Source of the DNA: Prauserella flavalba
Lineage (GTDB): Bacteria > Actinomycetota > Actinomycetes > Mycobacteriales > Pseudonocardiaceae
Reading direction: 5' to 3'
Assembly (NCBI RefSeq): GCF_003202235.1
Contig: NZ_MASU01000013.1
Coordinates: 248,001-312,000 of the forward strand
Length of the DNA: 64,000 bases
The notes beneath the pieces are model-generated. The model was given only the letters and a program-made list of their open reading frames with translations, made no database searches and was not told the DNA's origin. The translations under genes and the position numbers were made by a program. Shown here piece after piece: positions 1-64,000 of this stretch; within the stretch, counting starts at the first letter, position 1, and each line of letters starts with the position of its first letter.

Positions 1-90
1 GCCGCGGGCGAGGTTCGTCTCGTGTGGTCCGAAGAGCACGCGCGACGGTGCGCGGCGACCGGCCAGCGTGACCGGTTCGGTGAGTTTCAC
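1..90 (-). CDS. mftD: MftD, mycofactocin heme/flavin oxidoreductase (5' fragment only)
   Basis: Only the first 30 codons lie in the window; the gene continues off the left edge. Read leftward from a GTG at 88-90 it encodes VKLTEPVTLAGRRAPSRVLF followed by GPHETNLARG, which is how MftD proteins begin. The GTG overlaps the TGA of mftC in a GTGA junction, so the two are translationally coupled. In the known pathway MftD is an FMN enzyme that oxidatively deaminates the cyclised Val-Tyr-derived intermediate to premycofactocin. The call rests on the N-terminal match and on the mftA-B-C-D order. Confidence 0.85.
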   Translation of the reverse strand, partial: MKLTEPVTLAGRRAPSRVLFGPHETNLARG

Positions 91-1283
91 GGCCGGAAAC
101 CTGCCAGCGGGCTCGTGTCGCACGCGCGGTCAGGCAGGCGGTCGGGCTCCGGTGGGCCCCAGCCGATGCTGACGCCGACGCGCTTGGTCCGGTTGGGCTT
201 GGAGTGGTCCTTGTCCGGCTTCGGCTTCTCCGAGCCGCCGCCGACGAGGGCGAGCGCGCGCTCCCCGTTGCCCTTGACGCATTCGGGATCGGGGCCGTCG
301 AGCGGAAGGCCCGTGAAGAACTTGGCGGCCATGCAGCCGCCCTGGCACGAGTCGTAGGCGGAGCAAGACGTGCACGCGCCACCGGTCTGCGGGGCGCGCA
401 GCCGCTCGAACAGCTCGGATGTGCGCCAGACGGACGTGAACCCGCCCTCGTCACGCACGTTGCCCGCGAGGAACTCGTCGTGGATCGCGAACGGGCACGC
501 GTACACGTCGCCGATCGGGTCGATGAGGCACACCACGCGCCCCGCACCACACAGGTTCAGGCCCGGCAGCGGGGTGGAGCCGAGCGCGTTGAGGTGGAAG
601 AACGAGTCGCCGGTGAGCACGTTCTCGCCGTGGTCGATCAGCCACTCGTACAGCTTGAGCTGCTGGTCGGCCGTGGGGTGCAGCTCGTCCCACGTGTCGG
701 CGCCCCGGCCCGACGGCCGCAGTCGCGTGATGCGCAGCTGCGCCCCGTATTCGTCGGCGATGCGCTTGAACTCGTCGAGCTGGCCGACGTTGTGGCGCGT
801 CATCACGACGCTGATCTTGAAGTCCTTGAAGCCCGCGTCGCGCAGGTTCTCCATCGCCCGCATGGTGGTGTTGAACGAGCCCGGCCCGCGCACGTAGTCG
901 TTGACCTCGGCGGTGGCGCCGTCGAGCGACAGCTGCACGTCGACGTAGTCGGTGCCGGCGAGCCAGCGGGCCCGCTCCGGGGTGATGCGCACGCCGTTGG
1001 TGGAGAACTTCACGCCCACGTTGTGCGCGACGGCGTAGTCGACCAGCTCCCAGAAGTCGGGCCGGATCGTGGGCTCGCCGCCGCCGATGTTGACGTAGAA
1101 CACCTGCAGGCGCTGCAGTTCGTCGATGACGGCCTTGCATTCCTCAGTGGACAGTTCGCGCGGGTCGCGGCGGCCCGACGAGGAAAGGCAGTGCACGCAG
1201 GAGAGGTTGCAGGCGTAGGTCAGTTCCCACGTGAGGCAGATGGGGGCGTCCAGCCCGTGCTGGAAGTGCTCGACGAGTTTCAT
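87..1283 (-). CDS. mftC: MftC, radical SAM maturase of mycofactocin
   Basis: A 398-residue radical SAM protein. The CxxxCxxC motif for the SAM-binding [4Fe-4S] cluster is at residues 25-32 (CNLSCVHC). A C-terminal SPASM region carries further Cys ligands (NLCGAGRVVC, YACPF, ACTSCSAYDSCQGGC). In the family, MftC oxidatively decarboxylates the C-terminal Tyr of MftA and then forms the Val-Tyr cross-link, with MftB presenting the peptide. It starts at an ATG overlapping the mftB stop (ATGA). The last ~50 residues form a charged, proline-rich tail beyond the SPASM domain. Genes upstream (mftB, mftA) and downstream (mftD) confirm the assignment. Confidence 0.96.
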   Translation of the reverse strand: MKLVEHFQHGLDAPICLTWELTYACNLSCVHCLSSSGRRDPRELSTEECKAVIDELQRLQVFYVNIGGGEPTIRPDFWELVDYAVAHNVGVKFSTNGVRITPERARWLAGTDYVDVQLSLDGATAEVNDYVRGPGSFNTTMRAMENLRDAGFKDFKISVVMTRHNVGQLDEFKRIADEYGAQLRITRLRPSGRGADTWDELHPTADQQLKLYEWLIDHGENVLTGDSFFHLNALGSTPLPGLNLCGAGRVVCLIDPIGDVYACPFAIHDEFLAGNVRDEGGFTSVWRTSELFERLRAPQTGGACTSCSAYDSCQGGCMAAKFFTGLPLDGPDPECVKGNGERALALVGGGSEKPKPDKDHSKPNRTKRVGVSIGWGPPEPDRLPDRACDTSPLAGFRP

Positions 1284-1564
1284 GAGGTCCCTCTTGCTTC
1301 GATCGTGCCCGCGGACAGCAGCCCGGCGAGCGCGTCGAGATAGCGCTGCTGCTCCGCCTCGGGTACCTCGGCGGAGAGGAGCGCGGAACGAGCGTCGGGC
1401 TGGTTCTCGAGTTCCCGGACGACGTTCACCAGCAGCTGCGTCTTGAGAAACGAGAGCTTGCGCGTGGTGAAGTCGTAGACGAGAGCGCCGAACGGTTCCG
1501 GCCGTAACGCGACTGAGGAGCTCAGCCGGTACGGCCGGTCCGGGGCGAACTGATCAGTAGACAC
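1280..1564 (-). CDS. mftB: MftB, mycofactocin peptide chaperone
   Basis: A 94-residue protein of the small RiPP-recognition-element (PqqD-like) type. It begins at a GTG inside the end of mftA (11-bp overlap) and stops within the mftC start codon. The sequence reads as a compact winged fold: strands around SSSVALRPEPFGALVYDF, then a helix (KTQLLVNVVRELEN) and a C-terminal helix (QQRYLDALAGLLSAGTI). MftB binds the MftA leader and hands it to MftC. Identification relies mainly on size, fold and position between mftA and mftC. Confidence 0.93.
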   Translation of the reverse strand: MSTDQFAPDRPYRLSSSVALRPEPFGALVYDFTTRKLSFLKTQLLVNVVRELENQPDARSALLSAEVPEAEQQRYLDALAGLLSAGTIEARGTS

Positions 1565-1643
1565 CGCACATGCCGTCGATCGACACCTCTTCGACGAGCA
1601 GGTCTTCCTCGACGGTGACCTCGGTGGCGGCGGATTCGTTCAT
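1554..1643 (-). CDS. mftA: MftA, mycofactocin precursor peptide
   Basis: A 29-residue peptide that begins MNESAATEVTVEEDLL and ends in IDGMCGVY, the invariant core of mycofactocin precursors; the terminal Val-Tyr is the part turned into the redox cofactor. The leader is acidic (EVTVEEDLLVEE), as expected for MftB recognition. A GAGGAG ribosome-binding site lies 9 nt before the ATG. It overlaps mftB by 11 nt. It is too short for most automatic ORF calling but is certain from its C-terminus and its neighbours. Confidence 0.97.
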   Translation of the reverse strand: MNESAATEVTVEEDLLVEEVSIDGMCGVY

Positions 1644-1695
1644 GGCAAGCTACTCCTCACTGAGCAGGTTGTTGTGACCGACGGCACGAGCATAA

Positions 1696-1710
1696 TGGCA
1701 CCGGGTGCCA
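1696..1710. promoter_or_regulatory. Palindromic operator candidate for MftR
   Basis: TGGCACCGGGTGCCA is a 15-bp palindrome with perfect 7-bp arms and one central base, lying in the 68-bp gap between divergent mftA and mftR, directly before the mftR ATG (1712). A TTGTTG (1669-1674) and CATAAT (1691-1696) pair with 16-nt spacing reads toward mftR, so the palindrome would cover its transcription start. MftR is known in mycobacteria to repress the mft operon and to release DNA on binding long-chain acyl-CoA. Assignment of this site is inferred from symmetry and position. Confidence 0.6.
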
Positions 1711-1711
1711 A

Positions 1712-2329
1712 ATGGAAGGGATCGGGGCGAAAGCGGTGGCGGAACCATCCGTTCGGCCAGGTAGACGCCGGTCGACGAGTCAGCACGAGCTGGAGGCCGT
1801 GGCCTTCGAGCTGTTCGAGCGCGAGGGCTTCGACGCCACCACCGTCGACGCGATCGCGAAGAGCGCGGGTATCGGCAGACGCACGTTCTTCCGGTATTTC
1901 GAGTCCAAGAACGACGTGGTCTGGGGGTCGTTCACCGAGCAGCTCGACCACATGCGGGAACGGTTCGCGCAGCGGCCGGCCGACGAGCCGCTCATGGAGT
2001 CCGTGCGCGCCGTGGTGGTGGAGTTCAACCGCGTCGACCCCGCCGAGGTGCCCAAGCACCGCAGGCGCATGGAGCTGATCCTGCGTGTCCCGGCGCTGCA
2101 GGCCCATTCGACGCTGCGGTACGGCGACTGGCGCGCCGTGGTGGCCGAGTACGCCGCGCACCGCCTGGGCGAACAGCCGAGCGCACTGCGACCGCAGGCG
2201 ATCGCGTACGCCGCGCTGGGGGTCTCGCTCGCGGCGTACGAACACTGGCTCGCCGAGTCCGGACTGCAGCTGTGTGACGTGCTCGACGAGGCGTTGTCCG
2301 AGCTGGCCAGAGGCTTCGTGCTGGGCTGA
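1712..2329 (+). CDS. mftR: MftR, TetR-family repressor of mycofactocin genes
   Basis: A 205-residue TetR-family regulator divergent from mftA. The N-terminal helix-turn-helix is at about residues 24-70 (ELEAVAFELFEREGFDATTV, then IAKSAGIGRRTFFRYFESKND). The C-terminal ligand domain ends with a hydrophobic stretch (AIAYAALGVSLAAYEHWL). The MftR family has this layout and represses mycofactocin synthesis until acyl-CoA binds. There is no clear Shine-Dalgarno before the ATG, so it may be translated from a near-leaderless mRNA. Identity is given mainly by location next to mftA. Confidence 0.9.
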   Translation: MEGIGAKAVAEPSVRPGRRRSTSQHELEAVAFELFEREGFDATTVDAIAKSAGIGRRTFFRYFESKNDVVWGSFTEQLDHMRERFAQRPADEPLMESVRAVVVEFNRVDPAEVPKHRRRMELILRVPALQAHSTLRYGDWRAVVAEYAAHRLGEQPSALRPQAIAYAALGVSLAAYEHWLAESGLQLCDVLDEALSELARGFVLG

Positions 2330-2368
2330 GCACGTTTAGCGACGGCCCAGACGGGGACCCTCTGCGGC

Positions 2369-3658
2369 GTGAAGAACATCTTCGTACTCGCCCTCGACGA
2401 GGAGAACACGCGCACCCTGCATGGCATCCGGAACGCGGACCAATACGCGTTCCACGGCCTGCTCACGGTCGACGAGACGCAGGTAGGGGAGATCGACTTC
2501 GAGCAGCTGCTGGACAAGGCACAGTCGCAGCTGGACGCGTTCGACGGGTCGATCGACGCCATCGTGGGCTACTGGGACTTCCCGGTGTCCACGCTGCGCG
2601 CGATCCTCTGCGATCGCTACGGCCTCCCCGGACCGTCGCTCGCGTCGATCGTCAAATGCGAGCACAAGTACTGGAGCAGGCTCGAACAGCAGAAGGCCAT
2701 CGACGAGTACCCGCGCTTCGGCATCGTCGACCTCGACGACGAGCAGCCGCGGCCGCCGGACGGCGTGAACTACCCGATGTGGCTCAAGCCCGTGAAGTCG
2801 TACTCCTCCGAGCTGGCCTTCCTCGTCCGCGACGAGGCCGAGTTCGACAAGGCCGTCACGGAGATCCGCGAGGGCATCAGCCGGGTCGGCAAGCCCTTCG
2901 AGCACGTGCTCGGCATGCTGGAGCTGCCGCGCGAGATCGCCGAGGTGGGTGGGCAGGCGTGCCTCGCGGAGGAAGCGCTCTCCGGCGTGCAGTGCGCCAC
3001 CGAGGGGTACGTGTACGACGGCGAGGTCGTGGTCTACGGTGTGCTGGACTCCATCGACTACGAGGGCCGGTCGTCGTTCCTGCGCCACCAGTACCCCTCC
3101 CAGCTGCCGAAGGTCGCCGTGGATCGCATGGTCGACGTCTCCCAGCGCATCATCAGCCAGATCGGGATGGACAACTCGACGTTCTCCATCGAGTTCTTCT
3201 GTGAACCGGAGAGCGGAGACGTGGCCCTGCTGGAGATCAACCCGAGGCACTCGCAGTCGCACGCCGAGATGTTCGAGTGCGTCGACGGCATGCCCAACCA
3301 CCACGCGATGGTGATGCTCGGTCTGGGACAGGACCCCGCGCTGCCCGACGACAAGGGCGAGTACGGCATCGCCGCGAAGTGGTATCACCGGCGCTTCTCC
3401 GACGCGCTCGTGCGGAAGGTGCCTTCGGCGGCGGAGATCGAGCGCGTGCAGCGGGAGATCCCCGGCGTGCTCATCGACATCGTGCCCGAGGAGGGCCAGC
3501 GGCTGTCCGACCTGCCTGGCCAGGACAGCTACAGCTTCGAGCTCGCCCACATCTTCGTCGGTGCCCGCGACGAGGCCGAGCTGGAGGACAAGTACGAGCG
3601 TACGGTGGAGGCGCTGAACTTCGAGTTCGCCGAGGAAGGGCCCGAGAAGGAGGGATAG
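2369..3658 (+). CDS. ATP-grasp domain ligase of unknown substrate
   Basis: A 429-residue protein starting at a GTG. The first ~100 residues form a pre-ATP-grasp domain (KNIFVLALDEENTRTL) and are followed by an ATP-grasp fold: a Lys-containing segment (PMWLKPVKSYSSE), the acidic strand (CLAEEALSGVQCATEGYVYDG) and metal ligands near SIEFFCEPESGDVALLEINPR. The family joins a carboxylate to an amine or thiol through an acyl-phosphate. The stop is 1 nt before the TTG of the next gene, so the two form one operon. The substrate is not evident; a peptide or amino-acid conjugate fits the neighbour. No unusual composition was seen. Confidence 0.85.
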   Translation: MKNIFVLALDEENTRTLHGIRNADQYAFHGLLTVDETQVGEIDFEQLLDKAQSQLDAFDGSIDAIVGYWDFPVSTLRAILCDRYGLPGPSLASIVKCEHKYWSRLEQQKAIDEYPRFGIVDLDDEQPRPPDGVNYPMWLKPVKSYSSELAFLVRDEAEFDKAVTEIREGISRVGKPFEHVLGMLELPREIAEVGGQACLAEEALSGVQCATEGYVYDGEVVVYGVLDSIDYEGRSSFLRHQYPSQLPKVAVDRMVDVSQRIISQIGMDNSTFSIEFFCEPESGDVALLEINPRHSQSHAEMFECVDGMPNHHAMVMLGLGQDPALPDDKGEYGIAAKWYHRRFSDALVRKVPSAAEIERVQREIPGVLIDIVPEEGQRLSDLPGQDSYSFELAHIFVGARDEAELEDKYERTVEALNFEFAEEGPEKEG

Positions 3659-3659
3659 C

Positions 3660-5681
3660 TTGCTCCGCGCGGTCGGATCGCTGCCGTGTCAGACCACAGA
3701 GGACGAACACGTCTGGATCCCCGTCTCGGACGGCACCAGGCTCGCCGCCAAGATCTGGCGTCCCGTGTCGTCGGACGACCAGCCCGTGCCGGGGATCCTG
3801 GAGTACATCCCCTACCGCAAGAGGGACCTGACCGCCGTTCGTGACTCGATCCACCACCCGTACCTGGCCGGGCACGGCTACGCGTGCGTGCGCGTGGACA
3901 TCCGGGGCACCGGCGAGTCCGAGGGCGCGCTGACCGACGAGTACCTGGAGCGGGAGCAGCGCGACGCCGAGGACGTGCTGGAGTGGATCGCGAACCAGCC
4001 GTGGTGTGACGGCCGCACCGGCATGATGGGCATCTCCTGGGGCGGCTTCGCCGCGCTGCAGGTCGCCGCCCGCAAACCGGAGTCGCTGCGGGCGATCGCG
4101 ATCGCGTCGTTCACCGACGACCGCTACTCCGACGACTTCCACTACATGGGCGGCTGCCTGCTGTCGGACAACCTGGCCGAGGCCGGCACCATGTTCGCGC
4201 ACGCGACGCTGCCGCCCGATCCGGCGCTCGTCGGCGACCGCTGGCGCGACATGTGGCGTGAGCGCATCGAGGCGAGCGGGCCGTGGGTCGACACGTGGCT
4301 GGCACACCAGCGCCGCGACGACTACTGGCGGCACGCGTCGGTGTGCGAGAACTATTCCGGCGTGCGCTGTCCCGTGCTCGCCTCCAGCGGCTGGGCCGAC
4401 GGCTACTCGAACGCCGTCGCCCGGCTGCTCGCGAACCTGGACGTGCCCCGCAAGGGACTCGTCGGCCCGTGGTCGCACAAGTACCCGCATCTCGGCGAGC
4501 CCGGTCCGGCGATCGGCTACCTGCAGGAGCTCGTGCGCTGGTGGGACCACTGGCTCAAGGACGCCGACAACGACGTCATGGACGGGCCCATGCTGCTCAC
4601 GTGGATGCAGGACAGCGTGCCGCCGTCCACGTCCTACGAGGACCGGCCGGGCCGCTGGGTGGGGGAGCCGAGCTGGCCGTCGCCGAACGTGCGCGACGTC
4701 GAGCTGCCGCTGTCCCGGCATCGCATCGGCAGCCCCGGCGAGGAGGTGGCCGACGAGCCGCTGACCGTGCAGTCACCGCTGTCGGTGGGGCAGTTCGCCG
4801 GCAAGTGGGCGTCGTACAACGCGCCCCCGGACATGCCCTACGACCAGCGTGAGGAGGACGGCGGGTCGCTCGTCTTCGAGACCGACCCGCTGCCGGAGAC
4901 CTGCGAGATCCACGGCGCGCCGAGGGTGCGGCTGGAGATCTCGGCCGACAAGCCCGTGGCGATGGTGGCCGTGCGCCTTTCCGACGTCCTCCCCGACGGC
5001 AGGGCCACACGGGTGACCTACGGCGTGCTGAACCTGACCCACCGCGGCGGGCACGACACCCCGAGGCCGCTGGAGCCCGGCAGGCGCTACCAGGTGAGCT
5101 TCGATCTCAACGTGGTCGCGCAGGCGTTTCCCGCTGGGCACAAGATCCGGCTGTCGCTGTCGTCGTCGTACTGGCCGCTCGTGTGGCCGTCGCCGGAGCA
5201 GACGTGCCTGACCGTCCACACCGGCGGCAGCGGCCTGCGGCTGCCGCTGCGCACGGCCGGCGAGGAGCAGGTGTCCCGTCCGTTCGGTGAGCCGGAGGGG
5301 GCGGAGCCGATCACGGTGACGCAGGTGGAGCCAGGTGAGCACCGCTGGACCGTCACGCGCGACCTCGTGGACTACGAGTCGGCGCTGGAGATCGTCAAGG
5401 ACAACGGCACCGTCCACTACGAGGACATCGACCTCGACGTCGGCAGGAGGGCGTACGAGCGGTACAGCTCGGTGGCCGACGACTTCTCGTCCCCGCGCGC
5501 CGAGACCGAGTGGACGATGAGGTTCGCCAGGGGCGAATGGTCGGCCACCACCGTGACGCGAACGGTACTCACGTGCACCAGCACGGAGTTCCGCCTGCAC
5601 GCGACGCTCGACGGCTACGAGGGCGAGAAGCGCCTGTTCTCCCGCAACTGGCAGCGCACCATCCCGCGAGACTGCGTCTAG
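3660..5681 (+). CDS. CocE/NonD-family serine hydrolase (X-Pro dipeptidyl-peptidase-like)
   Basis: A 673-residue alpha/beta hydrolase of the CocE/NonD (PepX S15) type. The nucleophile elbow GISWGG puts Ser at residue 126. A candidate acidic residue lies in ASSGWADGYS and a candidate His in GPWSHKYPH. The C-terminal half (after ~residue 330) is the jelly-roll domain of the family (AFPAGHKIRLSLSSSYWP is typical). It starts at TTG, 1 nt after the ATP-grasp stop, with AGAAGGAGG as ribosome-binding site. No signal peptide is seen, so it is probably cytoplasmic. The family cleaves amide or ester bonds; coupling to an ATP-grasp ligase suggests making and breaking of the same bond type. Confidence 0.87.
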   Translation: MLRAVGSLPCQTTEDEHVWIPVSDGTRLAAKIWRPVSSDDQPVPGILEYIPYRKRDLTAVRDSIHHPYLAGHGYACVRVDIRGTGESEGALTDEYLEREQRDAEDVLEWIANQPWCDGRTGMMGISWGGFAALQVAARKPESLRAIAIASFTDDRYSDDFHYMGGCLLSDNLAEAGTMFAHATLPPDPALVGDRWRDMWRERIEASGPWVDTWLAHQRRDDYWRHASVCENYSGVRCPVLASSGWADGYSNAVARLLANLDVPRKGLVGPWSHKYPHLGEPGPAIGYLQELVRWWDHWLKDADNDVMDGPMLLTWMQDSVPPSTSYEDRPGRWVGEPSWPSPNVRDVELPLSRHRIGSPGEEVADEPLTVQSPLSVGQFAGKWASYNAPPDMPYDQREEDGGSLVFETDPLPETCEIHGAPRVRLEISADKPVAMVAVRLSDVLPDGRATRVTYGVLNLTHRGGHDTPRPLEPGRRYQVSFDLNVVAQAFPAGHKIRLSLSSSYWPLVWPSPEQTCLTVHTGGSGLRLPLRTAGEEQVSRPFGEPEGAEPITVTQVEPGEHRWTVTRDLVDYESALEIVKDNGTVHYEDIDLDVGRRAYERYSSVADDFSSPRAETEWTMRFARGEWSATTVTRTVLTCTSTEFRLHATLDGYEGEKRLFSRNWQRTIPRDCV

Positions 5682-5693
5682 GTCCCCTTCCGA

Positions 5694-5750
5694 CCGCAGT
5701 GAAGGCCACCTTCACTGCGTTGAACGCAGTGAAGGTGGCCTTCACTGCGG
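5694..5750. repeat. 57-bp perfect palindrome (GCAGTGAAGG family), full form
   Basis: Two 28-bp arms around a central G form a perfect palindrome. Each arm is itself a smaller hairpin (GCAGTGAAGG, loop CCA or TGG, CCTTCACTGC), so it can fold as one long stem or as two short ones. It lies 12 nt after the CocE stop and 20 nt before the stop of the convergent secreted-protein gene, as a bidirectional terminator would. It has no T-tract. Related copies are at 21230, 24559, 42055, 53940 and 59026. Confidence 0.9.
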
Positions 5751-5770
5751 CTGGCGCGTGGTTTACCGCG

Positions 5771-6046
5771 CTACTGGCCGCATTCGCCGTTGAGTTTGTG
5801 CTCGGAGAACGCGTTGGGGTTGGCAGACTGGAGCGCGCGCAGCGAGCTCTGGTCGGAGTGGGAACCGAAGCCGGGCGTCTGGCCGATCGGATCCGCGACG
5901 TCGCCGAGCGGGTGGTGTTCGAACGCGTTCTCGTTGGCGCAGTCGAACGATTCGACAATGGGATGAATTGTCGCCGACGCGATGCCGGACATCAGTCCGA
6001 ATGACAACGCGAGCGCTGCGAAAAACGCGAAAATCTTACGCTTCAT
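5771..6046 (-). CDS. Small secreted protein with a duplicated AN-NAF motif
   Basis: A 91-residue protein with a clear Sec signal peptide: MKRK, a hydrophobic core (IFAFFAALALSFGLMSGI) and a likely cleavage after ASA (about residue 25). The mature ~66 residues carry two Cys, one early (FDCANENAF) and one near the end (NGECGQ), probably a disulfide. They also carry an internal duplication: CANENAFEHHPLGD and SANPNAFSEHKLNG. I do not recognise the family. The gene and its upstream region are visibly richer in A and T than the surroundings. It converges on the CocE gene across a long palindrome. Confidence 0.75.
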   Translation of the reverse strand: MKRKIFAFFAALALSFGLMSGIASATIHPIVESFDCANENAFEHHPLGDVADPIGQTPGFGSHSDQSSLRALQSANPNAFSEHKLNGECGQ

Positions 6047-6125
6047 CGGGGGCCTCCCGGGCTTTCTCGGTGGTGAGGCTCGTCACTATCCGCCCGGAAG
6101 CCGTTGTTTTCAAGCACAGAATATT

Positions 6126-6163
6126 CACCCGGCAATTCTCGGGATCTCACGAATTGCCGGGTG
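6126..6163. terminator. Strong hairpin between the Gre-family gene and the secreted-protein gene
   Basis: CACCCGGCAATTC and GAATTGCCGGGTG are perfect 13-nt inverted arms around a 12-nt loop. The hairpin lies ~50 nt beyond the Gre-family stop and ~80 nt before the secreted-protein start, both leftward. It could terminate the Gre transcript or act in the leader of the secreted-protein mRNA. There is no clear T-run. Confidence 0.5.
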
Positions 6164-6183
6164 TGGCGGTTATTCATGAATTG

Positions 6184-6205
6184 CGGGGGCCTGTTGAAAC
6201 CCCCG
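6184..6205 (-). terminator. Short GC hairpin after the Gre-family gene
   Basis: CGGGGG and CCCCCG, separated by a 10-nt loop, begin 8 nt after the Gre-family stop codon. A short stem without a T-tract, as is usual in this phylum. Confidence 0.5.
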
Positions 6206-6212
6206 TTCCGGC

Positions 6213-6677
6213 TCAGGCGGGGGGCTTCAGCTTCACGATCTCCGCGGAGACCTCGCCGGCGGGGGTGCGGTAGGTGATCGTGTCGCCCTTCTTGTGCCCC
6301 GCGATCGCCTTGCCCAGCGGGCTGTCGGCCGTGAGCGTGGACGCGTCGTCCTCGTCGGCCTCCTCGGTGAAGCCGACCACCACCATGTCCTCCACGCTGC
6401 CGTCGCTGAACTTGAGCGACACCTTCGTGCCCGAGCGCAGCGCGGACTCGGAGTCGGCGGCAGGGCCGCCGTGGAGCAGGTCGTACACCTCGGCGATGCG
6501 GCGGTCCAGCCGCGACACGACCTCGGCACGCTCGAGCAGATCGGCCTGGTCGGCACTGTCGCCCAGGGGGTCCTCGCCGAGCCGTGGCGCCAGGGACTCG
6601 CGCTGTTCGCGTAGGTTTTCGAGCTCCTTCTCGAGCCGCGCGCGGGTGGCCGGGCTCAAGCCTCCGGTGGACGTCAT
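6213..6677 (-). CDS. GreA/GreB-family transcription factor (Rv3788-like)
   Basis: About 154 residues from the preferred ATG (MTSTGG); an in-frame start 54 nt upstream would add 18 residues. Residues ~5-75 form the antiparallel coiled coil (RARLEKELENLREQRESLAP, then ERAEVVSRLDRRIAEVYDLL) with acidic residues at its tip (DSADQADLLERAE). The C-terminal FKBP-like Gre domain follows (LTADSPLGKAIAGHKKGDTI). True GreA rescues backtracked RNA polymerase through the secondary channel. The longer tip and overall form resemble the mycobacterial Gre homologue Rv3788, so transcript-cleavage activity should not be assumed. It lies 72 nt downstream of tex in the same direction. Confidence 0.85.
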   Translation of the reverse strand: MTSTGGLSPATRARLEKELENLREQRESLAPRLGEDPLGDSADQADLLERAEVVSRLDRRIAEVYDLLHGGPAADSESALRSGTKVSLKFSDGSVEDMVVVGFTEEADEDDASTLTADSPLGKAIAGHKKGDTITYRTPAGEVSAEIVKLKPPA

Positions 6678-6749
6678 TGACCCATTGTCGGGCTTGACCG
6701 CCCGGCCCGCCACGTCATTCGCCGAGGTCACCCCCCGGCGGCGACCCCG

Positions 6750-9122
6750 TCAGCGACCGTAACCGGCCTTGCGCAGGGCGTCCGCCATCGCACCGCCCGC
6801 GGGCGCCTGGCGCTGCCTGCCCTGGCCCTGCCGCTGCTGCGGCTTGCCGCCACGACCGCGCTGGCCTCCACGTCCGCCGCCCTGGCCGGACTGGCGCTGT
6901 TCCCCGCCACCGGGCTTGGCCTCGTCGTCGAGCCGCAGCGTCAGCGAGATCCGCTTGCGCGCCACGTCGACGTCAAGCACCTTCACCCGCACGACGTCAC
7001 CCGGCTTGACCACCTCGCGCGGGTCCTTCACGAAGTTGCGCGACATCGCCGACACGTGGACGAGGCCGTCCTGGTGCACGCCGATGTCGACGAACGCGCC
7101 GAACGCCGCGACGTTGGTGACCACGCCCTCCAGCCGCATGCCCGGCGTCAGGTCGGTCATCTTCTCCACGCCCTCGGCGAAGGTGGCCGTCTTGAACTCG
7201 GGCCGGGGGTCGCGGCCGGGCTTCTCCAGCTCGGCGAGGATGTCGGTGACGGTCGGCAGGCCGAAGGTGTCGTCGACGAACTTCTCCGGCTTCAGCGCCC
7301 GCAGCGTGCGCGCGTCGCCGATCAGCTCCCGGATGCCGACGCTCGTCTCGTCAAGGATCCGGCGCACCACGGGGTACGCCTCGGGGTGCACGCTGGAGGC
7401 GTCGAGCGGGTCGTCGCCGTCCGGGATCCGCAGGAAGCCCGCGCACTGCTCGAACGCCTTAGGGCCGAGCCGGGCGACCTCCTTGAGCGCGGTCCTGCTG
7501 CGGAACGGTCCGTTGTCGTCCCGGTGCGCCACGATGTTCTCGGCGAGCGTCGTACCGATGCCCGACACGCGGCTGAGCAGGGGAACCGAGGCGGTGTTGA
7601 GGTCCACCCCCACGGCGTTCACGCAGTCCTCCACCACCGCGTCGAGCGAGCGCGAGAGCTTCGACTCGGCGAGGTCGTGCTGGTACTGGCCGACGCCGAT
7701 CGACTTCGGGTCGATCTTCACCAGCTCGGCCAGCGGGTCCTGGAGCCTGCGCGCGATCGACACCGCGCCGCGCAGCGAGACGTCCAGCCCCGGCAGCTCC
7801 TGCGCCGCGTACGCCGACGCCGAGTACACCGACGCGCCCGCCTCCGAGACCACGATCTTGGTGAGCTTCAGCTCCGGCCTCAGCTTCACGAGCTCGCCCG
7901 CGAGCTTGTCCGTCTCCCGCGAGGCGGTGCCGTTGCCGATGGCGATGAGCTGCACGTTGTGCTCGCGCGCGAGCTGCTCCAGCTTCGCCAGCGACTGGTC
8001 CCACTGCGACTGCGGCTTGTGCGGGTAGATCGTGTCGGTGGCCACGACCTTGCCGGTGCCGTCGACGATCGCGACCTTCACGCCCGTGCGGTAGCCGGGG
8101 TCGAGACCCATCGTCGCGCGCGTGCCGGCCGGCGCGGCGAGCAGCAGGTCACGCAGGTTCGCTGCGAACACGCGCACGGCCTCGTCCTCGGCGGCCTGGC
8201 GCAGGCGCATCCGCAGGTCGATGCCCAGGTGCAGGAGGATCTTCGTGCGCCACGCCCAGCGCACCGTGTCGTTCAGCCACTTGTCCGCGGGCCTGCCCTG
8301 GTCGGAGATGCCGAACCGCTCGGCGATGCGGATCTCGTAGTCGCTCGGGCCGCGCTTCGGCTCGGCGTCGGGAGCCGGGGGCTCCTCCGGCTCGGTGCTC
8401 AGGTCGAGGATCTCCTCCTTCTCGCCACGGAAGAGTGCGAGGATGCGGTGGGAGGGCAGCTTCGTGAACGGCTCGGCGAAGTCGAAGTAGTCGGAGAACT
8501 TCGCGCCGTCGGTCTCCTTGCCCTGGCGGACCTTCGACGTCACCCAGCCGCGGGTCCACATGCGCTCGCGCAGCTCGCCGATCAGGTCGGCGTCCTCGGC
8601 GAAGCGCTCCACGAGAATGGCCTTGGCGCCGTCCAGCGCGGCGGCGGCGTCGGCGACGCCCTTCTCCGGGTCGACGAACACGGCGGCCGCCGCCTGCGGC
8701 TCGGTGGCCGGGTCCGACAGCAGGCCGTCGGCCAGCGGCTCCAGCCCGGCCTCCTTGGCGATCTGCGCCTTGGTGCGCCGCTTCGGCTTGTACGGCAGGT
8801 AGATGTCCTCGAGGCGGGCCTTCTCCTCGGCCGCCATGATGCGGGCCTCGAGCTCGGCGTCGAGCTTGCCCTGCGAGCGGATCGACTCGAGGATCGTCGT
8901 GCGCCGCTCCTCCAGTTCCCGCAGGTAGCGCAGCCGGTCCTCCAGCGTGCGCAGCTGCGTGTCGTCGAGAGCCCCGGTCACCTCCTTGCGGTACCGGGCG
9001 ATGAACGGCACGGTCGAGCCCTCGTCGAGCAGGGTGACGGCCGCCCGCACCTGTGCCTCGCGGACACCCAGCTCGTCGGCGATCTTCTGATGAATCGACA
9101 CCTTCTCAGCCACGAAGGGCAT
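6750..9122 (-). CDS. tex: Tex, S1-domain RNA-binding transcription accessory protein
   Basis: 790 residues from the ATG of [19 protein letters not shown], the normal Tex length. Order: N-terminal helical Tex region ([17 protein letters not shown]), a YqgF/RNase H-like core ([20 protein letters not shown]), helix-hairpin-helix units ([20 protein letters not shown]) and an S1 RNA-binding domain ([20 protein letters not shown]). The C-terminus is a Gly/Arg/Gln-rich disordered tail. Tex is a conserved cytoplasmic nucleic-acid-binding factor affecting transcription and stress tolerance. The reading frame stays open far upstream, but that extension lies antisense to ilvD and was discarded. It is divergent from ilvD with only 33 bp between starts. 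Confidence 0.95.
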
Positions 9123-9155
9123 TGTGCCCTGTCTGAATTGAGGCATCATCGGCCC

Positions 9156-10829
9156 ATGGCCGACTACGACATCAAGCCGCGCAGCAGGGCGGTGACCGAC
9201 GGGATCGAACGGGCCGCCGCACGGGGCATGCTGCGGGCCGTCGGCATGGGCGACGACGACTTCGCCAAGCCCCAGATCGGCATCGCGTCCTCCTGGAACG
9301 AGATCACCCCGTGCAACCTCTCGCTCCAGCGGCTCGCCGAGGCCAGCAAGAAGGGCGTGCACGCCGGCGGTGGGTTCGCGATGGAGTTCGGCACGATCTC
9401 CGTCTCGGACGGCATCTCGATGGGACACGAGGGCATGCACTTCTCCCTCGTGTCCCGCGAGGTCATCGCCGACTCCGTGGAGACCGTCATGGAGGCGGAG
9501 CGGCTCGACGGCGCCGTGCTGCTCGCCGGGTGCGACAAGAGCCTTCCCGGCATGCTCATGGCCGCCGCCAGGCTCGACGTCGCCGCCGTATTCCTCTACG
9601 CGGGCTCGACCCTGCCCGGCACGGTCGACGGCCGCGAGGTGACGATCATCGACGCGTTCGAGGCCGTGGGCGCGTGCGCGCGCGGGCTCATCACCCGCGA
9701 GGACGTCGACAAGATCGAGCGGGCGATCTGTCCCGGCGAGGGTGCGTGCGGCGGCATGTACACGGCCAACACGATGGCCTGCGTGTCGGAGGCGCTCGGC
9801 ATGTCGCTGCCCGGCTCGGCCAGCCCGCCCTCGGTCGACCGCCGCCGCGACGGGTTCGCGCGCGCCAGCGGTGAGGCGGTGGTGGAGCTGCTGCGCAAGG
9901 GCATCACCGCGCGCGACATCCTCACCCGCGAGGCGTTCGAGAACGCGATCGCCGTGGTCATGGCGCTCGGCGGATCCACCAACGCCGTGCTGCACCTGCT
10001 CGCGATCGCCAACGAGGCGCACGTGGAGCTCACCCTCGACGACTTCTCCCGCATCGGCGACCGCGTGCCCCACCTCGCCGACGTCAAGCCGTTCGGCAGG
10101 CACGTGATGACGGCCGTCGACCGCGTGGGCGGTGTGCCAGTGGTGCTGAAGGCCCTGCTCGACGCGGGCCTGGTGCACGGCGACTGTCTCACGGTCACGG
10201 GCCGGACCCTGGCGGAGAACCTCGCCGAGCTGGGCCCGCCCGAGCTCGACGGCGACGTGCTGCGCAAGCTCAGCGACCCGATTCACCCCACGGGCGGCCT
10301 GACGATCCTGCACGGCAGCCTCGCGCCCGAGGGCGCGGTGGTGAAGAGCGCGGGCTTCGACGCCAGCCGCTTCGAGGGCACGGCGCGCGTCTTCGACGGA
10401 GAACAGGCCGCGATGGACGCGCTCGGCGAGCTGAAGGCAGGCGACGTGGTCGTGATCCGCAACGAGGGTCCGCGCGGCGGGCCCGGCATGCGCGAGATGC
10501 TCGCCGTCACCGGCGCGATCAAGGGCGCCGGGCTCGGCAAGGACGTCCTGCTGCTCACCGACGGCCGCTTCTCCGGCGGCACGACGGGCCTGTGCATCGG
10601 GCACGTCGCGCCGGAGGCAGCGCACGGCGGGCCGATCGCGTTCGTGCGTGACGGCGACCCGATCGTGCTCGACCTGGCCGCCCGCACGCTCGACGTCGGC
10701 ATCGACGAGGCCGAGCTGGCGCGGCGCAGGGAGGGCTGGGAGCAGCCCCCGCCGCCGCGGCGGACGGGCGTGCTCGCCAAGTACGCCAAGCTGGTCGGCT
10801 CGGCGGCGCAGGGCGCGGTGTGCTCGTGA
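9156..10829 (+). CDS. ilvD: Dihydroxy-acid dehydratase
   Basis: 557 residues. IlvD dehydrates 2,3-dihydroxy-isovalerate and 2,3-dihydroxy-3-methylvalerate to 2-keto acids in valine and isoleucine synthesis. Fe-S ligand motifs are visible: [23 protein letters not shown], and [16 protein letters not shown] with the conserved Cys. The C-terminal [20 protein letters not shown] is diagnostic. A -35 TTGTGC (9122) and CATCAT (9144) pair with 16-nt spacing lies before the ATG, leaving 6 nt and suggesting a leaderless mRNA. The stop overlaps the start of the SDR gene (GTGA). Confidence 0.97.
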
Positions 10830-11512
10830 ACGGCACGGCGCTCGTCACCGGGGGCACCGGTGGACTCGGCGTCGCGGTGACGAGGCGGCTGCTGGGTGAC
10901 GGCTGGCGTGTCGTGGTGCCGTGGATCGCCGAGGCGGAGCTGGAGCGCCTGGAACCCGCCGAGGGGCTCGAGCTCGTGCGCGCCGACCTCTTCGAGGCCG
11001 CGGACGCGCGCCGCTGTGCCGAGCAGGCGGCCGGCGCGACGTGGGCGCCGCTGCGGGCGGTGGTGAACCTCGTCGGCGGGTTCGCCGTGGGGGAGCGAGT
11101 GGCCGAGACGCCCGTGGAGGACTTCGAGCAGCAGCTGCGGCTCAACCTCCGCCCCACCTACCTCGTGTCGCAGGCGGCGGTGCCGCACCTGATCGAGGCG
11201 GGCGGCGGCGCGATCGTGTGCATGTCCAGCAGGGCCGCGCTGCACCCGTTCCCCGGCGCGGCGGGGTACGTGACGTCCAAGGCCGCCGTGCTGGGCCTGG
11301 TGGGCGCGCTGGACGCGGAGTACTCGCGCCGCGGCGTCCGCGTCAACGCGGTACTGCCGAGCATGATCGATACTCCCGCGAACAGGGCGAGCCAGCCCGA
11401 GGCCGACCGTTCCCGCTGGGTCTCGCCGGAACGCATCGCGAAGGTGATCGCCTTCCTGTGCGGCGACGACTCGGGTGTCGTGAGCGGAGCCCACGTCCCG
11501 GTCTACGGCTGA
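10826..11512 (+). CDS. Short-chain dehydrogenase/reductase
   Basis: About 228 residues from the GTG that overlaps the ilvD stop (a GTG 6 nt earlier is also possible). Classical SDR: nucleotide-binding TGGTGGLG at the N-terminus, NLVGG, catalytic Ser in [11 protein letters not shown], and YVTSK giving the Tyr-Lys pair. The C-terminus has the usual [16 protein letters not shown] substrate-side segment. Cofactor and substrate are not evident. It is translationally coupled to ilvD, but no role in branched-chain synthesis can be deduced. The first 21-bp repeat array begins 4 nt after its stop. Confidence 0.88.
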
Positions 11513-11516
11513 CGCC

Positions 11517-11600
11517 GACCGCGAGTCGTGCGCTCCCGACCGCGAGTCGTGCGCTCAGGACCGCGAGTCGTGCGCTCAGGACGCCGAGTTGTGCGTTCCA
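11517..11600. repeat. 4 x 21-bp tandem repeat array, copy 1
   Basis: Four adjacent 21-bp units at 11517, 11538, 11559 and 11580, with core CGAGTCGTGCGCTC. The first three are near-identical; the last is diverged (GAGTTGTGCGTTC). The array starts 4 nt after the SDR stop codon. As RNA, each unit can form a small GAGU/GCUC stem. A second array of the same unit is at 12067-12150, on the other side of the START-like gene. Confidence 0.9.
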
Positions 11601-11629
11601 GACGGTTTACGCCACCCGCGCGCCGTCGC

Positions 11630-11635
11630 TAGATT
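11630..11635 (+). promoter_or_regulatory. -10 box (TAGATT) for the START-like gene
   Basis: TAGATT lies 5 nt before the ATG at 11641, consistent with a leaderless transcript that starts at or next to the start codon. The -35 element is not obvious. Confidence 0.4.
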
Positions 11636-11640
11636 GCGGC

Positions 11641-12063
11641 ATGCGATTCGAGGTGGTCCGGCACATCGACGCGACACCGGACGTGGTGTGGGCCGCGCTC
11701 GCCGATGTGGAGCGCTGGCCGGAGTGGACGGACTCGGTGACGTCGGTGCGCAGGCTCGGCACCGGTCCGTTCCAGGTCGGCAGCGAGGCGCGCGTGAAGC
11801 AGCCGAGGCTCGCCCCGCAGGTCTGGCGGGTCACCGAGCTGACCGAGGGCCGGAGTTTCACGTGGGAGGCGCGAGGTCCCGGGCTCACCACGGTGGGCGG
11901 GCACGTTCTGACCGAGAACGCCGACGGAGCGGTGACGGCGACCCTGTCGCTCGAACAGCGCGGCCCGCTCGCACCCGTGCTCGGTCTCGTGCTCGGCGGC
12001 ATGGTGCGTCGCTACGTGACGATGGAGGCCGACGGCCTCAAGCGCGTCTCCGAACGCGCCTGA
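11641..12063 (+). CDS. SRPBCC (START-like) family protein
   Basis: 140 residues. It begins MRFEVVRHIDATPDVVWAAL and continues DVERWPEWTDSV, the typical opening of polyketide-cyclase/SRPBCC helix-grip proteins. The rest alternates strands (VWRVTELTEGRSFTWEARGP) and ends in a C-terminal amphipathic helix (VRRYVTMEADGLKRVSER). The family forms a hydrophobic pocket for lipids or aromatics; no catalytic signature is evident. It is unusual in being bracketed by two copies of the same 21-bp tandem array. Confidence 0.85.
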   Translation: MRFEVVRHIDATPDVVWAALADVERWPEWTDSVTSVRRLGTGPFQVGSEARVKQPRLAPQVWRVTELTEGRSFTWEARGPGLTTVGGHVLTENADGAVTATLSLEQRGPLAPVLGLVLGGMVRRYVTMEADGLKRVSERA

Positions 12064-12066
12064 CCC

Positions 12067-12150
12067 GCGCGCGAGTCGTGCACTCCCGACCGCGAGTCGT
12101 GCACTCAGGACGCCGAGTCGTGCGCTCCCGACCGCGAGTCGTGCGCTCCG
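12067..12150. repeat. 4 x 21-bp tandem repeat array, copy 2
   Basis: Four 21-bp units at 12067, 12088, 12109 and 12130 with core CGAGTCGTGCRCTC; two units carry CACTC in place of CGCTC. The array starts 4 nt after the START-like gene stop and ends 4 nt before the stop of the convergent thioesterase gene, filling the gap completely. Confidence 0.9.
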
Positions 12151-12154
12151 GGCA

Positions 12155-12583
12155 TCAGCGGACCGGGAGGATGGCGCACGTCGTGGTGGCGTGCGCGTAC
12201 AGCTTCCCGTCGTCCACGCCCTCCAGCCGCGCCTCCGCGGTGCCGATCGTGCGACCGACGTGCACGGCGTTCGCCGTGGCGCGCAGCGTGCCGGTCGCGG
12301 CCGTCGCCGGGCGCAGGAGGCTGACGTTCAGCTGCACCGTCGTGTACGTCCTGCCCTCCGGCAGCTTCGACATCACGGCGCACGCCAGCGCGGAGTCGAG
12401 CAGCGTCGCGAAGTAGCCGCCGTGCACGGTCTGGGCCGGGTTGTAGAGGTGCTCGCCCGTGCCACCCTCGAACACCGCCCAGCCGTCGCCGACGTCGACG
12501 AGCCGGAAGTCGAGCGTCTTGCCGATGCCCGCTGGCGGGAGGTCGCCGCGCAGTAGCGCGCGCAGTGTTTCCAGGCCGGTCAT
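12155..12583 (-). CDS. PaaI-family hotdog thioesterase
   Basis: About 142 residues from the ATG at 12583 (a GTG 9 nt upstream is possible). The hotdog signature is present: YNPAQTVHGGYFATLLDSAL, with the HGG and Asp used for thioester hydrolysis, then YTTVQLNVSLLRPATAATG. Such enzymes hydrolyse small or aromatic acyl-CoAs. A TTGTCC/TACGGT promoter with 16-nt spacing lies directly upstream (12591-12618), 7 nt from the ATG, suggesting leaderless expression. It is divergent from an HxlR regulator that probably controls it. Confidence 0.88.
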   Translation of the reverse strand: MTGLETLRALLRGDLPPAGIGKTLDFRLVDVGDGWAVFEGGTGEHLYNPAQTVHGGYFATLLDSALACAVMSKLPEGRTYTTVQLNVSLLRPATAATGTLRATANAVHVGRTIGTAEARLEGVDDGKLYAHATTTCAILPVR

Positions 12584-12618
12584 ACGAGTCACCGTATTCC
12601 GCCCGTTCGGCGGGACAA

Positions 12619-12633
12619 GTACGAAATCCGTAC
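12619..12633. promoter_or_regulatory. HxlR operator candidate
   Basis: GTACGAAATCCGTAC has perfect 5-bp arms (GTACG/CGTAC) separated by 5 nt. It lies between the HxlR -10 box (TAGGGT, 12637) and the -35 of the divergent thioesterase promoter (12613-12618). A regulator bound here would affect both genes. HxlR proteins bind short inverted repeats of this sort as dimers; assignment is by position. Confidence 0.55.
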
Positions 12634-12636
12634 CTC

Positions 12637-12642
12637 TAGGGT
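12637..12642 (+). promoter_or_regulatory. -10 box (TAGGGT) of the HxlR gene
   Basis: TAGGGT lies 7 nt before the ATG at 12650, the spacing expected for a leaderless mRNA. No Shine-Dalgarno is present. Confidence 0.5.
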
Positions 12643-12649
12643 CGGTCGC

Positions 12650-13300
12650 ATGGGCGGTTACGGGCAGTTCTGCGCGGTCGCGAGGGCACTCGAGATCCTC
12701 GGTGAGCGCTGGACGTTGCTGGTCGTACGAGAGCTCCTGCTCGGCGAACGGCAGTTCAACGACATCCGGCGGGGGATTCCCCGCATCTCCAAGACGATGC
12801 TCTCGGCGAGGCTGAAAACGCTAGAGAAGCACGACATCGTGTCCCGCCAGGACGGCGGCTACCGGCTCACCGACGCGGGCAACGACCTCGCGGGCGTCGT
12901 GCGGGAGCTCGGCGGGTGGGCCATGCGCTGGAACCGCAGGGAGCTCGGCCCCGACGACCTCGACGCGAGCGCGCTCGTCTGGGACATCCGCCGCCGCATC
13001 GTGCCGGAAGCCCTTCCTGCGCGACGAACCGTGGTGCAGCTGCGGTTCCGCGAGCCGGACACCGCCGTGTTCTACCTGTACGTGCGCCGCCCCACGGTGA
13101 CGCTGTGTCCCGAGGACATCGGCCTTCCCGTCGCGCTCACGGTGGACGCCGATCTCGGCGCGCTGACCCGTTACTGGATCGGCGACCTCGGCTGGGCGCA
13201 GCTGGTGCGCTCGGGCGCGGTGGAGCTGACCGGGCCGAGCGCATTGCGCCGGGCGTTCCCGACGTGGTTCTCCGGCTACGTCCTGCGCGACGCGTCCTGA
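12650..13300 (+). CDS. HxlR-family transcriptional regulator with C-terminal SCP2-like domain
   Basis: 216 residues. Residues ~5-100 form the HxlR winged helix (CAVARALEILGERWTLLVVR, then RRGIPRISKTMLSARLKTLE). The remaining ~110 residues resemble the sterol-carrier (SCP2) type domain seen in longer actinobacterial HxlR proteins (VVQLRFREPDTAVFYLYVRR). That domain may sense a lipid or acyl ligand. It is divergent from the PaaI thioesterase, the likely target, with an inverted repeat between them. Confidence 0.87.
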   Translation: MGGYGQFCAVARALEILGERWTLLVVRELLLGERQFNDIRRGIPRISKTMLSARLKTLEKHDIVSRQDGGYRLTDAGNDLAGVVRELGGWAMRWNRRELGPDDLDASALVWDIRRRIVPEALPARRTVVQLRFREPDTAVFYLYVRRPTVTLCPEDIGLPVALTVDADLGALTRYWIGDLGWAQLVRSGAVELTGPSALRRAFPTWFSGYVLRDAS

Positions 13301-13361
13301 ATTGTCGGTGGCTCCTGTTAGACAGATCCGGACGGAGAAGCCAGGGGGGAAGGAGCCCGTG

Positions 13362-13745
13362 ATGGTCAAGGTTCTGGTCGCGACGTCGCAGACCCAGGGT
13401 GTGCGTGCCAGCGACTACCACTGGTGTGTCGACGGCGAGCTGGTGTGGATCGCGCCGATCTGCGGTAAGGACTGGGAAGATCCGGACGGCGGTTGCGGGT
13501 GCGCGCGCGGTTTCGCCGGGCTCAACTCGCATCGCGCCACCACCACGGCGATGGTGCGCACGCTGGCGCTGGACCGCGACGACTACGTGGAGGCGATCCG
13601 GTCCAGTTTGGACTCCCAGGGCTACGACACGATGCTGTCGCCGGAGATCGCCGACGCGCTGCTGGAGCTGATCAGCGATCTGCCCGACGGCGCGGTGGTG
13701 GAGCATCGCGCCGAGTACGTGCAGGTCAGGGAGAGGGCGCCCTGA
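13362..13745 (+). CDS. Conserved actinobacterial hypothetical protein, Cys-containing
   Basis: 127 residues from the ATG at 13362, preceded by GGGGGGAAGGAG; a GTG 3 nt earlier is possible. The sequence is VKVLVATSQTQGVRASDYHW followed by CVDGEL, PICGKDW and GGCGCARGFAGLNS, giving four Cys in the first half and a helical second half (TTTAMVRTLALDRDDYVEAI). Cys spacing (C, then C, then CxC) could suit metal binding, but no ligand is proven. I do not recognise a function. Its 3' end overlaps the convergent PPOX-fold gene by 20 bp. Confidence 0.75.
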   Translation: MVKVLVATSQTQGVRASDYHWCVDGELVWIAPICGKDWEDPDGGCGCARGFAGLNSHRATTTAMVRTLALDRDDYVEAIRSSLDSQGYDTMLSPEIADALLELISDLPDGAVVEHRAEYVQVRERAP

Positions 13746-14304
13746 CCTCGTCGGTGCTGTCGAGCGCCGGAAGACCGTCGATGCTCTGCGCGTTCTTCTC
13801 GGCCCAGTAGGCGGTGAGGTCGTCGTCGGTGCGCCGGGAATGCCTGCGCAGCAACAGATCCCGGTCGCCGGTGTGCTCCATAAGCGGGACGGAGAAGCCG
13901 CACGAATCGCTCACGCGCTCCACGGCCACGTCGATGATCGAGCGCGCGCCGTGTTCCTGCTCGGGCCGGAAATGCGAGAGCAGTCCCGGGTACTCCGGGC
14001 TGCCCTGCGGCACGACGCGGCCGTGGCCGTGCAGCCGCACGATGTTCGGCGGGCCGCTGAACGCGCAGAACATCAGCACGATGCGGCCGTTGTCGCGGAG
14101 GTGGGCGATGGTCTCGGCGCCGCTGCCGGTGTAGTCGAGGTAGGCCACCCGGTGCTCGCCGAGCACCGCGAACGTGCCTGCCATGCCCTTGGGTGACACG
14201 TTCACGTGGCCATCGACCGACGTCGGCGCCGTGCCCACGAAGAACACGGGCTGGGCGAGGATGAACTCGCGGAGCCTGCCGTCGATGGCCTCGTGCAGCT
14301 TCAT
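13726..14304 (-). CDS. Pyridoxamine 5'-phosphate oxidase-fold flavoprotein
   Basis: 192 residues with a split-barrel FMN-binding fold: FFVGTAPTSVDGHVNVSPKG, then VAYLDYTGSGAETIAHLRDN and GRIVLMFCAFSGPPNIVRLH. This subgroup binds FMN or F420 and is usually annotated as PPOX-class; its substrate is unknown. It starts at an ATG 3 nt after the cobN stop in the same direction, so it may be read through from cobN, but no cobalamin role is evident. Its end overlaps the convergent hypothetical gene by 20 bp. Confidence 0.85.
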   Translation of the reverse strand: MKLHEAIDGRLREFILAQPVFFVGTAPTSVDGHVNVSPKGMAGTFAVLGEHRVAYLDYTGSGAETIAHLRDNGRIVLMFCAFSGPPNIVRLHGHGRVVPQGSPEYPGLLSHFRPEQEHGARSIIDVAVERVSDSCGFSVPLMEHTGDRDLLLRRHSRRTDDDLTAYWAEKNAQSIDGLPALDSTDEVRAPSP

Positions 14305-14307
14305 CCG

Positions 14308-17300
14308 TCAGCTTCCTTCCAGATCCCCCTCGACACGGAGGTACACCTCACGCATCTTGTCCAGCAGCTCCGGATCGGGCTGCTCCCACAGTCCGCGGTC
14401 CGCGGCCTCGTTCAGGCGCTCGATGATCCCGCGCAGTGCCCACGGGTTCGCCTGCGCCAGGAACTCCTGGTTCTCCTTGTCGAGGACGTAGGACTCGGAG
14501 AGCTTCTCGTACATCCAGTCGTCGACCACGCCCGCGGTGGCGTCGAAGCCGAACAGGTAGTCGACGGTGGCGGCGAGCTCGAACGCGCCCTTGTAGCCGT
14601 GCCTGCGCATGGCCGCGAGCCAGCGCGGGTTCACCACGCGGGCGCGGAACACGCGCGCGGTCTCCTCGCCGAGCGAGCGTGTGCGCACGGCGTCCGGCGT
14701 GGTGCTGTCGCCGACGTACGACGCCGGCGCGGTGCCCGTGAGTGCGCGGACGGTGGCGATCATGCCGCCGTGGTACTGGAAGTAGTCGTCGGAGTCGGCG
14801 ATGTCGTGCTCGCGGGTGTCGGTGTTCTTGGCCGCCACCACGATGCGCTTGTACGAGCTCTCCATGTCCTCACGGGCGGGTGCGCCGTCGAGGTCGCGGC
14901 CGTAGGCGTAGCCGCCCCAGACGGCGTAGACCTCGGCGAGGTCGGAGTCGTCGCGCCAGTTGCCGGAGTCCATCAGCGGCAGCAGGCCCGCGCCGTAGGT
15001 GCCGGGCTTGGAGCCGAAGATGCGCGTCGTGGCGCGGCGTTCGTCGCCGTGCGCGGCGAGGTCGGCCCGCACGTGCGCGCGCACGAAGTTCTGGTCCTCG
15101 GGTTCGTCGAGCCCGGCGACGAGCCGGACCGCGTCGTCGAGCAGGTCGATCACGTGCGGGAAGGCGTCGCGGAAGAAGCCGCTGATGCGCACGGTGACGT
15201 CGACGCGTGGCCTGCCCAGTTCGGCGAGCGGGATCGGCTCGATGCCGGTGACGCGGCGCGACGCCTCGTCCCACACCGGCTGCACGCCGAGCAGCGCGAG
15301 CACCTCGGCGGCGTCGTCGCCGGACGTGCGCATCGCCGACGTGCCCCACACCGACAGGCCCACCGAGCGTGGCCAGTCGCCGGTGTCCTCGCGGTAGCGG
15401 CGCAGCAGCGAGTCCGCGAGCGCCTGCCCGGTCTCCCACGCGAGCCTGCTGGGGATGGCCTTCGGGTCCACGGTGTAGAAGTTGCGCCCGGTCGGCAGCA
15501 CGTTGACGAGCCCGCGCAGCGGCGACCCGCTGGGCCCGGCCGGGATGTAGCCGCCGTCGAGGGCGTGCAGCACCGCGTCGATCTCGCCGTCGGTGCCCGC
15601 GAGCCTCGGCACGATCTCGGTCGCGGCGAAGCGCAGCACCTCCGCGGCGGCCGGGGTCTCGGCGCACACGCCGTCCACGGCGTCGACCGCCCACGCGCGC
15701 TCCTCCATCGCCTCGACGAGCGCGCGGGCGGTCTGCTCCACGGCGTCCACTTCGGACATCGGCGCGTCCTCGGCGAGCCCGAGCGCGCTGCGCAGGCCGG
15801 GCACGGCGCCCTGCTTGCCGCCCCACATCTGCTGGGCCCGCAGCATCGCCAGCACGAGGTTCACGCGCGCCTCGCCCGTCGGCGCCTCGCCGAGGATGTG
15901 CAGGCCGTCGCGGATCTGCGCGTCCTTGACCTCGCACAGCCAGCCGTCGATGTGCAGCAGGAAGTCGTCGAACTCCGCGTCGTGCGGCCGTTCCTCGACG
16001 CCGAGGTCGTGGTCGAGCTTCGCGGCCTGGATGAGCGTCCAGATCTGCTGGCGGATTGCGGGCAGCTTCGCCGGGTCCATCGCCGCGATGTTGGCGTGCT
16101 CGTCGAGCAGCTGCTCCAGCCGCGCCATGTCGCCGTAGCTCTCGGCGCGCGCCATCGGCGGGATCAGGTGGTCGACGATCGTCGCGTGAGCGCGGCGCTT
16201 GGCCTGCGCGCCCTCGCCGGGGTCGTTGATGAGGAACGGGTAGATCAGCGGCAGGTTGCCCAGCACCGCGTCGGGAGCGCAGGACGCCGAGAGCCCCGCC
16301 GTCTTGCCCGGCAGCCATTCGAGCGAGCCGTGCTTGCCGAGATGCACCACCGCGTGTGCGCCGAACTCCTCCTCCAGCCAGCGGTAGGCGGCGAGGTAGT
16401 GGTGGCTCGGCGGCAGGTCCGGGTTGTGGTAGATCGCCACCGGGTTCTCGCCGAACCCGCGCGGCGGCTGGATCATCAGCAGCACGTTGCCCGCCTGCAG
16501 CGACGCGAGCACGATATCGCCGTCGTCGACGTACAGCTCGCCAGGCGGCGGGCCCCAGTGCTCGGTCATGTCCGCGCGCAGCTCCTTGGGCAGCGCGTCG
16601 AACCACTCGCGGTAGCGCGCGGCCGGCACGCGGATGGGGTTGCCCGAGAGCTGCTCCTCGGTGAGCCATTCGGGATCCTGGCCGCCCGCGGCGATCAGCG
16701 CGTGGATGAGCGCGTCGCCGTCGGGCTGGTCGGTGCCGGTGGGCACCACACCGGGGAACGCGTCCTCGCCGAGGTCGTAGCCCTGCTCCCGCATGCGGCG
16801 CAGTAGCTTCACCGCCGAGGCCGGGGTGTCCAGTCCCACGGCGTTGCCGACGCGCGAGTGCTTGGTCGGGTACGCCGAGAGCACCACGGCGATCCGGCGC
16901 CGCTCCGGCGGGGTGTGCCGCAGGCGCGCGTGGGCGAGCGCGATGCGGGCGACCCGCGACGCGCGCTCGGCGTCCGGCACGTAGCGCGGCAGGCCGTCGG
17001 CGTCGAGCTCCTTGAACGAGAACGGCACCGTGATGAGCCTGCCGTCGAACTCCGGCACGGCCATCTGGTTGCCAGCGTCCAGCGGGGACAGGCCCTCGTC
17101 GTTGGCCTCCCACGCCTCGCGGTCGCTGGTGAGGCACAGCGCCTGCAACGTCGGCACGTCGAGCGCGGCCAGCTCGGCCACGTCCCACGACTCGTCGTCG
17201 CCGCCCGCCCCGGCCTCCGCGGGGCGCGTCCCGCCCGCGGCGAGCACGGTCACCAGCAGCGCGTCCGCCTTGCGCAGCTCGGCCATCATCTCCGGCTCGC

Positions 17301-17871
17301 GCGAGCGCAGCGACGCGCAGTAGATCGGCAGCGCCCGGCCGCCCGCGGCCTCCACCTGTTCGGCGAGGGTCTCGACGAACGCCGTGTTCCCGGAGAGGTG
17401 GTGGGCCCGGTAGTACAGGATCGCCACGACCGGACCGTCCCCGCCGGGACGTTCCAGCACGCCCCAGGACGGCTGCTCGGCCGGCGGCTCGAAGCCCTCG
17501 CCCGAGAGCAGCAGCGTGTCGGAGAGAAAGCGGTGCAACTGCGTGAGGTTCGCGGGTCCGCCGTGGGCGAGGTAGGCGTGTGCCTCGGTCGCGATACCCG
17601 CGGGCGTCGTGGACAGCGACATCAGCTCGGCGTCGGGCGTCTGCTCACCGCCGAGCACCACCACGTGGGCGCCGCTCTCGCGCACGATGCGCAGCCCTTC
17701 GGCCCAGGTGCGCTCGGTCCCGAGGATGCGGACCACGACGATCGGCGCGCCCTCCATCAGCGCGGGCAGGTCGGCGAGGTCGAGCCGCGCGGGGTTGGCG
17801 AGCCGGTAGTCGGCGCCGCTCGCCCGGGCGCTCAGCAGGTCGGTGTCCGACGTGGACAGCAGCAAGATCAC
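14308..17871 (-). CDS. cobN: CobN, cobaltochelatase large subunit
   Basis: 1187 residues from a GTG (VILLLSTSDTDLLSARASG) preceded by AGGAGG; the open frame extends 29 codons further but lacks family similarity there. This is the H-subunit-type chelatase that inserts cobalt into hydrogenobyrinate a,c-diamide with an ATPase partner (here probably the ChlI/ChlD fusion at 28.5 kb). Conserved segments include VVHLGKHGSLEWLPGKTAGL, PLIYPFLINDPGEGAQAKRR, SVWGTSAMRTSGDD and PVWDEASRRVTGIEPI. It is divergent from cobG with 113 bp between; no cobalamin riboswitch was found in that gap. Confidence 0.97.
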   Translation of the reverse strand: MILLLSTSDTDLLSARASGADYRLANPARLDLADLPALMEGAPIVVVRILGTERTWAEGLRIVRESGAHVVVLGGEQTPDAELMSLSTTPAGIATEAHAYLAHGGPANLTQLHRFLSDTLLLSGEGFEPPAEQPSWGVLERPGGDGPVVAILYYRAHHLSGNTAFVETLAEQVEAAGGRALPIYCASLRSREPEMMAELRKADALLVTVLAAGGTRPAEAGAGGDDESWDVAELAALDVPTLQALCLTSDREAWEANDEGLSPLDAGNQMAVPEFDGRLITVPFSFKELDADGLPRYVPDAERASRVARIALAHARLRHTPPERRRIAVVLSAYPTKHSRVGNAVGLDTPASAVKLLRRMREQGYDLGEDAFPGVVPTGTDQPDGDALIHALIAAGGQDPEWLTEEQLSGNPIRVPAARYREWFDALPKELRADMTEHWGPPPGELYVDDGDIVLASLQAGNVLLMIQPPRGFGENPVAIYHNPDLPPSHHYLAAYRWLEEEFGAHAVVHLGKHGSLEWLPGKTAGLSASCAPDAVLGNLPLIYPFLINDPGEGAQAKRRAHATIVDHLIPPMARAESYGDMARLEQLLDEHANIAAMDPAKLPAIRQQIWTLIQAAKLDHDLGVEERPHDAEFDDFLLHIDGWLCEVKDAQIRDGLHILGEAPTGEARVNLVLAMLRAQQMWGGKQGAVPGLRSALGLAEDAPMSEVDAVEQTARALVEAMEERAWAVDAVDGVCAETPAAAEVLRFAATEIVPRLAGTDGEIDAVLHALDGGYIPAGPSGSPLRGLVNVLPTGRNFYTVDPKAIPSRLAWETGQALADSLLRRYREDTGDWPRSVGLSVWGTSAMRTSGDDAAEVLALLGVQPVWDEASRRVTGIEPIPLAELGRPRVDVTVRISGFFRDAFPHVIDLLDDAVRLVAGLDEPEDQNFVRAHVRADLAAHGDERRATTRIFGSKPGTYGAGLLPLMDSGNWRDDSDLAEVYAVWGGYAYGRDLDGAPAREDMESSYKRIVVAAKNTDTREHDIADSDDYFQYHGGMIATVRALTGTAPASYVGDSTTPDAVRTRSLGEETARVFRARVVNPRWLAAMRRHGYKGAFELAATVDYLFGFDATAGVVDDWMYEKLSESYVLDKENQEFLAQANPWALRGIIERLNEAADRGLWEQPDPELLDKMREVYLRVEGDLEGS

Positions 17872-17972
17872 AGGTGGCCTCCTCGAATTCTCACCCTGGA
17901 GGGCGCGAGGTGGCGGCGTCAAGGTGATCTCGGGCGAGACACAGTGCACACCGATCACGCCTCGGCACCTTT

Positions 17973-17978
17973 TACAGT
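17973..17978 (+). promoter_or_regulatory. -10 box (TACAGT) of cobG
   Basis: TACAGT lies 6 nt before the GTG start of cobG at 17985, fitting a leaderless transcript. No ribosome-binding site is visible. Confidence 0.4.
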
Positions 17979-17984
17979 GGGTCG

Positions 17985-19085
17985 GTGCCCGCCCCGACGA
18001 GACTCCGCGCCGACGCCTGTCCCGGTGTCTTCGCGACGCACGACGCCGCCGACGGCACGCTCGCGCGGATCCGCCTCCCCGGCGGCGCGCTGAGCAGCGC
18101 GCAAGCGTTTGTTCTCGCCGCGGCCGCCGGGGAACTGGGCGACGGAACGGTGCACCTCACGTCGAGGGCGAACCTCCAGCTGCGGGCGGTGCGAGACGCG
18201 GACGAGCTGGTCAGGCGGCTGTCGGCGGCCGGGCTCCTGCCCGCGCCGAGCCACGAGCGCGTGCGCAACATCCTCGGCTCGCCGTTGTCCGGTTTGTCCG
18301 GCGGGCTCACCGATGTCCGGCCGCTCGTCACCGCGCTGGACCACGCGCTGTGCGCCGTTCCCGGGCTCGCTCACCTGCCCGGCCGGTTCCTGTTCGCGCT
18401 CGACGACGGCCGCGGCGACGTCGCGGGCGAGGGCGCCGACGTGTGCTGGCAGGCGCTGCCCGGCGGCGAGGGCGCGCTGCTGCTCGACGGTGCCGACACC
18501 GGCGTGCGGGTCCCCGTGGAGAAGGCGGTGCCGGTGCTGGTGGAGCTGGCGGAGATGTTCGCCCGCGTGCGCGGCTCCGCGTGGCGGGTGAAGGAGATCG
18601 ATCCCGCTCCGCTGGTGGACGCCGCGCTGCGCCGCGGCAACCGGGAGCGTCCCGCCGCGCTGCCGCGCACCGGCCCTGCCCCGGTCGGCAGGCTCGCCGA
18701 GGACGTCGTCGTGGCCGCGCCGAGGTTCGGCGAACTGCCCGCCGGCATCCTCCGCTCGCTCGGTGACGTCGTGGTCACGCCGTGGCGCACGCTCGTGCTG
18801 TCGCGCACGCCCCAGGGCCTGGTCACCGACCCCGCGGATCCCGGCCTCGGCATCAGCGCGTGCGTCGGGCGGCCCGGCTGCGCCAAGTCCCGCGCCGACG
18901 TGCGGGCCGACGCCCTCGCGGTGCTGGAAACGGGCGTGCGCGCACACCTCGCCGGGTGTGAACGCCGCTGCGGCAAACCGCGCGGCGCCCACCTCGACGT
19001 CGTCGCCACCGGCGAGGGCTACCTCGTCGACGGAACACCGGTCTCCACTGCCCGGCTCGCGGAGGAACTGAAAGGACGCCAGTGA
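17985..19085 (+). CDS. cobG: CobG, precorrin-3B synthase
   Basis: 366 residues of the sulfite/nitrite-reductase-like ferredoxin family. The C-terminal [4Fe-4S] ligands are visible as [10 protein letters not shown] and [10 protein letters not shown]. CobG uses O2 to convert precorrin-3A to precorrin-3B before ring contraction and so marks an aerobic-type pathway. N-terminal [17 protein letters not shown] and [13 protein letters not shown] are family signatures. It starts a cobG-cobH-cobIJ operon; the next gene begins in a GTGA overlap. Confidence 0.95.
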
Positions 19086-19708
19086 TCGACTACATCCGGG
19101 ACGGGGCGGAGATCTACCGCCACTCGTTCGCCACGATCCGCGACGAGGCGGATCTCGCGATCCTGCCCGACGACATCGCCGGCGTCGCCGTGCGGATGAT
19201 CCACTCGTGCGGGATGGTCGATCTCGTCGACGACCTCGCCTACACGCTCGAGGTCGTCGAGGCGGGACGGGCCGCGCTGGAGGCTGGCGCGCCGATCCTG
19301 TGCGACGCGAACATGATCGCCAGCGGGGTCACGCGCAAACGGTTGCCCGCGAACAACGAGGTGCTGTGCACGCTCTCCGACGAGCGCGTGCCCGGCCTCG
19401 CCGAGCGCCTCGGCACCACTCGCTCGGCCGCCGCGCTGGAGCTGTGGCGCGACCGGCTGCCCGGTTCCGTCGTGGCGATCGGCAACGCCCCCACGGCGTT
19501 GTTCCGCCTGCTGGAGCTGCTGGAGGAGGGCGTCGGGGCCCCGGCCGCGATCATCGGCGTGCCCGTGGGCTTCGTCGGCGCCGTCGAGTCGAAGGAGCTG
19601 CTGATCGAACGCGCGCCCGCGCCGTACCTGGTGGTGCGCGGCCGTCGCGGCGGCAGCGCGCTCGCCGTCGGCGCCGTCAACGCGATCGCCTCGAAGGAGG
19701 AGGTGTGA
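19082..19708 (+). CDS. cobH: CobH, precorrin-8X methylmutase
   Basis: 208 residues. CobH moves the C11 methyl to C12, giving hydrogenobyrinate. The proton-donor His is in [10 protein letters not shown]; other signatures are [35 protein letters not shown] and [12 protein letters not shown]. It overlaps cobG upstream and cobIJ downstream by 4 nt each, so the three are translationally coupled. Confidence 0.96.
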
Positions 19709-21225
19709 GCACCGGCGTGCTGTACGGCGTCGGGCTCGGCCCCGGCGACCCCGAGCTGCTGACCGTCCGCGCCGCGCGGCTCATCGGTGAGGCCGACGTG
19801 ATCGCCTACCACTGCGCCCGCCACGGCCGCAGCATCGCGCGTTCGGTGGCCGAGCCGTACCTGCGCGAGGGTCAGGTCGAAGAGAAGCTCATGTACCCGG
19901 TGACCACGGAGACCACCAGCCACCCCGGCGGCTACGAGGGCGCGATCGCCGAGTTCTACGAGCTGTCCGCGAAGCGGCTCGCCGAGCACCTCGACGCCGG
20001 GCGCAGCGTGGTGGTGCTGTGCGAGGGGGACCCGTTCTTCTACGGCTCCTACATGTACATGCACGAGCGGCTCGCCGACCGCTACGAGGCACAAGTGGTG
20101 CCCGGGGTGACGTCGGTGAGCGCGGCCTCGGCCGTGCTGGGCAGGCCGCTCGTGCAGCGCGACGAGGTGCTCACGCTGCTGCCGGGCACGCTGCCGGCGC
20201 CGGAGCTGGCGCGCAGGCTTGCCGACACCGAATCGGCGGCGGTGCTCAAGCTCGGCCGCACCTTCGGCTCCGTGCGCGACGCGCTGGCCGAGTCGGGCAG
20301 GCTCGACGACGCGTTCTACGTCGAGCGCGCGACGTGGCAGGCGCAGCGCGTGGAGCCGTTCGCCGAGGTCGACCCGGAGACGGTGCCGTACTTCTCGCTC
20401 GCCGTGGTGCCGAGCCCGGCGTACGCCTCCCGCAAGTCGGGCGAGCCCGAGCCGGAGGCCCCCGCCCGCACGGGCAAGGGCGGGGGAGAGGTCGTGGTGG
20501 TGGGCCTCGGGCCCGCGGGCCCGGAGTGGCTCACGCCGGAGGCCGAGCAGGCGCTGGCCGAGGTCGAACACCTCGTCGGCTACGGCCCGTACCTGGCGAA
20601 GGTGCCACAGCACGAGGGCCAGCGCCGGCACGCGTCCGGCAACCGCGTGGAGGCCGAGCGGGCCGTCGAGGCGCTGGAGCTGGCCTCCGGTGGCGCGCGG
20701 GTCGCCGTCGTCTCCTCCGGTGATCCCGGGGTGTTCGCGATGGCCTCCGCGGTGCTGGAACAAGCCGAGCGGCCGGAGTGGGCGGGTGTGTCGGTGCGGG
20801 TGCTGCCCGGGCTGACGGCGGCGCAGGCCGCCGCGTCCCGCGTGGGCGCCCCGCTCGGGCACGACTATTGCGTGCTGTCGCTGTCCGACCGGCTCAAGCC
20901 GTGGGAGGTCATCGAGCGCAGGCTCGACGCGGCCGGTTCGGCTGACCTCGTCGTGGCGATCTACAACCCAGCCTCCCGCAGCCGCACGACCCAGCTCGGG
21001 GCGGCGAGGGACGTGCTGCTGCGGCACCGCGCGCCCGAGACGCCCGTGGTGATCGCGCGCGACGTCGGCGGCCCCGAGGAGTCCGTGCGCGTTGACACCC
21101 TCGGCGGGTTCGACCCGGCGACCGTGGACATGCGCTGCCTGCTCATCGTCGGCTCGTCCCGCACGAGGGTCCGTGAACAACCCGGCGGAGCCCCCATCGT
21201 CTGGACGCCCCGCAGCTACGCCTGA
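19705..21225 (+). CDS. cobIJ: CobI-CobJ fusion: precorrin-2 C20- and precorrin-3B C17-methyltransferase
   Basis: 506 residues containing two SAM-dependent corrin methyltransferases. Residues ~1-245 are CobI ([38 protein letters not shown]). Residues ~260-505 are CobJ ([54 protein letters not shown]). A charged, proline-rich linker joins them ([15 protein letters not shown]). Such fusions are common in actinobacteria. The CobJ half also performs ring contraction. Start is a GTG overlapping the cobH stop. The 3' end faces emb across a perfect palindrome. Confidence 0.95.
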
Positions 21226-21229
21226 ACGT

Positions 21230-21280
21230 CCCCCAAGGCCACCTTTGTTGCGTTGAACGCAACAAAGGTGGCCTTGGGGG
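21230..21280. repeat. 51-bp perfect palindrome, variant form
   Basis: Two 25-bp arms around a central G, perfectly complementary, lie 4 nt after the cobIJ stop and 17 nt before the emb stop. It shares the centre (CGTTGAACG) and the AAGGTGGCCTT block with the 57-bp copies but has different outer and middle bases (ACAA, GGGGG). Both arms changed together, so the long stem is kept while the small half-hairpins are lost. Confidence 0.9.
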
Positions 21281-21297
21281 CCGGTAGCACAGCCGGG

Positions 21298-24200
21298 TCA
21301 GCGGGTCGGCTGGTTGCCGTCGGGCTGTTGCGGGCCGGGGCCGGGGGACCACCAGCCGGGGCGGACCTCCTCACCGCGGATGATCGTCGGCGCCCTGCCC
21401 TGCGAGTACGGCTCCACCTGCTCCAGCGTGCCCCACTCCTGGCCCTCTGCGCCGAGCAGGAAGCTGGGTACCTCGGGCTGCTCCGCCAGCTCGTCGAGGA
21501 TGCCGTTGGGGCCGCCGGCCTTGCTCTCCGCCCATTCGCCCTCGGTGGCCAGCGAGGCCGCGGTCAGGTGGTAGGCGGGCACGTCCATGATGCCGTCGCG
21601 CACCTTCACCGGGTTCAGGCACGGGAACACGAACGACGTCGGCCAGTCCATGTACACGGGCTGGTTGCCGACGCGGTCGGTGAGCGTCGTGAACGTCGGC
21701 ACGCGGGGTGCGGTGACGGCGACCCAACCGTCCTCGGTGAGGTCGTCGTCGGTGGCCGCGACGCGCACCGTCCTGGCGTTCTCGGGCACCTGGTCGAGGT
21801 CGATGCGCACGTCGATCCAGTCGCCGGTCCCGGCGCCCGGCTCCAGCGCCGCCTTGCGGTCCACCACCTTGATGCCGTCGGGCGACTGTTCGCCGAACTG
21901 CACCTCGACGCCGGTGGCCTTGCCCGGCGGCGAGAACACCGCCAGCACGACCTGGCCGCCCTCCGGCCGGTTGCGCAGGTCGTACCAGTCGGTGCGCAGC
22001 CGTCCGGTGGGGTTCGCGGTCTCGTTGTAGCTGCTCCACATCGCCACGGTGCTCGGCGTGAAGCCGTGCGGCGGCTCGGCGAGCGGGTCGCCGGTGAGCA
22101 ACGGCTGCGCGTGGAATCCGGCCTGCGTCGGCCCGTTGCCCTCGTCGGCCTGTGGCAGCCCGCCCGGCGTGGTGGTCTTCTCGTCCTCGGCGGTGCGCTG
22201 CATTCCGGCGGGCAACGGGGTGAGCATGCTCGACACCGGGTCCCGCTCCACCATCACGTGGTCGCCGAGGCCGCAGTTCGGCCCGAAGAGCTGCTCGATG
22301 TTGGCGGCGCCGAGGCTGTAGGTGTCGCGCTGTTTGTGGATGGCCTTGGCCATGCTGCCGAACTCGGCGACGGCGACGAGGCCGCACACCACCACGAACG
22401 CGAGCGAACCCCGCCACAGCGCGAGGCCCCTGCGTTCCGGCTGCGGCGGAGGCAGGCCGGGGCGTTGTGCACGGATGTTCTCGATGAACGCGATCACCGC
22501 GAACACGGCGGCGGCCAGCAGGAGCACAGTGGACAGTCGTATGCCGAACAGCTGTGGCGGCATGTTCCACCACGGCACGCCCATGCGCGACACGTACCAG
22601 TACGCGTTGGGGCCGGTGATGGCGAGCGCGGCGACCACGAGCAGTCCCGAGACGAACGCGGCGCGGTTGCGTTTGGACCGCAGCACCGACGAGCTCGTCG
22701 CGAGCGCCGTCAACGCCGCCATGGCCGCACCGACGGCGGCGAACGCGCCGAAGTGGTGGGTCCACTTCGTCGGCGTCAGCGCCATCATCAGGAAGAACAG
22801 GGCGACCGTGCCGATGAGCCTCCGGCTCGGCCCGAGCGCCGCACCCGGGATGCGGCCGCGGCGCAGCAGCACCACGAGACACGTCCCGACGCACAGCAGG
22901 AGCAGCAGCACGGGGAACCGCCGCGACGCCGAGCCGTCGACGGTGGAGCTGAACAGCTGCTGATAGCGGATCAGCTCCTGGAACCACGACAGGCTCGGGC
23001 CGACCTCGTTGCGGATGCGCGTCGCCTCGGCGACCGTCGCGTACGTCTGGTCGGCGAACACCACCAGCAGCACCAGCACGCCCGAGGCGACGATCGGCGC
23101 CAGCACGTGGGTCCAGCCCGCCTCGCGCGCACGCTGGCGCAGCAGCTGGAACAGCGGCCGGGCGGCCACGAGGAACGGGGCGACGGCGATGAGTCCGGTC
23201 GGCGTCGCGGCGAGCGTGAACGCGGCGGCCAGCAGGCCGAGGCACACCGGCAGGAGCCTGCGCGTCACGAGCGCGCGCTCCACCGCGCACAGCGCGAGCA
23301 GCGAACCGACGGCGGCGACCGGCTCGGGGCGGGTGCCGTTGTTGTAGGGCATCCACCAGACGAGGAACACCACGGCGGCGGCCCAGCCCGCGGCACGGCT
23401 GGAGCGGACGGCCTTGCCGAGGCGCGGCATGACCTCCCTGCTGATCAGCATCCAGCTCAGCACGCCGAGCAGGAACGACGGCAGGCGGATCCACGGCGCG
23501 ACCACGCTGACGTGCGCCATCGCCTGGTAGACGTGGTAGAACCAGCCGAACGGGGCCTCGGCGACGCCGAACCAGCGGTGATAGTTGGCGAGGAATCCCG
23601 CGTCCTCGGTGACCCTCGCCATCGACAGGATGTAGCCGTCGTCCGACGTCACGGGTCCGATGAAGACCCACGCGCCGAGCGCGCCGATCACCGTGAGGTC
23701 GCGCCCGGTCAGCCGCCACCAGCCCACGGGCGCCCAGCGCGGGGCGCGTCTGGCGTAGCCGCGGTCGAGGCGGTTCACCGCGAACAGGCAGCCGATCATG
23801 GCGAGCACGCCGAGCACACACACGAAGAGCTTCAGCGTGGTCGGCGACGACTGGTAGCGCGTGTCCGGGGTGATCGTGACGCCGAGGCCGTCGATCGGAT
23901 CCTGACCGTTCTCGATCGTCGTGTAGATGCCGATGACGCGGGGGCGGACGTCGCCGTCCTGCTGGTAGACCGGCGTGCCGCCCACCGACAGCGACGTGCC
24001 GTGGGCGTTGGAATGGAACAGGACGTCACAGCCGGAGGGCGGCAGGGGCTGGCGCACCACCTGCTCGCCGCGGTTGTAGGCGACCAGCAGCCCGTCGTCG
24101 ACCCGCAGCTGCATGCCGGCGCCGTTGCCGAGGCGCGCGGCGGGCACGGTCGACATCAGCAGCGCGTCACCGGCGGTGCGCCCGTCGACGGACTGCACCG

Positions 24201-24480
24201 TGGGGCACGGGATCTCCATCCGCAGGTCCTGCGCCCAGTACCCCGCGAGCGGAGCGTTCACCTGCGTGGTGTCGCCGTCGGTGGGCCATTCGATGCGCGC
24301 GGTGTCCTGCACGACGGGCAGGAACGGGAACGCGAACGCGCACGCGGCGGCCACGAGACCCAGGAACAGCGCGAGTCTGCGCCACATCCGCGTCCGGTCC
24401 CGCGCGCTCGCGGCGGTGTCGGCAGGGGCTTCCGGCTCCCTGTCGGGATCTTGGGTGCGAACATCGGTGGCGGGCCGCAT
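21298..24480 (-). CDS. Arabinosyltransferase, EmbA/B/C family (GT53)
   Basis: 1060-residue polytopic membrane protein. A short Arg-rich cytoplasmic N-terminus (about 34 residues) is followed by a first membrane segment (LALFLGLVAAACAFAFPFLP), a periplasmic domain and then a dozen or so further segments. The catalytic acidic motif of GT-C enzymes is seen as TSDDGY at roughly residue 280. A large extracytoplasmic C-terminal domain after ~residue 690 matches the Emb carbohydrate-binding part (FFSPPGK-type region, WYDLRNRPEGGQ). The family builds cell-wall arabinan from decaprenyl-phosphoarabinose. It sits alone, between cobIJ and cobK, with no other cell-wall genes in view. Confidence 0.9.
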   Translation of the reverse strand: MRPATDVRTQDPDREPEAPADTAASARDRTRMWRRLALFLGLVAAACAFAFPFLPVVQDTARIEWPTDGDTTQVNAPLAGYWAQDLRMEIPCPTVQSVDGRTAGDALLMSTVPAARLGNGAGMQLRVDDGLLVAYNRGEQVVRQPLPPSGCDVLFHSNAHGTSLSVGGTPVYQQDGDVRPRVIGIYTTIENGQDPIDGLGVTITPDTRYQSSPTTLKLFVCVLGVLAMIGCLFAVNRLDRGYARRAPRWAPVGWWRLTGRDLTVIGALGAWVFIGPVTSDDGYILSMARVTEDAGFLANYHRWFGVAEAPFGWFYHVYQAMAHVSVVAPWIRLPSFLLGVLSWMLISREVMPRLGKAVRSSRAAGWAAAVVFLVWWMPYNNGTRPEPVAAVGSLLALCAVERALVTRRLLPVCLGLLAAAFTLAATPTGLIAVAPFLVAARPLFQLLRQRAREAGWTHVLAPIVASGVLVLLVVFADQTYATVAEATRIRNEVGPSLSWFQELIRYQQLFSSTVDGSASRRFPVLLLLLCVGTCLVVLLRRGRIPGAALGPSRRLIGTVALFFLMMALTPTKWTHHFGAFAAVGAAMAALTALATSSSVLRSKRNRAAFVSGLLVVAALAITGPNAYWYVSRMGVPWWNMPPQLFGIRLSTVLLLAAAVFAVIAFIENIRAQRPGLPPPQPERRGLALWRGSLAFVVVCGLVAVAEFGSMAKAIHKQRDTYSLGAANIEQLFGPNCGLGDHVMVERDPVSSMLTPLPAGMQRTAEDEKTTTPGGLPQADEGNGPTQAGFHAQPLLTGDPLAEPPHGFTPSTVAMWSSYNETANPTGRLRTDWYDLRNRPEGGQVVLAVFSPPGKATGVEVQFGEQSPDGIKVVDRKAALEPGAGTGDWIDVRIDLDQVPENARTVRVAATDDDLTEDGWVAVTAPRVPTFTTLTDRVGNQPVYMDWPTSFVFPCLNPVKVRDGIMDVPAYHLTAASLATEGEWAESKAGGPNGILDELAEQPEVPSFLLGAEGQEWGTLEQVEPYSQGRAPTIIRGEEVRPGWWSPGPGPQQPDGNQPTR

Positions 24481-24488
24481 TGCACGTC

Positions 24489-24494
24489 ACGCTA
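24489..24494 (-). promoter_or_regulatory. -10 box (TAGCGT) of emb
   Basis: Reading leftward, TAGCGT lies 8 nt before the emb ATG at 24480, consistent with a leaderless or very short 5' end. Confidence 0.4.
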
Positions 24495-24558
24495 GCGGGA
24501 AGCGGAGAGTCGGCGCCCCCGGGGCTGGCCGAGTGTTGCCTCCCGAGCCGGATCGCCG

Positions 24559-24583
24559 CGCAGTGAAGGTGGCCTTCACTGCG
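24559..24583. repeat. Half-size palindrome overlapping the cobK stop
   Basis: A 25-bp single lobe of the palindrome family: CGCAGTGAAGG, loop TGG, CCTTCACTGCG. The TGA of cobK is the TGA inside GCAGTGAAGG, so the repeat supplies the last codons and the stop. It follows a gene whose next neighbour (emb) runs in the same direction. Confidence 0.88.
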
Positions 24584-25349
24584 TGAGCCCGCCGATCACC
24601 CGTCCGAGTGTCCACTCCAGAGCGGTGCCGACGTCGGCGACGGTCGGTACCGGTGGCCGGGGCGGTCTGCGCACCACCACGACGGGTACGCGCAGTCGCC
24701 GCGCGGCCACGAGTTTCGCCTCGGTCATGGAGCCTCCGCTGTCCTTCGTGACGAGTACGTCGATCCGGTGGGTGCGCATCAGCTCGGTCTCCTCCTCGAC
24801 GCGGTAGGGCCCTCGGCTGAGCAGCACCTCCAGCCTGGGCGGAAGCGGCGGTTCGGGCGGATCGACGCAGCGGGCGAGGAACCACAGGCCGGTCAGGTCC
24901 GCGAACGCGGTGAGCCCCTGCCGCCCGCTCGTGAGGAACACGCGCGTGCCGAGGCGGGGCAGCAACTCCGCCGCGTCGCCGAGCGTGTCCGCCCAGTGCC
25001 AGTCGTCCCCAGGCGAGGGTTCCCAGCCCGGGCGTTGCAGCCGCAGCAGCGGAACGCCCGCTCGCGCCGCACCGGTGGCCGCGGAGGTGCCGATCCGCTC
25101 CGCGAACGGGTGCGTCGCGTCGACGACGGCCTCGATGCCGTGCTCGGTGAGCCACGCCGCGAGCCCGTCCGGACCGCCGAACCCGCCGATGCGCACCTCG
25201 CCTTCTGGCAGCCGGGGCCGCGCGACCCGGCCCGCGAGCGACGAGACGACGGGCACGTCACGCGCCACGAGACCGGCCGCGAGCGCCCGCGCCTCGGAGG
25301 TGCCGCCGAGGACCAACACGCGCGGGGCGATACTGCCCTTGTTTCCCAT
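24576..25349 (-). CDS. cobK: CobK, precorrin-6A reductase
   Basis: 257 residues; NADPH-dependent reduction of precorrin-6A. Signatures: VLVLGGTSEARALAAGL, the dinucleotide-binding start; IEAVVDATHPFAERI; VFLTSGRQGLTAF; and IDVLVTKDSGGSMTEAKLVA. An internal GTG at VLVLGG (about residue 12) is an alternative start and would lengthen the gap to cbiD. As drawn, only 7 bp separate the two divergent start codons. The C-terminal GLTQ and stop come from a repeat element. Confidence 0.94.
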   Translation of the reverse strand: MGNKGSIAPRVLVLGGTSEARALAAGLVARDVPVVSSLAGRVARPRLPEGEVRIGGFGGPDGLAAWLTEHGIEAVVDATHPFAERIGTSAATGAARAGVPLLRLQRPGWEPSPGDDWHWADTLGDAAELLPRLGTRVFLTSGRQGLTAFADLTGLWFLARCVDPPEPPLPPRLEVLLSRGPYRVEEETELMRTHRIDVLVTKDSGGSMTEAKLVAARRLRVPVVVVRRPPRPPVPTVADVGTALEWTLGRVIGGLTQ

Positions 25350-25356
25350 GGAGTAG

Positions 25357-26448
25357 ATGGTGACTGAACTTCGTTACGGCTGGACCACGGGCGCCTGCGC
25401 CACCGCCGCCACCACGGCAGCGTGCACGGCGCTGCTGACCGGTGAGTTCCCCGACCCGGTCGAGGTGCTGCTGCCCAAGGGAAAACGACCGAGCTTCGCG
25501 CTCGCCACCGAGGAACTGGGCGACGGGTTCGCCAGCGCGGGCGTCATCAAGGACGCCGGGGACGATCCGGACGTCACGCACGGTGCCTTGATCGTCTCCA
25601 CCGTGCGGGCGGGCGAGCCGGGCACCGGCGTGACCTTCCGGGCCGGTCCCGGGGTCGGCACGGTGACCCTGCCCGGGTTGCCGCTGCCCGTCGGCGAGCC
25701 CGCGATCAACCCGGTGCCCAGAAGGCTGATGACCGAGGCGGTCGAGCGCGTGTGTTCCGCACACGGCGGCACCGGCGACGTCGTCGTGGAGATCTCCATC
25801 CCGCACGGCGAGGAACTGGCCCGCCACACGTGGAACCCGCGCCTCGGCATCCTCGGCGGGCTCTCGGTCCTGGGCACCACGGGCGTCGTGGTGCCGTACT
25901 CGTGCTCGGCGTGGATCGACAGCATCCGGCGCGGCGTCGACGTCGCGAGGGCACTAGGGCACCGGCACGTCGCCGGTGCGGTCGGCAGCACGTCCGAGCG
26001 CGTGGTCATGCAGCTGTACGGCCTGCCGGAGACGGCGCTGCTCGACATGGGCGACTTCGCCGGGGCGGTGCTGAAGTATCTGCGCGCGCACCCGGTGCCC
26101 CGGCTGACGATCGCGGGCGGGTTCGCGAAGCTCTCCAAGCTCGCCGCCGGCTACCTCGACCTGCACTCCAAGCGGTCACAGGTCGACCTCGGGCTGCTCG
26201 CCGAACTGGCCGAGGGCGCGGGGCACCCGGCGCTGCGCGGACCGATCGAGGAGGCCAACACCGCGCTGCACGCGCTGGAGCTGGCGCAGGCCGAGGGGCT
26301 CGCACTCGGTGAGCTGGTCGCGGAGCGAGCCCGCGCGGTCGCGGCGGACGTCCTCGGCGCCGCGCCCGTCGACGTCGACATCGTGGCGATCGACCGGGCC
26401 GGGACGATCGTCGGCAGGGCCTACCCCCGCGGTCGCCCCGCCGAGTAG
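25357..26448 (+). CDS. cbiD: CbiD, cobalt-precorrin-5B C1-methyltransferase
   Basis: 363 residues. Family signatures: LRYGWTTGACATAATTAACT, VEVLLPKGKR, LTIAGGFAKLSKLAAGYLDL. CbiD methylates C1 and is the anaerobic-type counterpart of CobF, which was not found in the window. Its occurrence with CobG and CobN gives a mixed pathway in which CbiD probably acts on a cobalt-free precorrin. It is divergent from cobK and overlaps the end of convergent cobM by 28 bp. Confidence 0.95.
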   Translation: MVTELRYGWTTGACATAATTAACTALLTGEFPDPVEVLLPKGKRPSFALATEELGDGFASAGVIKDAGDDPDVTHGALIVSTVRAGEPGTGVTFRAGPGVGTVTLPGLPLPVGEPAINPVPRRLMTEAVERVCSAHGGTGDVVVEISIPHGEELARHTWNPRLGILGGLSVLGTTGVVVPYSCSAWIDSIRRGVDVARALGHRHVAGAVGSTSERVVMQLYGLPETALLDMGDFAGAVLKYLRAHPVPRLTIAGGFAKLSKLAAGYLDLHSKRSQVDLGLLAELAEGAGHPALRGPIEEANTALHALELAQAEGLALGELVAERARAVAADVLGAAPVDVDIVAIDRAGTIVGRAYPRGRPAE

Positions 26449-27164
26449 AGGAAGCTGTCCGGGAAGCTCTCCGCGGCGAGCACCTTGCCGACGAAGATCA
26501 TGGCCGCGCGGGTGATCCCGGCGTCGCGCACCTGCTGCGCGATGTCGCCGAGCGTGCCGCGCAGCACCCGCTCGCCGTCCTGGCTCGCCTGTGCGACCAC
26601 GGCGGCTGGGCAGTCCTCGCCGTAGTTCGGCAGCAGTTCCTCCACCACCTGCTCGATGCGGTTGACCGCGAGGTGCAGGGCCAGCGTCGCACCGCTCGCA
26701 CCGAGCGTGGCGAGGTCCTCGCCGTCGGGCATCGACGTCGAGCGCGCCTGCGCGCGCGTGATGATCAGGCTCTGCCCGACCGTCGGCACCGTCAGCTCCC
26801 GGCCCAGCACCGCCGCCGCGGCGGCGAACGCGGGCACCCCAGGCGTCACGTCGTAGGGCACCCCGGCGACGTCGAGCCGCCGCATCTGCTCGGCGACCGC
26901 GCTGTAGACGGCGGGATCGCCGGAGCACAGGCGCGCGATGTCGTGACCCTGCTCGTGGGCGGCCACCAGCTCGGCGACGATCTCGTCGAGCGTCAGGTTC
27001 GCGGTGTCCACCAGGCGCGCGCCGGGCCGGCAATGCGCGAGCAGGTCGGTCGGCGTGAGGCTGCCGGGGTAGAGGCACAGGCCGCAGCGCCCGAGCAGCT
27101 GCTGCCCGCGCACGGTGATGAGGTCGGCGGCACCCGGCCCGGCGCCGATGAAGTGCACTGTCAC
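26421..27164 (-). CDS. cobM: CobM, precorrin-4 C11-methyltransferase
   Basis: 247 residues from a GTG in a GTGA overlap with the cobL stop. SAM-dependent corrin methyltransferase: VHFIGAGPGAADLITVRGQQ, CGLCLYPGSLTP, ARLCSGDPAVYSAVAEQ, TPGVPAFAAAAAVLGRELT. It methylates C11 of precorrin-4. The open frame runs further upstream inside cobL in another frame, but that part is not similar to the family. It forms a cobL-cobM unit and overlaps cbiD at its 3' end. Confidence 0.96.
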   Translation of the reverse strand: MTVHFIGAGPGAADLITVRGQQLLGRCGLCLYPGSLTPTDLLAHCRPGARLVDTANLTLDEIVAELVAAHEQGHDIARLCSGDPAVYSAVAEQMRRLDVAGVPYDVTPGVPAFAAAAAVLGRELTVPTVGQSLIITRAQARSTSMPDGEDLATLGASGATLALHLAVNRIEQVVEELLPNYGEDCPAAVVAQASQDGERVLRGTLGDIAQQVRDAGITRAAMIFVGKVLAAESFPDSFLYSAGRPRG

Positions 27165-28354
27165 TGCTTGGTCACGCTCCACTGGGTCACGGTCCTTGCC
27201 GGCGTCCAGCCGGTGAAGCCGCCGAGCGGTGCCGCGTGCTCGACGGACAGTCTGGTCAGCTCCCCGCCGTGCGCGGCGTAGGCGCGCGCGAGGGCCTGCT
27301 CGGCGTCGAGGGTCACGCCGTTGGCGACAAGCCTGCCGCCCGCCCGCAGCGCCGCCCAGCACGTCTCCAGCACGCCCGGCGCGCTGACGCCGCCGCCGAC
27401 GAACACGGCGTCGGGCGGCTCGAGTCCGTGCAGCGCCTCGGGTGCCCGGCCGGGCACCACCCGCACGTCGGGCACCCCGAGCCTGCGGGCGTTGCGCCCG
27501 ATCCGCTCGGCCCGCTCGGCGTGGGATTCGACCGCGAGTACCCGGTTCGCCGGGTGCGCCCGCGCCCATTCGATCGCGATGCTGCCCGCGCCCGCGCCGA
27601 CGTCCCACAGCAGCTCACCGGGCGCGGGAGCCAGGCGGGCGAGGCTGCTCGCGCGCACGTCGCGCTTGGTGAGCTGGCCGTCGTGCTCGAACGCGTCGTC
27701 GGGCAGGCCCGCCAGCAGAGGAAGCGCCCTGGGTCCGGAACCCTCGATCGCGAGCACGTTCAGCGGCGCGACCTCGGGATAGGGCCAATCACGAGCCGTG
27801 CCGCCGAGGCGTCGCTCCGCGGGCCCGCCCAGCTCCTCCAGCACCGTGAGCGTGCTCGCGCCGAATCCGGCATCGGTGAGCAGCGCCGCGACCACGCCGG
27901 GGGTCGAGCCGTCCGAGCTGAGCACGAGCACCCGCCGTCCCGGTCCGACGGCGCGCAGCACGCGGTGTGCGTCGCGGCCCACCGCGCTCACGACCTCGGT
28001 CTCCTCCGCGGACCAGCCGAGCCGCGCGCGGGCGAGCGTGACCGACGACACGGAGGGCACCACGCGCACGCGGTCGGCGCCGAGCCTGCGCACGAGGGTG
28101 GTGCCGATGCCCGACAGCAGGGGATCGCCGCTGGCCAGCACGCATATGCGGCGGCCTGCGTGCTCGGCGAGCAGCCCGTCCAGCGCGGGCAGCAGCGGGC
28201 TCGGCCACGCCACCTTCGCGGCGGGCCCGTCGGGCACCAGCTCGAGGTGGCGCCGGCCGCCGAAGAGCACGTCACAGAGCTCGATCTCGGCCCTGGCCGG
28301 GTCGGTGAGCCCGGCCCAGCCGTCCGCCCCGATCCCGACGACGACGATTGTCAC
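27161..28354 (-). CDS. cobL: CobL, precorrin-6Y C5,15-methyltransferase (decarboxylating)
   Basis: 397 residues from a GTG (VTIVVVGIGADGWAGL). Two domains: the CbiE-type methyltransferase (~1-195: CVLASGDPLLSGIGTTLVRR, VVPSVSSVTLARARLGW) and the CbiT-type Rossmann methyltransferase (~215-397: LLWDVGAGAGSIAIEWARAH, PDAVFVGGGVS). It methylates C5 and C15 and decarboxylates the C12 acetate. It is divergent from the chelatase ID gene; the gap carries a cobalamin riboswitch for the opposite strand. Confidence 0.96.
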   Translation of the reverse strand: MTIVVVGIGADGWAGLTDPARAEIELCDVLFGGRRHLELVPDGPAAKVAWPSPLLPALDGLLAEHAGRRICVLASGDPLLSGIGTTLVRRLGADRVRVVPSVSSVTLARARLGWSAEETEVVSAVGRDAHRVLRAVGPGRRVLVLSSDGSTPGVVAALLTDAGFGASTLTVLEELGGPAERRLGGTARDWPYPEVAPLNVLAIEGSGPRALPLLAGLPDDAFEHDGQLTKRDVRASSLARLAPAPGELLWDVGAGAGSIAIEWARAHPANRVLAVESHAERAERIGRNARRLGVPDVRVVPGRAPEALHGLEPPDAVFVGGGVSAPGVLETCWAALRAGGRLVANGVTLDAEQALARAYAAHGGELTRLSVEHAAPLGGFTGWTPARTVTQWSVTKQ

Positions 28355-28384
28355 AAAAGGGCACCGTAGCCGAGAGGTGTGCGA

Positions 28385-28485
28385 TGATCGGGCCCGCGGT
28401 CGTTCGTGGAACCCGGTGCGAATCCGGGACGGTCCCGCCACTGTGACTGGTCGAGCTGGCCAGGAGTCAGAGCTTCGGCGGCCGC
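28385..28485 (+). ncRNA. Cobalamin riboswitch upstream of the chelatase ID subunit
   Basis: The region holds the AdoCbl-riboswitch core: GGAACCCGGTGCGAATCCGG (28408 on), then GGTCCCGCCACTGTGAC containing the B12 box GCCACTG (28437-28443), and the closing GGCCAGGAGTCAG. A short GTGGG/CCCAC hairpin (28505-28522) lies just before the AAGGAG ribosome-binding site and the ATG at 28542, a plausible translational switch. High cobalamin would lower expression of the ID subunit and of cobO-cobB-cobC behind it. Boundaries are approximate. Confidence 0.92.
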
Positions 28486-28541
28486 CTTCGGTTGCTGACG
28501 AGACGTGGGCGAGGACACCCACCCGTAGCGAAGGAGCTTCG

Positions 28542-30497
28542 ATGCGGCCCTATCCCTTCACGGCGATCGTCGGCATGGCGGAGCTCCGGCTCGCGCTCGT
28601 GCTGTCGGCGATCTCACCCGCGATCGGCGGCGTGCTGGTGCGCGGGGAGAAGGGCACCGCGAAGTCGACGATGGTGCGTGCGCTCGCGGGCCTGTTGCCC
28701 GGCGTGGACGTGGTGGAGGGCTGCCGGTTCTCCTGCGACCCCGCCGCCCCGGATCCGGCGTGCCCCGACGGGCCGCACGCCGCCGACGTGGCCGCCCATC
28801 GCCGTCCCGCACGGCTCGTGGAGCTGCCGGTCGGCGCGGCGGAGGACCGCGTGGTGGGCTCGCTCGACCTGGAGCGCGCGCTGAGCGAGGGCGTCACCGA
28901 CTACCAGCCCGGCCTGCTCGCCGGGGCGCACCGGGGCCTGCTCTACGTCGACGAGGTCAACCTCCTGCACGACCATCTCGTGGACACCCTGCTCGACGCC
29001 GCCGCGATGGGCCGCGTGACCGTGGAGCGCGAGGGCGTGTCGGTGTCGCACGCGGCCCGGTTCGTGCTGATCGGCACCATGAACCCCGAGGAGGGCGAGC
29101 TGCGGCCGCAGCTGCTCGACCGGTTCGGCCTGACCGTGGAGGTCGCCTCCAGCCGCGACGCCGCCCAGCGGGTCGAGGTGGTGCGACGGCGGCTGGCCTA
29201 CGAGGCGGCTCCCGACGACTTCGCGGAGGGCTACGCCGACGCCGAGGCGGCGCTGGCCGCCGACATCGCGGCGGCGCAGCGGCTCGTGCCCTCGGTGACC
29301 CTGTCGGACGACGCGCTGTTGCAGATCGCCGAGGTGTGCGCCGCGTTCGAGGTCGACGGCATGCGCGCCGACATCGTCACCGCGCGCACGGCCGCCGCGC
29401 ACGCCGCGTGGTGCGGCCGCGACACGGTGACCACGGAGGACATTCGCGTCGCCGCCCGGCTCGCGTTGCCGCACCGGCGCAGGCGCAACCCGTTCGACGC
29501 GCCCGGCATCGACGAGGAGCAGCTGGAGCAGGCGTTGCGCGACGCGGAGCCGCCCGAGCAGGGTCCGCCGGACGACGAGGGTCCCGACGACGACGGTCCT
29601 GGACCCGGTTCGGGCGGTGAGCCGGAGCCTTCCGACGCGGACGGGCAGCCCGCCAATGGGCAGGGCGGCTCGGCGGGGGAGCGTCAGGTGGGCGCCGGAA
29701 GCCCTTACCGCGCAAGGCTGTTCACCGTCGACGGCACCGGATCCGGCGCGCACGGCCGCCGGTCGCGGGCCGTCACCGACAGCGGTCGCACGGTCGGCGT
29801 GCGGCCCGCGGGGGTGCGGGACGGCGGTGCGCACCTGCTCGCCACGGTCCGCGCCGCGGCGCCGCACCAGCGTTCCCGGGGCCGTTCGGGTCCTGGGCTG
29901 GTGGTGCGCCCGCACGACGTGCGCTACGCCCTGCGCGAGGGCAAGGAGGGCAACCTCGTGCTGTTCTGCGTCGACGCGTCCGGGTCGATGGGCGCGCGTT
30001 CGCGCATGCGTGAGGTGAAGTCGGCGGTGCTGTCGCTGCTGCTCGACGCCTACCAGCGGCGCGACAAGGTGGGGCTCGTGACCTTCCGCGCCGCGCAGGC
30101 CGAGGTCGCGTTGCCGCCCACGATCAGCGTGGACGCCGCGGCGTCCCGGCTCCAGGCGCTGCCCACCGGGGGCCGGACCCCGCTCGCGGAGGGCCTGCTG
30201 CGTGCGGCGGAGGTGCTGCGCGTCGAGTCGCTGCGGGACCCCCGTAGGCGACCGCTGCTGGTCGTCGTCACCGACGGCAGGGCGACGAGCGGACCCGACG
30301 CGGTCGCCCGCGCGCACACGGCCGCGGGCCTGCTCGCGGGCACGGGCGTGACGAGCGTGGTGCTCGACTGCGAGACCGGCCGCATGCGGCTCGGCCTCGG
30401 CGCCGAGCTGGCGGCCCATCTCGGCGGTGAGCACGTCGCACTGGGCGACGTGGCGGCCGAGACGTTGACGCGCGAGGTGAAACGGAGGGCGGCCTGA
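28542..30497 (+). CDS. Cobaltochelatase AAA+/VWA subunit (ChlI-ChlD fusion)
   Basis: 651 residues. The N-terminal AAA+ ATPase has Walker A GEKGTAKST (residues ~30-38), a Walker B region YVDEVNLL and IGTMNPEEGELRPQLLDRFG. A Pro/Asp/Glu-rich linker (~residues 335-380) follows. The C-terminal VWA domain has the MIDAS motif DASGSMGARS. In actinobacteria this fusion replaces CobS/CobT as ATPase partner of CobN in cobalt insertion. It starts at an ATG behind AAGGAG and is controlled by the upstream riboswitch. Confidence 0.9.
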   Translation: MRPYPFTAIVGMAELRLALVLSAISPAIGGVLVRGEKGTAKSTMVRALAGLLPGVDVVEGCRFSCDPAAPDPACPDGPHAADVAAHRRPARLVELPVGAAEDRVVGSLDLERALSEGVTDYQPGLLAGAHRGLLYVDEVNLLHDHLVDTLLDAAAMGRVTVEREGVSVSHAARFVLIGTMNPEEGELRPQLLDRFGLTVEVASSRDAAQRVEVVRRRLAYEAAPDDFAEGYADAEAALAADIAAAQRLVPSVTLSDDALLQIAEVCAAFEVDGMRADIVTARTAAAHAAWCGRDTVTTEDIRVAARLALPHRRRRNPFDAPGIDEEQLEQALRDAEPPEQGPPDDEGPDDDGPGPGSGGEPEPSDADGQPANGQGGSAGERQVGAGSPYRARLFTVDGTGSGAHGRRSRAVTDSGRTVGVRPAGVRDGGAHLLATVRAAAPHQRSRGRSGPGLVVRPHDVRYALREGKEGNLVLFCVDASGSMGARSRMREVKSAVLSLLLDAYQRRDKVGLVTFRAAQAEVALPPTISVDAAASRLQALPTGGRTPLAEGLLRAAEVLRVESLRDPRRRPLLVVVTDGRATSGPDAVARAHTAAGLLAGTGVTSVVLDCETGRMRLGLGAELAAHLGGEHVALGDVAAETLTREVKRRAA

Positions 30498-30572
30498 ATG
30501 ACCGTTGCGAAGCCCTCGTCAGGACGCCCGACCGGGTGCGGGTGTCCCGCAGAGCACAGGAGGGCGGCCTGA
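30498..30572 (+). CDS. Possible 24-residue coupled micro-ORF
   Basis: ATG follows directly after the TGA of the chelatase gene and the frame ends in TGATG, overlapping the cobO start by 1 nt. GGAGGG lies 8 nt upstream. The peptide begins MTVAKPSSGRPT, has a GCGCP segment and ends RRAA. The junction sequence GGAGGGCGGCCTGA before this ATG is repeated before cobO, so the frame may be a by-product of a local duplication. It may be a real peptide, a coupling device or chance. Confidence 0.35.
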   Translation: MTVAKPSSGRPTGCGCPAEHRRAA

Positions 30573-31174
30573 TGCCGAAGGGTCAACCGGAGGTCGTGCC
30601 CAACGACGGGCTCACCACGCGACAGCGCCGCAACCGTCCCATCCTCGCCGTCCACACGGGACCGATGAAGGGCAAGTCCACGGCCGCGTTCGGTATGGCG
30701 CTGCGGGCGTGGAACCAGGGCTGGTCGATCGGGGTGTTCCAGTTCGTCAAGTCGGCGAAGTGGCGCGTCGGCGAGGAGGCCGCGTTCCGCGCGCTCGGCG
30801 AGAGCGGCCAGGGCGGCCCCGTCGAGTGGCACAAGATGGGTGAGGGCTGGAGCTGGTCGCGCAAGCAGGGCTCCGAGGAGGACCACGCCGAGAACGCGCG
30901 CGAGGGCTGGGCGGAGATCAAGCGCAGGCTCGCCGACGAGCGGCACGACTTCTACGTGCTCGACGAGTTCACGTACCCGCTGCACTGGGGCTGGCTCGAC
31001 GTTGACGACGTGGTGACGACCCTGCGTGAGCGGCCGGGCCGCCAGCACGTGGTGATCACCGGCCGCAACGCACCCGCGGCGCTGCTGGACGCCGCCGACC
31101 TCGTCGCCGAGATGACGAAGGTCAAGCACCCGATGGACGCGGGTCAAAAGGGTCAGCGGGGCATCGAGTGGTAG
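30572..31174 (+). CDS. cobO: CobO, cob(I)yrinic acid a,c-diamide adenosyltransferase
   Basis: 200 residues from the ATG behind AGGAGG. P-loop: VHTGPMKGKSTAAFGMALRA. Others: QFVKSAKWRVGEEAAF, FYVLDEFTYPLHWGWLD and HVVITGRNAPAALLDAADLV. CobO transfers the 5'-deoxyadenosyl group from ATP to Co(I) corrinoid. It overlaps cobB by 7 nt. Confidence 0.97.
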   Translation: MPKGQPEVVPNDGLTTRQRRNRPILAVHTGPMKGKSTAAFGMALRAWNQGWSIGVFQFVKSAKWRVGEEAAFRALGESGQGGPVEWHKMGEGWSWSRKQGSEEDHAENAREGWAEIKRRLADERHDFYVLDEFTYPLHWGWLDVDDVVTTLRERPGRQHVVITGRNAPAALLDAADLVAEMTKVKHPMDAGQKGQRGIEW

Positions 31175-32502
31175 CCCGCGTCGTCATCGCGGCGCCGGGT
31201 TCGGGACACGGGAAGACCACTGTCGCGACCGGGCTCATGGCCGCGCTGCGTGCGCGGGGAACGGCCGTGTCGGGGCACAAGGTGGGTCCCGACTTCATCG
31301 ACCCGAGCTACCACGCGCTCGCGACGGGCTGCCCTCCGCGCAACCTGGATCCGTTCCTGCATGGCGAGGACCGGGTGGTTCCGCTGCTGCTGCACGGTTC
31401 CCGTGCCGCGGAGATCGCCGTGATCGAGGGCGTGATGGGTCTGTTCGACGGTGCACTGGGCACGGAGGGCTACGCCTCCACCGCCCACGTCGCGCGGCTC
31501 GTGCAGGCTCCGGTGGTGCTGGTGGTCGACGCGAGCGCGGCCAGCCGCAGCGTCGCCGCGACCGTGCTGGGGTTCGCGCGCTACGACCCGGAGATCGAGC
31601 TCGCCGGGGTGATCCTCAACAAGCTCGGCTCACAGCGGCACGAGGACGAGATCGTCTCCGCGCTGGCGCCGACGGGCATCCCGGTGCTCGGCGCGCTGCG
31701 CCGCACGGACGACATCCACGCCCCGAGCAGGCACCTCGGTCTCGTTCCCGCGGCGGAGCGGGCGACGGAGTCGCAGGCGCTGTTGCCGAAGCTCGCCGCG
31801 TGGATCGCCGAGGGTGTCGACCTCGACGCCGTGGTGCGCGTGGCCAGGGCGGCGCCCGCGCTGAGTGGTTCGCCGTGGTCGCCGGACGCGGCCTACTCGG
31901 GTCCGCGTGCGGTGGTGGCCGCGGCGGCGGGGGAGGCGTTCACGTTCCGCTACACCGAGACGACGGAGCTGCTCGCCGCGCACGGTGTCGACGTGGTGGA
32001 CGTGGATCCGTTGCGGGACAAGACGTTGCCGCCGGGGTGCGCGGGCCTGTACTTCGGTGGTGGGTTCCCCGAGGTGCACGCTGAGGAGCTGTCGGCCAAC
32101 GTCCCGTTGCGGGAGGAGCTGGCCGCCGCCCTGCGGGCGGGGATGCCGGTGGTCGCCGAGTGCGCGGGTCTGCTGTATTTGTGCCGGGAGCTCGACGGGT
32201 TGCCGATGGTGGGCGCGCTCGCGGCGTCGGCTCGCATGACGCGGCGTGGTGCGCTGGGCTATCGCACCGCGACGGCTCCGTCGGCGAACCTGCTGGCTGA
32301 GGCGGGTGCGCGGGTCACGGGCCACGAGTTCCACCGCACCGTGGTGGAGCCGCGTGGCGGGGCCCGGGCGGCGTGGGAGTGGAACGGCGAGCCCGAGGGC
32401 TTCGCCACGGCCACACTGCACGCGTCCTACCTGCACGTTCACTGGGCGGGTCATCCGGAAGCGGCCCGGCGGTTCGCTCAGGCGGTCCATCGTGGACGGT
32501 GA
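31168..32502 (+). CDS. cobB: CobB, (hydrogeno)byrinate a,c-diamide synthase
   Basis: 444 residues from a GTG inside the end of cobO. The N-terminal P-loop amidotransferase part has RVVIAAPGSGHGKTTVATGL and GHKVGPDFIDPSYHALATG. The C-terminal class-I glutaminase part has GLYFGGGFPEVHAEEL and the nucleophile in PVVAECAGLLYLC, with His at LHASYLHVHWAGHP. It amidates the a and c side chains before cobalt insertion. Middle operon gene between cobO and cobC. Confidence 0.97.
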   Translation: MVARVVIAAPGSGHGKTTVATGLMAALRARGTAVSGHKVGPDFIDPSYHALATGCPPRNLDPFLHGEDRVVPLLLHGSRAAEIAVIEGVMGLFDGALGTEGYASTAHVARLVQAPVVLVVDASAASRSVAATVLGFARYDPEIELAGVILNKLGSQRHEDEIVSALAPTGIPVLGALRRTDDIHAPSRHLGLVPAAERATESQALLPKLAAWIAEGVDLDAVVRVARAAPALSGSPWSPDAAYSGPRAVVAAAAGEAFTFRYTETTELLAAHGVDVVDVDPLRDKTLPPGCAGLYFGGGFPEVHAEELSANVPLREELAAALRAGMPVVAECAGLLYLCRELDGLPMVGALAASARMTRRGALGYRTATAPSANLLAEAGARVTGHEFHRTVVEPRGGARAAWEWNGEPEGFATATLHASYLHVHWAGHPEAARRFAQAVHRGR

Positions 32503-33508
32503 GTACGACCTGCTGCACCACGGCGACCGCGAGGTGGGCGACGGCCTCGTCGATCTCGCGGTGAACGTGCGGCTGCCGGAGCCGCCGGAGTGGTTGCGCC
32601 GTGAGCTGGCGGCCTGTCTCGCCGATCTCGCGGCGTACCCGGATGCCGGCCGGGCCATCGAGGCGATCGCGGCGCGGCACGGGCGCGACCCGGCCGACGT
32701 GCTGCCCACGGCGGGGGCCGCGGAGGCGTTCACGCTGCTGGCGACGGCGTTCGGCGCGCGGAACGCGGCCGTGGTGCATCCGCAGTTCACGGAGCCGGAG
32801 GCGGCATTGCGCGCGGCGGGTCACCGGGTGCGCAGGGCCCAGTTGTCGGCCGCCGACGGGTTCGTGCTGAAGCCGGACGCGGTGCCGGCGGACGCAGGGC
32901 TGGTGTTCGTCGGCAATCCCACCAACCCCACGTCGGTGCTGCACCCGGCCGCGACGCTGCGGCAGCTGTGCGCACCCGGCAGGCTGCTCGTGGTCGACGA
33001 GGCGTTCCTCGACGCCGTTCCCGGCGAGCCGGAAAGCCTTGCGCCGCAACGGCTTCCGGGCGTCGTGGTGGTTCGCAGCCTCACCAAGACGTGGGGTATC
33101 GCCGGCCTGCGCGCGGGGTACGTGCTCGCGGAACCCGAGGTGATCGCCCGGCTGCGTGCGGTGCAGCCGCCGTGGTCGGTGTCCACGCCCGCGGCGGTGG
33201 CGATGGTGGCGTGCAGTTCTCCTCGCGCCGTGGAGGAGTCCTCGCGGCTGGCCGGCGCCGGTGAGCGGGATCTTGCGGCGCTGGTGAGCGGGTTGCGGGA
33301 GCTCGGGGTCGAGGTGGCTGGTGCGCCGAGGGCTCCGTTCGTGCTGGTGCGGGTTCCCGATGGTGCCCGGGTGCGCCTCGCCCTGAGGGAGGCCGGTTAC
33401 GCGGTCCGGCGCGGCGACACCTTTCCCGGGCTGGATGGTGACTGGTTCCGGATCGCCGTGCGTCATGACATGTCGGGGTTTCTCGCCGCACTGTGTGACC
33501 TGTTGTAG
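32492..33508 (+). CDS. cobC: CobC, threonine-phosphate decarboxylase-like aminotransferase
   Basis: 338 residues from a GTG overlapping the cobB end by 11 nt. PLP fold type I: LPTAGAAEAFTLLATAFG, FVGNPTNPTSVLHPA, LLVVDEAFLDAVPGE and the PLP Lys in VVVRSLTKTWGIAGLRAGY. It supplies the aminopropanol arm, either as L-threonine-O-3-phosphate decarboxylase (CobD in Salmonella naming) or in the related CobC role. An N-terminal segment (LLHHGDREVGDGLVDLAVNV) matches actinobacterial CobC. Confidence 0.9.
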   Translation: MDGEYDLLHHGDREVGDGLVDLAVNVRLPEPPEWLRRELAACLADLAAYPDAGRAIEAIAARHGRDPADVLPTAGAAEAFTLLATAFGARNAAVVHPQFTEPEAALRAAGHRVRRAQLSAADGFVLKPDAVPADAGLVFVGNPTNPTSVLHPAATLRQLCAPGRLLVVDEAFLDAVPGEPESLAPQRLPGVVVVRSLTKTWGIAGLRAGYVLAEPEVIARLRAVQPPWSVSTPAAVAMVACSSPRAVEESSRLAGAGERDLAALVSGLRELGVEVAGAPRAPFVLVRVPDGARVRLALREAGYAVRRGDTFPGLDGDWFRIAVRHDMSGFLAALCDLL

Positions 33509-33532
33509 CCGGCTACTTCACTCGAACGTGTC

Positions 33533-33548
33533 TCGAACATGTGTTCGA
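33533..33548. promoter_or_regulatory. Perfect LexA/SOS-type box
   Basis: TCGAACATGTGTTCGA has the perfect arms TCGAAC and GTTCGA with a 4-nt spacer, the actinobacterial LexA box. A half-site (TCGAAC) lies 12 nt upstream. Downstream on the + strand is TACGGT (33556-33561), 6 nt and then ATG (33568), resembling a leaderless promoter. No known damage-response gene follows; the ATG frame runs antisense into cobS. It lies in the gap between convergent cobC and cobS. Confidence 0.65.
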
Positions 33549-33591
33549 ACATGGCTACGGTGGAGGCATGACCACAACACTTCCGCTTCAG

Positions 33592-34368
33592 TCAGCCGCT
33601 CAGTACCAGCAACGTCGCCGTCGCCGAGGCTTCCACGCACGCGCCGAGCACGTCGCCCGTGATGCCGCCCAGGCGTCGCACGCACCGGGCCAGCAGCGCG
33701 CCCGCCACCACGAACCCCGCGAGCACCGACGCTGGCCCCTGCCACCACGGCAGCCCGAGCGCCAGCGCGGAGACCCCGGCGACTACGAGAAAACACAGGC
33801 ACGTCAACGAGATCGGGGTCGTACCGGCGACGGCGTCGCCCAGCCCGCCGGGGCGCGCGGACGGCACCCCCCGCGCACAGCACAGGGAAAGCGCGGCCCT
33901 GCTCGCGAACACGGCGACGACCGCCGCGGCGGGCCCGTGGCCTTCGGCGACGGCACCGCCCAGCGCCGCGCACTGGACGACAAGCACCAGCACGAGGGTC
34001 GCGATACCGGCGGGCCCCGAGTCGCCCCCGCGCATGACCTCCAGCGCCCGTTCACGCCCGTCGGAGCCGGGGGAGAGCCGGGTCTTCGCGGCGACGCCGA
34101 GGCCGTCGGCGGTGTCGGCGAGGCCGTCCAGGTGCAGGCCCCTGGTGCCGAGCGCGACGGCGCCCACCGCGAGCCCCGCCGTGACGAGCGGCGGCAGCCC
34201 GGCGAGGTCGCCGAGCAGCACCATGCCGAGAGCGAGCGCGGCGAGCGGCACGGCGGCGACCGGTGCCAGGAGCATCGCGGTGCCCGCCACCCGGCGGTCG
34301 ATCCGGCGGGGTGCGGGCACGGGCAGCGCCGTCAGCGTGCCCAGCGCCATCCGGAGGGCGTCAGGCAA
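33592..34368 (-). CDS. cobS: CobS, adenosylcobinamide-GDP ribazoletransferase
   Basis: About 258 residues from a TTG (LPDALRMALGTLTALPVPAP), chosen because family members begin with this segment; an ATG 18 nt inside is the alternative. A polytopic membrane protein of Ala/Leu/Val-rich helices. The family motif is LGTRGLHLDGLADTADGLG, with Asp residues for metal. It joins alpha-ribazole to AdoCbi-GDP, the last step of the pathway. Its start overlaps the end of cobT, as part of a leftward cobU-cobT-cobS operon. Confidence 0.93.
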   Translation of the reverse strand: MPDALRMALGTLTALPVPAPRRIDRRVAGTAMLLAPVAAVPLAALALGMVLLGDLAGLPPLVTAGLAVGAVALGTRGLHLDGLADTADGLGVAAKTRLSPGSDGRERALEVMRGGDSGPAGIATLVLVLVVQCAALGGAVAEGHGPAAAVVAVFASRAALSLCCARGVPSARPGGLGDAVAGTTPISLTCLCFLVVAGVSALALGLPWWQGPASVLAGFVVAGALLARCVRRLGGITGDVLGACVEASATATLLVLSG

Positions 34369-35413
34369 GGTCGGCGAGCCGCCCCATCTCGGCGAGCACC
34401 GCGCGTGCCCCGCGCAGCACCGGCACGGCCTGCACGGCACCGCTGCCTTCGCCGAGGCGCAGTCCCAGGTCCAGGATCGGTTCCAGCCCGAGCGCCTTGA
34501 GGGCGAACGCCTGCGAGGGCTCGGTCGAGCGGTGACCAGCGAGCCACCACTGTGCGGCCTCCGGAGCGATCTCCCTGGCGACGAGTGCTGCGGCGCCGGA
34601 GAACACGCCGTCCAGCAGCACCGGAACCCCGCGGACGGCCGCCTGCACGAGGAACCCGGCGGTCGCGGCGGCACACGCGCTGCCGAGCGCGGTGAGCAGT
34701 TCGAACGGGTCCCGCACGCGCTCGCCCGCGCGGGCGAGGGCCGCCTCGATCACCGCGATCTTGCGGGCCCGGCCGTCGTCGTCGACGCCCGTTCCGGTGC
34801 CGACCACGTCGGGGACGGGCACGCCCAGGGTTGCGGCGACGAGCGCGGACGCGATCGTGGTGTTGCCGATGCCCATGTCGCCGGGGATGAGCAGGTCGGC
34901 GCCCGCGTCGATCTCCTCGTCGGCGACGGCGCGGCCGACGGCGAACCCGCGTACCGCCTCGCCGGGGGCGAGGGCGTCGGTGGTGTCGATGGGCTCCGAG
35001 CCGCGGCGGACCTTGAACGCGCGGACCTCGGAGGGAACGTCGTCGAGGTCGCCGTCCACGGCGATGTCGAGCACGCGAACGTGCGCGCCCACCTGCCGGG
35101 CGAGCACGCTCACGCCGCTGGTTCCGGACAGGAACACCCGCACCATCGCGGCGGTGATCTCGCGCGGGTAGGCGGACACGGCGGCCGATGCCGACACCCC
35201 GTGGTCGCCCGCGAAGACGACCACGCGCACGTCGTCGAGCGGGCGGGGTGGGACGGTGTTGTGCGCGGCGCACAGCCAGGCCGCGAGGTCCTCGAGCCTG
35301 CCGAGCGCGCCGAGCGGCTTCACGAGGCCGTCGATGCGCTCACGGGCGAGCTGCCGCGCGCTTTCGTCGAGCGCGGGAATGCGTTGGATCTCGGGGGAAT
35401 CGGCTGTTGCCAC
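34361..35413 (-). CDS. cobT: CobT, nicotinate-nucleotide:dimethylbenzimidazole phosphoribosyltransferase
   Basis: 350 residues from a GTG. Signatures: VVVFAGDHGVSASAAVSAYP, the substrate loop; LLIPGDMGIGNTTIASALVA; GTGTGVDDDG; and near the end LDLGLRLGEGSGAVQAVPVL with the catalytic Glu. It makes alpha-ribazole-5'-phosphate for the lower ligand. It begins 11 nt after cobU. Confidence 0.96.
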   Translation of the reverse strand: MATADSPEIQRIPALDESARQLARERIDGLVKPLGALGRLEDLAAWLCAAHNTVPPRPLDDVRVVVFAGDHGVSASAAVSAYPREITAAMVRVFLSGTSGVSVLARQVGAHVRVLDIAVDGDLDDVPSEVRAFKVRRGSEPIDTTDALAPGEAVRGFAVGRAVADEEIDAGADLLIPGDMGIGNTTIASALVAATLGVPVPDVVGTGTGVDDDGRARKIAVIEAALARAGERVRDPFELLTALGSACAAATAGFLVQAAVRGVPVLLDGVFSGAAALVAREIAPEAAQWWLAGHRSTEPSQAFALKALGLEPILDLGLRLGEGSGAVQAVPVLRGARAVLAEMGRLADLA

Positions 35414-35424
35414 GGTGGTGTCTC

Positions 35425-36063
35425 CTATCTCAGGTCCAGTGCCCGGCCGGCCACCACGAGACGCACGGTGTCCGAATGCGCCGCGACAGCGGTATTGAGG
35501 GCGCCGAGCACGTCTCGGAAGATCCGGCCGGACACGGTCGGCGGGACGACTCCGCTACCGACCTCGTTGCTCACGGCGACGACGGGGACCGTCGTGCCCT
35601 GCCACACGTCGACGAAGGTCTGCAGGCGTTCGTCGAGGCGTGCCTCCCAGCCGTCCTCCTGCTGCCAGGCGCCGACCTCGTCCAGCACGCGGCTCACCCA
35701 CGTGCCGAGGCAGTCGATGAGCACCGGCGACCTCGCGTCCCGGAGAGCGCCTGCGAGGTCGGCGGTCTCCACGGTTCGCCACGACACCGGTCGGCGCGCG
35801 CGATGCGCCGCGACCCGCGCGGCCCATTCGGGGTCGTCATCGCTAGGAGGGAGGCCTGCCGCGACATAAACGACGTAGGGGTGTCGAGCCATGAGCTGCT
35901 CGGCGTGCCGGGACTTGCCCGAGCGGACCCCGCCCAGGATCAACGTCCTGCCGTTGCCCTGGACGCGGCGCCCGTAGCGGCGCAGCAGTGCGGCTCCGGC
36001 CTCGAGCCGCGCTGCCGCGGCCTCGGTGAGCCGCCGCCTCGGATCGTTCATCATGGTCGGCAT
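35425..36063 (-). CDS. cobU: CobU, adenosylcobinamide kinase/guanylyltransferase
   Basis: About 212 residues from the first of three near ATGs (36063, 36054, 36051). The P-loop TLILGGVRSGKSRHAEQLMA begins ~35 residues from the start, after an Arg/Ala-rich N-terminal extension that most CobU proteins lack. Other motifs are VVYVAAGLPPSDDDPEWAAR, the guanylylated His region VAAHRARRPVSW, and VSNEVGSGVVP. It phosphorylates and guanylylates AdoCbi. Divergent from cbiB with 27 bp between starts. First gene of the cobU-T-S operon. Confidence 0.93.
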   Translation of the reverse strand: MPTMMNDPRRRLTEAAAARLEAGAALLRRYGRRVQGNGRTLILGGVRSGKSRHAEQLMARHPYVVYVAAGLPPSDDDPEWAARVAAHRARRPVSWRTVETADLAGALRDARSPVLIDCLGTWVSRVLDEVGAWQQEDGWEARLDERLQTFVDVWQGTTVPVVAVSNEVGSGVVPPTVSGRIFRDVLGALNTAVAAHSDTVRLVVAGRALDLR

Positions 36064-36077
36064 TCTTGCCGACGGGC

Positions 36078-36083
36078 TAGGGT
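36078..36083 (+). promoter_or_regulatory. -10 box (TAGGGT) of cbiB
   Basis: TAGGGT lies 7 nt before the GTG at 36091, the same arrangement as at the HxlR gene (12637); a leaderless mRNA is likely. Confidence 0.5.
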
Positions 36084-36090
36084 TCGCGCT

Positions 36091-37029
36091 GTGCTCCGTT
36101 CCCAACATGTCACCGCAGCCGGGATCGTCGCAGGTTACGCGGCTGACGCGATCTTCGGCGATCCGCGGCGAGGTCATCCCGTGGCCGTTTTCGGCCGGGC
36201 CGCCGATGCGCTCGAACGGCGCATGTGGGCGGATTCCCGGCAAAAGGGACTCGTGTACGCGGGGGTGTGTGTGGGTGCCGCGGCCGGTGCCGGGGCGGTC
36301 GCACAGGCCCTGACCGCCCGCAGGCCGCTGGCCCGCTTCGCCGTCACGGCCGCCGCCACGTGGGCCGTGCTGGGCGGGCGAGGGCTGGCCGCCGAGGGCG
36401 AGGCGATGGCGGGCCTGCTCGACTCCGGCGACGTTCCGGCGGCCCGTGTGCGCCTGTCGCACCTGTGCGGGCGCGACGCGACGGAGCTGGACGCCGGCGG
36501 GCTGGCGAGGGCGGCGACCGAGTCGATCGCGGAGAACACGTCCGACGCGGTGGTCGCGCCACTGGTGTGGGGCGGCCTCGCCGGGGTGCCGGGCCTGCTC
36601 GGCTACCGGGCGCTGAACACGCTCGACGCGATGGTGGGGCACCGCTCGTCCCGGCACGTCCGCTTCGGGTGGGCGGCGGCGCGGGCCGACGACGTCGCCA
36701 ACCTCGTGCCCGCGCGGCTGAGCGCGGTGGCCGCCGCGGCCGCAGCGCCGCTCGTCGGCGGGCGCCCCGCGCGGGCGCTGCGAGCGTGGCGCCGTGACGC
36801 GGCGCGGCACCCGAGCCCCAACGCGGGACCGGTCGAGGCCGCGTTCGCCGGGGCGCTCGGCGTGCGCCTCGGTGGCACCAACAGCTACGGCGGGAGGAGC
36901 GAGAACAGGGGCACGCTCGGCGACGGACCCGCGCCGGGGCCCGCGGACCTGCGGCGGTCCGTGCGCCTGTCGCGGCTGGTCGGCTTCGCCGCGCTGGGGT
37001 TCGCCGCCGCGGTGGCTGCTCGTCACTGA
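36091..37029 (+). CDS. cbiB: CbiB (CobD in the aerobic naming), adenosylcobinamide-phosphate synthase
   Basis: 312-residue membrane protein from a leaderless GTG. Family signatures: GYAADAIFGDPRRGHPVAVF, ATESIAENTSDAVVAPLVWG, YRALNTLDAMVGH and HPSPNAGPVEAAFAGALGVRLGG. It attaches aminopropanol or its phosphate to adenosylcobyric acid. Several hydrophobic segments are visible. Convergent with cbtA with a 7-bp overlap. Confidence 0.95.
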   Translation: MLRSQHVTAAGIVAGYAADAIFGDPRRGHPVAVFGRAADALERRMWADSRQKGLVYAGVCVGAAAGAGAVAQALTARRPLARFAVTAAATWAVLGGRGLAAEGEAMAGLLDSGDVPAARVRLSHLCGRDATELDAGGLARAATESIAENTSDAVVAPLVWGGLAGVPGLLGYRALNTLDAMVGHRSSRHVRFGWAAARADDVANLVPARLSAVAAAAAAPLVGGRPARALRAWRRDAARHPSPNAGPVEAAFAGALGVRLGGTNSYGGRSENRGTLGDGPAPGPADLRRSVRLSRLVGFAALGFAAAVAARH

Positions 37030-37814
37030 CCTGCCCGCGCGGCGGCCGCCTCGGCGGGCGCGGGGGCGGCCCCGGGCCGCAGCACCCGCTCGGCCAGTGC
37101 GCCGAAGGTCAGGCCCAGTGCGGTCCACAGCACGAGCTGCGTCGCCAGCGACGCGGTGCGGAACGTCCACAGCGTCGAGCCGGGGAAGCCGTCCGGCACC
37201 TCGTCGATCACCGGCATGAGCCCGGCGGCGACGGCCATCACCACCACGTAGCCGCCCATCGCCAGCAGACCGCCTCGCCACGCGCCGAGCCGGCCCGCGA
37301 GCGCGTTGCCGACGCCCACGGAGATGAGCGCGACGGCCAGCGACAGTGCCACGAACGCGAAGTACAGGTTCGTGCGGTCGCCGATCGTTCCGCTCTGGCC
37401 GACCGCGGGCGGATTCGCCGGGTACTTCAGGAACGGCACCAGCACCACGACCACGAACCCGCTCGCGGCGAGTAGCGCCGACGTCAGACGTGGCCGGAGC
37501 GCGCCGACGCGGCCGTGGAGCACGGCGAACGCGATCGCGAACAGCCCGCCCACCGCGAGAGCGTACGCGCCGACACCGGTGAGCAGGCCGATCGTGCTCT
37601 GCGTGCCCCGGCTGACGACTGCCTCCTCGTCGCCGTGGCTGTGCCCGGCGTCGGCGGGTTCACTGTGCTCGTGGCTGTGGGCCGACGTCCCGGCTTCCTC
37701 GATGGCGATCGCGGCGTCCACCGAGGGCTCGCCGAAGAAGTAGGCGAAGCCCGTCGCGAGCACACCGGCGACCAGGCCCGCGAGCAACCCGCGGACCAGC
37801 AGGGTCCTCATCAT
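37023..37814 (-). CDS. cbtA: CbtA, cobalt transporter subunit
   Basis: 263 residues with about six hydrophobic segments. After the first membrane helix (LLAGLVAGVLATGFAYFFGE) there is a His-rich loop (HSHEHS, later GHSHGDEE), a plausible Co2+-binding site. VPFLKYPANPPAVG is the typical CbtA motif. With CbtB it forms a cobalamin-regulated cobalt importer found in bacteria lacking CbiMNQO. It begins 12 nt after cbtB, in the same transcript. Confidence 0.93.
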   Translation of the reverse strand: MMRTLLVRGLLAGLVAGVLATGFAYFFGEPSVDAAIAIEEAGTSAHSHEHSEPADAGHSHGDEEAVVSRGTQSTIGLLTGVGAYALAVGGLFAIAFAVLHGRVGALRPRLTSALLAASGFVVVVLVPFLKYPANPPAVGQSGTIGDRTNLYFAFVALSLAVALISVGVGNALAGRLGAWRGGLLAMGGYVVVMAVAAGLMPVIDEVPDGFPGSTLWTFRTASLATQLVLWTALGLTFGALAERVLRPGAAPAPAEAAAARAGQ

Positions 37815-37826
37815 GGCCGGCTGCCG

Positions 37827-38042
37827 TCAGTGGCAGGGGAAGGCCAGCAGGTGCCTGCCGTCGTGCACGAACTCATGGATCAACCCGTTGGTGCCGAACA
37901 ACTCCACGGCACCGGCCTCCGTGCTCACGAAGAACAACACGAGGAGGGCGAGCACGCCGGCGAAGATCGCCCACGGAGCGATCTCCCGCAACGGGATCCT
38001 GGGCTGAACGGGACGCGGGGTGGCGACACTCGCCTGCGACAT
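37827..38042 (-). CDS. cbtB: CbtB, cobalt transporter small subunit
   Basis: 71 residues with one membrane helix (IAPWAIFAGVLALLVLFFVS) and a C-terminal His motif (HEFVHDGRHLLAFPCH) matching the CbtB metal-binding end. The ATG follows AGGAGG at 6 nt. The leader carries a cobalamin riboswitch, so cobalt import is reduced when cobalamin is plentiful. Confidence 0.94.
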   Translation of the reverse strand: MSQASVATPRPVQPRIPLREIAPWAIFAGVLALLVLFFVSTEAGAVELFGTNGLIHEFVHDGRHLLAFPCH

Positions 38043-38085
38043 CGGAAACCTCCTCGGGCTACATGCGGCCCTTCGTGGAACGGTT

Positions 38086-38188
38086 GCGACGGCGGTGGGT
38101 CTGACTCCCGGGCGTACCCGGTCACAGTGGCGCGACCGTGCCGGAATCTCACCGGCTTCCATCCGCCATCGCGCAGCCCACCGAGGTT
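38086..38188 (-). ncRNA. Cobalamin riboswitch upstream of cbtB
   Basis: Reading leftward: P1 strand GGTGGGC (38176-38182), GGAAGCCGGTGAGATTCCGG, then CGCGCCACTGTGACCGGG with the B12 box GCCACTG (38125-38131), and the closing GGGAGTCAGACCCACC (38094-38109). The AGGAGG of cbtB follows ~40 nt later, after a GGGCCGC...GCCC segment that could pair near it. This is the second class-I cobalamin riboswitch in the window. Confidence 0.93.
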
Positions 38189-38238
38189 AAGTTCGGGGGC
38201 TCTCCCGTGTCAACGTGATGTGAAAGGCCGCCATCGCC

Positions 38239-39642
38239 TCACAGATTTCGCAAGAATGCCAAGGAGGGCATGAAGAAGTACTCGCCGCCCTTCATCGTCA
38301 CCGCCTGTGCCGCCGGGTCCGCGGGCGTTGCTCCGTTCCGGCCCCACGATGGTGCGTACGTGGTCTCCGCGCGTGGTCCCTGTCCGATCACGAGGTCGAG
38401 TCCGGGCGGTTTGGTGCCTTCCGGCACGCGCGGGAACTCTGTGTTGTTCGCCCAGATCTGCTGCGTGAACTCGAACTGGTCGCCGAGGTCGGAGTTGAAC
38501 GCCATGAACAGCAATCCGACGCCGCCCGTCGGCCTCGCCGAGATCGGCTCGTCGCCGTTCGGGTCGTCGGAGCGCTCGCCGTAGGTCTGGCCCCGCCGCG
38601 CCATGAGGTGCCCGCGCTCCTCGGCGGGATCCTCGAACCCGCCCGAGCCGCGCGGGTTCGTCTTGCGGATATGCGCGTGGAACGGGCACTTCTGACCCAG
38701 ATCGTCGCTGTCGTAGCTGAAGTCGTTGCCGACGGGGCTGTGCGAGCCCGGCCCGCTGTTGGACGTGACCGGCGTGCCGTCCTCGAAGCGGCCGACGAGC
38801 ATGGCACCGGCGCGCTCACGGTCGTCGCCGGTCAGGCCGAGAGCGTCGGCGAGATCGGACTCGGCCTGCTTGAACCTGCGGACGTTCTGCTCCAGCTTGC
38901 GGAACACGAAATAGCTTCCGAAGTGGACAGATGGGTCCGGTGCCGCCGGGTCGGAGACGAGCACCTGCCCGAGCGGCGCCGCGGGATCCCACTCGTTGAT
39001 GCCGTCCGTCGTGTGCTTCTCGGCGTCGATGTCCTCGGTGAGGAACAGCGGCTGGCTGCGGCCGTCGACGTAGCCGAAGTGCTCGATGCCCTCGCCGCGT
39101 TCGTTCACTCTGGACAGCCCGGTCTCCTCGCCCAGCACGGTGACCGAGTCGGGCACCAGCCGCAGCACCTCGTTGCGCCGCGCCGTCAGCGCCGCGTCGG
39201 TGTCCGCGCCGACGAGCACCACCGCGTCGACCCGGTCCCGGTAGGCGACGTCCCAGCTCGACCGTGGTGGATCGGCGAGTTTCTCGCGGGTCAGCGCGTC
39301 GCGCATGCCGCGGCGGAACGACGGGTCGGCCGGTGCGGTGGCGATGCCCAGCGCGTCGTAGCCGGTGCGTGACAACCCCACGCCGACGTAGGGCGTGCCG
39401 CGGGCGTGCGCGACCTTGAAGGTCTCCACCTCCACCAGATGTTCTTTCGCCGACTTCATCAATCCGGCGAGGGCGCACAGGAAGCCGCGCGCCTCGCGGG
39501 CGTCGTCGAACCGGACAAAGAGGACGGACAGGTGGTCGCGGACGTGTGGCTTGACGATGTTCGGCTGCAGCTCCGCCAGCACGGTCGCCTCGTCGCCCTG
39601 GGCGGTCTTCCACGACAGCGGCTTGGTCAGCTCCACGGGCAC
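38239..39642 (-). CDS. DyP-type heme peroxidase
   Basis: 467 residues from a GTG (VPVELTKPLSWKTAQGDEAT) with GGGGAGGGGGAG upstream; an earlier in-frame start was rejected. The GxxDG motif (HFGYVDGRSQPLF) is the DyP signature. A proximal heme His is likely in KCPFHAHIRKTNPRG, with Arg in that area. The length and insertions suggest the large, YfeX-unlike (C/D-type) class. No Tat signal and no encapsulin gene nearby, so it is probably cytosolic. It would oxidise dyes or phenols with H2O2; the physiological substrate is unknown. Confidence 0.92.
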   Translation of the reverse strand: MPVELTKPLSWKTAQGDEATVLAELQPNIVKPHVRDHLSVLFVRFDDAREARGFLCALAGLMKSAKEHLVEVETFKVAHARGTPYVGVGLSRTGYDALGIATAPADPSFRRGMRDALTREKLADPPRSSWDVAYRDRVDAVVLVGADTDAALTARRNEVLRLVPDSVTVLGEETGLSRVNERGEGIEHFGYVDGRSQPLFLTEDIDAEKHTTDGINEWDPAAPLGQVLVSDPAAPDPSVHFGSYFVFRKLEQNVRRFKQAESDLADALGLTGDDRERAGAMLVGRFEDGTPVTSNSGPGSHSPVGNDFSYDSDDLGQKCPFHAHIRKTNPRGSGGFEDPAEERGHLMARRGQTYGERSDDPNGDEPISARPTGGVGLLFMAFNSDLGDQFEFTQQIWANNTEFPRVPEGTKPPGLDLVIGQGPRAETTYAPSWGRNGATPADPAAQAVTMKGGEYFFMPSLAFLRNL

Positions 39643-39775
39643 GGTGAAACTCCCCCTCCCCAGTAACGCGGCGTGCCTGGACTCCCCCCAGAGCGGAAAC
39701 ACCGCGCCTCTGCCGGAAGTCGCACCGGTGCCCGTGGTCGTGTGCCTCAGCGCACGTTTTCACCCGGATGTCGTA

Positions 39776-41635
39776 CTAGCGGGCCGTGAGGAACTGATTC
39801 GGCCGCAGCGCTCTCGCCACGATGCGGGTGTCGCCGATCCAGCCGTAGAAACCCTGGCCGTAGCGCTCGGCGAACTGCGTGCCGCCGATCGCGAACGGCT
39901 TGCCCAGCGTGGTGATGCCCCTCGACCGCTCCGCCGCGTTGCGGGCGATGCGCGAGCCGTCCACGTAGAGCACCGTGTGCCTGCCATCGTTCACCACCGC
40001 CACGTGCATCCACCGCCCGACGGGCACGGCGTGGCTCCACGACGTCGGGTCCGCGTCGACGTCGGTGGGGTAGACCACGAACTGCAGGAACCGCTCGCCG
40101 GAGAGGTTGAGGCTGCACGTCGGCTCGTCGTCCGACCAGCCGCTGGTCTTGCCCGCGTCGCCCGCGCGGCCCTCCCAGCTGAGGATGCCCATCCACGCAT
40201 GGTCGCCCTCGAACGGCTCGGGCAGCTTGAGGAACGTCTCTATCGTGTAGCCGGACTCGAACGTCATCGAGTTGATCGGCGCGTTCGGCGCCGCCCGCAG
40301 CACCGCGCCGCGGTCGGGACTCTTCCCGCCGTCGAAGCGCAGGCTCGCGTGCGCGGGCTGGTCGTGATGGTGCTCGGCCGACCACGTGAGCACGTCCGCC
40401 GGGCTCGCGTGCAGGCGCTCGGCGGTCAGGTCGTTGCCGTTGCCGGTGAGGTCGCGGGCGACCGTGCCCGGCGCGACCGGCCCGCCGTCGGAGCCCGCCG
40501 AGGGCAGGCCCGAGGTGTCGAAGCGCCAGTACGCCACGGTTCCCTTCACGAGCACGTCCCGCGCGGGCCGCGACGGCGGCGGCACCACGGGCGCGAACGA
40601 CGCGAACCGCTGCTCGAAGTCGATCTCGACGCTGAACCGCTCGCGTTCGTCGGTCAGCTCCACGGTCTCGGCCTCGAGCGGCGTGCGCCCGCGCGCGTCC
40701 TTGCCGAGCAGCCACGGCGAGTACGTCGTCACGTCGAGCATGCCGCGTGCCAGGTCGAACGAGTACAGCCGGATCATGCCGGCACCGCCGTAGTAGCGGT
40801 CCTGGTAGTTCGTGAGGTGCAGGTGCACGGGGTTGCCGTGGTCGTTGGTGAGCGTGGTCCGCCCGGTCGGCCAGTAGTGCCCGCCGAGTGCGAGGAAGAT
40901 CTGGTCGTTGCCCCTGATCAGCCCGTCCCACAGCCGCTGCCCGTGCCCGGAGAGCCGGGCCCCGCCGTCTTCCTCGCCCCACACGAGATCGTGGGTGGTG
41001 AGGATGGCGGGCAGCTCCGGGTGCCTGCCGAGAACCCCGTGCGCCCAGCGCATCGTCGTGTCGGAGACGCGCCAGTCGAGGGCGAGCAGCAGCCAGCGGC
41101 GGCCGCCGCCGGAGAACACGTGGAAGCTGTTGTAGCCGTCAGGCGAGGAGCCGCCGTAGGTGCTCATGCGCGCGAACCGGCGCGGGCCGAACGTCCGCAG
41201 GTACGGGGTGTCCCCGCGCTCGTCGTCGGTCCCGCTCACATCGTGGTTGCCTCCGAGCACGCTGTAGGGCAGCTTGCCGTGGATCGCGTCGAAGACGTGG
41301 TCGGCCGTGCGCAGCTCGGCCTCGGTGCCGTGCTCGGTGACGTCGCCGAGGTGGGCGAGGAACACGATGCCCGCGTCCTGACGGGTACGCACCACGTGCC
41401 GCAGCGCCTCCCGCACGGGCTCGGGGTCCGAGCCGCCCTCGTCGATCAGGTACTGCGTGTCGGGAAGGACGGCGATCGCGAAGCGGGGCACGGTCGCGTC
41501 GGCGGGCGCGCCGCCCGCGGCCTCGGCGGGTGTCGCGCCCAGCGACGCGGTGGCGGCGAGGGCGACCGGGGTACCGACGGCGGCCTGCAGCAGCAGGCGG
41601 CGGGAGACGTCGGGCGTTCCAGAAGTGGGGTTCAC
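39776..41635 (-). CDS. Tat-exported metallophosphoesterase with LamG-like domain
   Basis: 619 residues from a GTG (VNPTSGTPDVSRRLLLQAAV); the twin-Arg SRRLLL and the AEAA cleavage region show Tat export. The calcineurin-type core (~residues 45-330) has PDTQYL, LAHLGDVTEHG, VLGGNHD, ILTTHDLVW and LGGHYWPTGR as metal ligands. From ~residue 400 a LamG/concanavalin-like domain follows (VAYWRFDTSG, NGNDLTAERL, VPVGRWMHVAVVNDGRHTVL). The domain order suggests a surface phosphatase or phosphodiesterase that binds sugar polymers. Substrate unknown. Confidence 0.88.
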   Translation of the reverse strand: MNPTSGTPDVSRRLLLQAAVGTPVALAATASLGATPAEAAGGAPADATVPRFAIAVLPDTQYLIDEGGSDPEPVREALRHVVRTRQDAGIVFLAHLGDVTEHGTEAELRTADHVFDAIHGKLPYSVLGGNHDVSGTDDERGDTPYLRTFGPRRFARMSTYGGSSPDGYNSFHVFSGGGRRWLLLALDWRVSDTTMRWAHGVLGRHPELPAILTTHDLVWGEEDGGARLSGHGQRLWDGLIRGNDQIFLALGGHYWPTGRTTLTNDHGNPVHLHLTNYQDRYYGGAGMIRLYSFDLARGMLDVTTYSPWLLGKDARGRTPLEAETVELTDERERFSVEIDFEQRFASFAPVVPPPSRPARDVLVKGTVAYWRFDTSGLPSAGSDGGPVAPGTVARDLTGNGNDLTAERLHASPADVLTWSAEHHHDQPAHASLRFDGGKSPDRGAVLRAAPNAPINSMTFESGYTIETFLKLPEPFEGDHAWMGILSWEGRAGDAGKTSGWSDDEPTCSLNLSGERFLQFVVYPTDVDADPTSWSHAVPVGRWMHVAVVNDGRHTVLYVDGSRIARNAAERSRGITTLGKPFAIGGTQFAERYGQGFYGWIGDTRIVARALRPNQFLTAR

Positions 41636-41843
41636 GTCGCCAGCTTCATCACGTGCGCTGGCGCCGCGGTGACGCGCCGCGGAACGAACGGCCACGAACG
41701 GGTGATCATCGGGCGCGCCGGAACCCGAGCGTGCTGCCGCACGACTTGCTCGGGCGTCGGACCACACCGGGCCGGTCCGCCCCGCATCGCCACCGGCCCG
41801 GTGTCCGCCGACATCCCGGAACCCGCTCTTCGAGGAGGCTTAC

Positions 41844-42047
41844 ATGGCCCAGCACATCGCCACGTTCTGCGGCAACTGCAACTGCGGCTGCCCCGAGCTG
41901 TTCGTCGACCATGAGGCACCGGAGGACAAGCGCGTCGTGATCACCGACGACTTCGGCCAGCGCATCCAGATGAGCCTCGACCAGTGGCAGGACCTGGTGG
42001 CCTCGGCCAAGGCGGGCACGCTCGACCTCCAGCCCCTCCCGGCGTAG
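41844..42047 (+). CDS. Small Cys-rich protein (CxxCxCxC)
   Basis: 67 residues, ATG behind GAGGAGG. It begins MAQHIATFCGNCNCGCPELF, with Cys at 9, 12, 14 and 16, then VVITDDFGQRIQMSLDQWQD and a helical end. The four closely spaced Cys would suit one metal or Fe-S site. The close fit of the rest to a strand-helix pattern suggests a folded domain. I recall similar actinobacterial proteins but no function. It is divergent from the metallophosphoesterase and convergent with gltD across a palindrome. Confidence 0.8.
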   Translation: MAQHIATFCGNCNCGCPELFVDHEAPEDKRVVITDDFGQRIQMSLDQWQDLVASAKAGTLDLQPLPA

Positions 42048-42054
42048 CCCCGAC

Positions 42055-42109
42055 CGCAGTGAAGGCCACCTTCACTGCGTTGAACGCAGGCATGGTGGCC
42101 TTCACTGCG
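42055..42109. repeat. Full-form palindrome, partly decayed
   Basis: The left half is the standard lobe (CGCAGTGAAGGCC...); the right half has 3 substitutions (GCAGGCATGG for GCAGTGAAGG), so the 27-bp arms pair imperfectly. It lies 7 nt after the Cys-rich gene stop and 13 nt before the convergent gltD stop. Confidence 0.85.
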
Positions 42110-42122
42110 ATTGGGGAAGGGG

Positions 42123-43574
42123 TTACGCGATCGGGCGGTCCGTGGGGGCGATCGGCCTCGGGAGCACATCGCGGCCCGTGAGCTGGGCGTCCACGCCCGC
42201 GGCCGCGGAGCGGCCCTCCGCGATGGCCCACACGATCAGCGACTGCCCTCGGCCCATGTCGCCCGCCACGAACACGTTGTCCACGCTCGTCCGGTACGAC
42301 GCGTCGCGCTTGACGTTGCCGCGCTCGTCCAGCTCCACGCCGAGCTGTTCGAGCAGGCCCTCGCGCTGCGGGCCGACGAAGCCCATCGCCAGCAGCACCA
42401 GCTGCGCGGGCAGCTCCCGCTCGGTGCCCTCGACGGGCACGAACTTCCCGCCCTCGTTGCGCACCTCCACGAGCTTCAGCGCCCGCAGGTTGCCCTCGTC
42501 GTCGGCGAGGAACTCCTGCGTGTTCACCGAGTACAGCCGCTCGCCGCCCTCCTCGTGCGCCGACGACACCCGGTAGATCATCGGGTACATCGGCCACGGG
42601 TGAGCGTCCGAACGCGACTGCGGCGGCTTCGGCATGATCTCCAGCTGCGTCACCGACCTCGCGCCCTGCCGGTGCGCGGTGCCGACGCAGTCGGCGCCGG
42701 TGTCACCGCCACCGATCACCACGACGTCCTTGCCCTCGGCGGTGATCGGCGGGGCGTCGAGCGTGCCCGCCGCGACGCGGTTGGCGAACGGCAGGTACTC
42801 CATCGCCTGGTACACCCCGGCCGACTCGCGGCCCGGGATCGGCAGGTCGCGCCACGCCGTCGCGCCGCCGGCCAGCACCACGGCGTCGTACTCGGACCGC
42901 AGCTGCTCGACCGTGACGTCCTCGCCGACGTTCACGCCCGCGCGGAACTCCGTGCCCTCGGCCCGCATCTGGTCCAGCCTGCGGTCGAGGCGGTGCTTCT
43001 CCATCTTGAACTCGGGGATGCCGTAGCGCAGCAGGCCGCCGATCGCGTCGGCCCGCTCGAACACCACCACGTCGTGTCCCGCCCGGGTCAGCTGCTGCGC
43101 CGCCGCCAGCCCCGACGGGCCGGAGCCCACCACGGCGACCTTCTTGCCGGTGCGGGTCTCGGGCACCTGCGGGGTCACCCAGCCCTCTTCCCACGCGCGG
43201 TCGATGATCGAGATCTCGACGCGCTTGATGGTCACCGGGTCGTCGTTGATGCCCAGCACGCACGCGGTCTCGCACGGCGCGGGGCACAGGGTGCCGGTGA
43301 ACTCCGGGAAGTTGTTCGTGGCGTGCAGCCGCTCGATCGCGTCGCGCCAGTCGTCGCGCCACGTGAGCGTGTTCCACTCCGGGATCAGGTTGCCCAGCGG
43401 GCAGCCCTGGTGGCAGAACGGGATGCCGCAGTCCATGCAGCGGCCGGCCTGGTCCTTGAGCTTGGTCCGCTCGAAGTCCTCGTAGACCTCACGCCAGTCC
43501 TTGATCCGGATGTCGACCGGGCGCGACTTCGGCGTCTCCCGCTTCGTGGTCAGAAAACCCTTGGGGTCAGCCAT
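42123..43574 (-). CDS. gltD: Glutamate synthase small subunit
   Basis: 483 residues. N-terminal Fe-S cysteines: [20 protein letters not shown] and [16 protein letters not shown]-binding [13 protein letters not shown] and NADPH-binding [14 protein letters not shown], then [18 protein letters not shown]. It passes electrons from NAD(P)H to GltB. The start overlaps the gltB stop by 8 nt. Confidence 0.97.
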
Positions 43575-46500
43575 GTGCCGCCTCCATGATCGCTTCGTTC
43601 ACGTCCCTGCCGTCGCGCTCGGCCGCGGCCTGCGCCTGGAGGACCCGCTTGTAGTCCTTGGGCATCACCTTCCCGAACCGCGACAGTGCGGACTCCCAGT
43701 CGGTGAGCAGCTCGCGCGCGACGGCCGACTCGGTCTCGGCGTAGTGCCGCTCCACGGCCTCCCGCAGGAAGTCCGCGTCGGCCTGGTCGAGCTCGTCGAG
43801 GTCCACCATCTCGCGGTTGACCCGGCCCAGCTTCAGGTCCAGCACGTAGGCGACGCCGCCCGACATGCCGGCCGCGAAGTTGCGGCCCGTCGCGCCGAGC
43901 ACCACGACCTTGCCGCCGGTCATGTACTCGCAGCCGTGGTCGCCGACACCTTCGACGACGGCCAGCGCGCCCGAGTTGCGCACGCAGAACCGCTCACCGA
44001 CCTTGCCGCGCAGGAACAGCTCACCGCTCGTGGCGCCGTAGCCGATCACGTTGCCCGCGATGATGTGCTCCTCGGCGGTGATCGGCGACTCCTTCGGCGG
44101 GCGCACGATGATGCGGCCACCGGAGAGGCCCTTGCCGACGTAGTCGTTGCCGTCGCCGAACAGCCGCAGCGTGATGCCCTTTGGCACGAACGCACCGAAC
44201 GACTGCCCGGCCGTGCCGGTGAAGGTGATGTCGATCGTGTCGTCCGGCAGGCCCTCGCCGCCCCAGCGCTTGGTCAGCTCGGAGCCGAGCATCGTGCCGA
44301 CGGTGCGGTTGACGTTGCGCACCGGCAGTTCGAGCCGGACCTTGTCGCCGGAGGACAGTGCGCCCTCGGCGAGCTGGATCAACGTGTTGTCCAGTGCCTT
44401 GTCCAGGCCGTGGTCCTGGCCGACCACCTGGTGCCGCGCGGCCCTCGGCTCGAGCTCGGGCACGTGGAAGATCGGCGAGAGGTCGAGCCCGGACGCCTTC
44501 CAGTGCTCCACGGCCTTGCGGGTGTCGAGCAGCTCGGCGTGGCCGACGGCCTCGGCGACGGACCGGAAGCCCAGCGCCGCCAGGTACTCCCGAACCTCCT
44601 GCGCGATGAACTCGAAGAAGTTCACCACGTATTCGGCCTTGCCGGAGAACTTCTCCCGCAGCTTGGGGTTCTGCGTCGCGACGCCCACCGGGCACGTGTC
44701 GAGGTGACACACGCGCATCATGATGCAGCCCGAGACCACGAGCGGCGCGGTGGCGAAACCGAACTCCTCGGCGCCGAGGAGCGCGGCGATCACCACGTCG
44801 CGGCCGGTCTTGAGCTGGCCGTCGGTCTGCACGACGATGCGGTCGCGCAGGCGGTTGGCCAGCAGCGTCTGCTGCGTCTCGGCCAGTCCCAGCTCCCACG
44901 GGCCGCCCGCGTGCTTGATTGACGACAGCGGCGAGGCGCCGGTGCCGCCGTCGTGCCCGGAGATCAGCACCACGTCCGCGTGGGCCTTCGAGACACCGGC
45001 GGCGACCGTGCCGACGCCGACCTCCGACACCAGCTTCACGTGGATGCGGGCGCGCGGGTTGGCGTTCTTCAGGTCGTGGATCAGCTGCGCCAGGTCCTCG
45101 ATCGAGTAGATGTCGTGGTGCGGCGGCGGGGAGATCAGCCCCACGCCCGGCGTCGAGTGCCGCGTCTTCGCGATCCACGGGTACACCTTGCCGCCGGGCA
45201 GCTGCCCGCCCTCGCCGGGCTTGGCGCCCTGCGCCATCTTGATCTGGATGTCGTCGGCGTTGACGAGGTACTCGCTCGTAACCCCGAACCGTCCACTCGC
45301 GACCTGCTTGACGGCGCTGCGGCGCTCGGGGTCGTAGAGCCGCTCCGCGTCCTCGCCGCCCTCACCGGTGTTGGACTTGCCGCCCAGCCGGTTCATGGCG
45401 ATCGCCAGCGTCTGGTGCATCTCCTGCGAGATCGAGCCGTAGGAGATGGCGCCCGTCGCGAACCGCTTGACGATCTCGGAGACCGGCTCGACCTCCTCGA
45501 TCGGCACCGGCGGCCGCACGCCCTCCTTGAAACCGAACAGGCCCCGCAGGGTCATCAGCCGCTCGGACTGGTCGTCGACGGCCTTCGTGTACTCCTTGAA
45601 GATCTCGTACTTCCCGCTGCGCGTGGAGTGCTGCAGCTTGAAGACGGTCTGCGGGTTGAACACGTGCGGCTCGCCCTCGCGGCGCCACTGGTAGTCGCCG
45701 CCGGTCTCCAGCTCCCGGTGCGACGCGCGGACGCCGTCGCTGGGGAACGCGCGGCGGTGCCGCTCGGCGACCTCGCGGGCCAGCAGGTCGAAGCCCACCC
45801 CGCCGAGGCGGGAGGTGGTGCCGGTGAAGCAGGTCTCGATGACCTCCTCGCCGAGCCCGATGGCCTCGAAGATCTGCGCGCCGGTGTAGGAGGCGACGGT
45901 GGAGACGCCCATCTTGGACATCGTCTTGCGCACGCCCTTGCCGAGCGCCTTGATCAGGTTGCGCGTGGCCTCCTTGGCGCTGATGCCGGGGATGCGGCCC
46001 TGCTCGGCCATCTCCTCGACCGTCGCCATCGCCAGGTACGGGTTCACCGCGGCCGCGCCGTAGCCGATCAGCAGCGCGATGTGGTGCACCTCCCGGGCGT
46101 CGCCCGCCTCGACCACGAGCCCGACCTGCGTGCGGCTCTTCTCCCGCACCAGGTGGTGGTGCACGGCGCCGGTGAGCAGCAGCGACGGGATCGCCGCGTG
46201 CTCGGCGTCGGTGCCCCGGTCGGACAGCACGATCAGCCGGGCACCGCCCGCGATCGCCTCCGACACCTCGGCGCGGATCTCGTCGAGCCTGCGCACCAGC
46301 GCCTCGCCGCCGCCCGCGACCTCGTAGGTGCCGTGCACGGTGTGGGCCTGGAACTCCGGCAGGTTGCCGTCGTCGTTGACGTGCACGAGCTTGGCCAGCT
46401 CGTCGTTGTCCAGCACCGGGAAGGGCAGCACGATCTTGCGGCAGTGCTCGGGCCCGGCCTCCAGCAGGTTCGGCTCCGAGCCGAGCTGCGTGCCGAGCGC

Positions 46501-48099
46501 GGTGACGAGCTCCTCGCGGATCGCGTCCAGCGGCGGGTTGGTGACCTGTGCGAACAGCTGGATGAAGTAGTCGAACAGCTGCCTCGACCTGCTGGAGAAC
46601 GGCGCCAGCGGCGAGTCGTTGCCCATCGAGCCGATCGGCTCCGCACCGGAGCGGGCCATCGGCTCCAGCAGGACGTCCAGCTCCTCCTCGGTGTAGCCGA
46701 ACGCCTGCTGCCTGCGGACCAGCGAGGAGTGCGTCGGCACCTCGCGCTCGCGCTCGGGCAGGTCCTCCAGGCGCAGCACGCCCGCTTCGATCCACTCGTC
46801 GTACGGGTGCTGCGAGGCCAGCTCGCTCTTGATCTCCTCGTCCTCGACGATCCGGCCCTCCGCCGTGTCGACGAGGAACATGCGGCCCGGCTCGAGCCTC
46901 CCCTTCCGGACGATCGCGGACTGGTCGAGCTCCAGTACACCGACCTCACTGGCCAGCACCACGAGCCCGTCCTCGGTGACCCAGTAGCGCGCGGGGCGAA
47001 GGCCGTTGCGGTCGAGCACGGCGCCGATCTGCGTGCCGTCGGTGAACGACACGAGCGCGGGGCCGTCCCACGGCTCCATGAGCGTGGCGTGGAACTCGTA
47101 GAACGCCCGGCGGGCGGGGTCCATCTCCTCGTGGTTCTCCCACGCCTCCGGGATCATCATCAGCACCGCGTGGGGCAGCGACCGGCCGCCGAGGTGCAGC
47201 AGCTCCAGCACCTCGTCGAACGAGGCGGAGTCGCTCGCGCCGCGAGTGATCACCGGGTAGATCCGCTGCAGGTCGCCCGGAATGAGGTCGGTCGCGAGCT
47301 GCGACTCGCGGGCGTCCATCCAGTTGCGGTTGCCGCGCAGGGTGTTGATCTCGCCGTTGTGGGCGACGTAGCGGTACGGGTGCGCGAGCGGCCAGGACGG
47401 GAACGTGTTGGTGGAGAAGCGCGAGTGGACCAGGCCGATCGCGCTGGTCACGCGCGGGTCGGTGAGGTCGGTGAAGAACCGCTCGACCTGCGGCTCGGTG
47501 AGCATTCCCTTGTAGACGATGGTGCGCGCCGACAGGCTCGGGAAGTAGACCTCCTGCTCGGCCAGCGCGTGCTCGGCACGCTTGCGCACGCAGAACGCGG
47601 CGCGCTCCAGCGCCAGGCCGGTCACCTCCTCGCGCTGCGGGGCGAGGAAGACCTGGGCGAAGTGCGGCATGGTCGTCGCGGCGGTGGGGCCGACGTGGTC
47701 GGTGTCCACGGGCAGGTCGCGCCAGCCGAGGACGCGCATGTGCTCTTCGGCGGCGATGCGCTCGATGGTCGACATGGCCTTGCCACGCGCCTCGTTGTCG
47801 ACGGGCAGGAACGCCGTGCCGACGGCGTAGGCACCCGCCTCGGGCAGCTCGAAGTCGACGACCTCGCGGAAGAAGGCGTCCGGGACCTGGATCAGGATTC
47901 CGGCGCCGTCCCCCGTCTCGGGCTCGGCTCCACGGGCACCGCGGTGCTCGAGATTGCGCAGGGCGACGAGGGCCTTGCGCACGATCTCGTGGTCTCTGCG
48001 GCCGGAGAGATCGGCGACGAAGGCTACGCCGCAGGCGTCGTGCTCGTACTGCTTGTCGTACAAGCCCTCGCTCGGCTTGTGCGGTGCGTGGCGGGTCAC
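43567..48099 (-). CDS. gltB: Glutamate synthase large subunit
   Basis: 1510 residues from a GTG behind AAGGAGG (an earlier GTG at 48126 adds 9 residues). A short propeptide ends at EHDACGVAF, where the Cys becomes the N-terminal glutaminase nucleophile. Domains: class-II amidotransferase (~1-420), central, FMN-binding ([36 protein letters not shown]-like core) with the 3Fe-4S motif [14 protein letters not shown], and the C-terminal beta-helix ([15 protein letters not shown]). It makes two glutamates from glutamine and 2-oxoglutarate. Its long 5' region has no gene. Confidence 0.97.
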
Positions 48100-48535
48100 G
48101 GCTTGCCGCCCTCCTTGGCTCGGCACGACCGGGCCGGGCTGTCAGCCGGATGGGTGAGTCCCATCCGGCTAACGGTCCGGCCCGGAATCGCGATGGTCAG
48201 TCAGGGGAGTGGCGATGGCGTTCAGCCCGTAGTGGGCGCGCATATCGCCGGTTTTCGACCACACTCCTTTGTGCGGCTCGCGTCGAGCAGCGCGGCGCGG
48301 AGGCAGGGGTTTCTCCCGCCAGTTCCGGCGCGCGCCAAATGCTCCCGGGTTCGCCGGTCTTATGACAGTAGTGTGAAATCGCCGTTATCGGGATAGGGCG
48401 AGCGTTGCACGTGGGAAACAACACTGGAGGATTGACGAGGGCCCTCCCAGGTGTCCTTCCCTGCGGTGCGGTCGTGACCAGCGACGACGTCGCGGTCTTG
48501 ACCTTCCGTTTACCGTCTCCCCGGCGCTCGCCGGA
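48100..48535 (-). promoter_or_regulatory. Long gene-free leader/promoter region of gltB
   Basis: 436 bp without a credible gene. Close to gltB, AGCCGGATGGG and CCCATCCGGCT (48144-48170) form a perfect 11-bp stem with a 5-nt loop, ~45 nt before the start. Further upstream (48290-48380) is a GC-rich self-complementary stretch (for example CCGGCG/CGCGCCGG). A CATAAG lies near 48360 on the gltB strand as a weak -10 candidate. No known riboswitch core matched by eye. Confidence 0.5.
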
Positions 48536-48814
48536 TCAGGCGGCGACGGTGGGTGTGCGCGCGAGATCCAGTGCCTCGCGGCCCGCCTCGGTGAGCACGG
48601 CGGGCACACGCTGGCCCGGGCGTCCCGTGATCGCGGGGGCGACGAGACCGCGCTTGGCGAGGCTGTGCGCGGTGGCCTGATCGCAGCAGGCGAGGCCGTC
48701 GATGAAGAGATCCGGCTCGCAGCTGCTGGTCATCTCCGCGCCGCCCTGGGCCACTGCCTGCAGGGTGGCGCGCTCGCGATGATTCAGGTCTGAGTCACTG
48801 CTGTCGTGAGGCAT
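48536..48814 (-). CDS. Small winged-helix-like hypothetical protein
   Basis: 92 residues, ATG behind GGAGG. The C-terminal half (CCDQATAHSLAKRGLVAPAI, RPGQRVPAVLTEAGREALDL) reads as a helix, wing and helix of MarR/ArsR-like winged folds, but the DNA-recognition helix is unclear. Two adjacent Cys (ACCDQ) and a third (SSCEPD) are present. Function unknown. A good promoter (48844-48872) precedes it; gltB lies downstream in the same direction, 436 bp away. Confidence 0.65.
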   Translation of the reverse strand: MPHDSSDSDLNHRERATLQAVAQGGAEMTSSCEPDLFIDGLACCDQATAHSLAKRGLVAPAITGRPGQRVPAVLTEAGREALDLARTPTVAA

Positions 48815-48843
48815 CCTGCCTCCTCGGTCGAACTGGCCCGGCC

Positions 48844-48872
48844 CCTATACCGGGTGGTTGCCCGTAATTCAA
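48844..48872 (-). promoter_or_regulatory. Promoter of the small winged-helix gene
   Basis: Leftward TTGAAT (48867-48872) and TATAGG (48844-48849) with 17-nt spacing, about 30 nt before the ATG at 48814. Confidence 0.6.
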
Positions 48873-48914
48873 CCCCACGACACGTCGAAGTCAGCGGAAG
48901 TTGTGGAGAAGGTC

Positions 48915-49706
48915 TCATTCGGGCGTGTCGAAGACAGCGGTGACGCTGCCCAGCCCGGACATGGTGGCGACCACCGTGTCGCCGGCGGCGACCGGGAAGG
49001 CCCTGGTCATCGACCCTGGCAGCACGACGTGGCCGGCTTCGAGGGTGACGCCGTGGGGGCCGAGCGTGTTGGCGAGCCACACCAGGGAGTTGAGCGGCGA
49101 GCCCAGCACCGCGCCGCCCGCGCCCGTGGCGACGAGCTCGCCGCGCTGGTGCAGCGTGCACCCGACCAGCCGCAGGTCCACGGCGGACAGCGGGGTCGGC
49201 TTGCTGCCCAGTACGACGCCGCCCGAGGAGGCGTTGTCGGCGATCGTGTCGACGATCGAGATCTTCCAGTCCTGGATGCGCGAGTCGACGATCTCCAGCG
49301 CGGGCAGCACGAACTCCACCGCCCGTGCCGCGTCGGCCACGGTCACCCCAGGACCGGACAGCGGCTTGCCGAGCACGAACGCGATCTCCGGCTCGATGCG
49401 CGGCTGCAGGAAGCCGGCCGTCCGGATCGGCTGCTGCTCCAGGTGGAACATGCCACTGAGCAGGTGCCCGTAGTCCGGCTGGTCCACGCCCATCTGTTCC
49501 TGCATGGCCGCCGACGACAGGCCCACCTTGTGGCCCTTGACGACCTCGCCGCCCGCGAGCCACGTGCGGACCTGTTCCTGCTGGATGCGGTAAGCGTCAC
49601 CGACCGTGGCGCCGGGGTGGCTCTCGATGATCGGCGGCATGGGCTTACCGGTCTCGTAGGCCTGCAGCAGCTGGGCAGCGACGTCGCTCACCGCGTTCGT
49701 TTCCAT
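48915..49706 (-). CDS. 2-keto-4-pentenoate hydratase family enzyme
   Basis: 263 residues from METNAVSDVAAQL; an ATG-like start 12 codons upstream is less likely. Fumarylacetoacetase-like fold: YRIQQEQVRTWLAGGEVVKG, HKVGLSSAAMQEQMGVDQPD, RIEPEIAFVLGKPL (acidic metal ligands) and LEIVDSRIQDWKISIVDTIA. Members hydrate 2-oxopent-4-enoate or decarboxylate oxalocrotonate. It is the last gene of the leftward operon begun by the transhydrogenase, so it may process a 2-keto acid of that pathway rather than an aromatic product; no other meta-cleavage genes are seen. Confidence 0.88.
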   Translation of the reverse strand: METNAVSDVAAQLLQAYETGKPMPPIIESHPGATVGDAYRIQQEQVRTWLAGGEVVKGHKVGLSSAAMQEQMGVDQPDYGHLLSGMFHLEQQPIRTAGFLQPRIEPEIAFVLGKPLSGPGVTVADAARAVEFVLPALEIVDSRIQDWKISIVDTIADNASSGGVVLGSKPTPLSAVDLRLVGCTLHQRGELVATGAGGAVLGSPLNSLVWLANTLGPHGVTLEAGHVVLPGSMTRAFPVAAGDTVVATMSGLGSVTAVFDTPE

Positions 49707-49756
49707 GTCGTGCACCTTCGCGGGGTCAGGGGGAGCGGGCAAGGGAGGTGTTCCGG

Positions 49757-52588
49757 TCAGCGGGACGAGTCGGTGATCGCGCGGTCGAGCACCTGCGCCA
49801 GGTGCAGCGCCTCGCGTTCGGTCAGCTCGCCGATCTGTGTGCGGCAGCTGAACCCGTCGGCGAGCACGAGTGTGTCCTCACTGGCGGCATTGACCTCCGG
49901 CACCAGCACCCGATTGGCCGCGGCCACCGACACCTCGTGGTGCCCGCGCTCGACGCCGAAGTTGCCGGCAAGCCCGCAGCAGCCGGAGTCGAGCGTGCGG
50001 TTGCCGACACCCACCTTGGCGAGCAGCCGCTCCTCGGCCGCGTTGCCGAACACCGCGTGCTGGTGGCAGTGCTGCTGTGTGATCGCCTTCGCATCGACGG
50101 CGGGGAACTCGACCTCCGGTGCGCGGGTCTCCAGGAAGCCGGCGAGCGTCGTCGCGTCGAGCTTCGGGGCGTCGTCGAGCAGGTCGTGCACGTCGTGGCG
50201 CAGCACGGCGAGGCAGCTCGGCTCCAGCCCCACGATCGGCGTGCCCGCCGCGATCTCCGGCTCCAGCGCCTTCAGCGTCCGGCGCAGGAGCCTGCGCGCG
50301 ATGCCCAGCTGACCCGTGGAGATCCACGTGAGGCCACAGCACACCGGGCCCTTCGGCAGCACCACCTCGAACCCGGCGTACGCCAGCACCCGCACCGCGG
50401 CCGTGCCGACCTCGGGGGAGAGGAAGTTCGTGAACGTGTCCGGCCACAGCACCACCCTCGGCCGGTCCCCGGCGGGCTTCGGCCGCTTCCTCAGTTCCTT
50501 GCGCAGCGACGTCGGGGCGAACTCGGGCAGGGAGCGCTCCGGCGTGATCCCGCCGAGCCGCTTCACCAGCGGCGCCAGGCGCGAGCCGAGCACGCCGTTG
50601 GCCACGCGCGGCATCGCCGAGGCGAGCCGTGCCCACAGCGGCAGGAACCCGAGCGAGTAGTGGCTCGGCGGGCGCACGCGCCGTGCGTAGTGCTGGTGCA
50701 GGAACTCGGCCTTGTACGAGGCCATGTCCACATTGACCGGACAGTCGGAGAGGCAGCCCTTGCACGCCAGGCACAGGTCCAGCGCGTCGCGCACCTCGGT
50801 GGAGCGCCAGCCGTCGGTGATCGTCTCCCCGCGCATCATCTCGAACAACAGATGCGCGCGCCCGCGCGTGGAGTGCTCCTCCCGCCGGGTGGCCATGTAG
50901 CTCGGGCACATCACGCCCGTGGAGGTGTCGACGCACTTGCCGACACCGACGCAGCGCCGCGTCGCCGTGGCGAGGCTGCCGCCGTCGTGCGGGTACTTCA
51001 GCGTCACCGGCAGCTGCCGCAGCGGGCCGTCGAACCGCAGGTCCGCGTCGAGCCTGCGCGGGTGCACGAGATTGCCGGGGTTGAGCAGGTTCTCCGGATC
51101 CCAGATCTCCTTGAACGCCTCGAACAGGCGCAGGATCTCGGGGCGGTACATGCGCGGCAGCAGCTCGGCCCTCGCCTGCCCGTCACCGTGCTCGCCCGAC
51201 AGCGAGCCGCCGTGGGACACCACGAGATCGGCGGCGTCCTCCATGAACGACCGGAACCGCCGGATGCCCTCGGCCGTGGTGAGCGGGAAGTCGATGCGGA
51301 CGTGGACGCAGCCCTCGCCGAAGTGGCCGTAGGGGATGCCGCGCAGCCCGTGTTTCTCCAGCAGGGCACGGAAACCGCGCAGGTACGAGCCGAGCTGCTC
51401 GGGCGGCACGGCGGCGTCCTCCCAGCCGGGCCACGCCTCCGAGCCTCCCCCAGCCCCGGGGGGCTGGGAGGTGCCCCCAGCCATCCGTGTCGCGATGCCG
51501 GCCGACGCCTCGCGGATAGACCACAGTCCCCGCATGTCGGCGGGGTCGCTCGCGATGACCGTGGTAGCGCCGGTTTCGACGCCCAGCGTCTCCGCGACCT
51601 CCTCGGCCCGCGCGAGCGTGCTGTCCGCGTCGTCGCCACCGATCTCGATGAACAGCCAGCCGCCGCCCTCGGGCAATCGGTCGAGCGCGGGCGTGCGCCT
51701 GCTCCGCACCAGGAGCGTGTCGATGAGGTCGGCGCCCATGCCCTCGATCGTCAACGGCCGCAACGGAAGCACGTGCGGCACGGCATCGGCCGCGGCGACG
51801 TCGTCGGCGTACCCGGCGACCACGAGCACCCGGGACGCGGGCGACGGGACGAGCCGCACGGTCGCCTCGGTGAGCAGCACGCACGTGCCCTCGGTGCCTA
51901 CGAGCGAGCGCACCACGTCGAACCCGTTCTCGGGCAGCAGCGCGTCGAGGGCGTAACCGGACACCCTGCGGGGCAGCGCAGGAAAGCCCGTCCGCAGCAG
52001 TGCCAGGTTGCCGTCGACGAGCTCCCGCAGCCGCTCGCGCAGCCCGGCGTCGTCGAGCGAGGGGCCGATCGTGAGCCGCTTGCCGTCCGCGGTCAGCACC
52101 CCGAGCGAGACGACGTTGTCGGCGGTGCGGCCCCACGCCACGGAATGCGAGCCGCACGCGTCGTTGCCGATCATGCCGCCGAGGGTGCAGCGGCTGTGCG
52201 TGGACGGGTCGGGGCCGAACGTGAGCCCGTGCCGCGCCACCTCCGTGCGCAGCGTGTCGAGCACGACCCCGGGCTGCACCCTGGCGGTGCGGTTCACCGG
52301 GTCGATCTCCAGCACGCGGTTGAGGTGGCGGCTGTAGTCGAGCACCACGCCCTCGCCGAGCGCCTGCCCGCCGATGCTCGTGCCCGCGCCCCTCGCCGTG
52401 ATCGGGACCCCGTGCGCTCGGCACACCCGCAGCGTGGCCTCGATGTCCTCGGCCGAGCGCGGGAACACCACCGCGCGCGGGACGTGCCGGTAGTTCGAGG
52501 CGTCCATGCTGAACACCGCACGCGCGGTGCGGTCGCTCTCCACCTCGCCGGTGACGGCCTCCGCGAGTTCCGCGGCGAACGTGCTCAC
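49757..52588 (-). CDS. FAD/Fe-S oxidoreductase, YdiJ-like D-2-hydroxyacid dehydrogenase
   Basis: 943 residues from a GTG in a GTGA overlap with the upstream gene. The N-terminal FAD_binding_4 domain has ITARGAGTSIGGQALGEGVV and GGMIGNDACGSHSVAWGRTA. The FAD-oxidase C domain has PYGHFGEGCVHVRIDF and SGEHGDGQARAELLPRMY. From ~residue 545 come Fe-S motifs (CVGVGKCVDT...MCPSY and CLACKGCLSDCPVN) and CCG units (PVCCGLTWIS, SGCCGLAGNFG). The arrangement matches E. coli YdiJ, a D-2-hydroxyglutarate dehydrogenase. A short Gly/Pro-rich insert (near residue 375) comes from a palindrome. Confidence 0.85.
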   Translation of the reverse strand: MSTFAAELAEAVTGEVESDRTARAVFSMDASNYRHVPRAVVFPRSAEDIEATLRVCRAHGVPITARGAGTSIGGQALGEGVVLDYSRHLNRVLEIDPVNRTARVQPGVVLDTLRTEVARHGLTFGPDPSTHSRCTLGGMIGNDACGSHSVAWGRTADNVVSLGVLTADGKRLTIGPSLDDAGLRERLRELVDGNLALLRTGFPALPRRVSGYALDALLPENGFDVVRSLVGTEGTCVLLTEATVRLVPSPASRVLVVAGYADDVAAADAVPHVLPLRPLTIEGMGADLIDTLLVRSRRTPALDRLPEGGGWLFIEIGGDDADSTLARAEEVAETLGVETGATTVIASDPADMRGLWSIREASAGIATRMAGGTSQPPGAGGGSEAWPGWEDAAVPPEQLGSYLRGFRALLEKHGLRGIPYGHFGEGCVHVRIDFPLTTAEGIRRFRSFMEDAADLVVSHGGSLSGEHGDGQARAELLPRMYRPEILRLFEAFKEIWDPENLLNPGNLVHPRRLDADLRFDGPLRQLPVTLKYPHDGGSLATATRRCVGVGKCVDTSTGVMCPSYMATRREEHSTRGRAHLLFEMMRGETITDGWRSTEVRDALDLCLACKGCLSDCPVNVDMASYKAEFLHQHYARRVRPPSHYSLGFLPLWARLASAMPRVANGVLGSRLAPLVKRLGGITPERSLPEFAPTSLRKELRKRPKPAGDRPRVVLWPDTFTNFLSPEVGTAAVRVLAYAGFEVVLPKGPVCCGLTWISTGQLGIARRLLRRTLKALEPEIAAGTPIVGLEPSCLAVLRHDVHDLLDDAPKLDATTLAGFLETRAPEVEFPAVDAKAITQQHCHQHAVFGNAAEERLLAKVGVGNRTLDSGCCGLAGNFGVERGHHEVSVAAANRVLVPEVNAASEDTLVLADGFSCRTQIGELTEREALHLAQVLDRAITDSSR
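51444..51482. repeat. GC-rich palindromic insert inside the YdiJ-like gene
   Basis: CCTCCCCCAGCCCC faces GGGGCTGGGAGG, with a 2-nt bulge, followed by another CCCCCAGCC. It encodes an in-frame Gly/Pro/Ser-rich segment (AGGTSQPPGAGGGSEAW) between otherwise conserved sequence. It looks like the mobile GC palindromes known in Streptomyces, inserted without breaking the frame. Confidence 0.6.
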
Positions 52589-53862
52589 CAGTTCTCGATC
52601 GAGTCGGCGAAGATCGCGGCGATCTCCTCTTCCCGCACTGCCCTCGGTGCCACGGCCAGTAGCCGTTGCTGCTGCATGGTGCCCTCCACGAGTGCGTCGA
52701 TGTCACCCTCGCCGTAGCCGACGCCGCCGATGCCGTTCGGGATGCCGATGTCGCGCATGAGCGATGACAGCACGTACGGCAGCTGCTCGCGCTCACTGGA
52801 CTGCCTCGGTGCGTGCGGGTCGAGGATGCGCGCGGCGTGGACGTGCTTGGCGGGGTCGGTGGGGTAGGTGAACCGGAACGCGGCGGGTGCGGTGAGGGAC
52901 ACCGATTCGCCGTGCGGCACCAGCGCCTCCTCCTGTGGGTAGTTGTTCGGCCGGTACTCCCGCACCCGTCCGGCGATGGGGTAGGCGCACGCGTGTGGAA
53001 TGTGCACGCCGGCGTTGCCGAAGCCCATGCCGGCGAACGTCGCCGCGAGCATCATGTCGGTGCGCGCTTCGAGGTCGCCGCCGTTCAGCACCGCCTTGCG
53101 GAACGAGCGCGCGAGCAGGTGCAGTGCCTGCTCGGTCCAGGCGTCGGAGATGGGGTTGGAGCCGTTGTAGGCCACCCGGTTCTCCGGCTTGTGCCGGGCG
53201 AACGACGTGTAGGGCTTCGCGGTGTAGGACTCCAGCGCATGACAGAGCACGTCCATGCCGCTCGCGGCGGTCACCTCGGGCGGCATCGACAGCGTCAGCA
53301 GCGGGTCGACCACGGCCATGCTCGGGCGCAGCCGCGGATGGCTGATGCCCGACTTCACCTTGAGCCCGAGGAAGTCCATGATGCACACGGGCGTGGTCTC
53401 CGAGCCCGTGCCCGCCGTGGTGGGGACCGCGACGAGCGGCTTGAGCGGACCGGCGGGTGCCTTGCCCTGGCCGATGGGCTTGTTGACGTAGTCGAAGAGG
53501 TCCGCGGGGTAGGTCGTCATCAGGTTGATGGCCTTGGCGGTGTCGATCGACGAGCCGCCACCGACCCCGATGAAACCGTCCCAGCTGGACTGGCGCGCGA
53601 ACTCCACCGCCTCGGTGATGCTCACGTCGGTGGGCTCGACATGCACCTGGTCGTAGACCTCGACGGTGAGCCCGCCCGCCTTGGCGGCGTCGGCGACCCG
53701 CTGTGGCACGCCGGTCGCGGCGACGCCGGGGTCGGTGACGATCAGCACGCGCTCGGCGCCGAGCTGGGCCAGGTCCCAGCCGATCTCGTCGACGGCTCCC
53801 GCGCCGAACTTGAGCGGCGTCGCTCCCCAGGTGAAGACGGTCTCGTTCAGGTACTCGGTCAT
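52585..53862 (-). CDS. Hydroxyacid-oxoacid transhydrogenase (iron-type alcohol dehydrogenase family)
   Basis: 425 residues from the ATG behind GAGGAGG. It begins MTEYLNETVFTWGATPLKFG, as in ADHFE1/HOT proteins. Fe-ADH features: FIGVGGGSSIDTAKAINLMT (NAD-binding), VAVPTTAGTGSETTPVCIMD, DVLCHALESYTAK and GNAGVHIPHACAYPIAG with metal His. Known HOT oxidises 4-hydroxybutyrate to succinic semialdehyde while reducing 2-oxoglutarate to D-2-hydroxyglutarate. The next gene would re-oxidise that product. It is first in the operon, behind an inverted repeat. Confidence 0.87.
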   Translation of the reverse strand: MTEYLNETVFTWGATPLKFGAGAVDEIGWDLAQLGAERVLIVTDPGVAATGVPQRVADAAKAGGLTVEVYDQVHVEPTDVSITEAVEFARQSSWDGFIGVGGGSSIDTAKAINLMTTYPADLFDYVNKPIGQGKAPAGPLKPLVAVPTTAGTGSETTPVCIMDFLGLKVKSGISHPRLRPSMAVVDPLLTLSMPPEVTAASGMDVLCHALESYTAKPYTSFARHKPENRVAYNGSNPISDAWTEQALHLLARSFRKAVLNGGDLEARTDMMLAATFAGMGFGNAGVHIPHACAYPIAGRVREYRPNNYPQEEALVPHGESVSLTAPAAFRFTYPTDPAKHVHAARILDPHAPRQSSEREQLPYVLSSLMRDIGIPNGIGGVGYGEGDIDALVEGTMQQQRLLAVAPRAVREEEIAAIFADSIENW

Positions 53863-53902
53863 GTGCGCCTCCTCGCGCAGCGCGGGAACCCCGACGCCCA
53901 GA

Positions 53903-53925
53903 CAGTGGCATGTAGCATGCCACTG
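53903..53925. promoter_or_regulatory. Operator candidate for the GntR regulator
   Basis: CAGTGGCATG and CATGCCACTG form perfect 10-bp arms around TAG, 40 nt before the transhydrogenase start. A leftward TTGACC (53925-53930) abuts the repeat, so the operator would cover the promoter spacer and -10. GCATGTAGCATGC resembles ATGTATACAT-type sites of FCD-family GntR proteins. The regulator gene is next door. Confidence 0.6.
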
Positions 53926-53939
53926 GTCAAGTCCCCCAT

Positions 53940-53966
53940 CCGCAGTGAAGGCCACCTTCACTGCGG
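53940..53966. repeat. Half-size palindrome after the GntR gene
   Basis: CCGCAGTGAAGG, loop CCA, CCTTCACTGCGG: one 27-bp lobe of the palindrome family with perfect 12-bp arms. It lies 15 nt downstream of the GntR stop and upstream of the transhydrogenase promoter, both genes leftward. Confidence 0.88.
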
Positions 53967-53981
53967 ACGGGGTTGTGCCGG

Positions 53982-54698
53982 TCAGCCCGGGAAGTTCGTC
54001 CAGTCGAGGTTGAGCTCGGGCAACGGCGTGTCGCCGGTCCCGCCCGCGGCCGCCTCCTGGCCGAGCAGGAGCTGGGCGGTGTGCAGCAGGTGCGCGCGCA
54101 TCGACTCCGCGGCCTCGCGGGCCTTGCCGTCCTCGATGAGATCGAAGATCACCTCGTGCTCGCCGAGGATGTCGTGCATCGTTCGGGAGCGGTCGACGGT
54201 CGAGTTGCCGCGCACGAGCACCATGTCGCGCAGCGAGTCGATGTAGTGGGCCAGCCGCAGGTTGCCCGACGCGGCGTTGATGGTCTGGTGGAAACGCCGG
54301 TCGGCGGCCATGAACGCGGCCTCGTCGTGCTGCCCGGCCGCGGTCCGCATGGCGGCGAGGTGCCCGCTCAGCTCCTCGATCCAGCCCGGCGGGCGCTGGC
54401 CCGTCGCCCGGAAGGTCGCGGGAACCTCCAGCAGCAGCCGGATCGCGAAGACCTCCTCCAGGTCGTGCAGCGACGTCTGCAGGATCCGGATGCCGCGGTT
54501 GCGCTCGAACCGCACCATGCCGCGCTCGGAGAGCTGGATCAGGGCCTCCCGGACGGGGGTGCGCGAGACGCCGAGCCTGGCTGCGAGGTCGTGAACCGAG
54601 TACAGGGCGCCGGGGGTCAGCTCCCCGCTCACGATCGCGCCCCTCAGCTCGTCGAAGATCTCCTTCGCGAGGTTGCGGTCGGTGTCGATCTGGCGCAT
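53982..54698 (-). CDS. GntR-family regulator with FCD domain
   Basis: 238 residues from MRQIDTDRNLAKEIFDELRG (earlier in-frame starts lack similarity). Winged helix ~10-75: TPGALYSVHDLAARLGVSRT then PVREALIQLSERGMVRFERN. The C-terminal FCD domain has the metal ligands typical of the class: DRRFHQTINAASGN and HEVIFDLIEDGKAREAAESM, ending HLLHT. It probably responds to a hydroxy or keto acid and controls the transhydrogenase operon downstream. Divergent from the lipoprotein gene; a GCACGCGTGC palindrome (54711-54720) lies between. Confidence 0.9.
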   Translation of the reverse strand: MRQIDTDRNLAKEIFDELRGAIVSGELTPGALYSVHDLAARLGVSRTPVREALIQLSERGMVRFERNRGIRILQTSLHDLEEVFAIRLLLEVPATFRATGQRPPGWIEELSGHLAAMRTAAGQHDEAAFMAADRRFHQTINAASGNLRLAHYIDSLRDMVLVRGNSTVDRSRTMHDILGEHEVIFDLIEDGKAREAAESMRAHLLHTAQLLLGQEAAAGGTGDTPLPELNLDWTNFPG

Positions 54699-54754
54699 CG
54701 GGTCATTTTCGCACGCGTGCAACCCGCCCGGGGCGCGCTTCCGTCCAGTGCGGC

Positions 54755-56413
54755 ATGAGACCACGGGCTGTGGGTGTGCTGGCCGTCGTGTGCGCGTTCG
54801 CGCTCGGATCGTGTGGTGTTCCCGATGCCGGGACGACGACACCGCCGAGGGCCGCGCCGGCGGAGCTGGTGGCGTTCGACTCGTGCGACGCCGCGCTGGA
54901 GCAGTTCAGGGCCGCGGCGCTGGCCGAACCGGCGGAGCAGGCCGAAGCCCTGCCGGACGTGCGCGTCAACGAGGCCGCGCCCGCCGGGGCGCCCGCCGCC
55001 GCTCCGGACGTGGCGGCCAAGGAACAGCACTCCGGTACCAACAACCACGAGGCCGGGGTGGAGGAGCCCGACCTCGTGCAGACCGACGGCCGCCGCGTGG
55101 TCACCGTCGCCGACGGGCGCCTGCGGGTGATCGACGTGGCGAGCAGGCGCGTCACGTCCACAATGGATCTCCCGGGCGGCTGGGCGGGCGAGCTGCTGCT
55201 CGACGGCGACCGCGCGCTCGTGGTGGGGCAGCGCGCGCTGACGCTCGTCGACCTCACCGGCGCGGCACGCCTCGTCGGTACGCTCGCGGTGGACGGCGAG
55301 TACGTCGACGCGCGGCTCGTCGGCGGCAGGGCCCGCGTGGTCCTGCGCTCGCAGCCGAAGCTGCCGCCCGTGACGCCGCAGGCGGTGCGGGTCACGACCA
55401 TCGACGACTGGCTTCCCGCCTACGACCTCACCACCGCGCAGGGCGCCCGCTCGCAGGGCAGGCTCGTCGACTGCGACAACGTGTACCACCCGCCCGAGCC
55501 CGGCACGTCGCTGCTCACCGTGCTGACGTTCGAGCTCGGTGGACCGCTCGGCACCGGCGATCCCGTGGCGATCGCCGCCGACGGCACCACCGTCTACGGC
55601 TCGGCCGCGAACCTCTACGTCGCGCACAACGCGCCGCAGGGCACCGCGATCCACCAGTTCGACATCGCCTCGGCAGGCCCCGCCCGGCACGTCGCCTCCG
55701 GGTCCGTTCCCGGTGCGCTGCTGAACCAGTACTCGATGTCCGAACACGACGGTCACCTGCGCGTGGCGACCATGACCGGCGCCGACAACACGGTGACCGT
55801 GCTGGCGCGCAAGGGAAGCACGCTCACCGACGTGGGCACGCTCGGCGGTCTCGGCAGGGGCGAACGAATCTACGCCGTGCGCTTCCTCGGCGCCGTCGGC
55901 TACGTGGTGACCTTCCGGCAGACCGATCCGCTGTACACCCTCGACCTGGCCGATCCCGCGCGACCGCGCGCCGTGGGGGAGCTGAAGATCACGGGCTACT
56001 CGGCGTACCTGCATCCCGCAGGCGAGGGGCGGCTGATCGGCGTCGGGCAGGAGGCCGACCTCCAGGGCCGGGCGCTCGGACTGCAGGTGTCGCTGTTCGA
56101 CGTCGGCGACGCGGCGAAACCGGTGCGGCTGGCCCAGCACCGGCTGTCCGGCGGCATGGCGCAGGTCGAGGCCGACACGCACGCCTTCCTCTACTGGCCG
56201 CCCACGGGCCTGCTGGTGCTGCCCACCGACGCCGACGCGCTCGTGCTGCGGGTCGGCGACGGCTCCATCACGGCGCTCGGGCGGATCGGCGGCGGCTCGC
56301 CGGTGCTGCGCTCGCTGGTACTCGGCGACGAGCTGTGGACGGTGTCGCAGTCGGGAGTGCTCGTCCACGACGCGGCGACGCTCAACCCGATCGGTTCGGT
56401 GCCGTTCGCCTGA
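54755..56413 (+). CDS. Beta-propeller lipoprotein
   Basis: 552 residues. Signal peptide with lipobox (VVCAFALGSCGVPDAG) anchors it outside the membrane. After a low-complexity Ala/Pro linker comes SGTNNHEAGVEEPDLVQTDG, the hallmark entry of secreted beta-propeller proteins distantly related to WD40. Blades follow, such as RLRVIDVASRRV and IYAVRFLGAVGYVVTFRQTD. Some members were called surface or protease-associated propellers; no catalytic site is seen. Its end overlaps the convergent HxlR gene by 32 bp. Confidence 0.88.
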   Translation: MRPRAVGVLAVVCAFALGSCGVPDAGTTTPPRAAPAELVAFDSCDAALEQFRAAALAEPAEQAEALPDVRVNEAAPAGAPAAAPDVAAKEQHSGTNNHEAGVEEPDLVQTDGRRVVTVADGRLRVIDVASRRVTSTMDLPGGWAGELLLDGDRALVVGQRALTLVDLTGAARLVGTLAVDGEYVDARLVGGRARVVLRSQPKLPPVTPQAVRVTTIDDWLPAYDLTTAQGARSQGRLVDCDNVYHPPEPGTSLLTVLTFELGGPLGTGDPVAIAADGTTVYGSAANLYVAHNAPQGTAIHQFDIASAGPARHVASGSVPGALLNQYSMSEHDGHLRVATMTGADNTVTVLARKGSTLTDVGTLGGLGRGERIYAVRFLGAVGYVVTFRQTDPLYTLDLADPARPRAVGELKITGYSAYLHPAGEGRLIGVGQEADLQGRALGLQVSLFDVGDAAKPVRLAQHRLSGGMAQVEADTHAFLYWPPTGLLVLPTDADALVLRVGDGSITALGRIGGGSPVLRSLVLGDELWTVSQSGVLVHDAATLNPIGSVPFA

Positions 56414-56798
56414 CCTTGTTGAGCTCCGCCTCGTGACGCACGGCCCAGTCGGCGAGCGCCGACAGCGGTTCGAGCAGGCTGCGGCCCAGCGGCGTGAGGC
56501 CGTACTCGACGCCGGGCGGCACCGTCGGGTGCACCTCGCGCCACACCAGCCCGTCGGCCTCCAGGCCGCGCAGCGTACGGGTCAGCATGCGCTGGCTGAT
56601 GCCTTCGACGGCCCGGTGCAGCTCGTTGTACCGGTGCGGGCGCGTGCCGAGGAGGATCACCAGCAGCATGCTCCATTTGTCGCCCACTCGGCGGAACACG
56701 TCGCCCACCGGGCATGCGGCGAGCTCGTCGGGCGGCACCGGGCGAGGCAGGTCGTGGGCGAGTACCGAGGGAACACCGGTGTTCGTTCCGGACATCAA
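56382..56798 (-). CDS. HxlR-family transcriptional regulator
   Basis: 138 residues. CPVGDVFRRVGDKWSMLLVI, with the N-terminal Cys typical of redox-sensing HxlR proteins, then YNELHRAVEGISQRMLTRTL and RGLEADGLVWREV as winged helix. It is divergent from an SDR gene, its likely target (72-bp gap). The 3' end overlaps the lipoprotein gene. Confidence 0.92.
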   Translation of the reverse strand: MMSGTNTGVPSVLAHDLPRPVPPDELAACPVGDVFRRVGDKWSMLLVILLGTRPHRYNELHRAVEGISQRMLTRTLRGLEADGLVWREVHPTVPPGVEYGLTPLGRSLLEPLSALADWAVRHEAELNKVRRTAPNRSG

Positions 56799-56870
56799 AC
56801 TGCCTTCTTTCGGTCCGCGGCGGGACGGCCGACGATGAGTCGGTCGATGTCGAGCCTAGGGAGGAAGATC

Positions 56871-57707
56871 GTGCCGAGCCAACCACCGAGGACCGTGGTC
56901 ATCAGCGGTGGAACCGACGGCATGGGGCGCGCGACCGCGCTGGAACGGCTCTCGCGGGGCGACCACGTCACCGTGATCGGCAGCAGCGACGCCAAGGGCC
57001 GCGCGCTGCTGGACCACGCCGCGAACCCGAATCTCCGGTTTCTGCGGGCGGATCTGTCGTCGATCGCGGAGACGGAACGGGTGATCGCGCGGATCGGCGA
57101 GGAACACGAGAGCGTCGACGCGCTGGCGTTGTTCGCCAACCGCGTCAACCCGAAGCGGCGGGAGACCGAGGACGGCCTGGAGGCCACGTTCGCCCTGTAC
57201 TACCTGAGCCGCTACCTGCTCAGCCACGGGCTGCGCCCGCTGCTCGACGCAGGCACCGACCCGGTGATCGTCAACGTCGCCGGGGTGGGCAACACCGCGG
57301 GGCGGATCCACTGGGAGGATCCCCAGCTCACTCGCGGCTACGGCCAGGTGCGTGCTCAGCTGCAGGCGGGTAGGGCGAACGACCTGCTGGGTGTCTGGTT
57401 CGCCGAGCAGGCGGCGAGCAAGGCGCGCTACGTGCTCTACCACCCCGGGTTCACGCGCAGCGGGGTCGACGGTCACCCGAACCCGGTGGTCCGGCGAGCG
57501 CTCGGGCTGCTCGCGAAGGCCTTCGCCCGTCCGGTGGCGGACTCGGTGCGGCCGATCGTGGAGTGGATCGACCGGCCGCCGGCGGAACCGCTGTCCGCGA
57601 TCGACCGGGGCACACCCGTCGGCAGTTCGCTGAAAACCCTCGATCCCGGCGCCGCGGCCCGGCTGGCCGCCTACACCGAGAAGGTGCTCAGCGGCCGAAC
57701 CACGTGA
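56871..57707 (+). CDS. SDR-family oxidoreductase
   Basis: 278 residues from a GTG behind GGGAGGAAG; upstream ATGs in frame are less well placed. Nucleotide-binding VVISGGTDGMGRATALERLS; FLRADLSSIAETERVI; NRVNPKRRETEDGLEATFAL; VIVNVAGVGNTAG. The usual YxxxK is not evident (YGQVRAQLQAGRANDL), so it may be an atypical SDR like WWOX- or retinol-type enzymes. Controlled presumably by the divergent HxlR protein through a redox or electrophile signal. Confidence 0.85.
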   Translation: MPSQPPRTVVISGGTDGMGRATALERLSRGDHVTVIGSSDAKGRALLDHAANPNLRFLRADLSSIAETERVIARIGEEHESVDALALFANRVNPKRRETEDGLEATFALYYLSRYLLSHGLRPLLDAGTDPVIVNVAGVGNTAGRIHWEDPQLTRGYGQVRAQLQAGRANDLLGVWFAEQAASKARYVLYHPGFTRSGVDGHPNPVVRRALGLLAKAFARPVADSVRPIVEWIDRPPAEPLSAIDRGTPVGSSLKTLDPGAAARLAAYTEKVLSGRTT

Positions 57708-58013
57708 GCGCGTCGAGCGTCGGTGCCGTGGGCAGCCCGCGCCGGCAGCCGTTCAGGTTGGAGTCTCGGCCGCACCCCGCATCGCGGGGTGCGGCGTCGA
57801 TGAGCCCCGGACGATGTCCGGTCCGAGGTGGACAGTGGCGGCCAGGCCGTGTCCAGGCTTTCTCCTGGCACACGGCGGGCGAGCCTGCCGTCGGTGAGCC
57901 CCGGAGAAGCGGCGGAGCTCACCGCTGAGCCCCAGCTTCGCGCACAGTCCGGCCACGGGGAAGGTCTGCACCCGGCCAGACCGTAGGGACTCCGGGGCGG
58001 GGCGGTCGAGCGA
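57708..58013. other. 306-bp gap between SDR and mtnA with several hairpins
   Basis: No credible gene. Contents: the hairpin at 57770-57794, a smaller CCGGAC/GTCCGG stem at 57807-57821 and a GGTGAGC/GCTCACC pair around 57893-57930. This gap separates two convergent genes and probably holds transcription ends for both. Confidence 0.5.
57770..57794. terminator. Strong GC hairpin downstream of the SDR gene
   Basis: CCGCACCCCGC, loop ATC, GCGGGGTGCGG: perfect 11-bp arms 62 nt past the SDR stop and without a T-tract. Confidence 0.6.
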
Positions 58014-59009
58014 TTACCGCGCCGTACCCGCGACCACGCCGTGCTCGGTGACGACCGCGGTGATCAGGTCGACGGGGGTGACGTCGAAGGCCGGGTTGAA
58101 CACGGCGGCGTCCTTCGGCGCGACCGGGTTACCGGCGACGTGGGTGACCTCCTCGGGGGCGCGTTCCTCGATCACGATCGCGCCGCCGTCGGGCAGGCTC
58201 GCGTCCACTGTCGACGACGGGGCCACGACCACGAACGGCAGGCCGTGGCGGGCGGCGGCGAGCGCGAGGCCGTAGGTGCCGATCTTGTTGGCGGTGTCGC
58301 CGTTAGCGGCGATGCGGTCGGCTCCCACCACGACGCCGTCGACGAGCCCGCGGGCCATCGCGGCGGCAGCGGCGGCGTCGGGCAGCAGCCGGTAGGGGAT
58401 CGCCTCCTCGGCCAGCTCCCACGCGGTGAGGCGGGCGCCCTGGAGCAGGGGGCGGGTCTCGTCGGCGAGCACGTACTCCAGCTCTCCCTCGGCGTGCAGG
58501 TGGCGGACGACGCCGAGCGCGGTGCCCCAGTCGACGGTGGCGAGGCGGCCGGTGTTGCAGTGGGTCAGCAGGCGCAGCGGGCGGCGGGCGCAGGTGCCCA
58601 GCAGCAGCCGCGCGGCGTGTGCGGACGCCTCGCGGTTGACGCGCTCGTCCTCGTCGAGCATGGCCAGCGCCTCGGCGAGCACGGCCTCGGCGCCGCCGGG
58701 CAGCTTCGTGAGCGCACGCTCGACGCCCCAGCGCAGGTTGACGGCGGTGGGCCTCGCGGTGGCGAGGCGCCCGGCGTCGGCGTGCACGGCGGCGGTGTCG
58801 GCGCCGTGCCGGTGAGCGGCGAGTGCGACCCCCAGCGCGCCGGCGGCGCCGAGCGCGGGCGCGCCGCGCACGGCGAGGCGCTGGATGGCGCCGATCAGCT
58901 CGTCGACCGTGGCCAGGCGCAGCAGCCGGTGCTCGGCGGGCAACGCGCACTGGTCCACGATCACCACGGTTCCGTCGGCCCAGTCGATCGTTCGTCCCAC
59001 GTGACCCAT
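58014..59009 (-). CDS. mtnA: Methylthioribose-1-phosphate isomerase
   Basis: 331 residues from [20 protein letters not shown]. Signatures: [20 protein letters not shown], catalytic Cys in [40 protein letters not shown] with the Asp. It isomerises MTR-1-P to MTRu-1-P in methionine salvage. It could also be an eIF2B-like paralogue, but both active-site residues are in place. No other salvage genes in the window. Divergent from trpB2 with two palindromes between. Confidence 0.92.
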
Positions 59010-59025
59010 TCTCCCGGTCCGCTCT

Positions 59026-59082
59026 CCGCAGTGAAGGCCACCTTCACTGCGTTCAACGCAGTGAAGGTGGCCTTCACTGCGG
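59026..59082. repeat. 57-bp perfect palindrome, full form, in a divergent gap
   Basis: Identical arms to the copy at 5694, with the centre base C in place of G (that is, opposite orientation). It lies 16 nt upstream of mtnA and 122 nt upstream of trpB2. It is the one full copy not between convergent genes. Confidence 0.9.
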
Positions 59083-59121
59083 CTGTCACCCACAAGAACC
59101 TCATGGCTCACTCTGTTGCGA

Positions 59122-59168
59122 AGCAAGGGAGCTTTACTACCGTTTTCCGGGAGCAAAGGTCCCTTGCT
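59122..59168. repeat. 47-bp imperfect palindrome of a second sequence type
   Basis: GCAAGGGAGCTTTAC (59123) faces GCAAAGGTCCCTTGC (59153) around a centre at 59145, with about four or five mismatched positions. Same size and layout as the GCAGTGAAGG family but other bases. It ends 37 nt before trpB2. Confidence 0.7.
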
Positions 59169-59204
59169 CCCTTCTCGCTCAGCCCTTGCCTTGGGAGGCG
59201 CATC

Positions 59205-60557
59205 ATGGCCGGCCGCACGAAGTACCTTCTCGACGAAGACGACCTGCCGACCCAGTGGTACAACGTCGTGCCGGACCTCCCCGAGCCGCCTCCACCACCG
59301 CTGCACCCCGGCACCCGCGAGCCGGTCGGCCCCGACGACCTCGCCCCGCTGTTCCCGCAGGCGCTCATCGCGCAGGAGGTCACGACAGATCGCTATGTCG
59401 ACATTCCTGGCGAGGTGCTCGACGTCTACCGCCTCTGGCGGCCCTCGCCGCTCTACCGCGCCCGCCGCCTGGAGAAGCTGCTCGACACCCCCGCCCGCAT
59501 CTACTACAAGTACGAGGGCGTCAGCCCCGTCGGCTCCCACAAGCCCAACACGGCCGTCCCGCAGGCGTTCTACAACGCCGCCGAGGGCGTCACCCGGCTC
59601 ACCACCGAGACCGGCGCCGGGCAATGGGGCAGCGCGCTCGCCTTCGCATGCGCCACCTACGGCCTCGACTGCGAGGTGTGGCAGGTCCGCGCCTCCTACG
59701 ACCAGAAGCCCTACCGCAAGATCATGATGGAGACGTTCGGGGCGACCGTGCACCCGAGCCCCTCCGACCTCACGCAGGCCGGCCGCAAGGTGCTCGCCGA
59801 CCACCCCGACTCCACCGGCAGCCTCGGCATCGCCATCAGCGAGGCCGTCGAGCAGGCCGCGGGCGACCCGAACGCGCGGTACGCACTCGGCAGCGTCCTC
59901 AACCACGTCCTGCTGCACCAGACCGTCATCGGCGAGGAGGCGATCAAGCAGTTCGAGCTCGCCGAGGACACTCCGGACGTGATCGTCGGCTGCACCGGCG
60001 GTGGATCCAACTTCGGCGGGCTCGTCTTCCCGTTCCTGCGCGAGAAGCTCGCCGGGCGCATCTCGCCGGAGATCCGCGCCGTCGAGCCCGCCGCGTGCCC
60101 CTCGCTCACTCGCGGCCGCTACGCCTACGACTTCGGCGACACCGCGGGCCTCACCCCGCTGCTGAAGATGCACACGCTCGGCCACGAGTTCATCCCGGAC
60201 CCCATCCACGCCGGCGGCCTGCGCTACCACGGCATGTCCCCGCTGCTGTCGCACATCTACGAGCTGGGACTGCTGGAGGCCATCGCCGTGCCGCAGCAGG
60301 AGTGCTTCTCCGCGGGCGTCCGCTTCGCCCGCACCGAGGGCATCATCCCCGCGCCGGAGCCCACCCACGCGCTCGCCGCGTGCGTGCGGGAGGCGCTGCG
60401 CTGCAAGGAGACGGGCGAGGAGAAGGTGATCCTGACGGCGCTGTGCGGGCACGCGCACCTCGACCTGCCCGCCTACAACGCCTACCTCACCGGCCAGATG
60501 GTGGACAACGACCTCGCGCAGGACACGCTGGAGACCTCGCTCGCCGGAATCCCGTGA
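59205..60557 (+). CDS. Tryptophan synthase beta-like enzyme, TrpB2 type
   Basis: 450 residues, ATG behind GGGAGG. Long N-terminus ([20 protein letters not shown]), [19 protein letters not shown] Lys in [38 protein letters not shown] and the phosphate-binding [12 protein letters not shown]. This is the TrpB2 class, which works without TrpA and condenses indole with serine or O-phosphoserine. It stands alone here, without trp genes. Two palindromes precede it and a strong hairpin follows. Confidence 0.93.
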
Positions 60558-60702
60558 CGAGGGTGTGCCTCTACCGCGCCGGAGGCCGGACCGCGGAGCC
60601 GTGAGCCAGGCGCGGGAGCCGCCCCGCCGCCCGGTGCCGTGGACACCCGGCACCGCACCACCGCGGCGGGACTGTCCTCACCCGGGCCGTCACGGCACCC
60701 GT

Positions 60703-60734
60703 CCCTGCCCGGCGGCCCCGGTCGCCGGGCAGGG
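60703..60734. terminator. Terminator-like hairpin after trpB2
   Basis: CCCTGCCCGGCG and CGCCGGGCAGGG are perfect 12-bp arms with an 8-nt loop, 145 nt past the trpB2 stop and 81 nt before the cysteine desulfurase start. The rest of this ~257-bp gap has no gene. Confidence 0.65.
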
Positions 60735-60814
60735 CGCCCTGCTCAGGCGGTTCCCGCCGCGCGTGAGCAGTACCGCAGCCACGGCCGCGGGGGCACGACT
60801 ACCCTGGACAGGCG

Positions 60815-62017
60815 ATGACCTATCTCGACCACGCGGCGACCACCCCGATGTTGCCCGACGCCGTCACGGCGATGAGCGAAGCGCTGTCCACCGTGGGCAA
60901 CGCTTCCTCCCTGCATTCCTCGGGGCGCAGGGCGCGACGCGTGGTGGAGGAGGCCCGAGAGGCCGTCGCCGAGGCGCTGGGCGCCCGCCCCTCCGAGGTG
61001 ATCTTCACCGCCGGGGGCACCGAGAGCGACAACCTCGCGGTCAAGGGCATCTACTGGGCCCGCACCAAGGCCGACCCGGCCCGCCGCCGCGTGCTGGCAG
61101 GCGCCGTCGAACACCACGCCGTGCTCGACGCCGTGAGCTGGCTGGCGAGCCACGCCGATGCCGAGGTCACGTGGCTGGAGGTCGACGCCACCGGCCGCGT
61201 GCTGCCGGAGACGCTGCGTGCCGCGATCGAGTCCGGCCCCGGCGACGTCGCGCTGGCCACCGTGATGTGGGCCAACAACGAGGTCGGCACGATCAACCCG
61301 CTGCCGGAGCTCGCCGCCATCTGCGCCGAGTACGACATCCCGCTGCACACCGACGCCGTGCAGGCCGTCGGCGCGGTCGAGGTCGACTTCGGCGCCAGTG
61401 GTGCGAGCGCGCTGACCCTCACCGGGCACAAGCTCGGCGGGCCGTACGGCGTCGGGGCGCTGCTGCTCGACCGCGACACCCCGTGCGAGCCGCTGCTGCA
61501 CGGGGGCGGCCAGGAGCGCGAGGTCCGCTCCGGCACGCTCGACGTCCCCGCGATCCACGCCTTCGCCACCGCCGTGCGCTCCAGCGTGCGCAACCGGCAG
61601 GCCACGTTCGACGACATCGGCAAGCTGCGTGACGACCTCGTCGCCGCCGTGCTGCACGAGGTGCCGGACGCGATCCTCAACGGCGTGCCCGCCGACGACC
61701 CTGCGGGCCGCCTGCCGGGCATCGCCCACTTCACGTTCCCCGGCTGCGCCGGCGACAGCCTGCTGATGCTGCTCGACGCCAAGGGCATCGAGTGCTCCAC
61801 GGGCTCCGCGTGTACCGCGGGCGTCGCCGAGCCGAGCCACGTGCTGCTGGCGATGGGCGCCGACGCCGCGTCGGCACGCGGCTCGCTGCGGTTCTCCCTC
61901 GGGCACACCTCGACGCGCGACGACGTCGACGCGCTCGCCCGCGAGCTGCGCGGGGTGGTCGACCGGGCGAGGCAGGCGGGGCTCGCCGGCATGCGCAAGC
62001 ACAAGCAGGAGGTGTGA
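60815..62017 (+). CDS. Cysteine desulfurase (IscS/NifS family)
   Basis: 400 residues. [38 protein letters not shown], catalytic PLP Lys in [19 protein letters not shown] and the active-site Cys in [19 protein letters not shown]. It releases sulfur from Cys as a persulfide. It lies 3 nt before mnmA, so it most likely supplies sulfur for tRNA thiolation, and may serve Fe-S assembly too. Confidence 0.95.
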
Positions 62018-62020
62018 ACG

Positions 62021-63109
62021 GTGCGGGTACTGGCCGCGATGAGCGGGGGAGTCGATTCGGCGGTGGCCGCCGCACGGGCCGTCGAGGCGGGACACGACGT
62101 GGTGGGCGTGCACCTCGCCCTGTCGGCGAAGCCCGGAACGCTGCGCACCGGATCGCGGGGCTGCTGCACGATCGAGGACGCGCACGACGCGCGCCGCGCC
62201 GCCGACATCCTCGGGATCCCGTTCTACGTCTGGGACTTCGCAGAGCGGTTCACCGAGGAGGTCGTGGAGACCTTCGTCGGTGAGTACGCGGCCGGGCGCA
62301 CGCCCAACCCGTGCGTCACGTGCAACGAGAAGATCAAGTTCGAGGCGCTGCTCGACAAGGCGATGGCGCTCGGCTTCGACGCCGTGTGCACCGGTCACTA
62401 CGCGCGCCTGTCCGTTGTGGACGACGTGCCGCAGCTGCGGCGCAGCGCCGACGAGGGCAAGGACCAGTCGTACGTGCTCGCGTCGCTCACACCCGAGCAG
62501 CTGCGGCACGCGATGTTCCCGCTGGGCGGCTCCCGCAAGCCCGACGTGCGCGCCGAGGCGGCCGAGCGGGGCCTGTCCGTGGCGCAGAAGCCCGACAGCC
62601 ACGACATCTGCTTCATCCCCGACGGCGACACCAGGAAGTTCCTCGAGTCCCGGCTCGGCGAGCGGCCCGGCGACCTGGTGGACGCCGAGACCGGGGCCGT
62701 GCTGGGCAGGCACACGGGTGTGCACGGGTTCACCATCGGCCAGCGCAAGGGGCTCGGCATCGACGCACCCGCCCCTGACGGCAGGCCCCGCTACGTGCTC
62801 GCGCTGGAACCCGTCTCGGGCACCGTGAAGGTCGGCTCGTCGCGCGACCTCGGCGTCGAGCGGATCGAGGCCGACCGCCCCGTCTGGCCGGGCGCGCCGC
62901 TCGAAGGCCCCACCGAATGCGTGGTGCAGGTACGCGCGCACGGCGGCACGGCGCCCGCGGTCGCCGAGGCCGTCGAGGGTGGCGTGAGCATCAGGCTGCG
63001 CGAGCCGCTGCACGGTGTCGCGCCGGGACAGGTCGCCGTGCTCTACCGGACCGATGCCGCCGCTGGCGACCTCGTGCTCGGGAGTGCGAAGATCGCGTCC
63101 ACGGCGTAA
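62021..63109 (+). CDS. mnmA: tRNA-specific 2-thiouridylase
   Basis: 362 residues from a GTG. PP-loop: [20 protein letters not shown]. Catalytic Cys in [12 protein letters not shown] and the second in [22 protein letters not shown] is typical. It 2-thiolates wobble U34 of tRNA Lys, Glu and Gln. Operon partner of the cysteine desulfurase upstream. Confidence 0.97.
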
Positions 63110-63138
63110 CGACCCTCGGACGCCGCGGGAGGTTCTCC

Positions 63139-64000
63139 ATGACGAGCACGGTCAGGTCCAGCACGGTCTCCGACGTCCTTCGCCGCAGCGCCGCGCGCGT
63201 GCCGGGCCGGGTCGCGCTGCGGTTCGCCGACCGGCAGTGGACCTACGCCGAACTGGACGCGGCGGTCACGCGCGCGGCCGCGCACCTGCTGTCGCTGGGC
63301 CTGGGCAAGGGTGACCGGGTGGCCGCCTACGGCAAGAACTCCGACGCCTACCTGATCGGCTTCCTCGCGTGCGCCAGGGCCGGGCTCGTGCACGTCCCGG
63401 TGAACTACAACCTCGCCGGAGCCGAGCTGGCGTACCTGCTGGAGCAGTCGGGCAGCACCGTCGTGCTCACCGACCCCGCGCTGCGGGAGGACCTCGACGC
63501 GCTCGCGGCGCCCCTCAAGCACGTGCTGCCGCTGCGCGACGCCGAGGGCTCGCTGCTCGCCGCCGCCCGCACGGGCGAGGTCCCCGAACTCGACGCCGAG
63601 GTGGACGAGGGTGACCTCGTGCAGCTGCTCTACACCTCCGGCACCACGTCACGGCCCAAGGGCGCGATGATGACCCACCGCGCGCTGCTGCACGAGTACC
63701 TGTCGTGCGTGGTCAACCTCGACCTCACCGAGAACGACCACCCGCTGCACGTGATGCCGCTGTACCACTCGGCGCAGATGCACGTGTTCCTCGTGCCGTG
63801 GCTGATGGTCGGCGCCACCAACACGCTGCTGGAGGTGCCCGACCCCGCCGAGATCCTGCGCAGGCTGGCCGCCGACCGGCACCGCGCGTTCTTCGCCGCG
63901 CCGACGCTGTGGGTGGCGCTCGCGAACAACCCCGAGTTCGGCGACTTCGACCTCTCGGCGCTGCGCAAGGCCTACTACGGCGCGTCGATCATGCCGGGCC
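63139..64000 (+). CDS. Acyl-CoA ligase (AMP-binding), 3' end outside the window
   Basis: 287 codons are present and the frame is open to the right edge. ATG behind GGGAGG, 29 nt after mnmA. N-terminal domain of long- or medium-chain acyl-CoA synthetases: GRVALRFADRQWTYAELDAA and the AMP/P-loop signature LLYTSGTTSRPKGAMMTHRA, then VMPLYHSAQMHVFLVPWLMV. The acyl chain length cannot be told. Absent C-terminal part is due to the window end. Confidence 0.92.
   Translation, partial: MTSTVRSSTVSDVLRRSAARVPGRVALRFADRQWTYAELDAAVTRAAAHLLSLGLGKGDRVAAYGKNSDAYLIGFLACARAGLVHVPVNYNLAGAELAYLLEQSGSTVVLTDPALREDLDALAAPLKHVLPLRDAEGSLLAAARTGEVPELDAEVDEGDLVQLLYTSGTTSRPKGAMMTHRALLHEYLSCVVNLDLTENDHPLHVMPLYHSAQMHVFLVPWLMVGATNTLLEVPDPAEILRRLAADRHRAFFAAPTLWVALANNPEFGDFDLSALRKAYYGASIMPG

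Follow-up and report, generated by a model that had tools for sequence, protein, structure and literature searches.

Palindromic repeats in the window

The window analysed here is a stretch of 64,000 nt from Prauserella flavalba (NZ_MASU01000013.1, positions 248,001 to 312,000), in which six copies of a palindromic repeat lie next to or between genes (Table 1). A sequence-only reading of this DNA had located all six correctly, and independent gene calls gave the same gene orientation around each. Its claim that the repeat supplies the cobK stop codon was also confirmed. It had described the three convergent copies as two-lobed, which is true of the copy at 5694 and of that at 42054 (whose second lobe, at 42086, has three mismatches) but not of the third, placed by that reading at 21230, which has a different stem class. 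Rfam families were considered for the copies; at gathering thresholds the window has two cobalamin riboswitch matches, neither of them at a copy.

Table 1. Copies of the palindrome in the window, with their flanking genes and the state of the equivalent place in P. endophytica
Position	Form	Gap	Flanking genes	Equivalent place in P. endophytica
5694..5750	Full, class C; two self-folding lobes, 57 nt, 28-nt arms	Convergent	X-Pro peptidase (3660-5681, +); 91-aa ORF without Pfam match (5771-6046, -)	
21227..21283	Full, class T; one long hairpin, half hardly self-folding	Convergent	Tetrapyrrole-methylase (19705-21225, +); EmbC-like (21298-24480, -)	Class T copy
24560..24582	Half, class C single lobe	Co-directional	cobK (24576-25349), with its stop codon in the lobe	No copy; none in P. 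cavernicola either
42054..42109	Full, class C; second lobe imperfect	Convergent	67-aa ORF without Pfam match (41844-42047, +); glutamate-synthase small-subunit type, gltD (42123-43574, -)	No copy
53942..53964	Half, class C single lobe; complementary arms span 53934-53972	Co-directional	GntR-type regulator (53982 to 54698 or 54842, -); iron-type alcohol dehydrogenase (52585-53862, -)	Longer composite
59026..59082	Full, class C	Divergent	IF-2B-type (58014-59009, -); PLP-dependent enzyme (59205-60557, +)	Full class C copy

Copy number, unit and forms

The P. flavalba genome has hundreds of copies of the palindrome. A search of the window for GCAGTGAAGG-N3-CCTTCACTGC with up to three mismatches gave eight matches, well above chance expectation (100 shuffles averaged 0.00). 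The whole genome contains 237 exact lobes (0 for the reversed control) and 17 exact long forms. In a 1.264 Mb sample there were 63 full, 10 long and 11 half copies, under a looser definition that separates the long forms; the preceding definition gave 56 full and 25 half copies. Two of the 63 full, two of the 11 half and none of the 10 long copies in the sample lie in genes as called by our own script, not by annotation. Some copies of the palindrome are found inside long ORFs.

The repeat unit is a half-site around AAGGCCACCTT/AAGGTGGCCTT, which occurs in three forms: singly, as one lobe; as an inverted pair with 19 nt between the half-sites, folding into one 25- to 27-bp hairpin; and as a long form whose half-sites are separated by a structured insert of about 70 to 75 nt. 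The 19-nt spacing was found in 56 of 56 pairs when 13 to 27 nt were allowed. There are two stem classes, C, with self-folding lobes, and T (CCCCC-AAGGCCACCTT-TGTTGCG...). When folded alone, the class T half gave -3.3 kcal/mol and a class C lobe -15.2; the whole class T copy at 21227 forms a 25-bp hairpin.

Placement relative to genes

The palindrome family is placed mostly just after stop codons. Among the gaps of at least 45 nt in the 1.26 Mb sample, members were present in 47 of the 106 convergent, 27 of the 337 co-directional and 3 of the 189 divergent ones (convergent against co-directional, P = 6e-16), and 26 of 28 co-directional copies are nearer to the upstream stop. The placement at 3' ends and the convergent enrichment proposed from the window are thus upheld. 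Twelve stop codons lie inside lobes in the sample (13 matches less one false match).

Turnover in the sister species

Part of the P. endophytica genome was compared in three blocks with 58 sites, of which 5 could not be mapped and were dropped. A site counted as shared if flanking anchors separated by less than 1.5 kb enclosed an element, and 43 of the 49 shared sites were within 450 nt in both genomes. The copies in the two species mostly share places, and presence, form and stem class differ: of the 53 mappable sites, 49 are occupied in both species and 4 in P. flavalba alone, and among the 49 the form is different at 13 and the stem class at 6. At cobK a 26-nt single lobe was gained or lost. 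At the gltD site the sister genome has two stops 3 nt apart and no copy, indicating that the element is dispensable there.

Form and gene orientation

It had been suggested that gene orientation determines form, full copies acting as transcript-end elements in both directions and half copies in one. The six window copies agree with this apart from one exception. The rule drawn from them fails in the 1.26 Mb sample, in which tabulation of form against flanking orientation gave no form difference (full against half copies, convergent against co-directional, P = 0.26). Full copies were 40 convergent, 19 co-directional, 2 divergent and 2 in genes; the corresponding numbers were 4, 5, 0 and 2 for half copies and 5, 4, 1 and 0 for long copies. 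The co-directional share of full copies is thus 19 of 63, and the convergent share of half copies 4 of 11.

Between species, 12 of the 13 form changes and all 6 stem-class changes occurred at unchanged gene orientation. As the palindrome comes, goes and changes form, the orientation rule fails as stated. Furthermore, a symmetric hairpin would serve one direction equally well. A weaker version survives post hoc, in that form is better conserved at convergent than at co-directional sites: it was kept at 25 of 28 convergent and 6 of 14 co-directional shared sites (P = 0.002 in a comparison spotted after inspection of the data, one of several tests; P = 0.06 for class C alone). Despite this better conservation, which is in its favour, it is improbable that orientation sets form.

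Hairpin structure

A GC-rich hairpin lies just downstream of the stop codon, as in an intrinsic terminator, and no U-tract follows it. No run of four T was found in 80 convergent full-copy ends, in agreement with the near lack of T-tracts noted from the window, and only 7 of the 80 have at least four T within 10 nt after the stem. Mean T in those 10 nt was 1.7 for class C (44 ends) and 2.5 for class T (36 ends); for convergent gaps without the family it was 1.5. The near absence of T-tracts makes classical intrinsic termination less likely.

Judged from 33 chosen distinct copies in 10 genomes, the inner stem covaries across genera. Its 7 bp pair in 85% of cells, compared with 58% when shuffled, and 65 cells are double-changed compared with 23.7. 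Per-copy compensatory change inside the P. flavalba genome was considered and rejected, since the two halves of a copy pair no better than halves permuted within classes, except for the inner arms of class T (P = 0.02). The palindrome may therefore stem from inverted duplication and not from selection on each copy. Full copies in convergent and in co-directional gaps showed no difference in hairpin energy (P = 0.69).

In two Amycolatopsis genomes there is a repeat with another stem, CCCCAATG-TGG-CATTGGGG, and the same TGG/CCA loop, and some of its pairs are in the same 30-bp register as the Prauserella half-sites. This register and the constant 19-nt spacing would suit DNA-level sites for a nucleoid protein, a topoisomerase or similar, with half-sites 30 bp apart and gene ends incidental. 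However, near absence from divergent gaps counts against such sites, and the inner-stem covariation together with the other stem in Amycolatopsis is more in keeping with a hairpin than with protein binding, so that this explanation is very improbable.

Hairpins at gene ends without the family

Where a family half-site lies within 80 nt, 88% of convergent ends have a strong hairpin (z < -2; gaps of at least 45 nt, n = 86). The figure was 40% for convergent ends without the family (gaps of at least 45 nt, n = 126), 25% for co-directional gaps of at least 80 nt (n = 226), and 9% both upstream of divergent starts (n = 325) and at tight operon joints (n = 336).

Relatives without the family often bear other hairpins at the same gene ends. 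Ortholog ends were taken whatever the orientation of the next gene in the relatives. For gltD (29 of 30 loci from 40 genomes searched, one per genome, a distant paralog being excluded), 22 of 29 ends have z < -2, 7 are without a strong hairpin and 2 carry the palindrome family. For emb (45 of 46 loci, one partial locus being excluded) the numbers are 24, 21 and 1 of 45.

The repeats could be selfish, spread by some enzyme and surviving after stops as the least harmful site, with a hairpin of no general role. Such tolerance would fit the turnover between species, the 12 stops inside lobes, the convergent pair without an element whose stops are 3 nt apart, and the similar placement of REPs, which in two families lie less than 20 bp from both convergent stops and which can supply stops (PMC3733652). 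Other hairpins occur at the same ends in relatives and in convergent gaps of P. flavalba without the family, and form is more often the same at convergent sites (25 of 28) than at co-directional ones (6 of 14), a contrast that neutrality does not predict. With these two observations against it, selfish spread alone is somewhat unlikely.

Relation to known repeat systems

REPINs are moved by RAYT. As in REPINs, the repeated unit is an inverted dimer of a short palindrome; unlike them, it occurs where PF01797 (Y1_Tnp, RAYT) had no match, namely in the P. flavalba genome and in four of five other carriers of the family. The remaining carrier had two matches, and 5 of 14 control genomes match. RAYT-driven REPINs were therefore rejected.

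Many DNA uptake signals are single and lie inside genes. Like the Prauserella repeat, they include inverted pairs of a short word mainly between convergent genes, and in Haemophilus and Neisseria uptake-signal pairs serve as terminators (PMC1852404, PMC5217627). In Neisseria the inverted pairs are concentrated between convergent genes, and uptake signals generally number 1,000 or more (PMC1852404). It is nevertheless extremely improbable that the Prauserella repeats are uptake signals doubling as terminators, as there are hundreds of copies where 1,000 or more are usual, and the called genes of the sample contain only 2 of its 11 single exact half-sites and 2 of its 63 full copies. The repeat has no known link to uptake.

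The closest likeness is to REP/BIME elements (PMC3733652), which also comprise hundreds of short palindromes, mainly extragenic, as singles, inverted dimers and dimers with structured spacers. They too are found near 3' ends and between convergent genes, with repeat-supplied stops and occasional copies in genes; in the two families shown, REPs are less than 20 bp from both convergent stops (PMC3733652). The Prauserella repeat differs in its spacing, fixed at 19 nt in the sample, and in being found here in Pseudonocardiaceae. It also differs in that no Y1 transposase was found in the genome and that the flank consensus, read by eye for 35 full copies of class C and 28 of class T, shows neither a GTAG nor a CGTC tag, one of which is expected at one end of a REP. 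CGTC REPs are said to have no dedicated transposase (PMC3733652).

The structured, T-tract-poor ends of Streptomyces clavuligerus termed 'HS-U-lack', which were mapped by Term-seq and likened to I-shaped terminators, similarly have a strong GC-rich hairpin after the stop and few U (PMC8269248). Unlike those described there, the Prauserella ends would be formed by a repeated sequence and are predicted from DNA.

No paper on the Prauserella repeat was found among the matches listed, by title or start of abstract, in a search whose scope excluded subscription journals and preprints. Short words of the repeat gave no actinomycete paper by title among the matches listed.

A proposed mobile palindrome retained at transcript ends

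We lean modestly towards a REP/BIME-like mobile palindrome family of Prauserella, retained as T-tract-poor 3'-end hairpins. The RNA hairpin probably helps to end transcripts. Once transcribed, it may end or pause transcription or protect the upstream mRNA at its 3' end, acting in both directions where genes converge, and would be of the T-tract-poor type akin to the 'HS-U-lack' or I-shaped ends of GC-rich actinomycetes. Copies would persist at places that benefit from a 3'-end hairpin and be lost by selection between promoters and starts. This reading is favoured by the placement, the hairpins at gene ends without the family, the inner-stem covariation and the turnover. Against it stand the missing copy at gltD in the sister genome, the ortholog ends with no strong hairpin, halves that pair no better than permuted ones, the equal hairpin energies, the copies inside long ORFs and the scarcity of T-tracts. 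The RNA role and mobility are separate claims and either could fail alone.

A broader version, tentative and rather unlikely, is a RAYT-independent mobile palindrome system of Pseudonocardiaceae that takes over host transcript-end positions. It would be defined by architecture (two inverted half-sites 30 bp apart, TGG/CCA loops and a CGTTGAA-like middle) and not by stem sequence, each lineage having its own stems and whole copies being replaced in place by copies of another stem class. Selection would keep the symmetric two-way form at convergent genes, with drift at co-directional ones. If the mobile-repeat reading is correct, many of a genome's transcript-end hairpins come from one mobile repeat (in the sample, 47 of the 106 convergent gaps that measure 45 nt or more) and are renewed by in-place replacement. 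One system would then serve two questions: how actinomycete transcripts end without T-tracts and what moves REP-like elements where RAYT is not found.

One relative was rejected as a syntenic comparison genome because long matches were too few; by eye, unique strong hairpins are present in many of its listed convergent gaps.

Repeat unit, forms and stem classes

All six reported copies of the palindromic repeat were found in the window. Its genome (G000; 8.09 Mb, 39 contigs) contains 237 exact matches to the 23-nt lobe pattern, compared with 0 for a reversed control. The half-site, AAGGCCACCTT (L) or AAGGTGGCCTT (R), occurs singly (half copies), as two inverted half-sites (full copies; 218 exact L-N15-25-R pairs) or as a long form (17 exact, with 58-88 nt between half-sites) whose insert carries its own GTCTCC...GGAGAC stem. 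In a sample comprising 1.2 Mb of contiguous stretches and the window, with genes called by a custom script, L-R spacing was exactly 19 nt in 56 of 56 pairs (13 to 27 permitted).

There are two stem classes. In class C, GCAGTG/CACTGC flanks the core, so each half self-folds (-15.2 kcal/mol); a whole copy folds at -56.6 as one long hairpin and at -33.4 as two lobes side by side. Class T, which includes the window copy at 21230, has CCCCC/GGGGG outer and TGTTG/CAACA inner arms; its half barely folds (-3.3), and the whole reaches -52.6. By both outer arms, the 63 full copies in the sample were 35 C and 28 T, with none mixed. Nine of 11 half copies in the sample were class C; by visual inspection, the two of class T adjoin a full copy or a degenerate long form.

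Covariation was measured in 33 selected, non-identical 41-nt copies drawn from 10 genomes. Because the query itself specified the core, only pairing of the 7-bp inner stem is tested; this stem was paired in 85.3% of cells (58.3% when shuffled), with 65 cells altered on both sides (23.7 when shuffled), scores that are inflated by kinship among copies. Sliding the partner by 1-3 columns lowered pairing to 23-43%. Inverted duplication of a half could also have produced this signal. Per copy, no covariation was detected within G000, except in class T inner arms.

Placement relative to genes

In the sample, full copies lay mainly in convergent gaps (40, against 19 in co-directional gaps, 2 in divergent gaps and 2 within genes); the corresponding counts were 5, 4, 1 and 0 for long copies and 4, 5, 0 and 2 for half copies. 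Among gaps of at least 45 nt, 47/106 convergent, 27/337 co-directional and 3/189 divergent were occupied, and among those of 45-100 nt, 34/59, 5/136 and 0/45, respectively. Co-directional copies were closer to the upstream stop in 26 of 28 cases, and a TGA inside the lobe is the stop codon of 12 genes in the sample (13 listed, one false).

The sequence-only reading had full copies as two-way and half copies as one-way transcript ends, with form set by gene orientation. In the sample, full versus half was independent of convergent versus co-directional placement (P = 0.26), and no difference in folding energy by gene orientation was found.

The 13.5-kb ORF that contains a class C half copy looks peptide-synthetase-like by eye, and at the matching place the sister genome has a class T full copy. 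The arrangement is reminiscent of the palindromic elements found within genes of Rickettsia.

Comparison with a sister genome

The EmbC-like gene of the window is 96% identical to that of Prauserella endophytica, its nearest named relative, and on this basis the host is treated as a Prauserella. The congener G002 is syntenic with G000 at ~93% DNA identity; it and P. endophytica (L076) are probably one assembly and so not independent. Three syntenic blocks contain 58 G000 sites, of which 49 have an element in both genomes, 4 have one in G000 only and 5 were unmappable; counted from G002, 50/56 were shared, 3 were G002 only and 3 unmapped. An arm-like remnant left in G000 at one of these three (C2 near 276984) suggests that the element was lost there. 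At cobK, the 26-nt stretch of G000 that includes the lobe is missing from G002/P. endophytica and, as it is also missing from P. cavernicola, gain in G000 seems likelier.

Form differs at 13 of the 49 shared sites and stem class at six. Full and long forms replace one another at orthologous sites, as at C2:12727 (full in G000, long in G002, outer arms near-identical), and C2:351475 is class T in G000 and class C in G002 with conserved flanks. Gene orientation, called separately in each genome, agrees at 47 of 49 sites, among them all six with a class change and all but one of the 13 with a form change; a rule that orientation sets form is not supported.

Form was nevertheless more stable at convergent sites, being unchanged at 25/28, compared with 6/15 co-directional sites (P = 0.001). 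Similar values were obtained for sites whose gene orientation matches between the two genomes (25/28 compared with 6/14, P = 0.002), for sites lying within 450 nt (23/26 compared with 5/13, P = 0.002) and for single copies alone (25/27 and 6/12, P = 0.006); the comparison was post hoc. Class make-up accounts for part of this: for single copies, a form change was seen at 1 of 19 class T sites (convergent and co-directional together), and for class C at 2/12 convergent compared with 5/8 co-directional sites (P = 0.06).

Hairpins at the same gene ends

The main argument for a role at transcript ends is that the places occupied by the family also commonly hold hairpins of other sequence. At the 3' end of gltD (glutamate synthase small subunit), z was < -2 in 22 and < -3 in 20 of 29 orthologs, only two of which have family members; at the emb end (EmbC-like gene) it was < -2 in 24 of 45, with the family at one. 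In G000, z < -2 was found at 40% of family-free convergent ends with gaps of at least 45 nt (n = 126), 25% of ends in co-directional gaps of at least 80 nt (n = 226), and 9% both upstream of divergent starts (n = 325) and at tight operon joints (n = 336). Against such a role, many ortholog ends lack a strong hairpin, and one convergent pair in G002 has no element and stops 3 nt apart; the equal folding energies across orientations and the scant per-copy covariation within G000 also count against it. The repeats, their forms and placement, the covariation and the species differences are direct observations, from which it is inferred that an RNA hairpin formed by a copy may end or protect transcripts, and that copies may spread via insertion. 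The S. clavuligerus Term-seq data (PMC8269248) include 353 structured few-U ends and 182 U-rich ends, so a hairpin end lacking a T-tract is ordinary for such genomes.

Range and relationship to known repeats

The exact pair pattern occurs in 18 of 150 Pseudonocardiaceae genomes, G000 included. In an order-wide sample of 121 genomes it was present in five, all Pseudonocardiaceae, and in none of the 106 from other families. Copy number varies: G000 has 218, G002 176 and G022 45, and two further congeners have 2 and 0.

The emb end of Amycolatopsis marina carries a CCCCAATG-TGG-CATTGGGG lobe, CGTTGAA and a second such lobe. There are 39 copies of this lobe in A. marina and 125 in A. palatopharyngis (L080, L082), and 0 in two other Amycolatopsis genomes searched. 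Fourteen of the 39 listed in A. marina form seven pairs with starts exactly 30 bp apart, the register of the Prauserella family (window starts 5696 and 5726). Loop and spacing are common to both repeats but the stem is wholly different, and loop order is reversed (TGG first in Amycolatopsis, CCA first in Prauserella); judged by sequence, the two would be analogous families. By eye, Amycolatopsis hairpins just 3' of the emb stop (L093, L098, L109, L113, L120) have a common foot like CTCGTGAGTG...CACTCACGA, enclosing differing paired stems, with GTGAGCG in one.

PMC3733652 describes REPs as lying mostly between convergent or unidirectional genes, near stops and often providing the stop, and as occurring as dimers, some with structured spacers. 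The Prauserella family fits this description in placement, stop supply, dimers and structured spacers, but shows no GTAG or CGTC tag, the marks of the two REP superfamilies; it is therefore REP/BIME-like, outside both. No RAYT, the Y1 transposase partner of GTAG REPs and REPINs, was found in G000 or in four of five other carrier genomes searched for PF01797; the fifth, G026, had two matches. CGTC REPs are described as apparently without a dedicated transposase (PMC3733652). No earlier report of the Prauserella repeat was among the matches listed in the open literature.

Other features of the window

Cobalamin genes lie in the window, as do two cobalamin riboswitch matches (RF00174, RF01482). 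The inverted repeat adjoining the element in a divergent gap could be an operator.

Coordinates of the long form and of neighbouring features
Feature	Location	Strand	Description
Long form	L074 8507-8602 (G000:C3:88507-88602), and 16 other places		Oriented insert between two half-sites
Class C half copy in ORF	L030 ~19147 (G000:C2 ~299147)
Cobalamin riboswitch match	window 28408-28468	+
Cobalamin riboswitch match	window 38086-38172	-
Inverted repeat	window 48129-48185		26 nt, 88% complementary, directly upstream of the called large glutamate synthase start
Imperfect inverted repeat	window 59122-59168		21-nt arms, 86%; candidate operator
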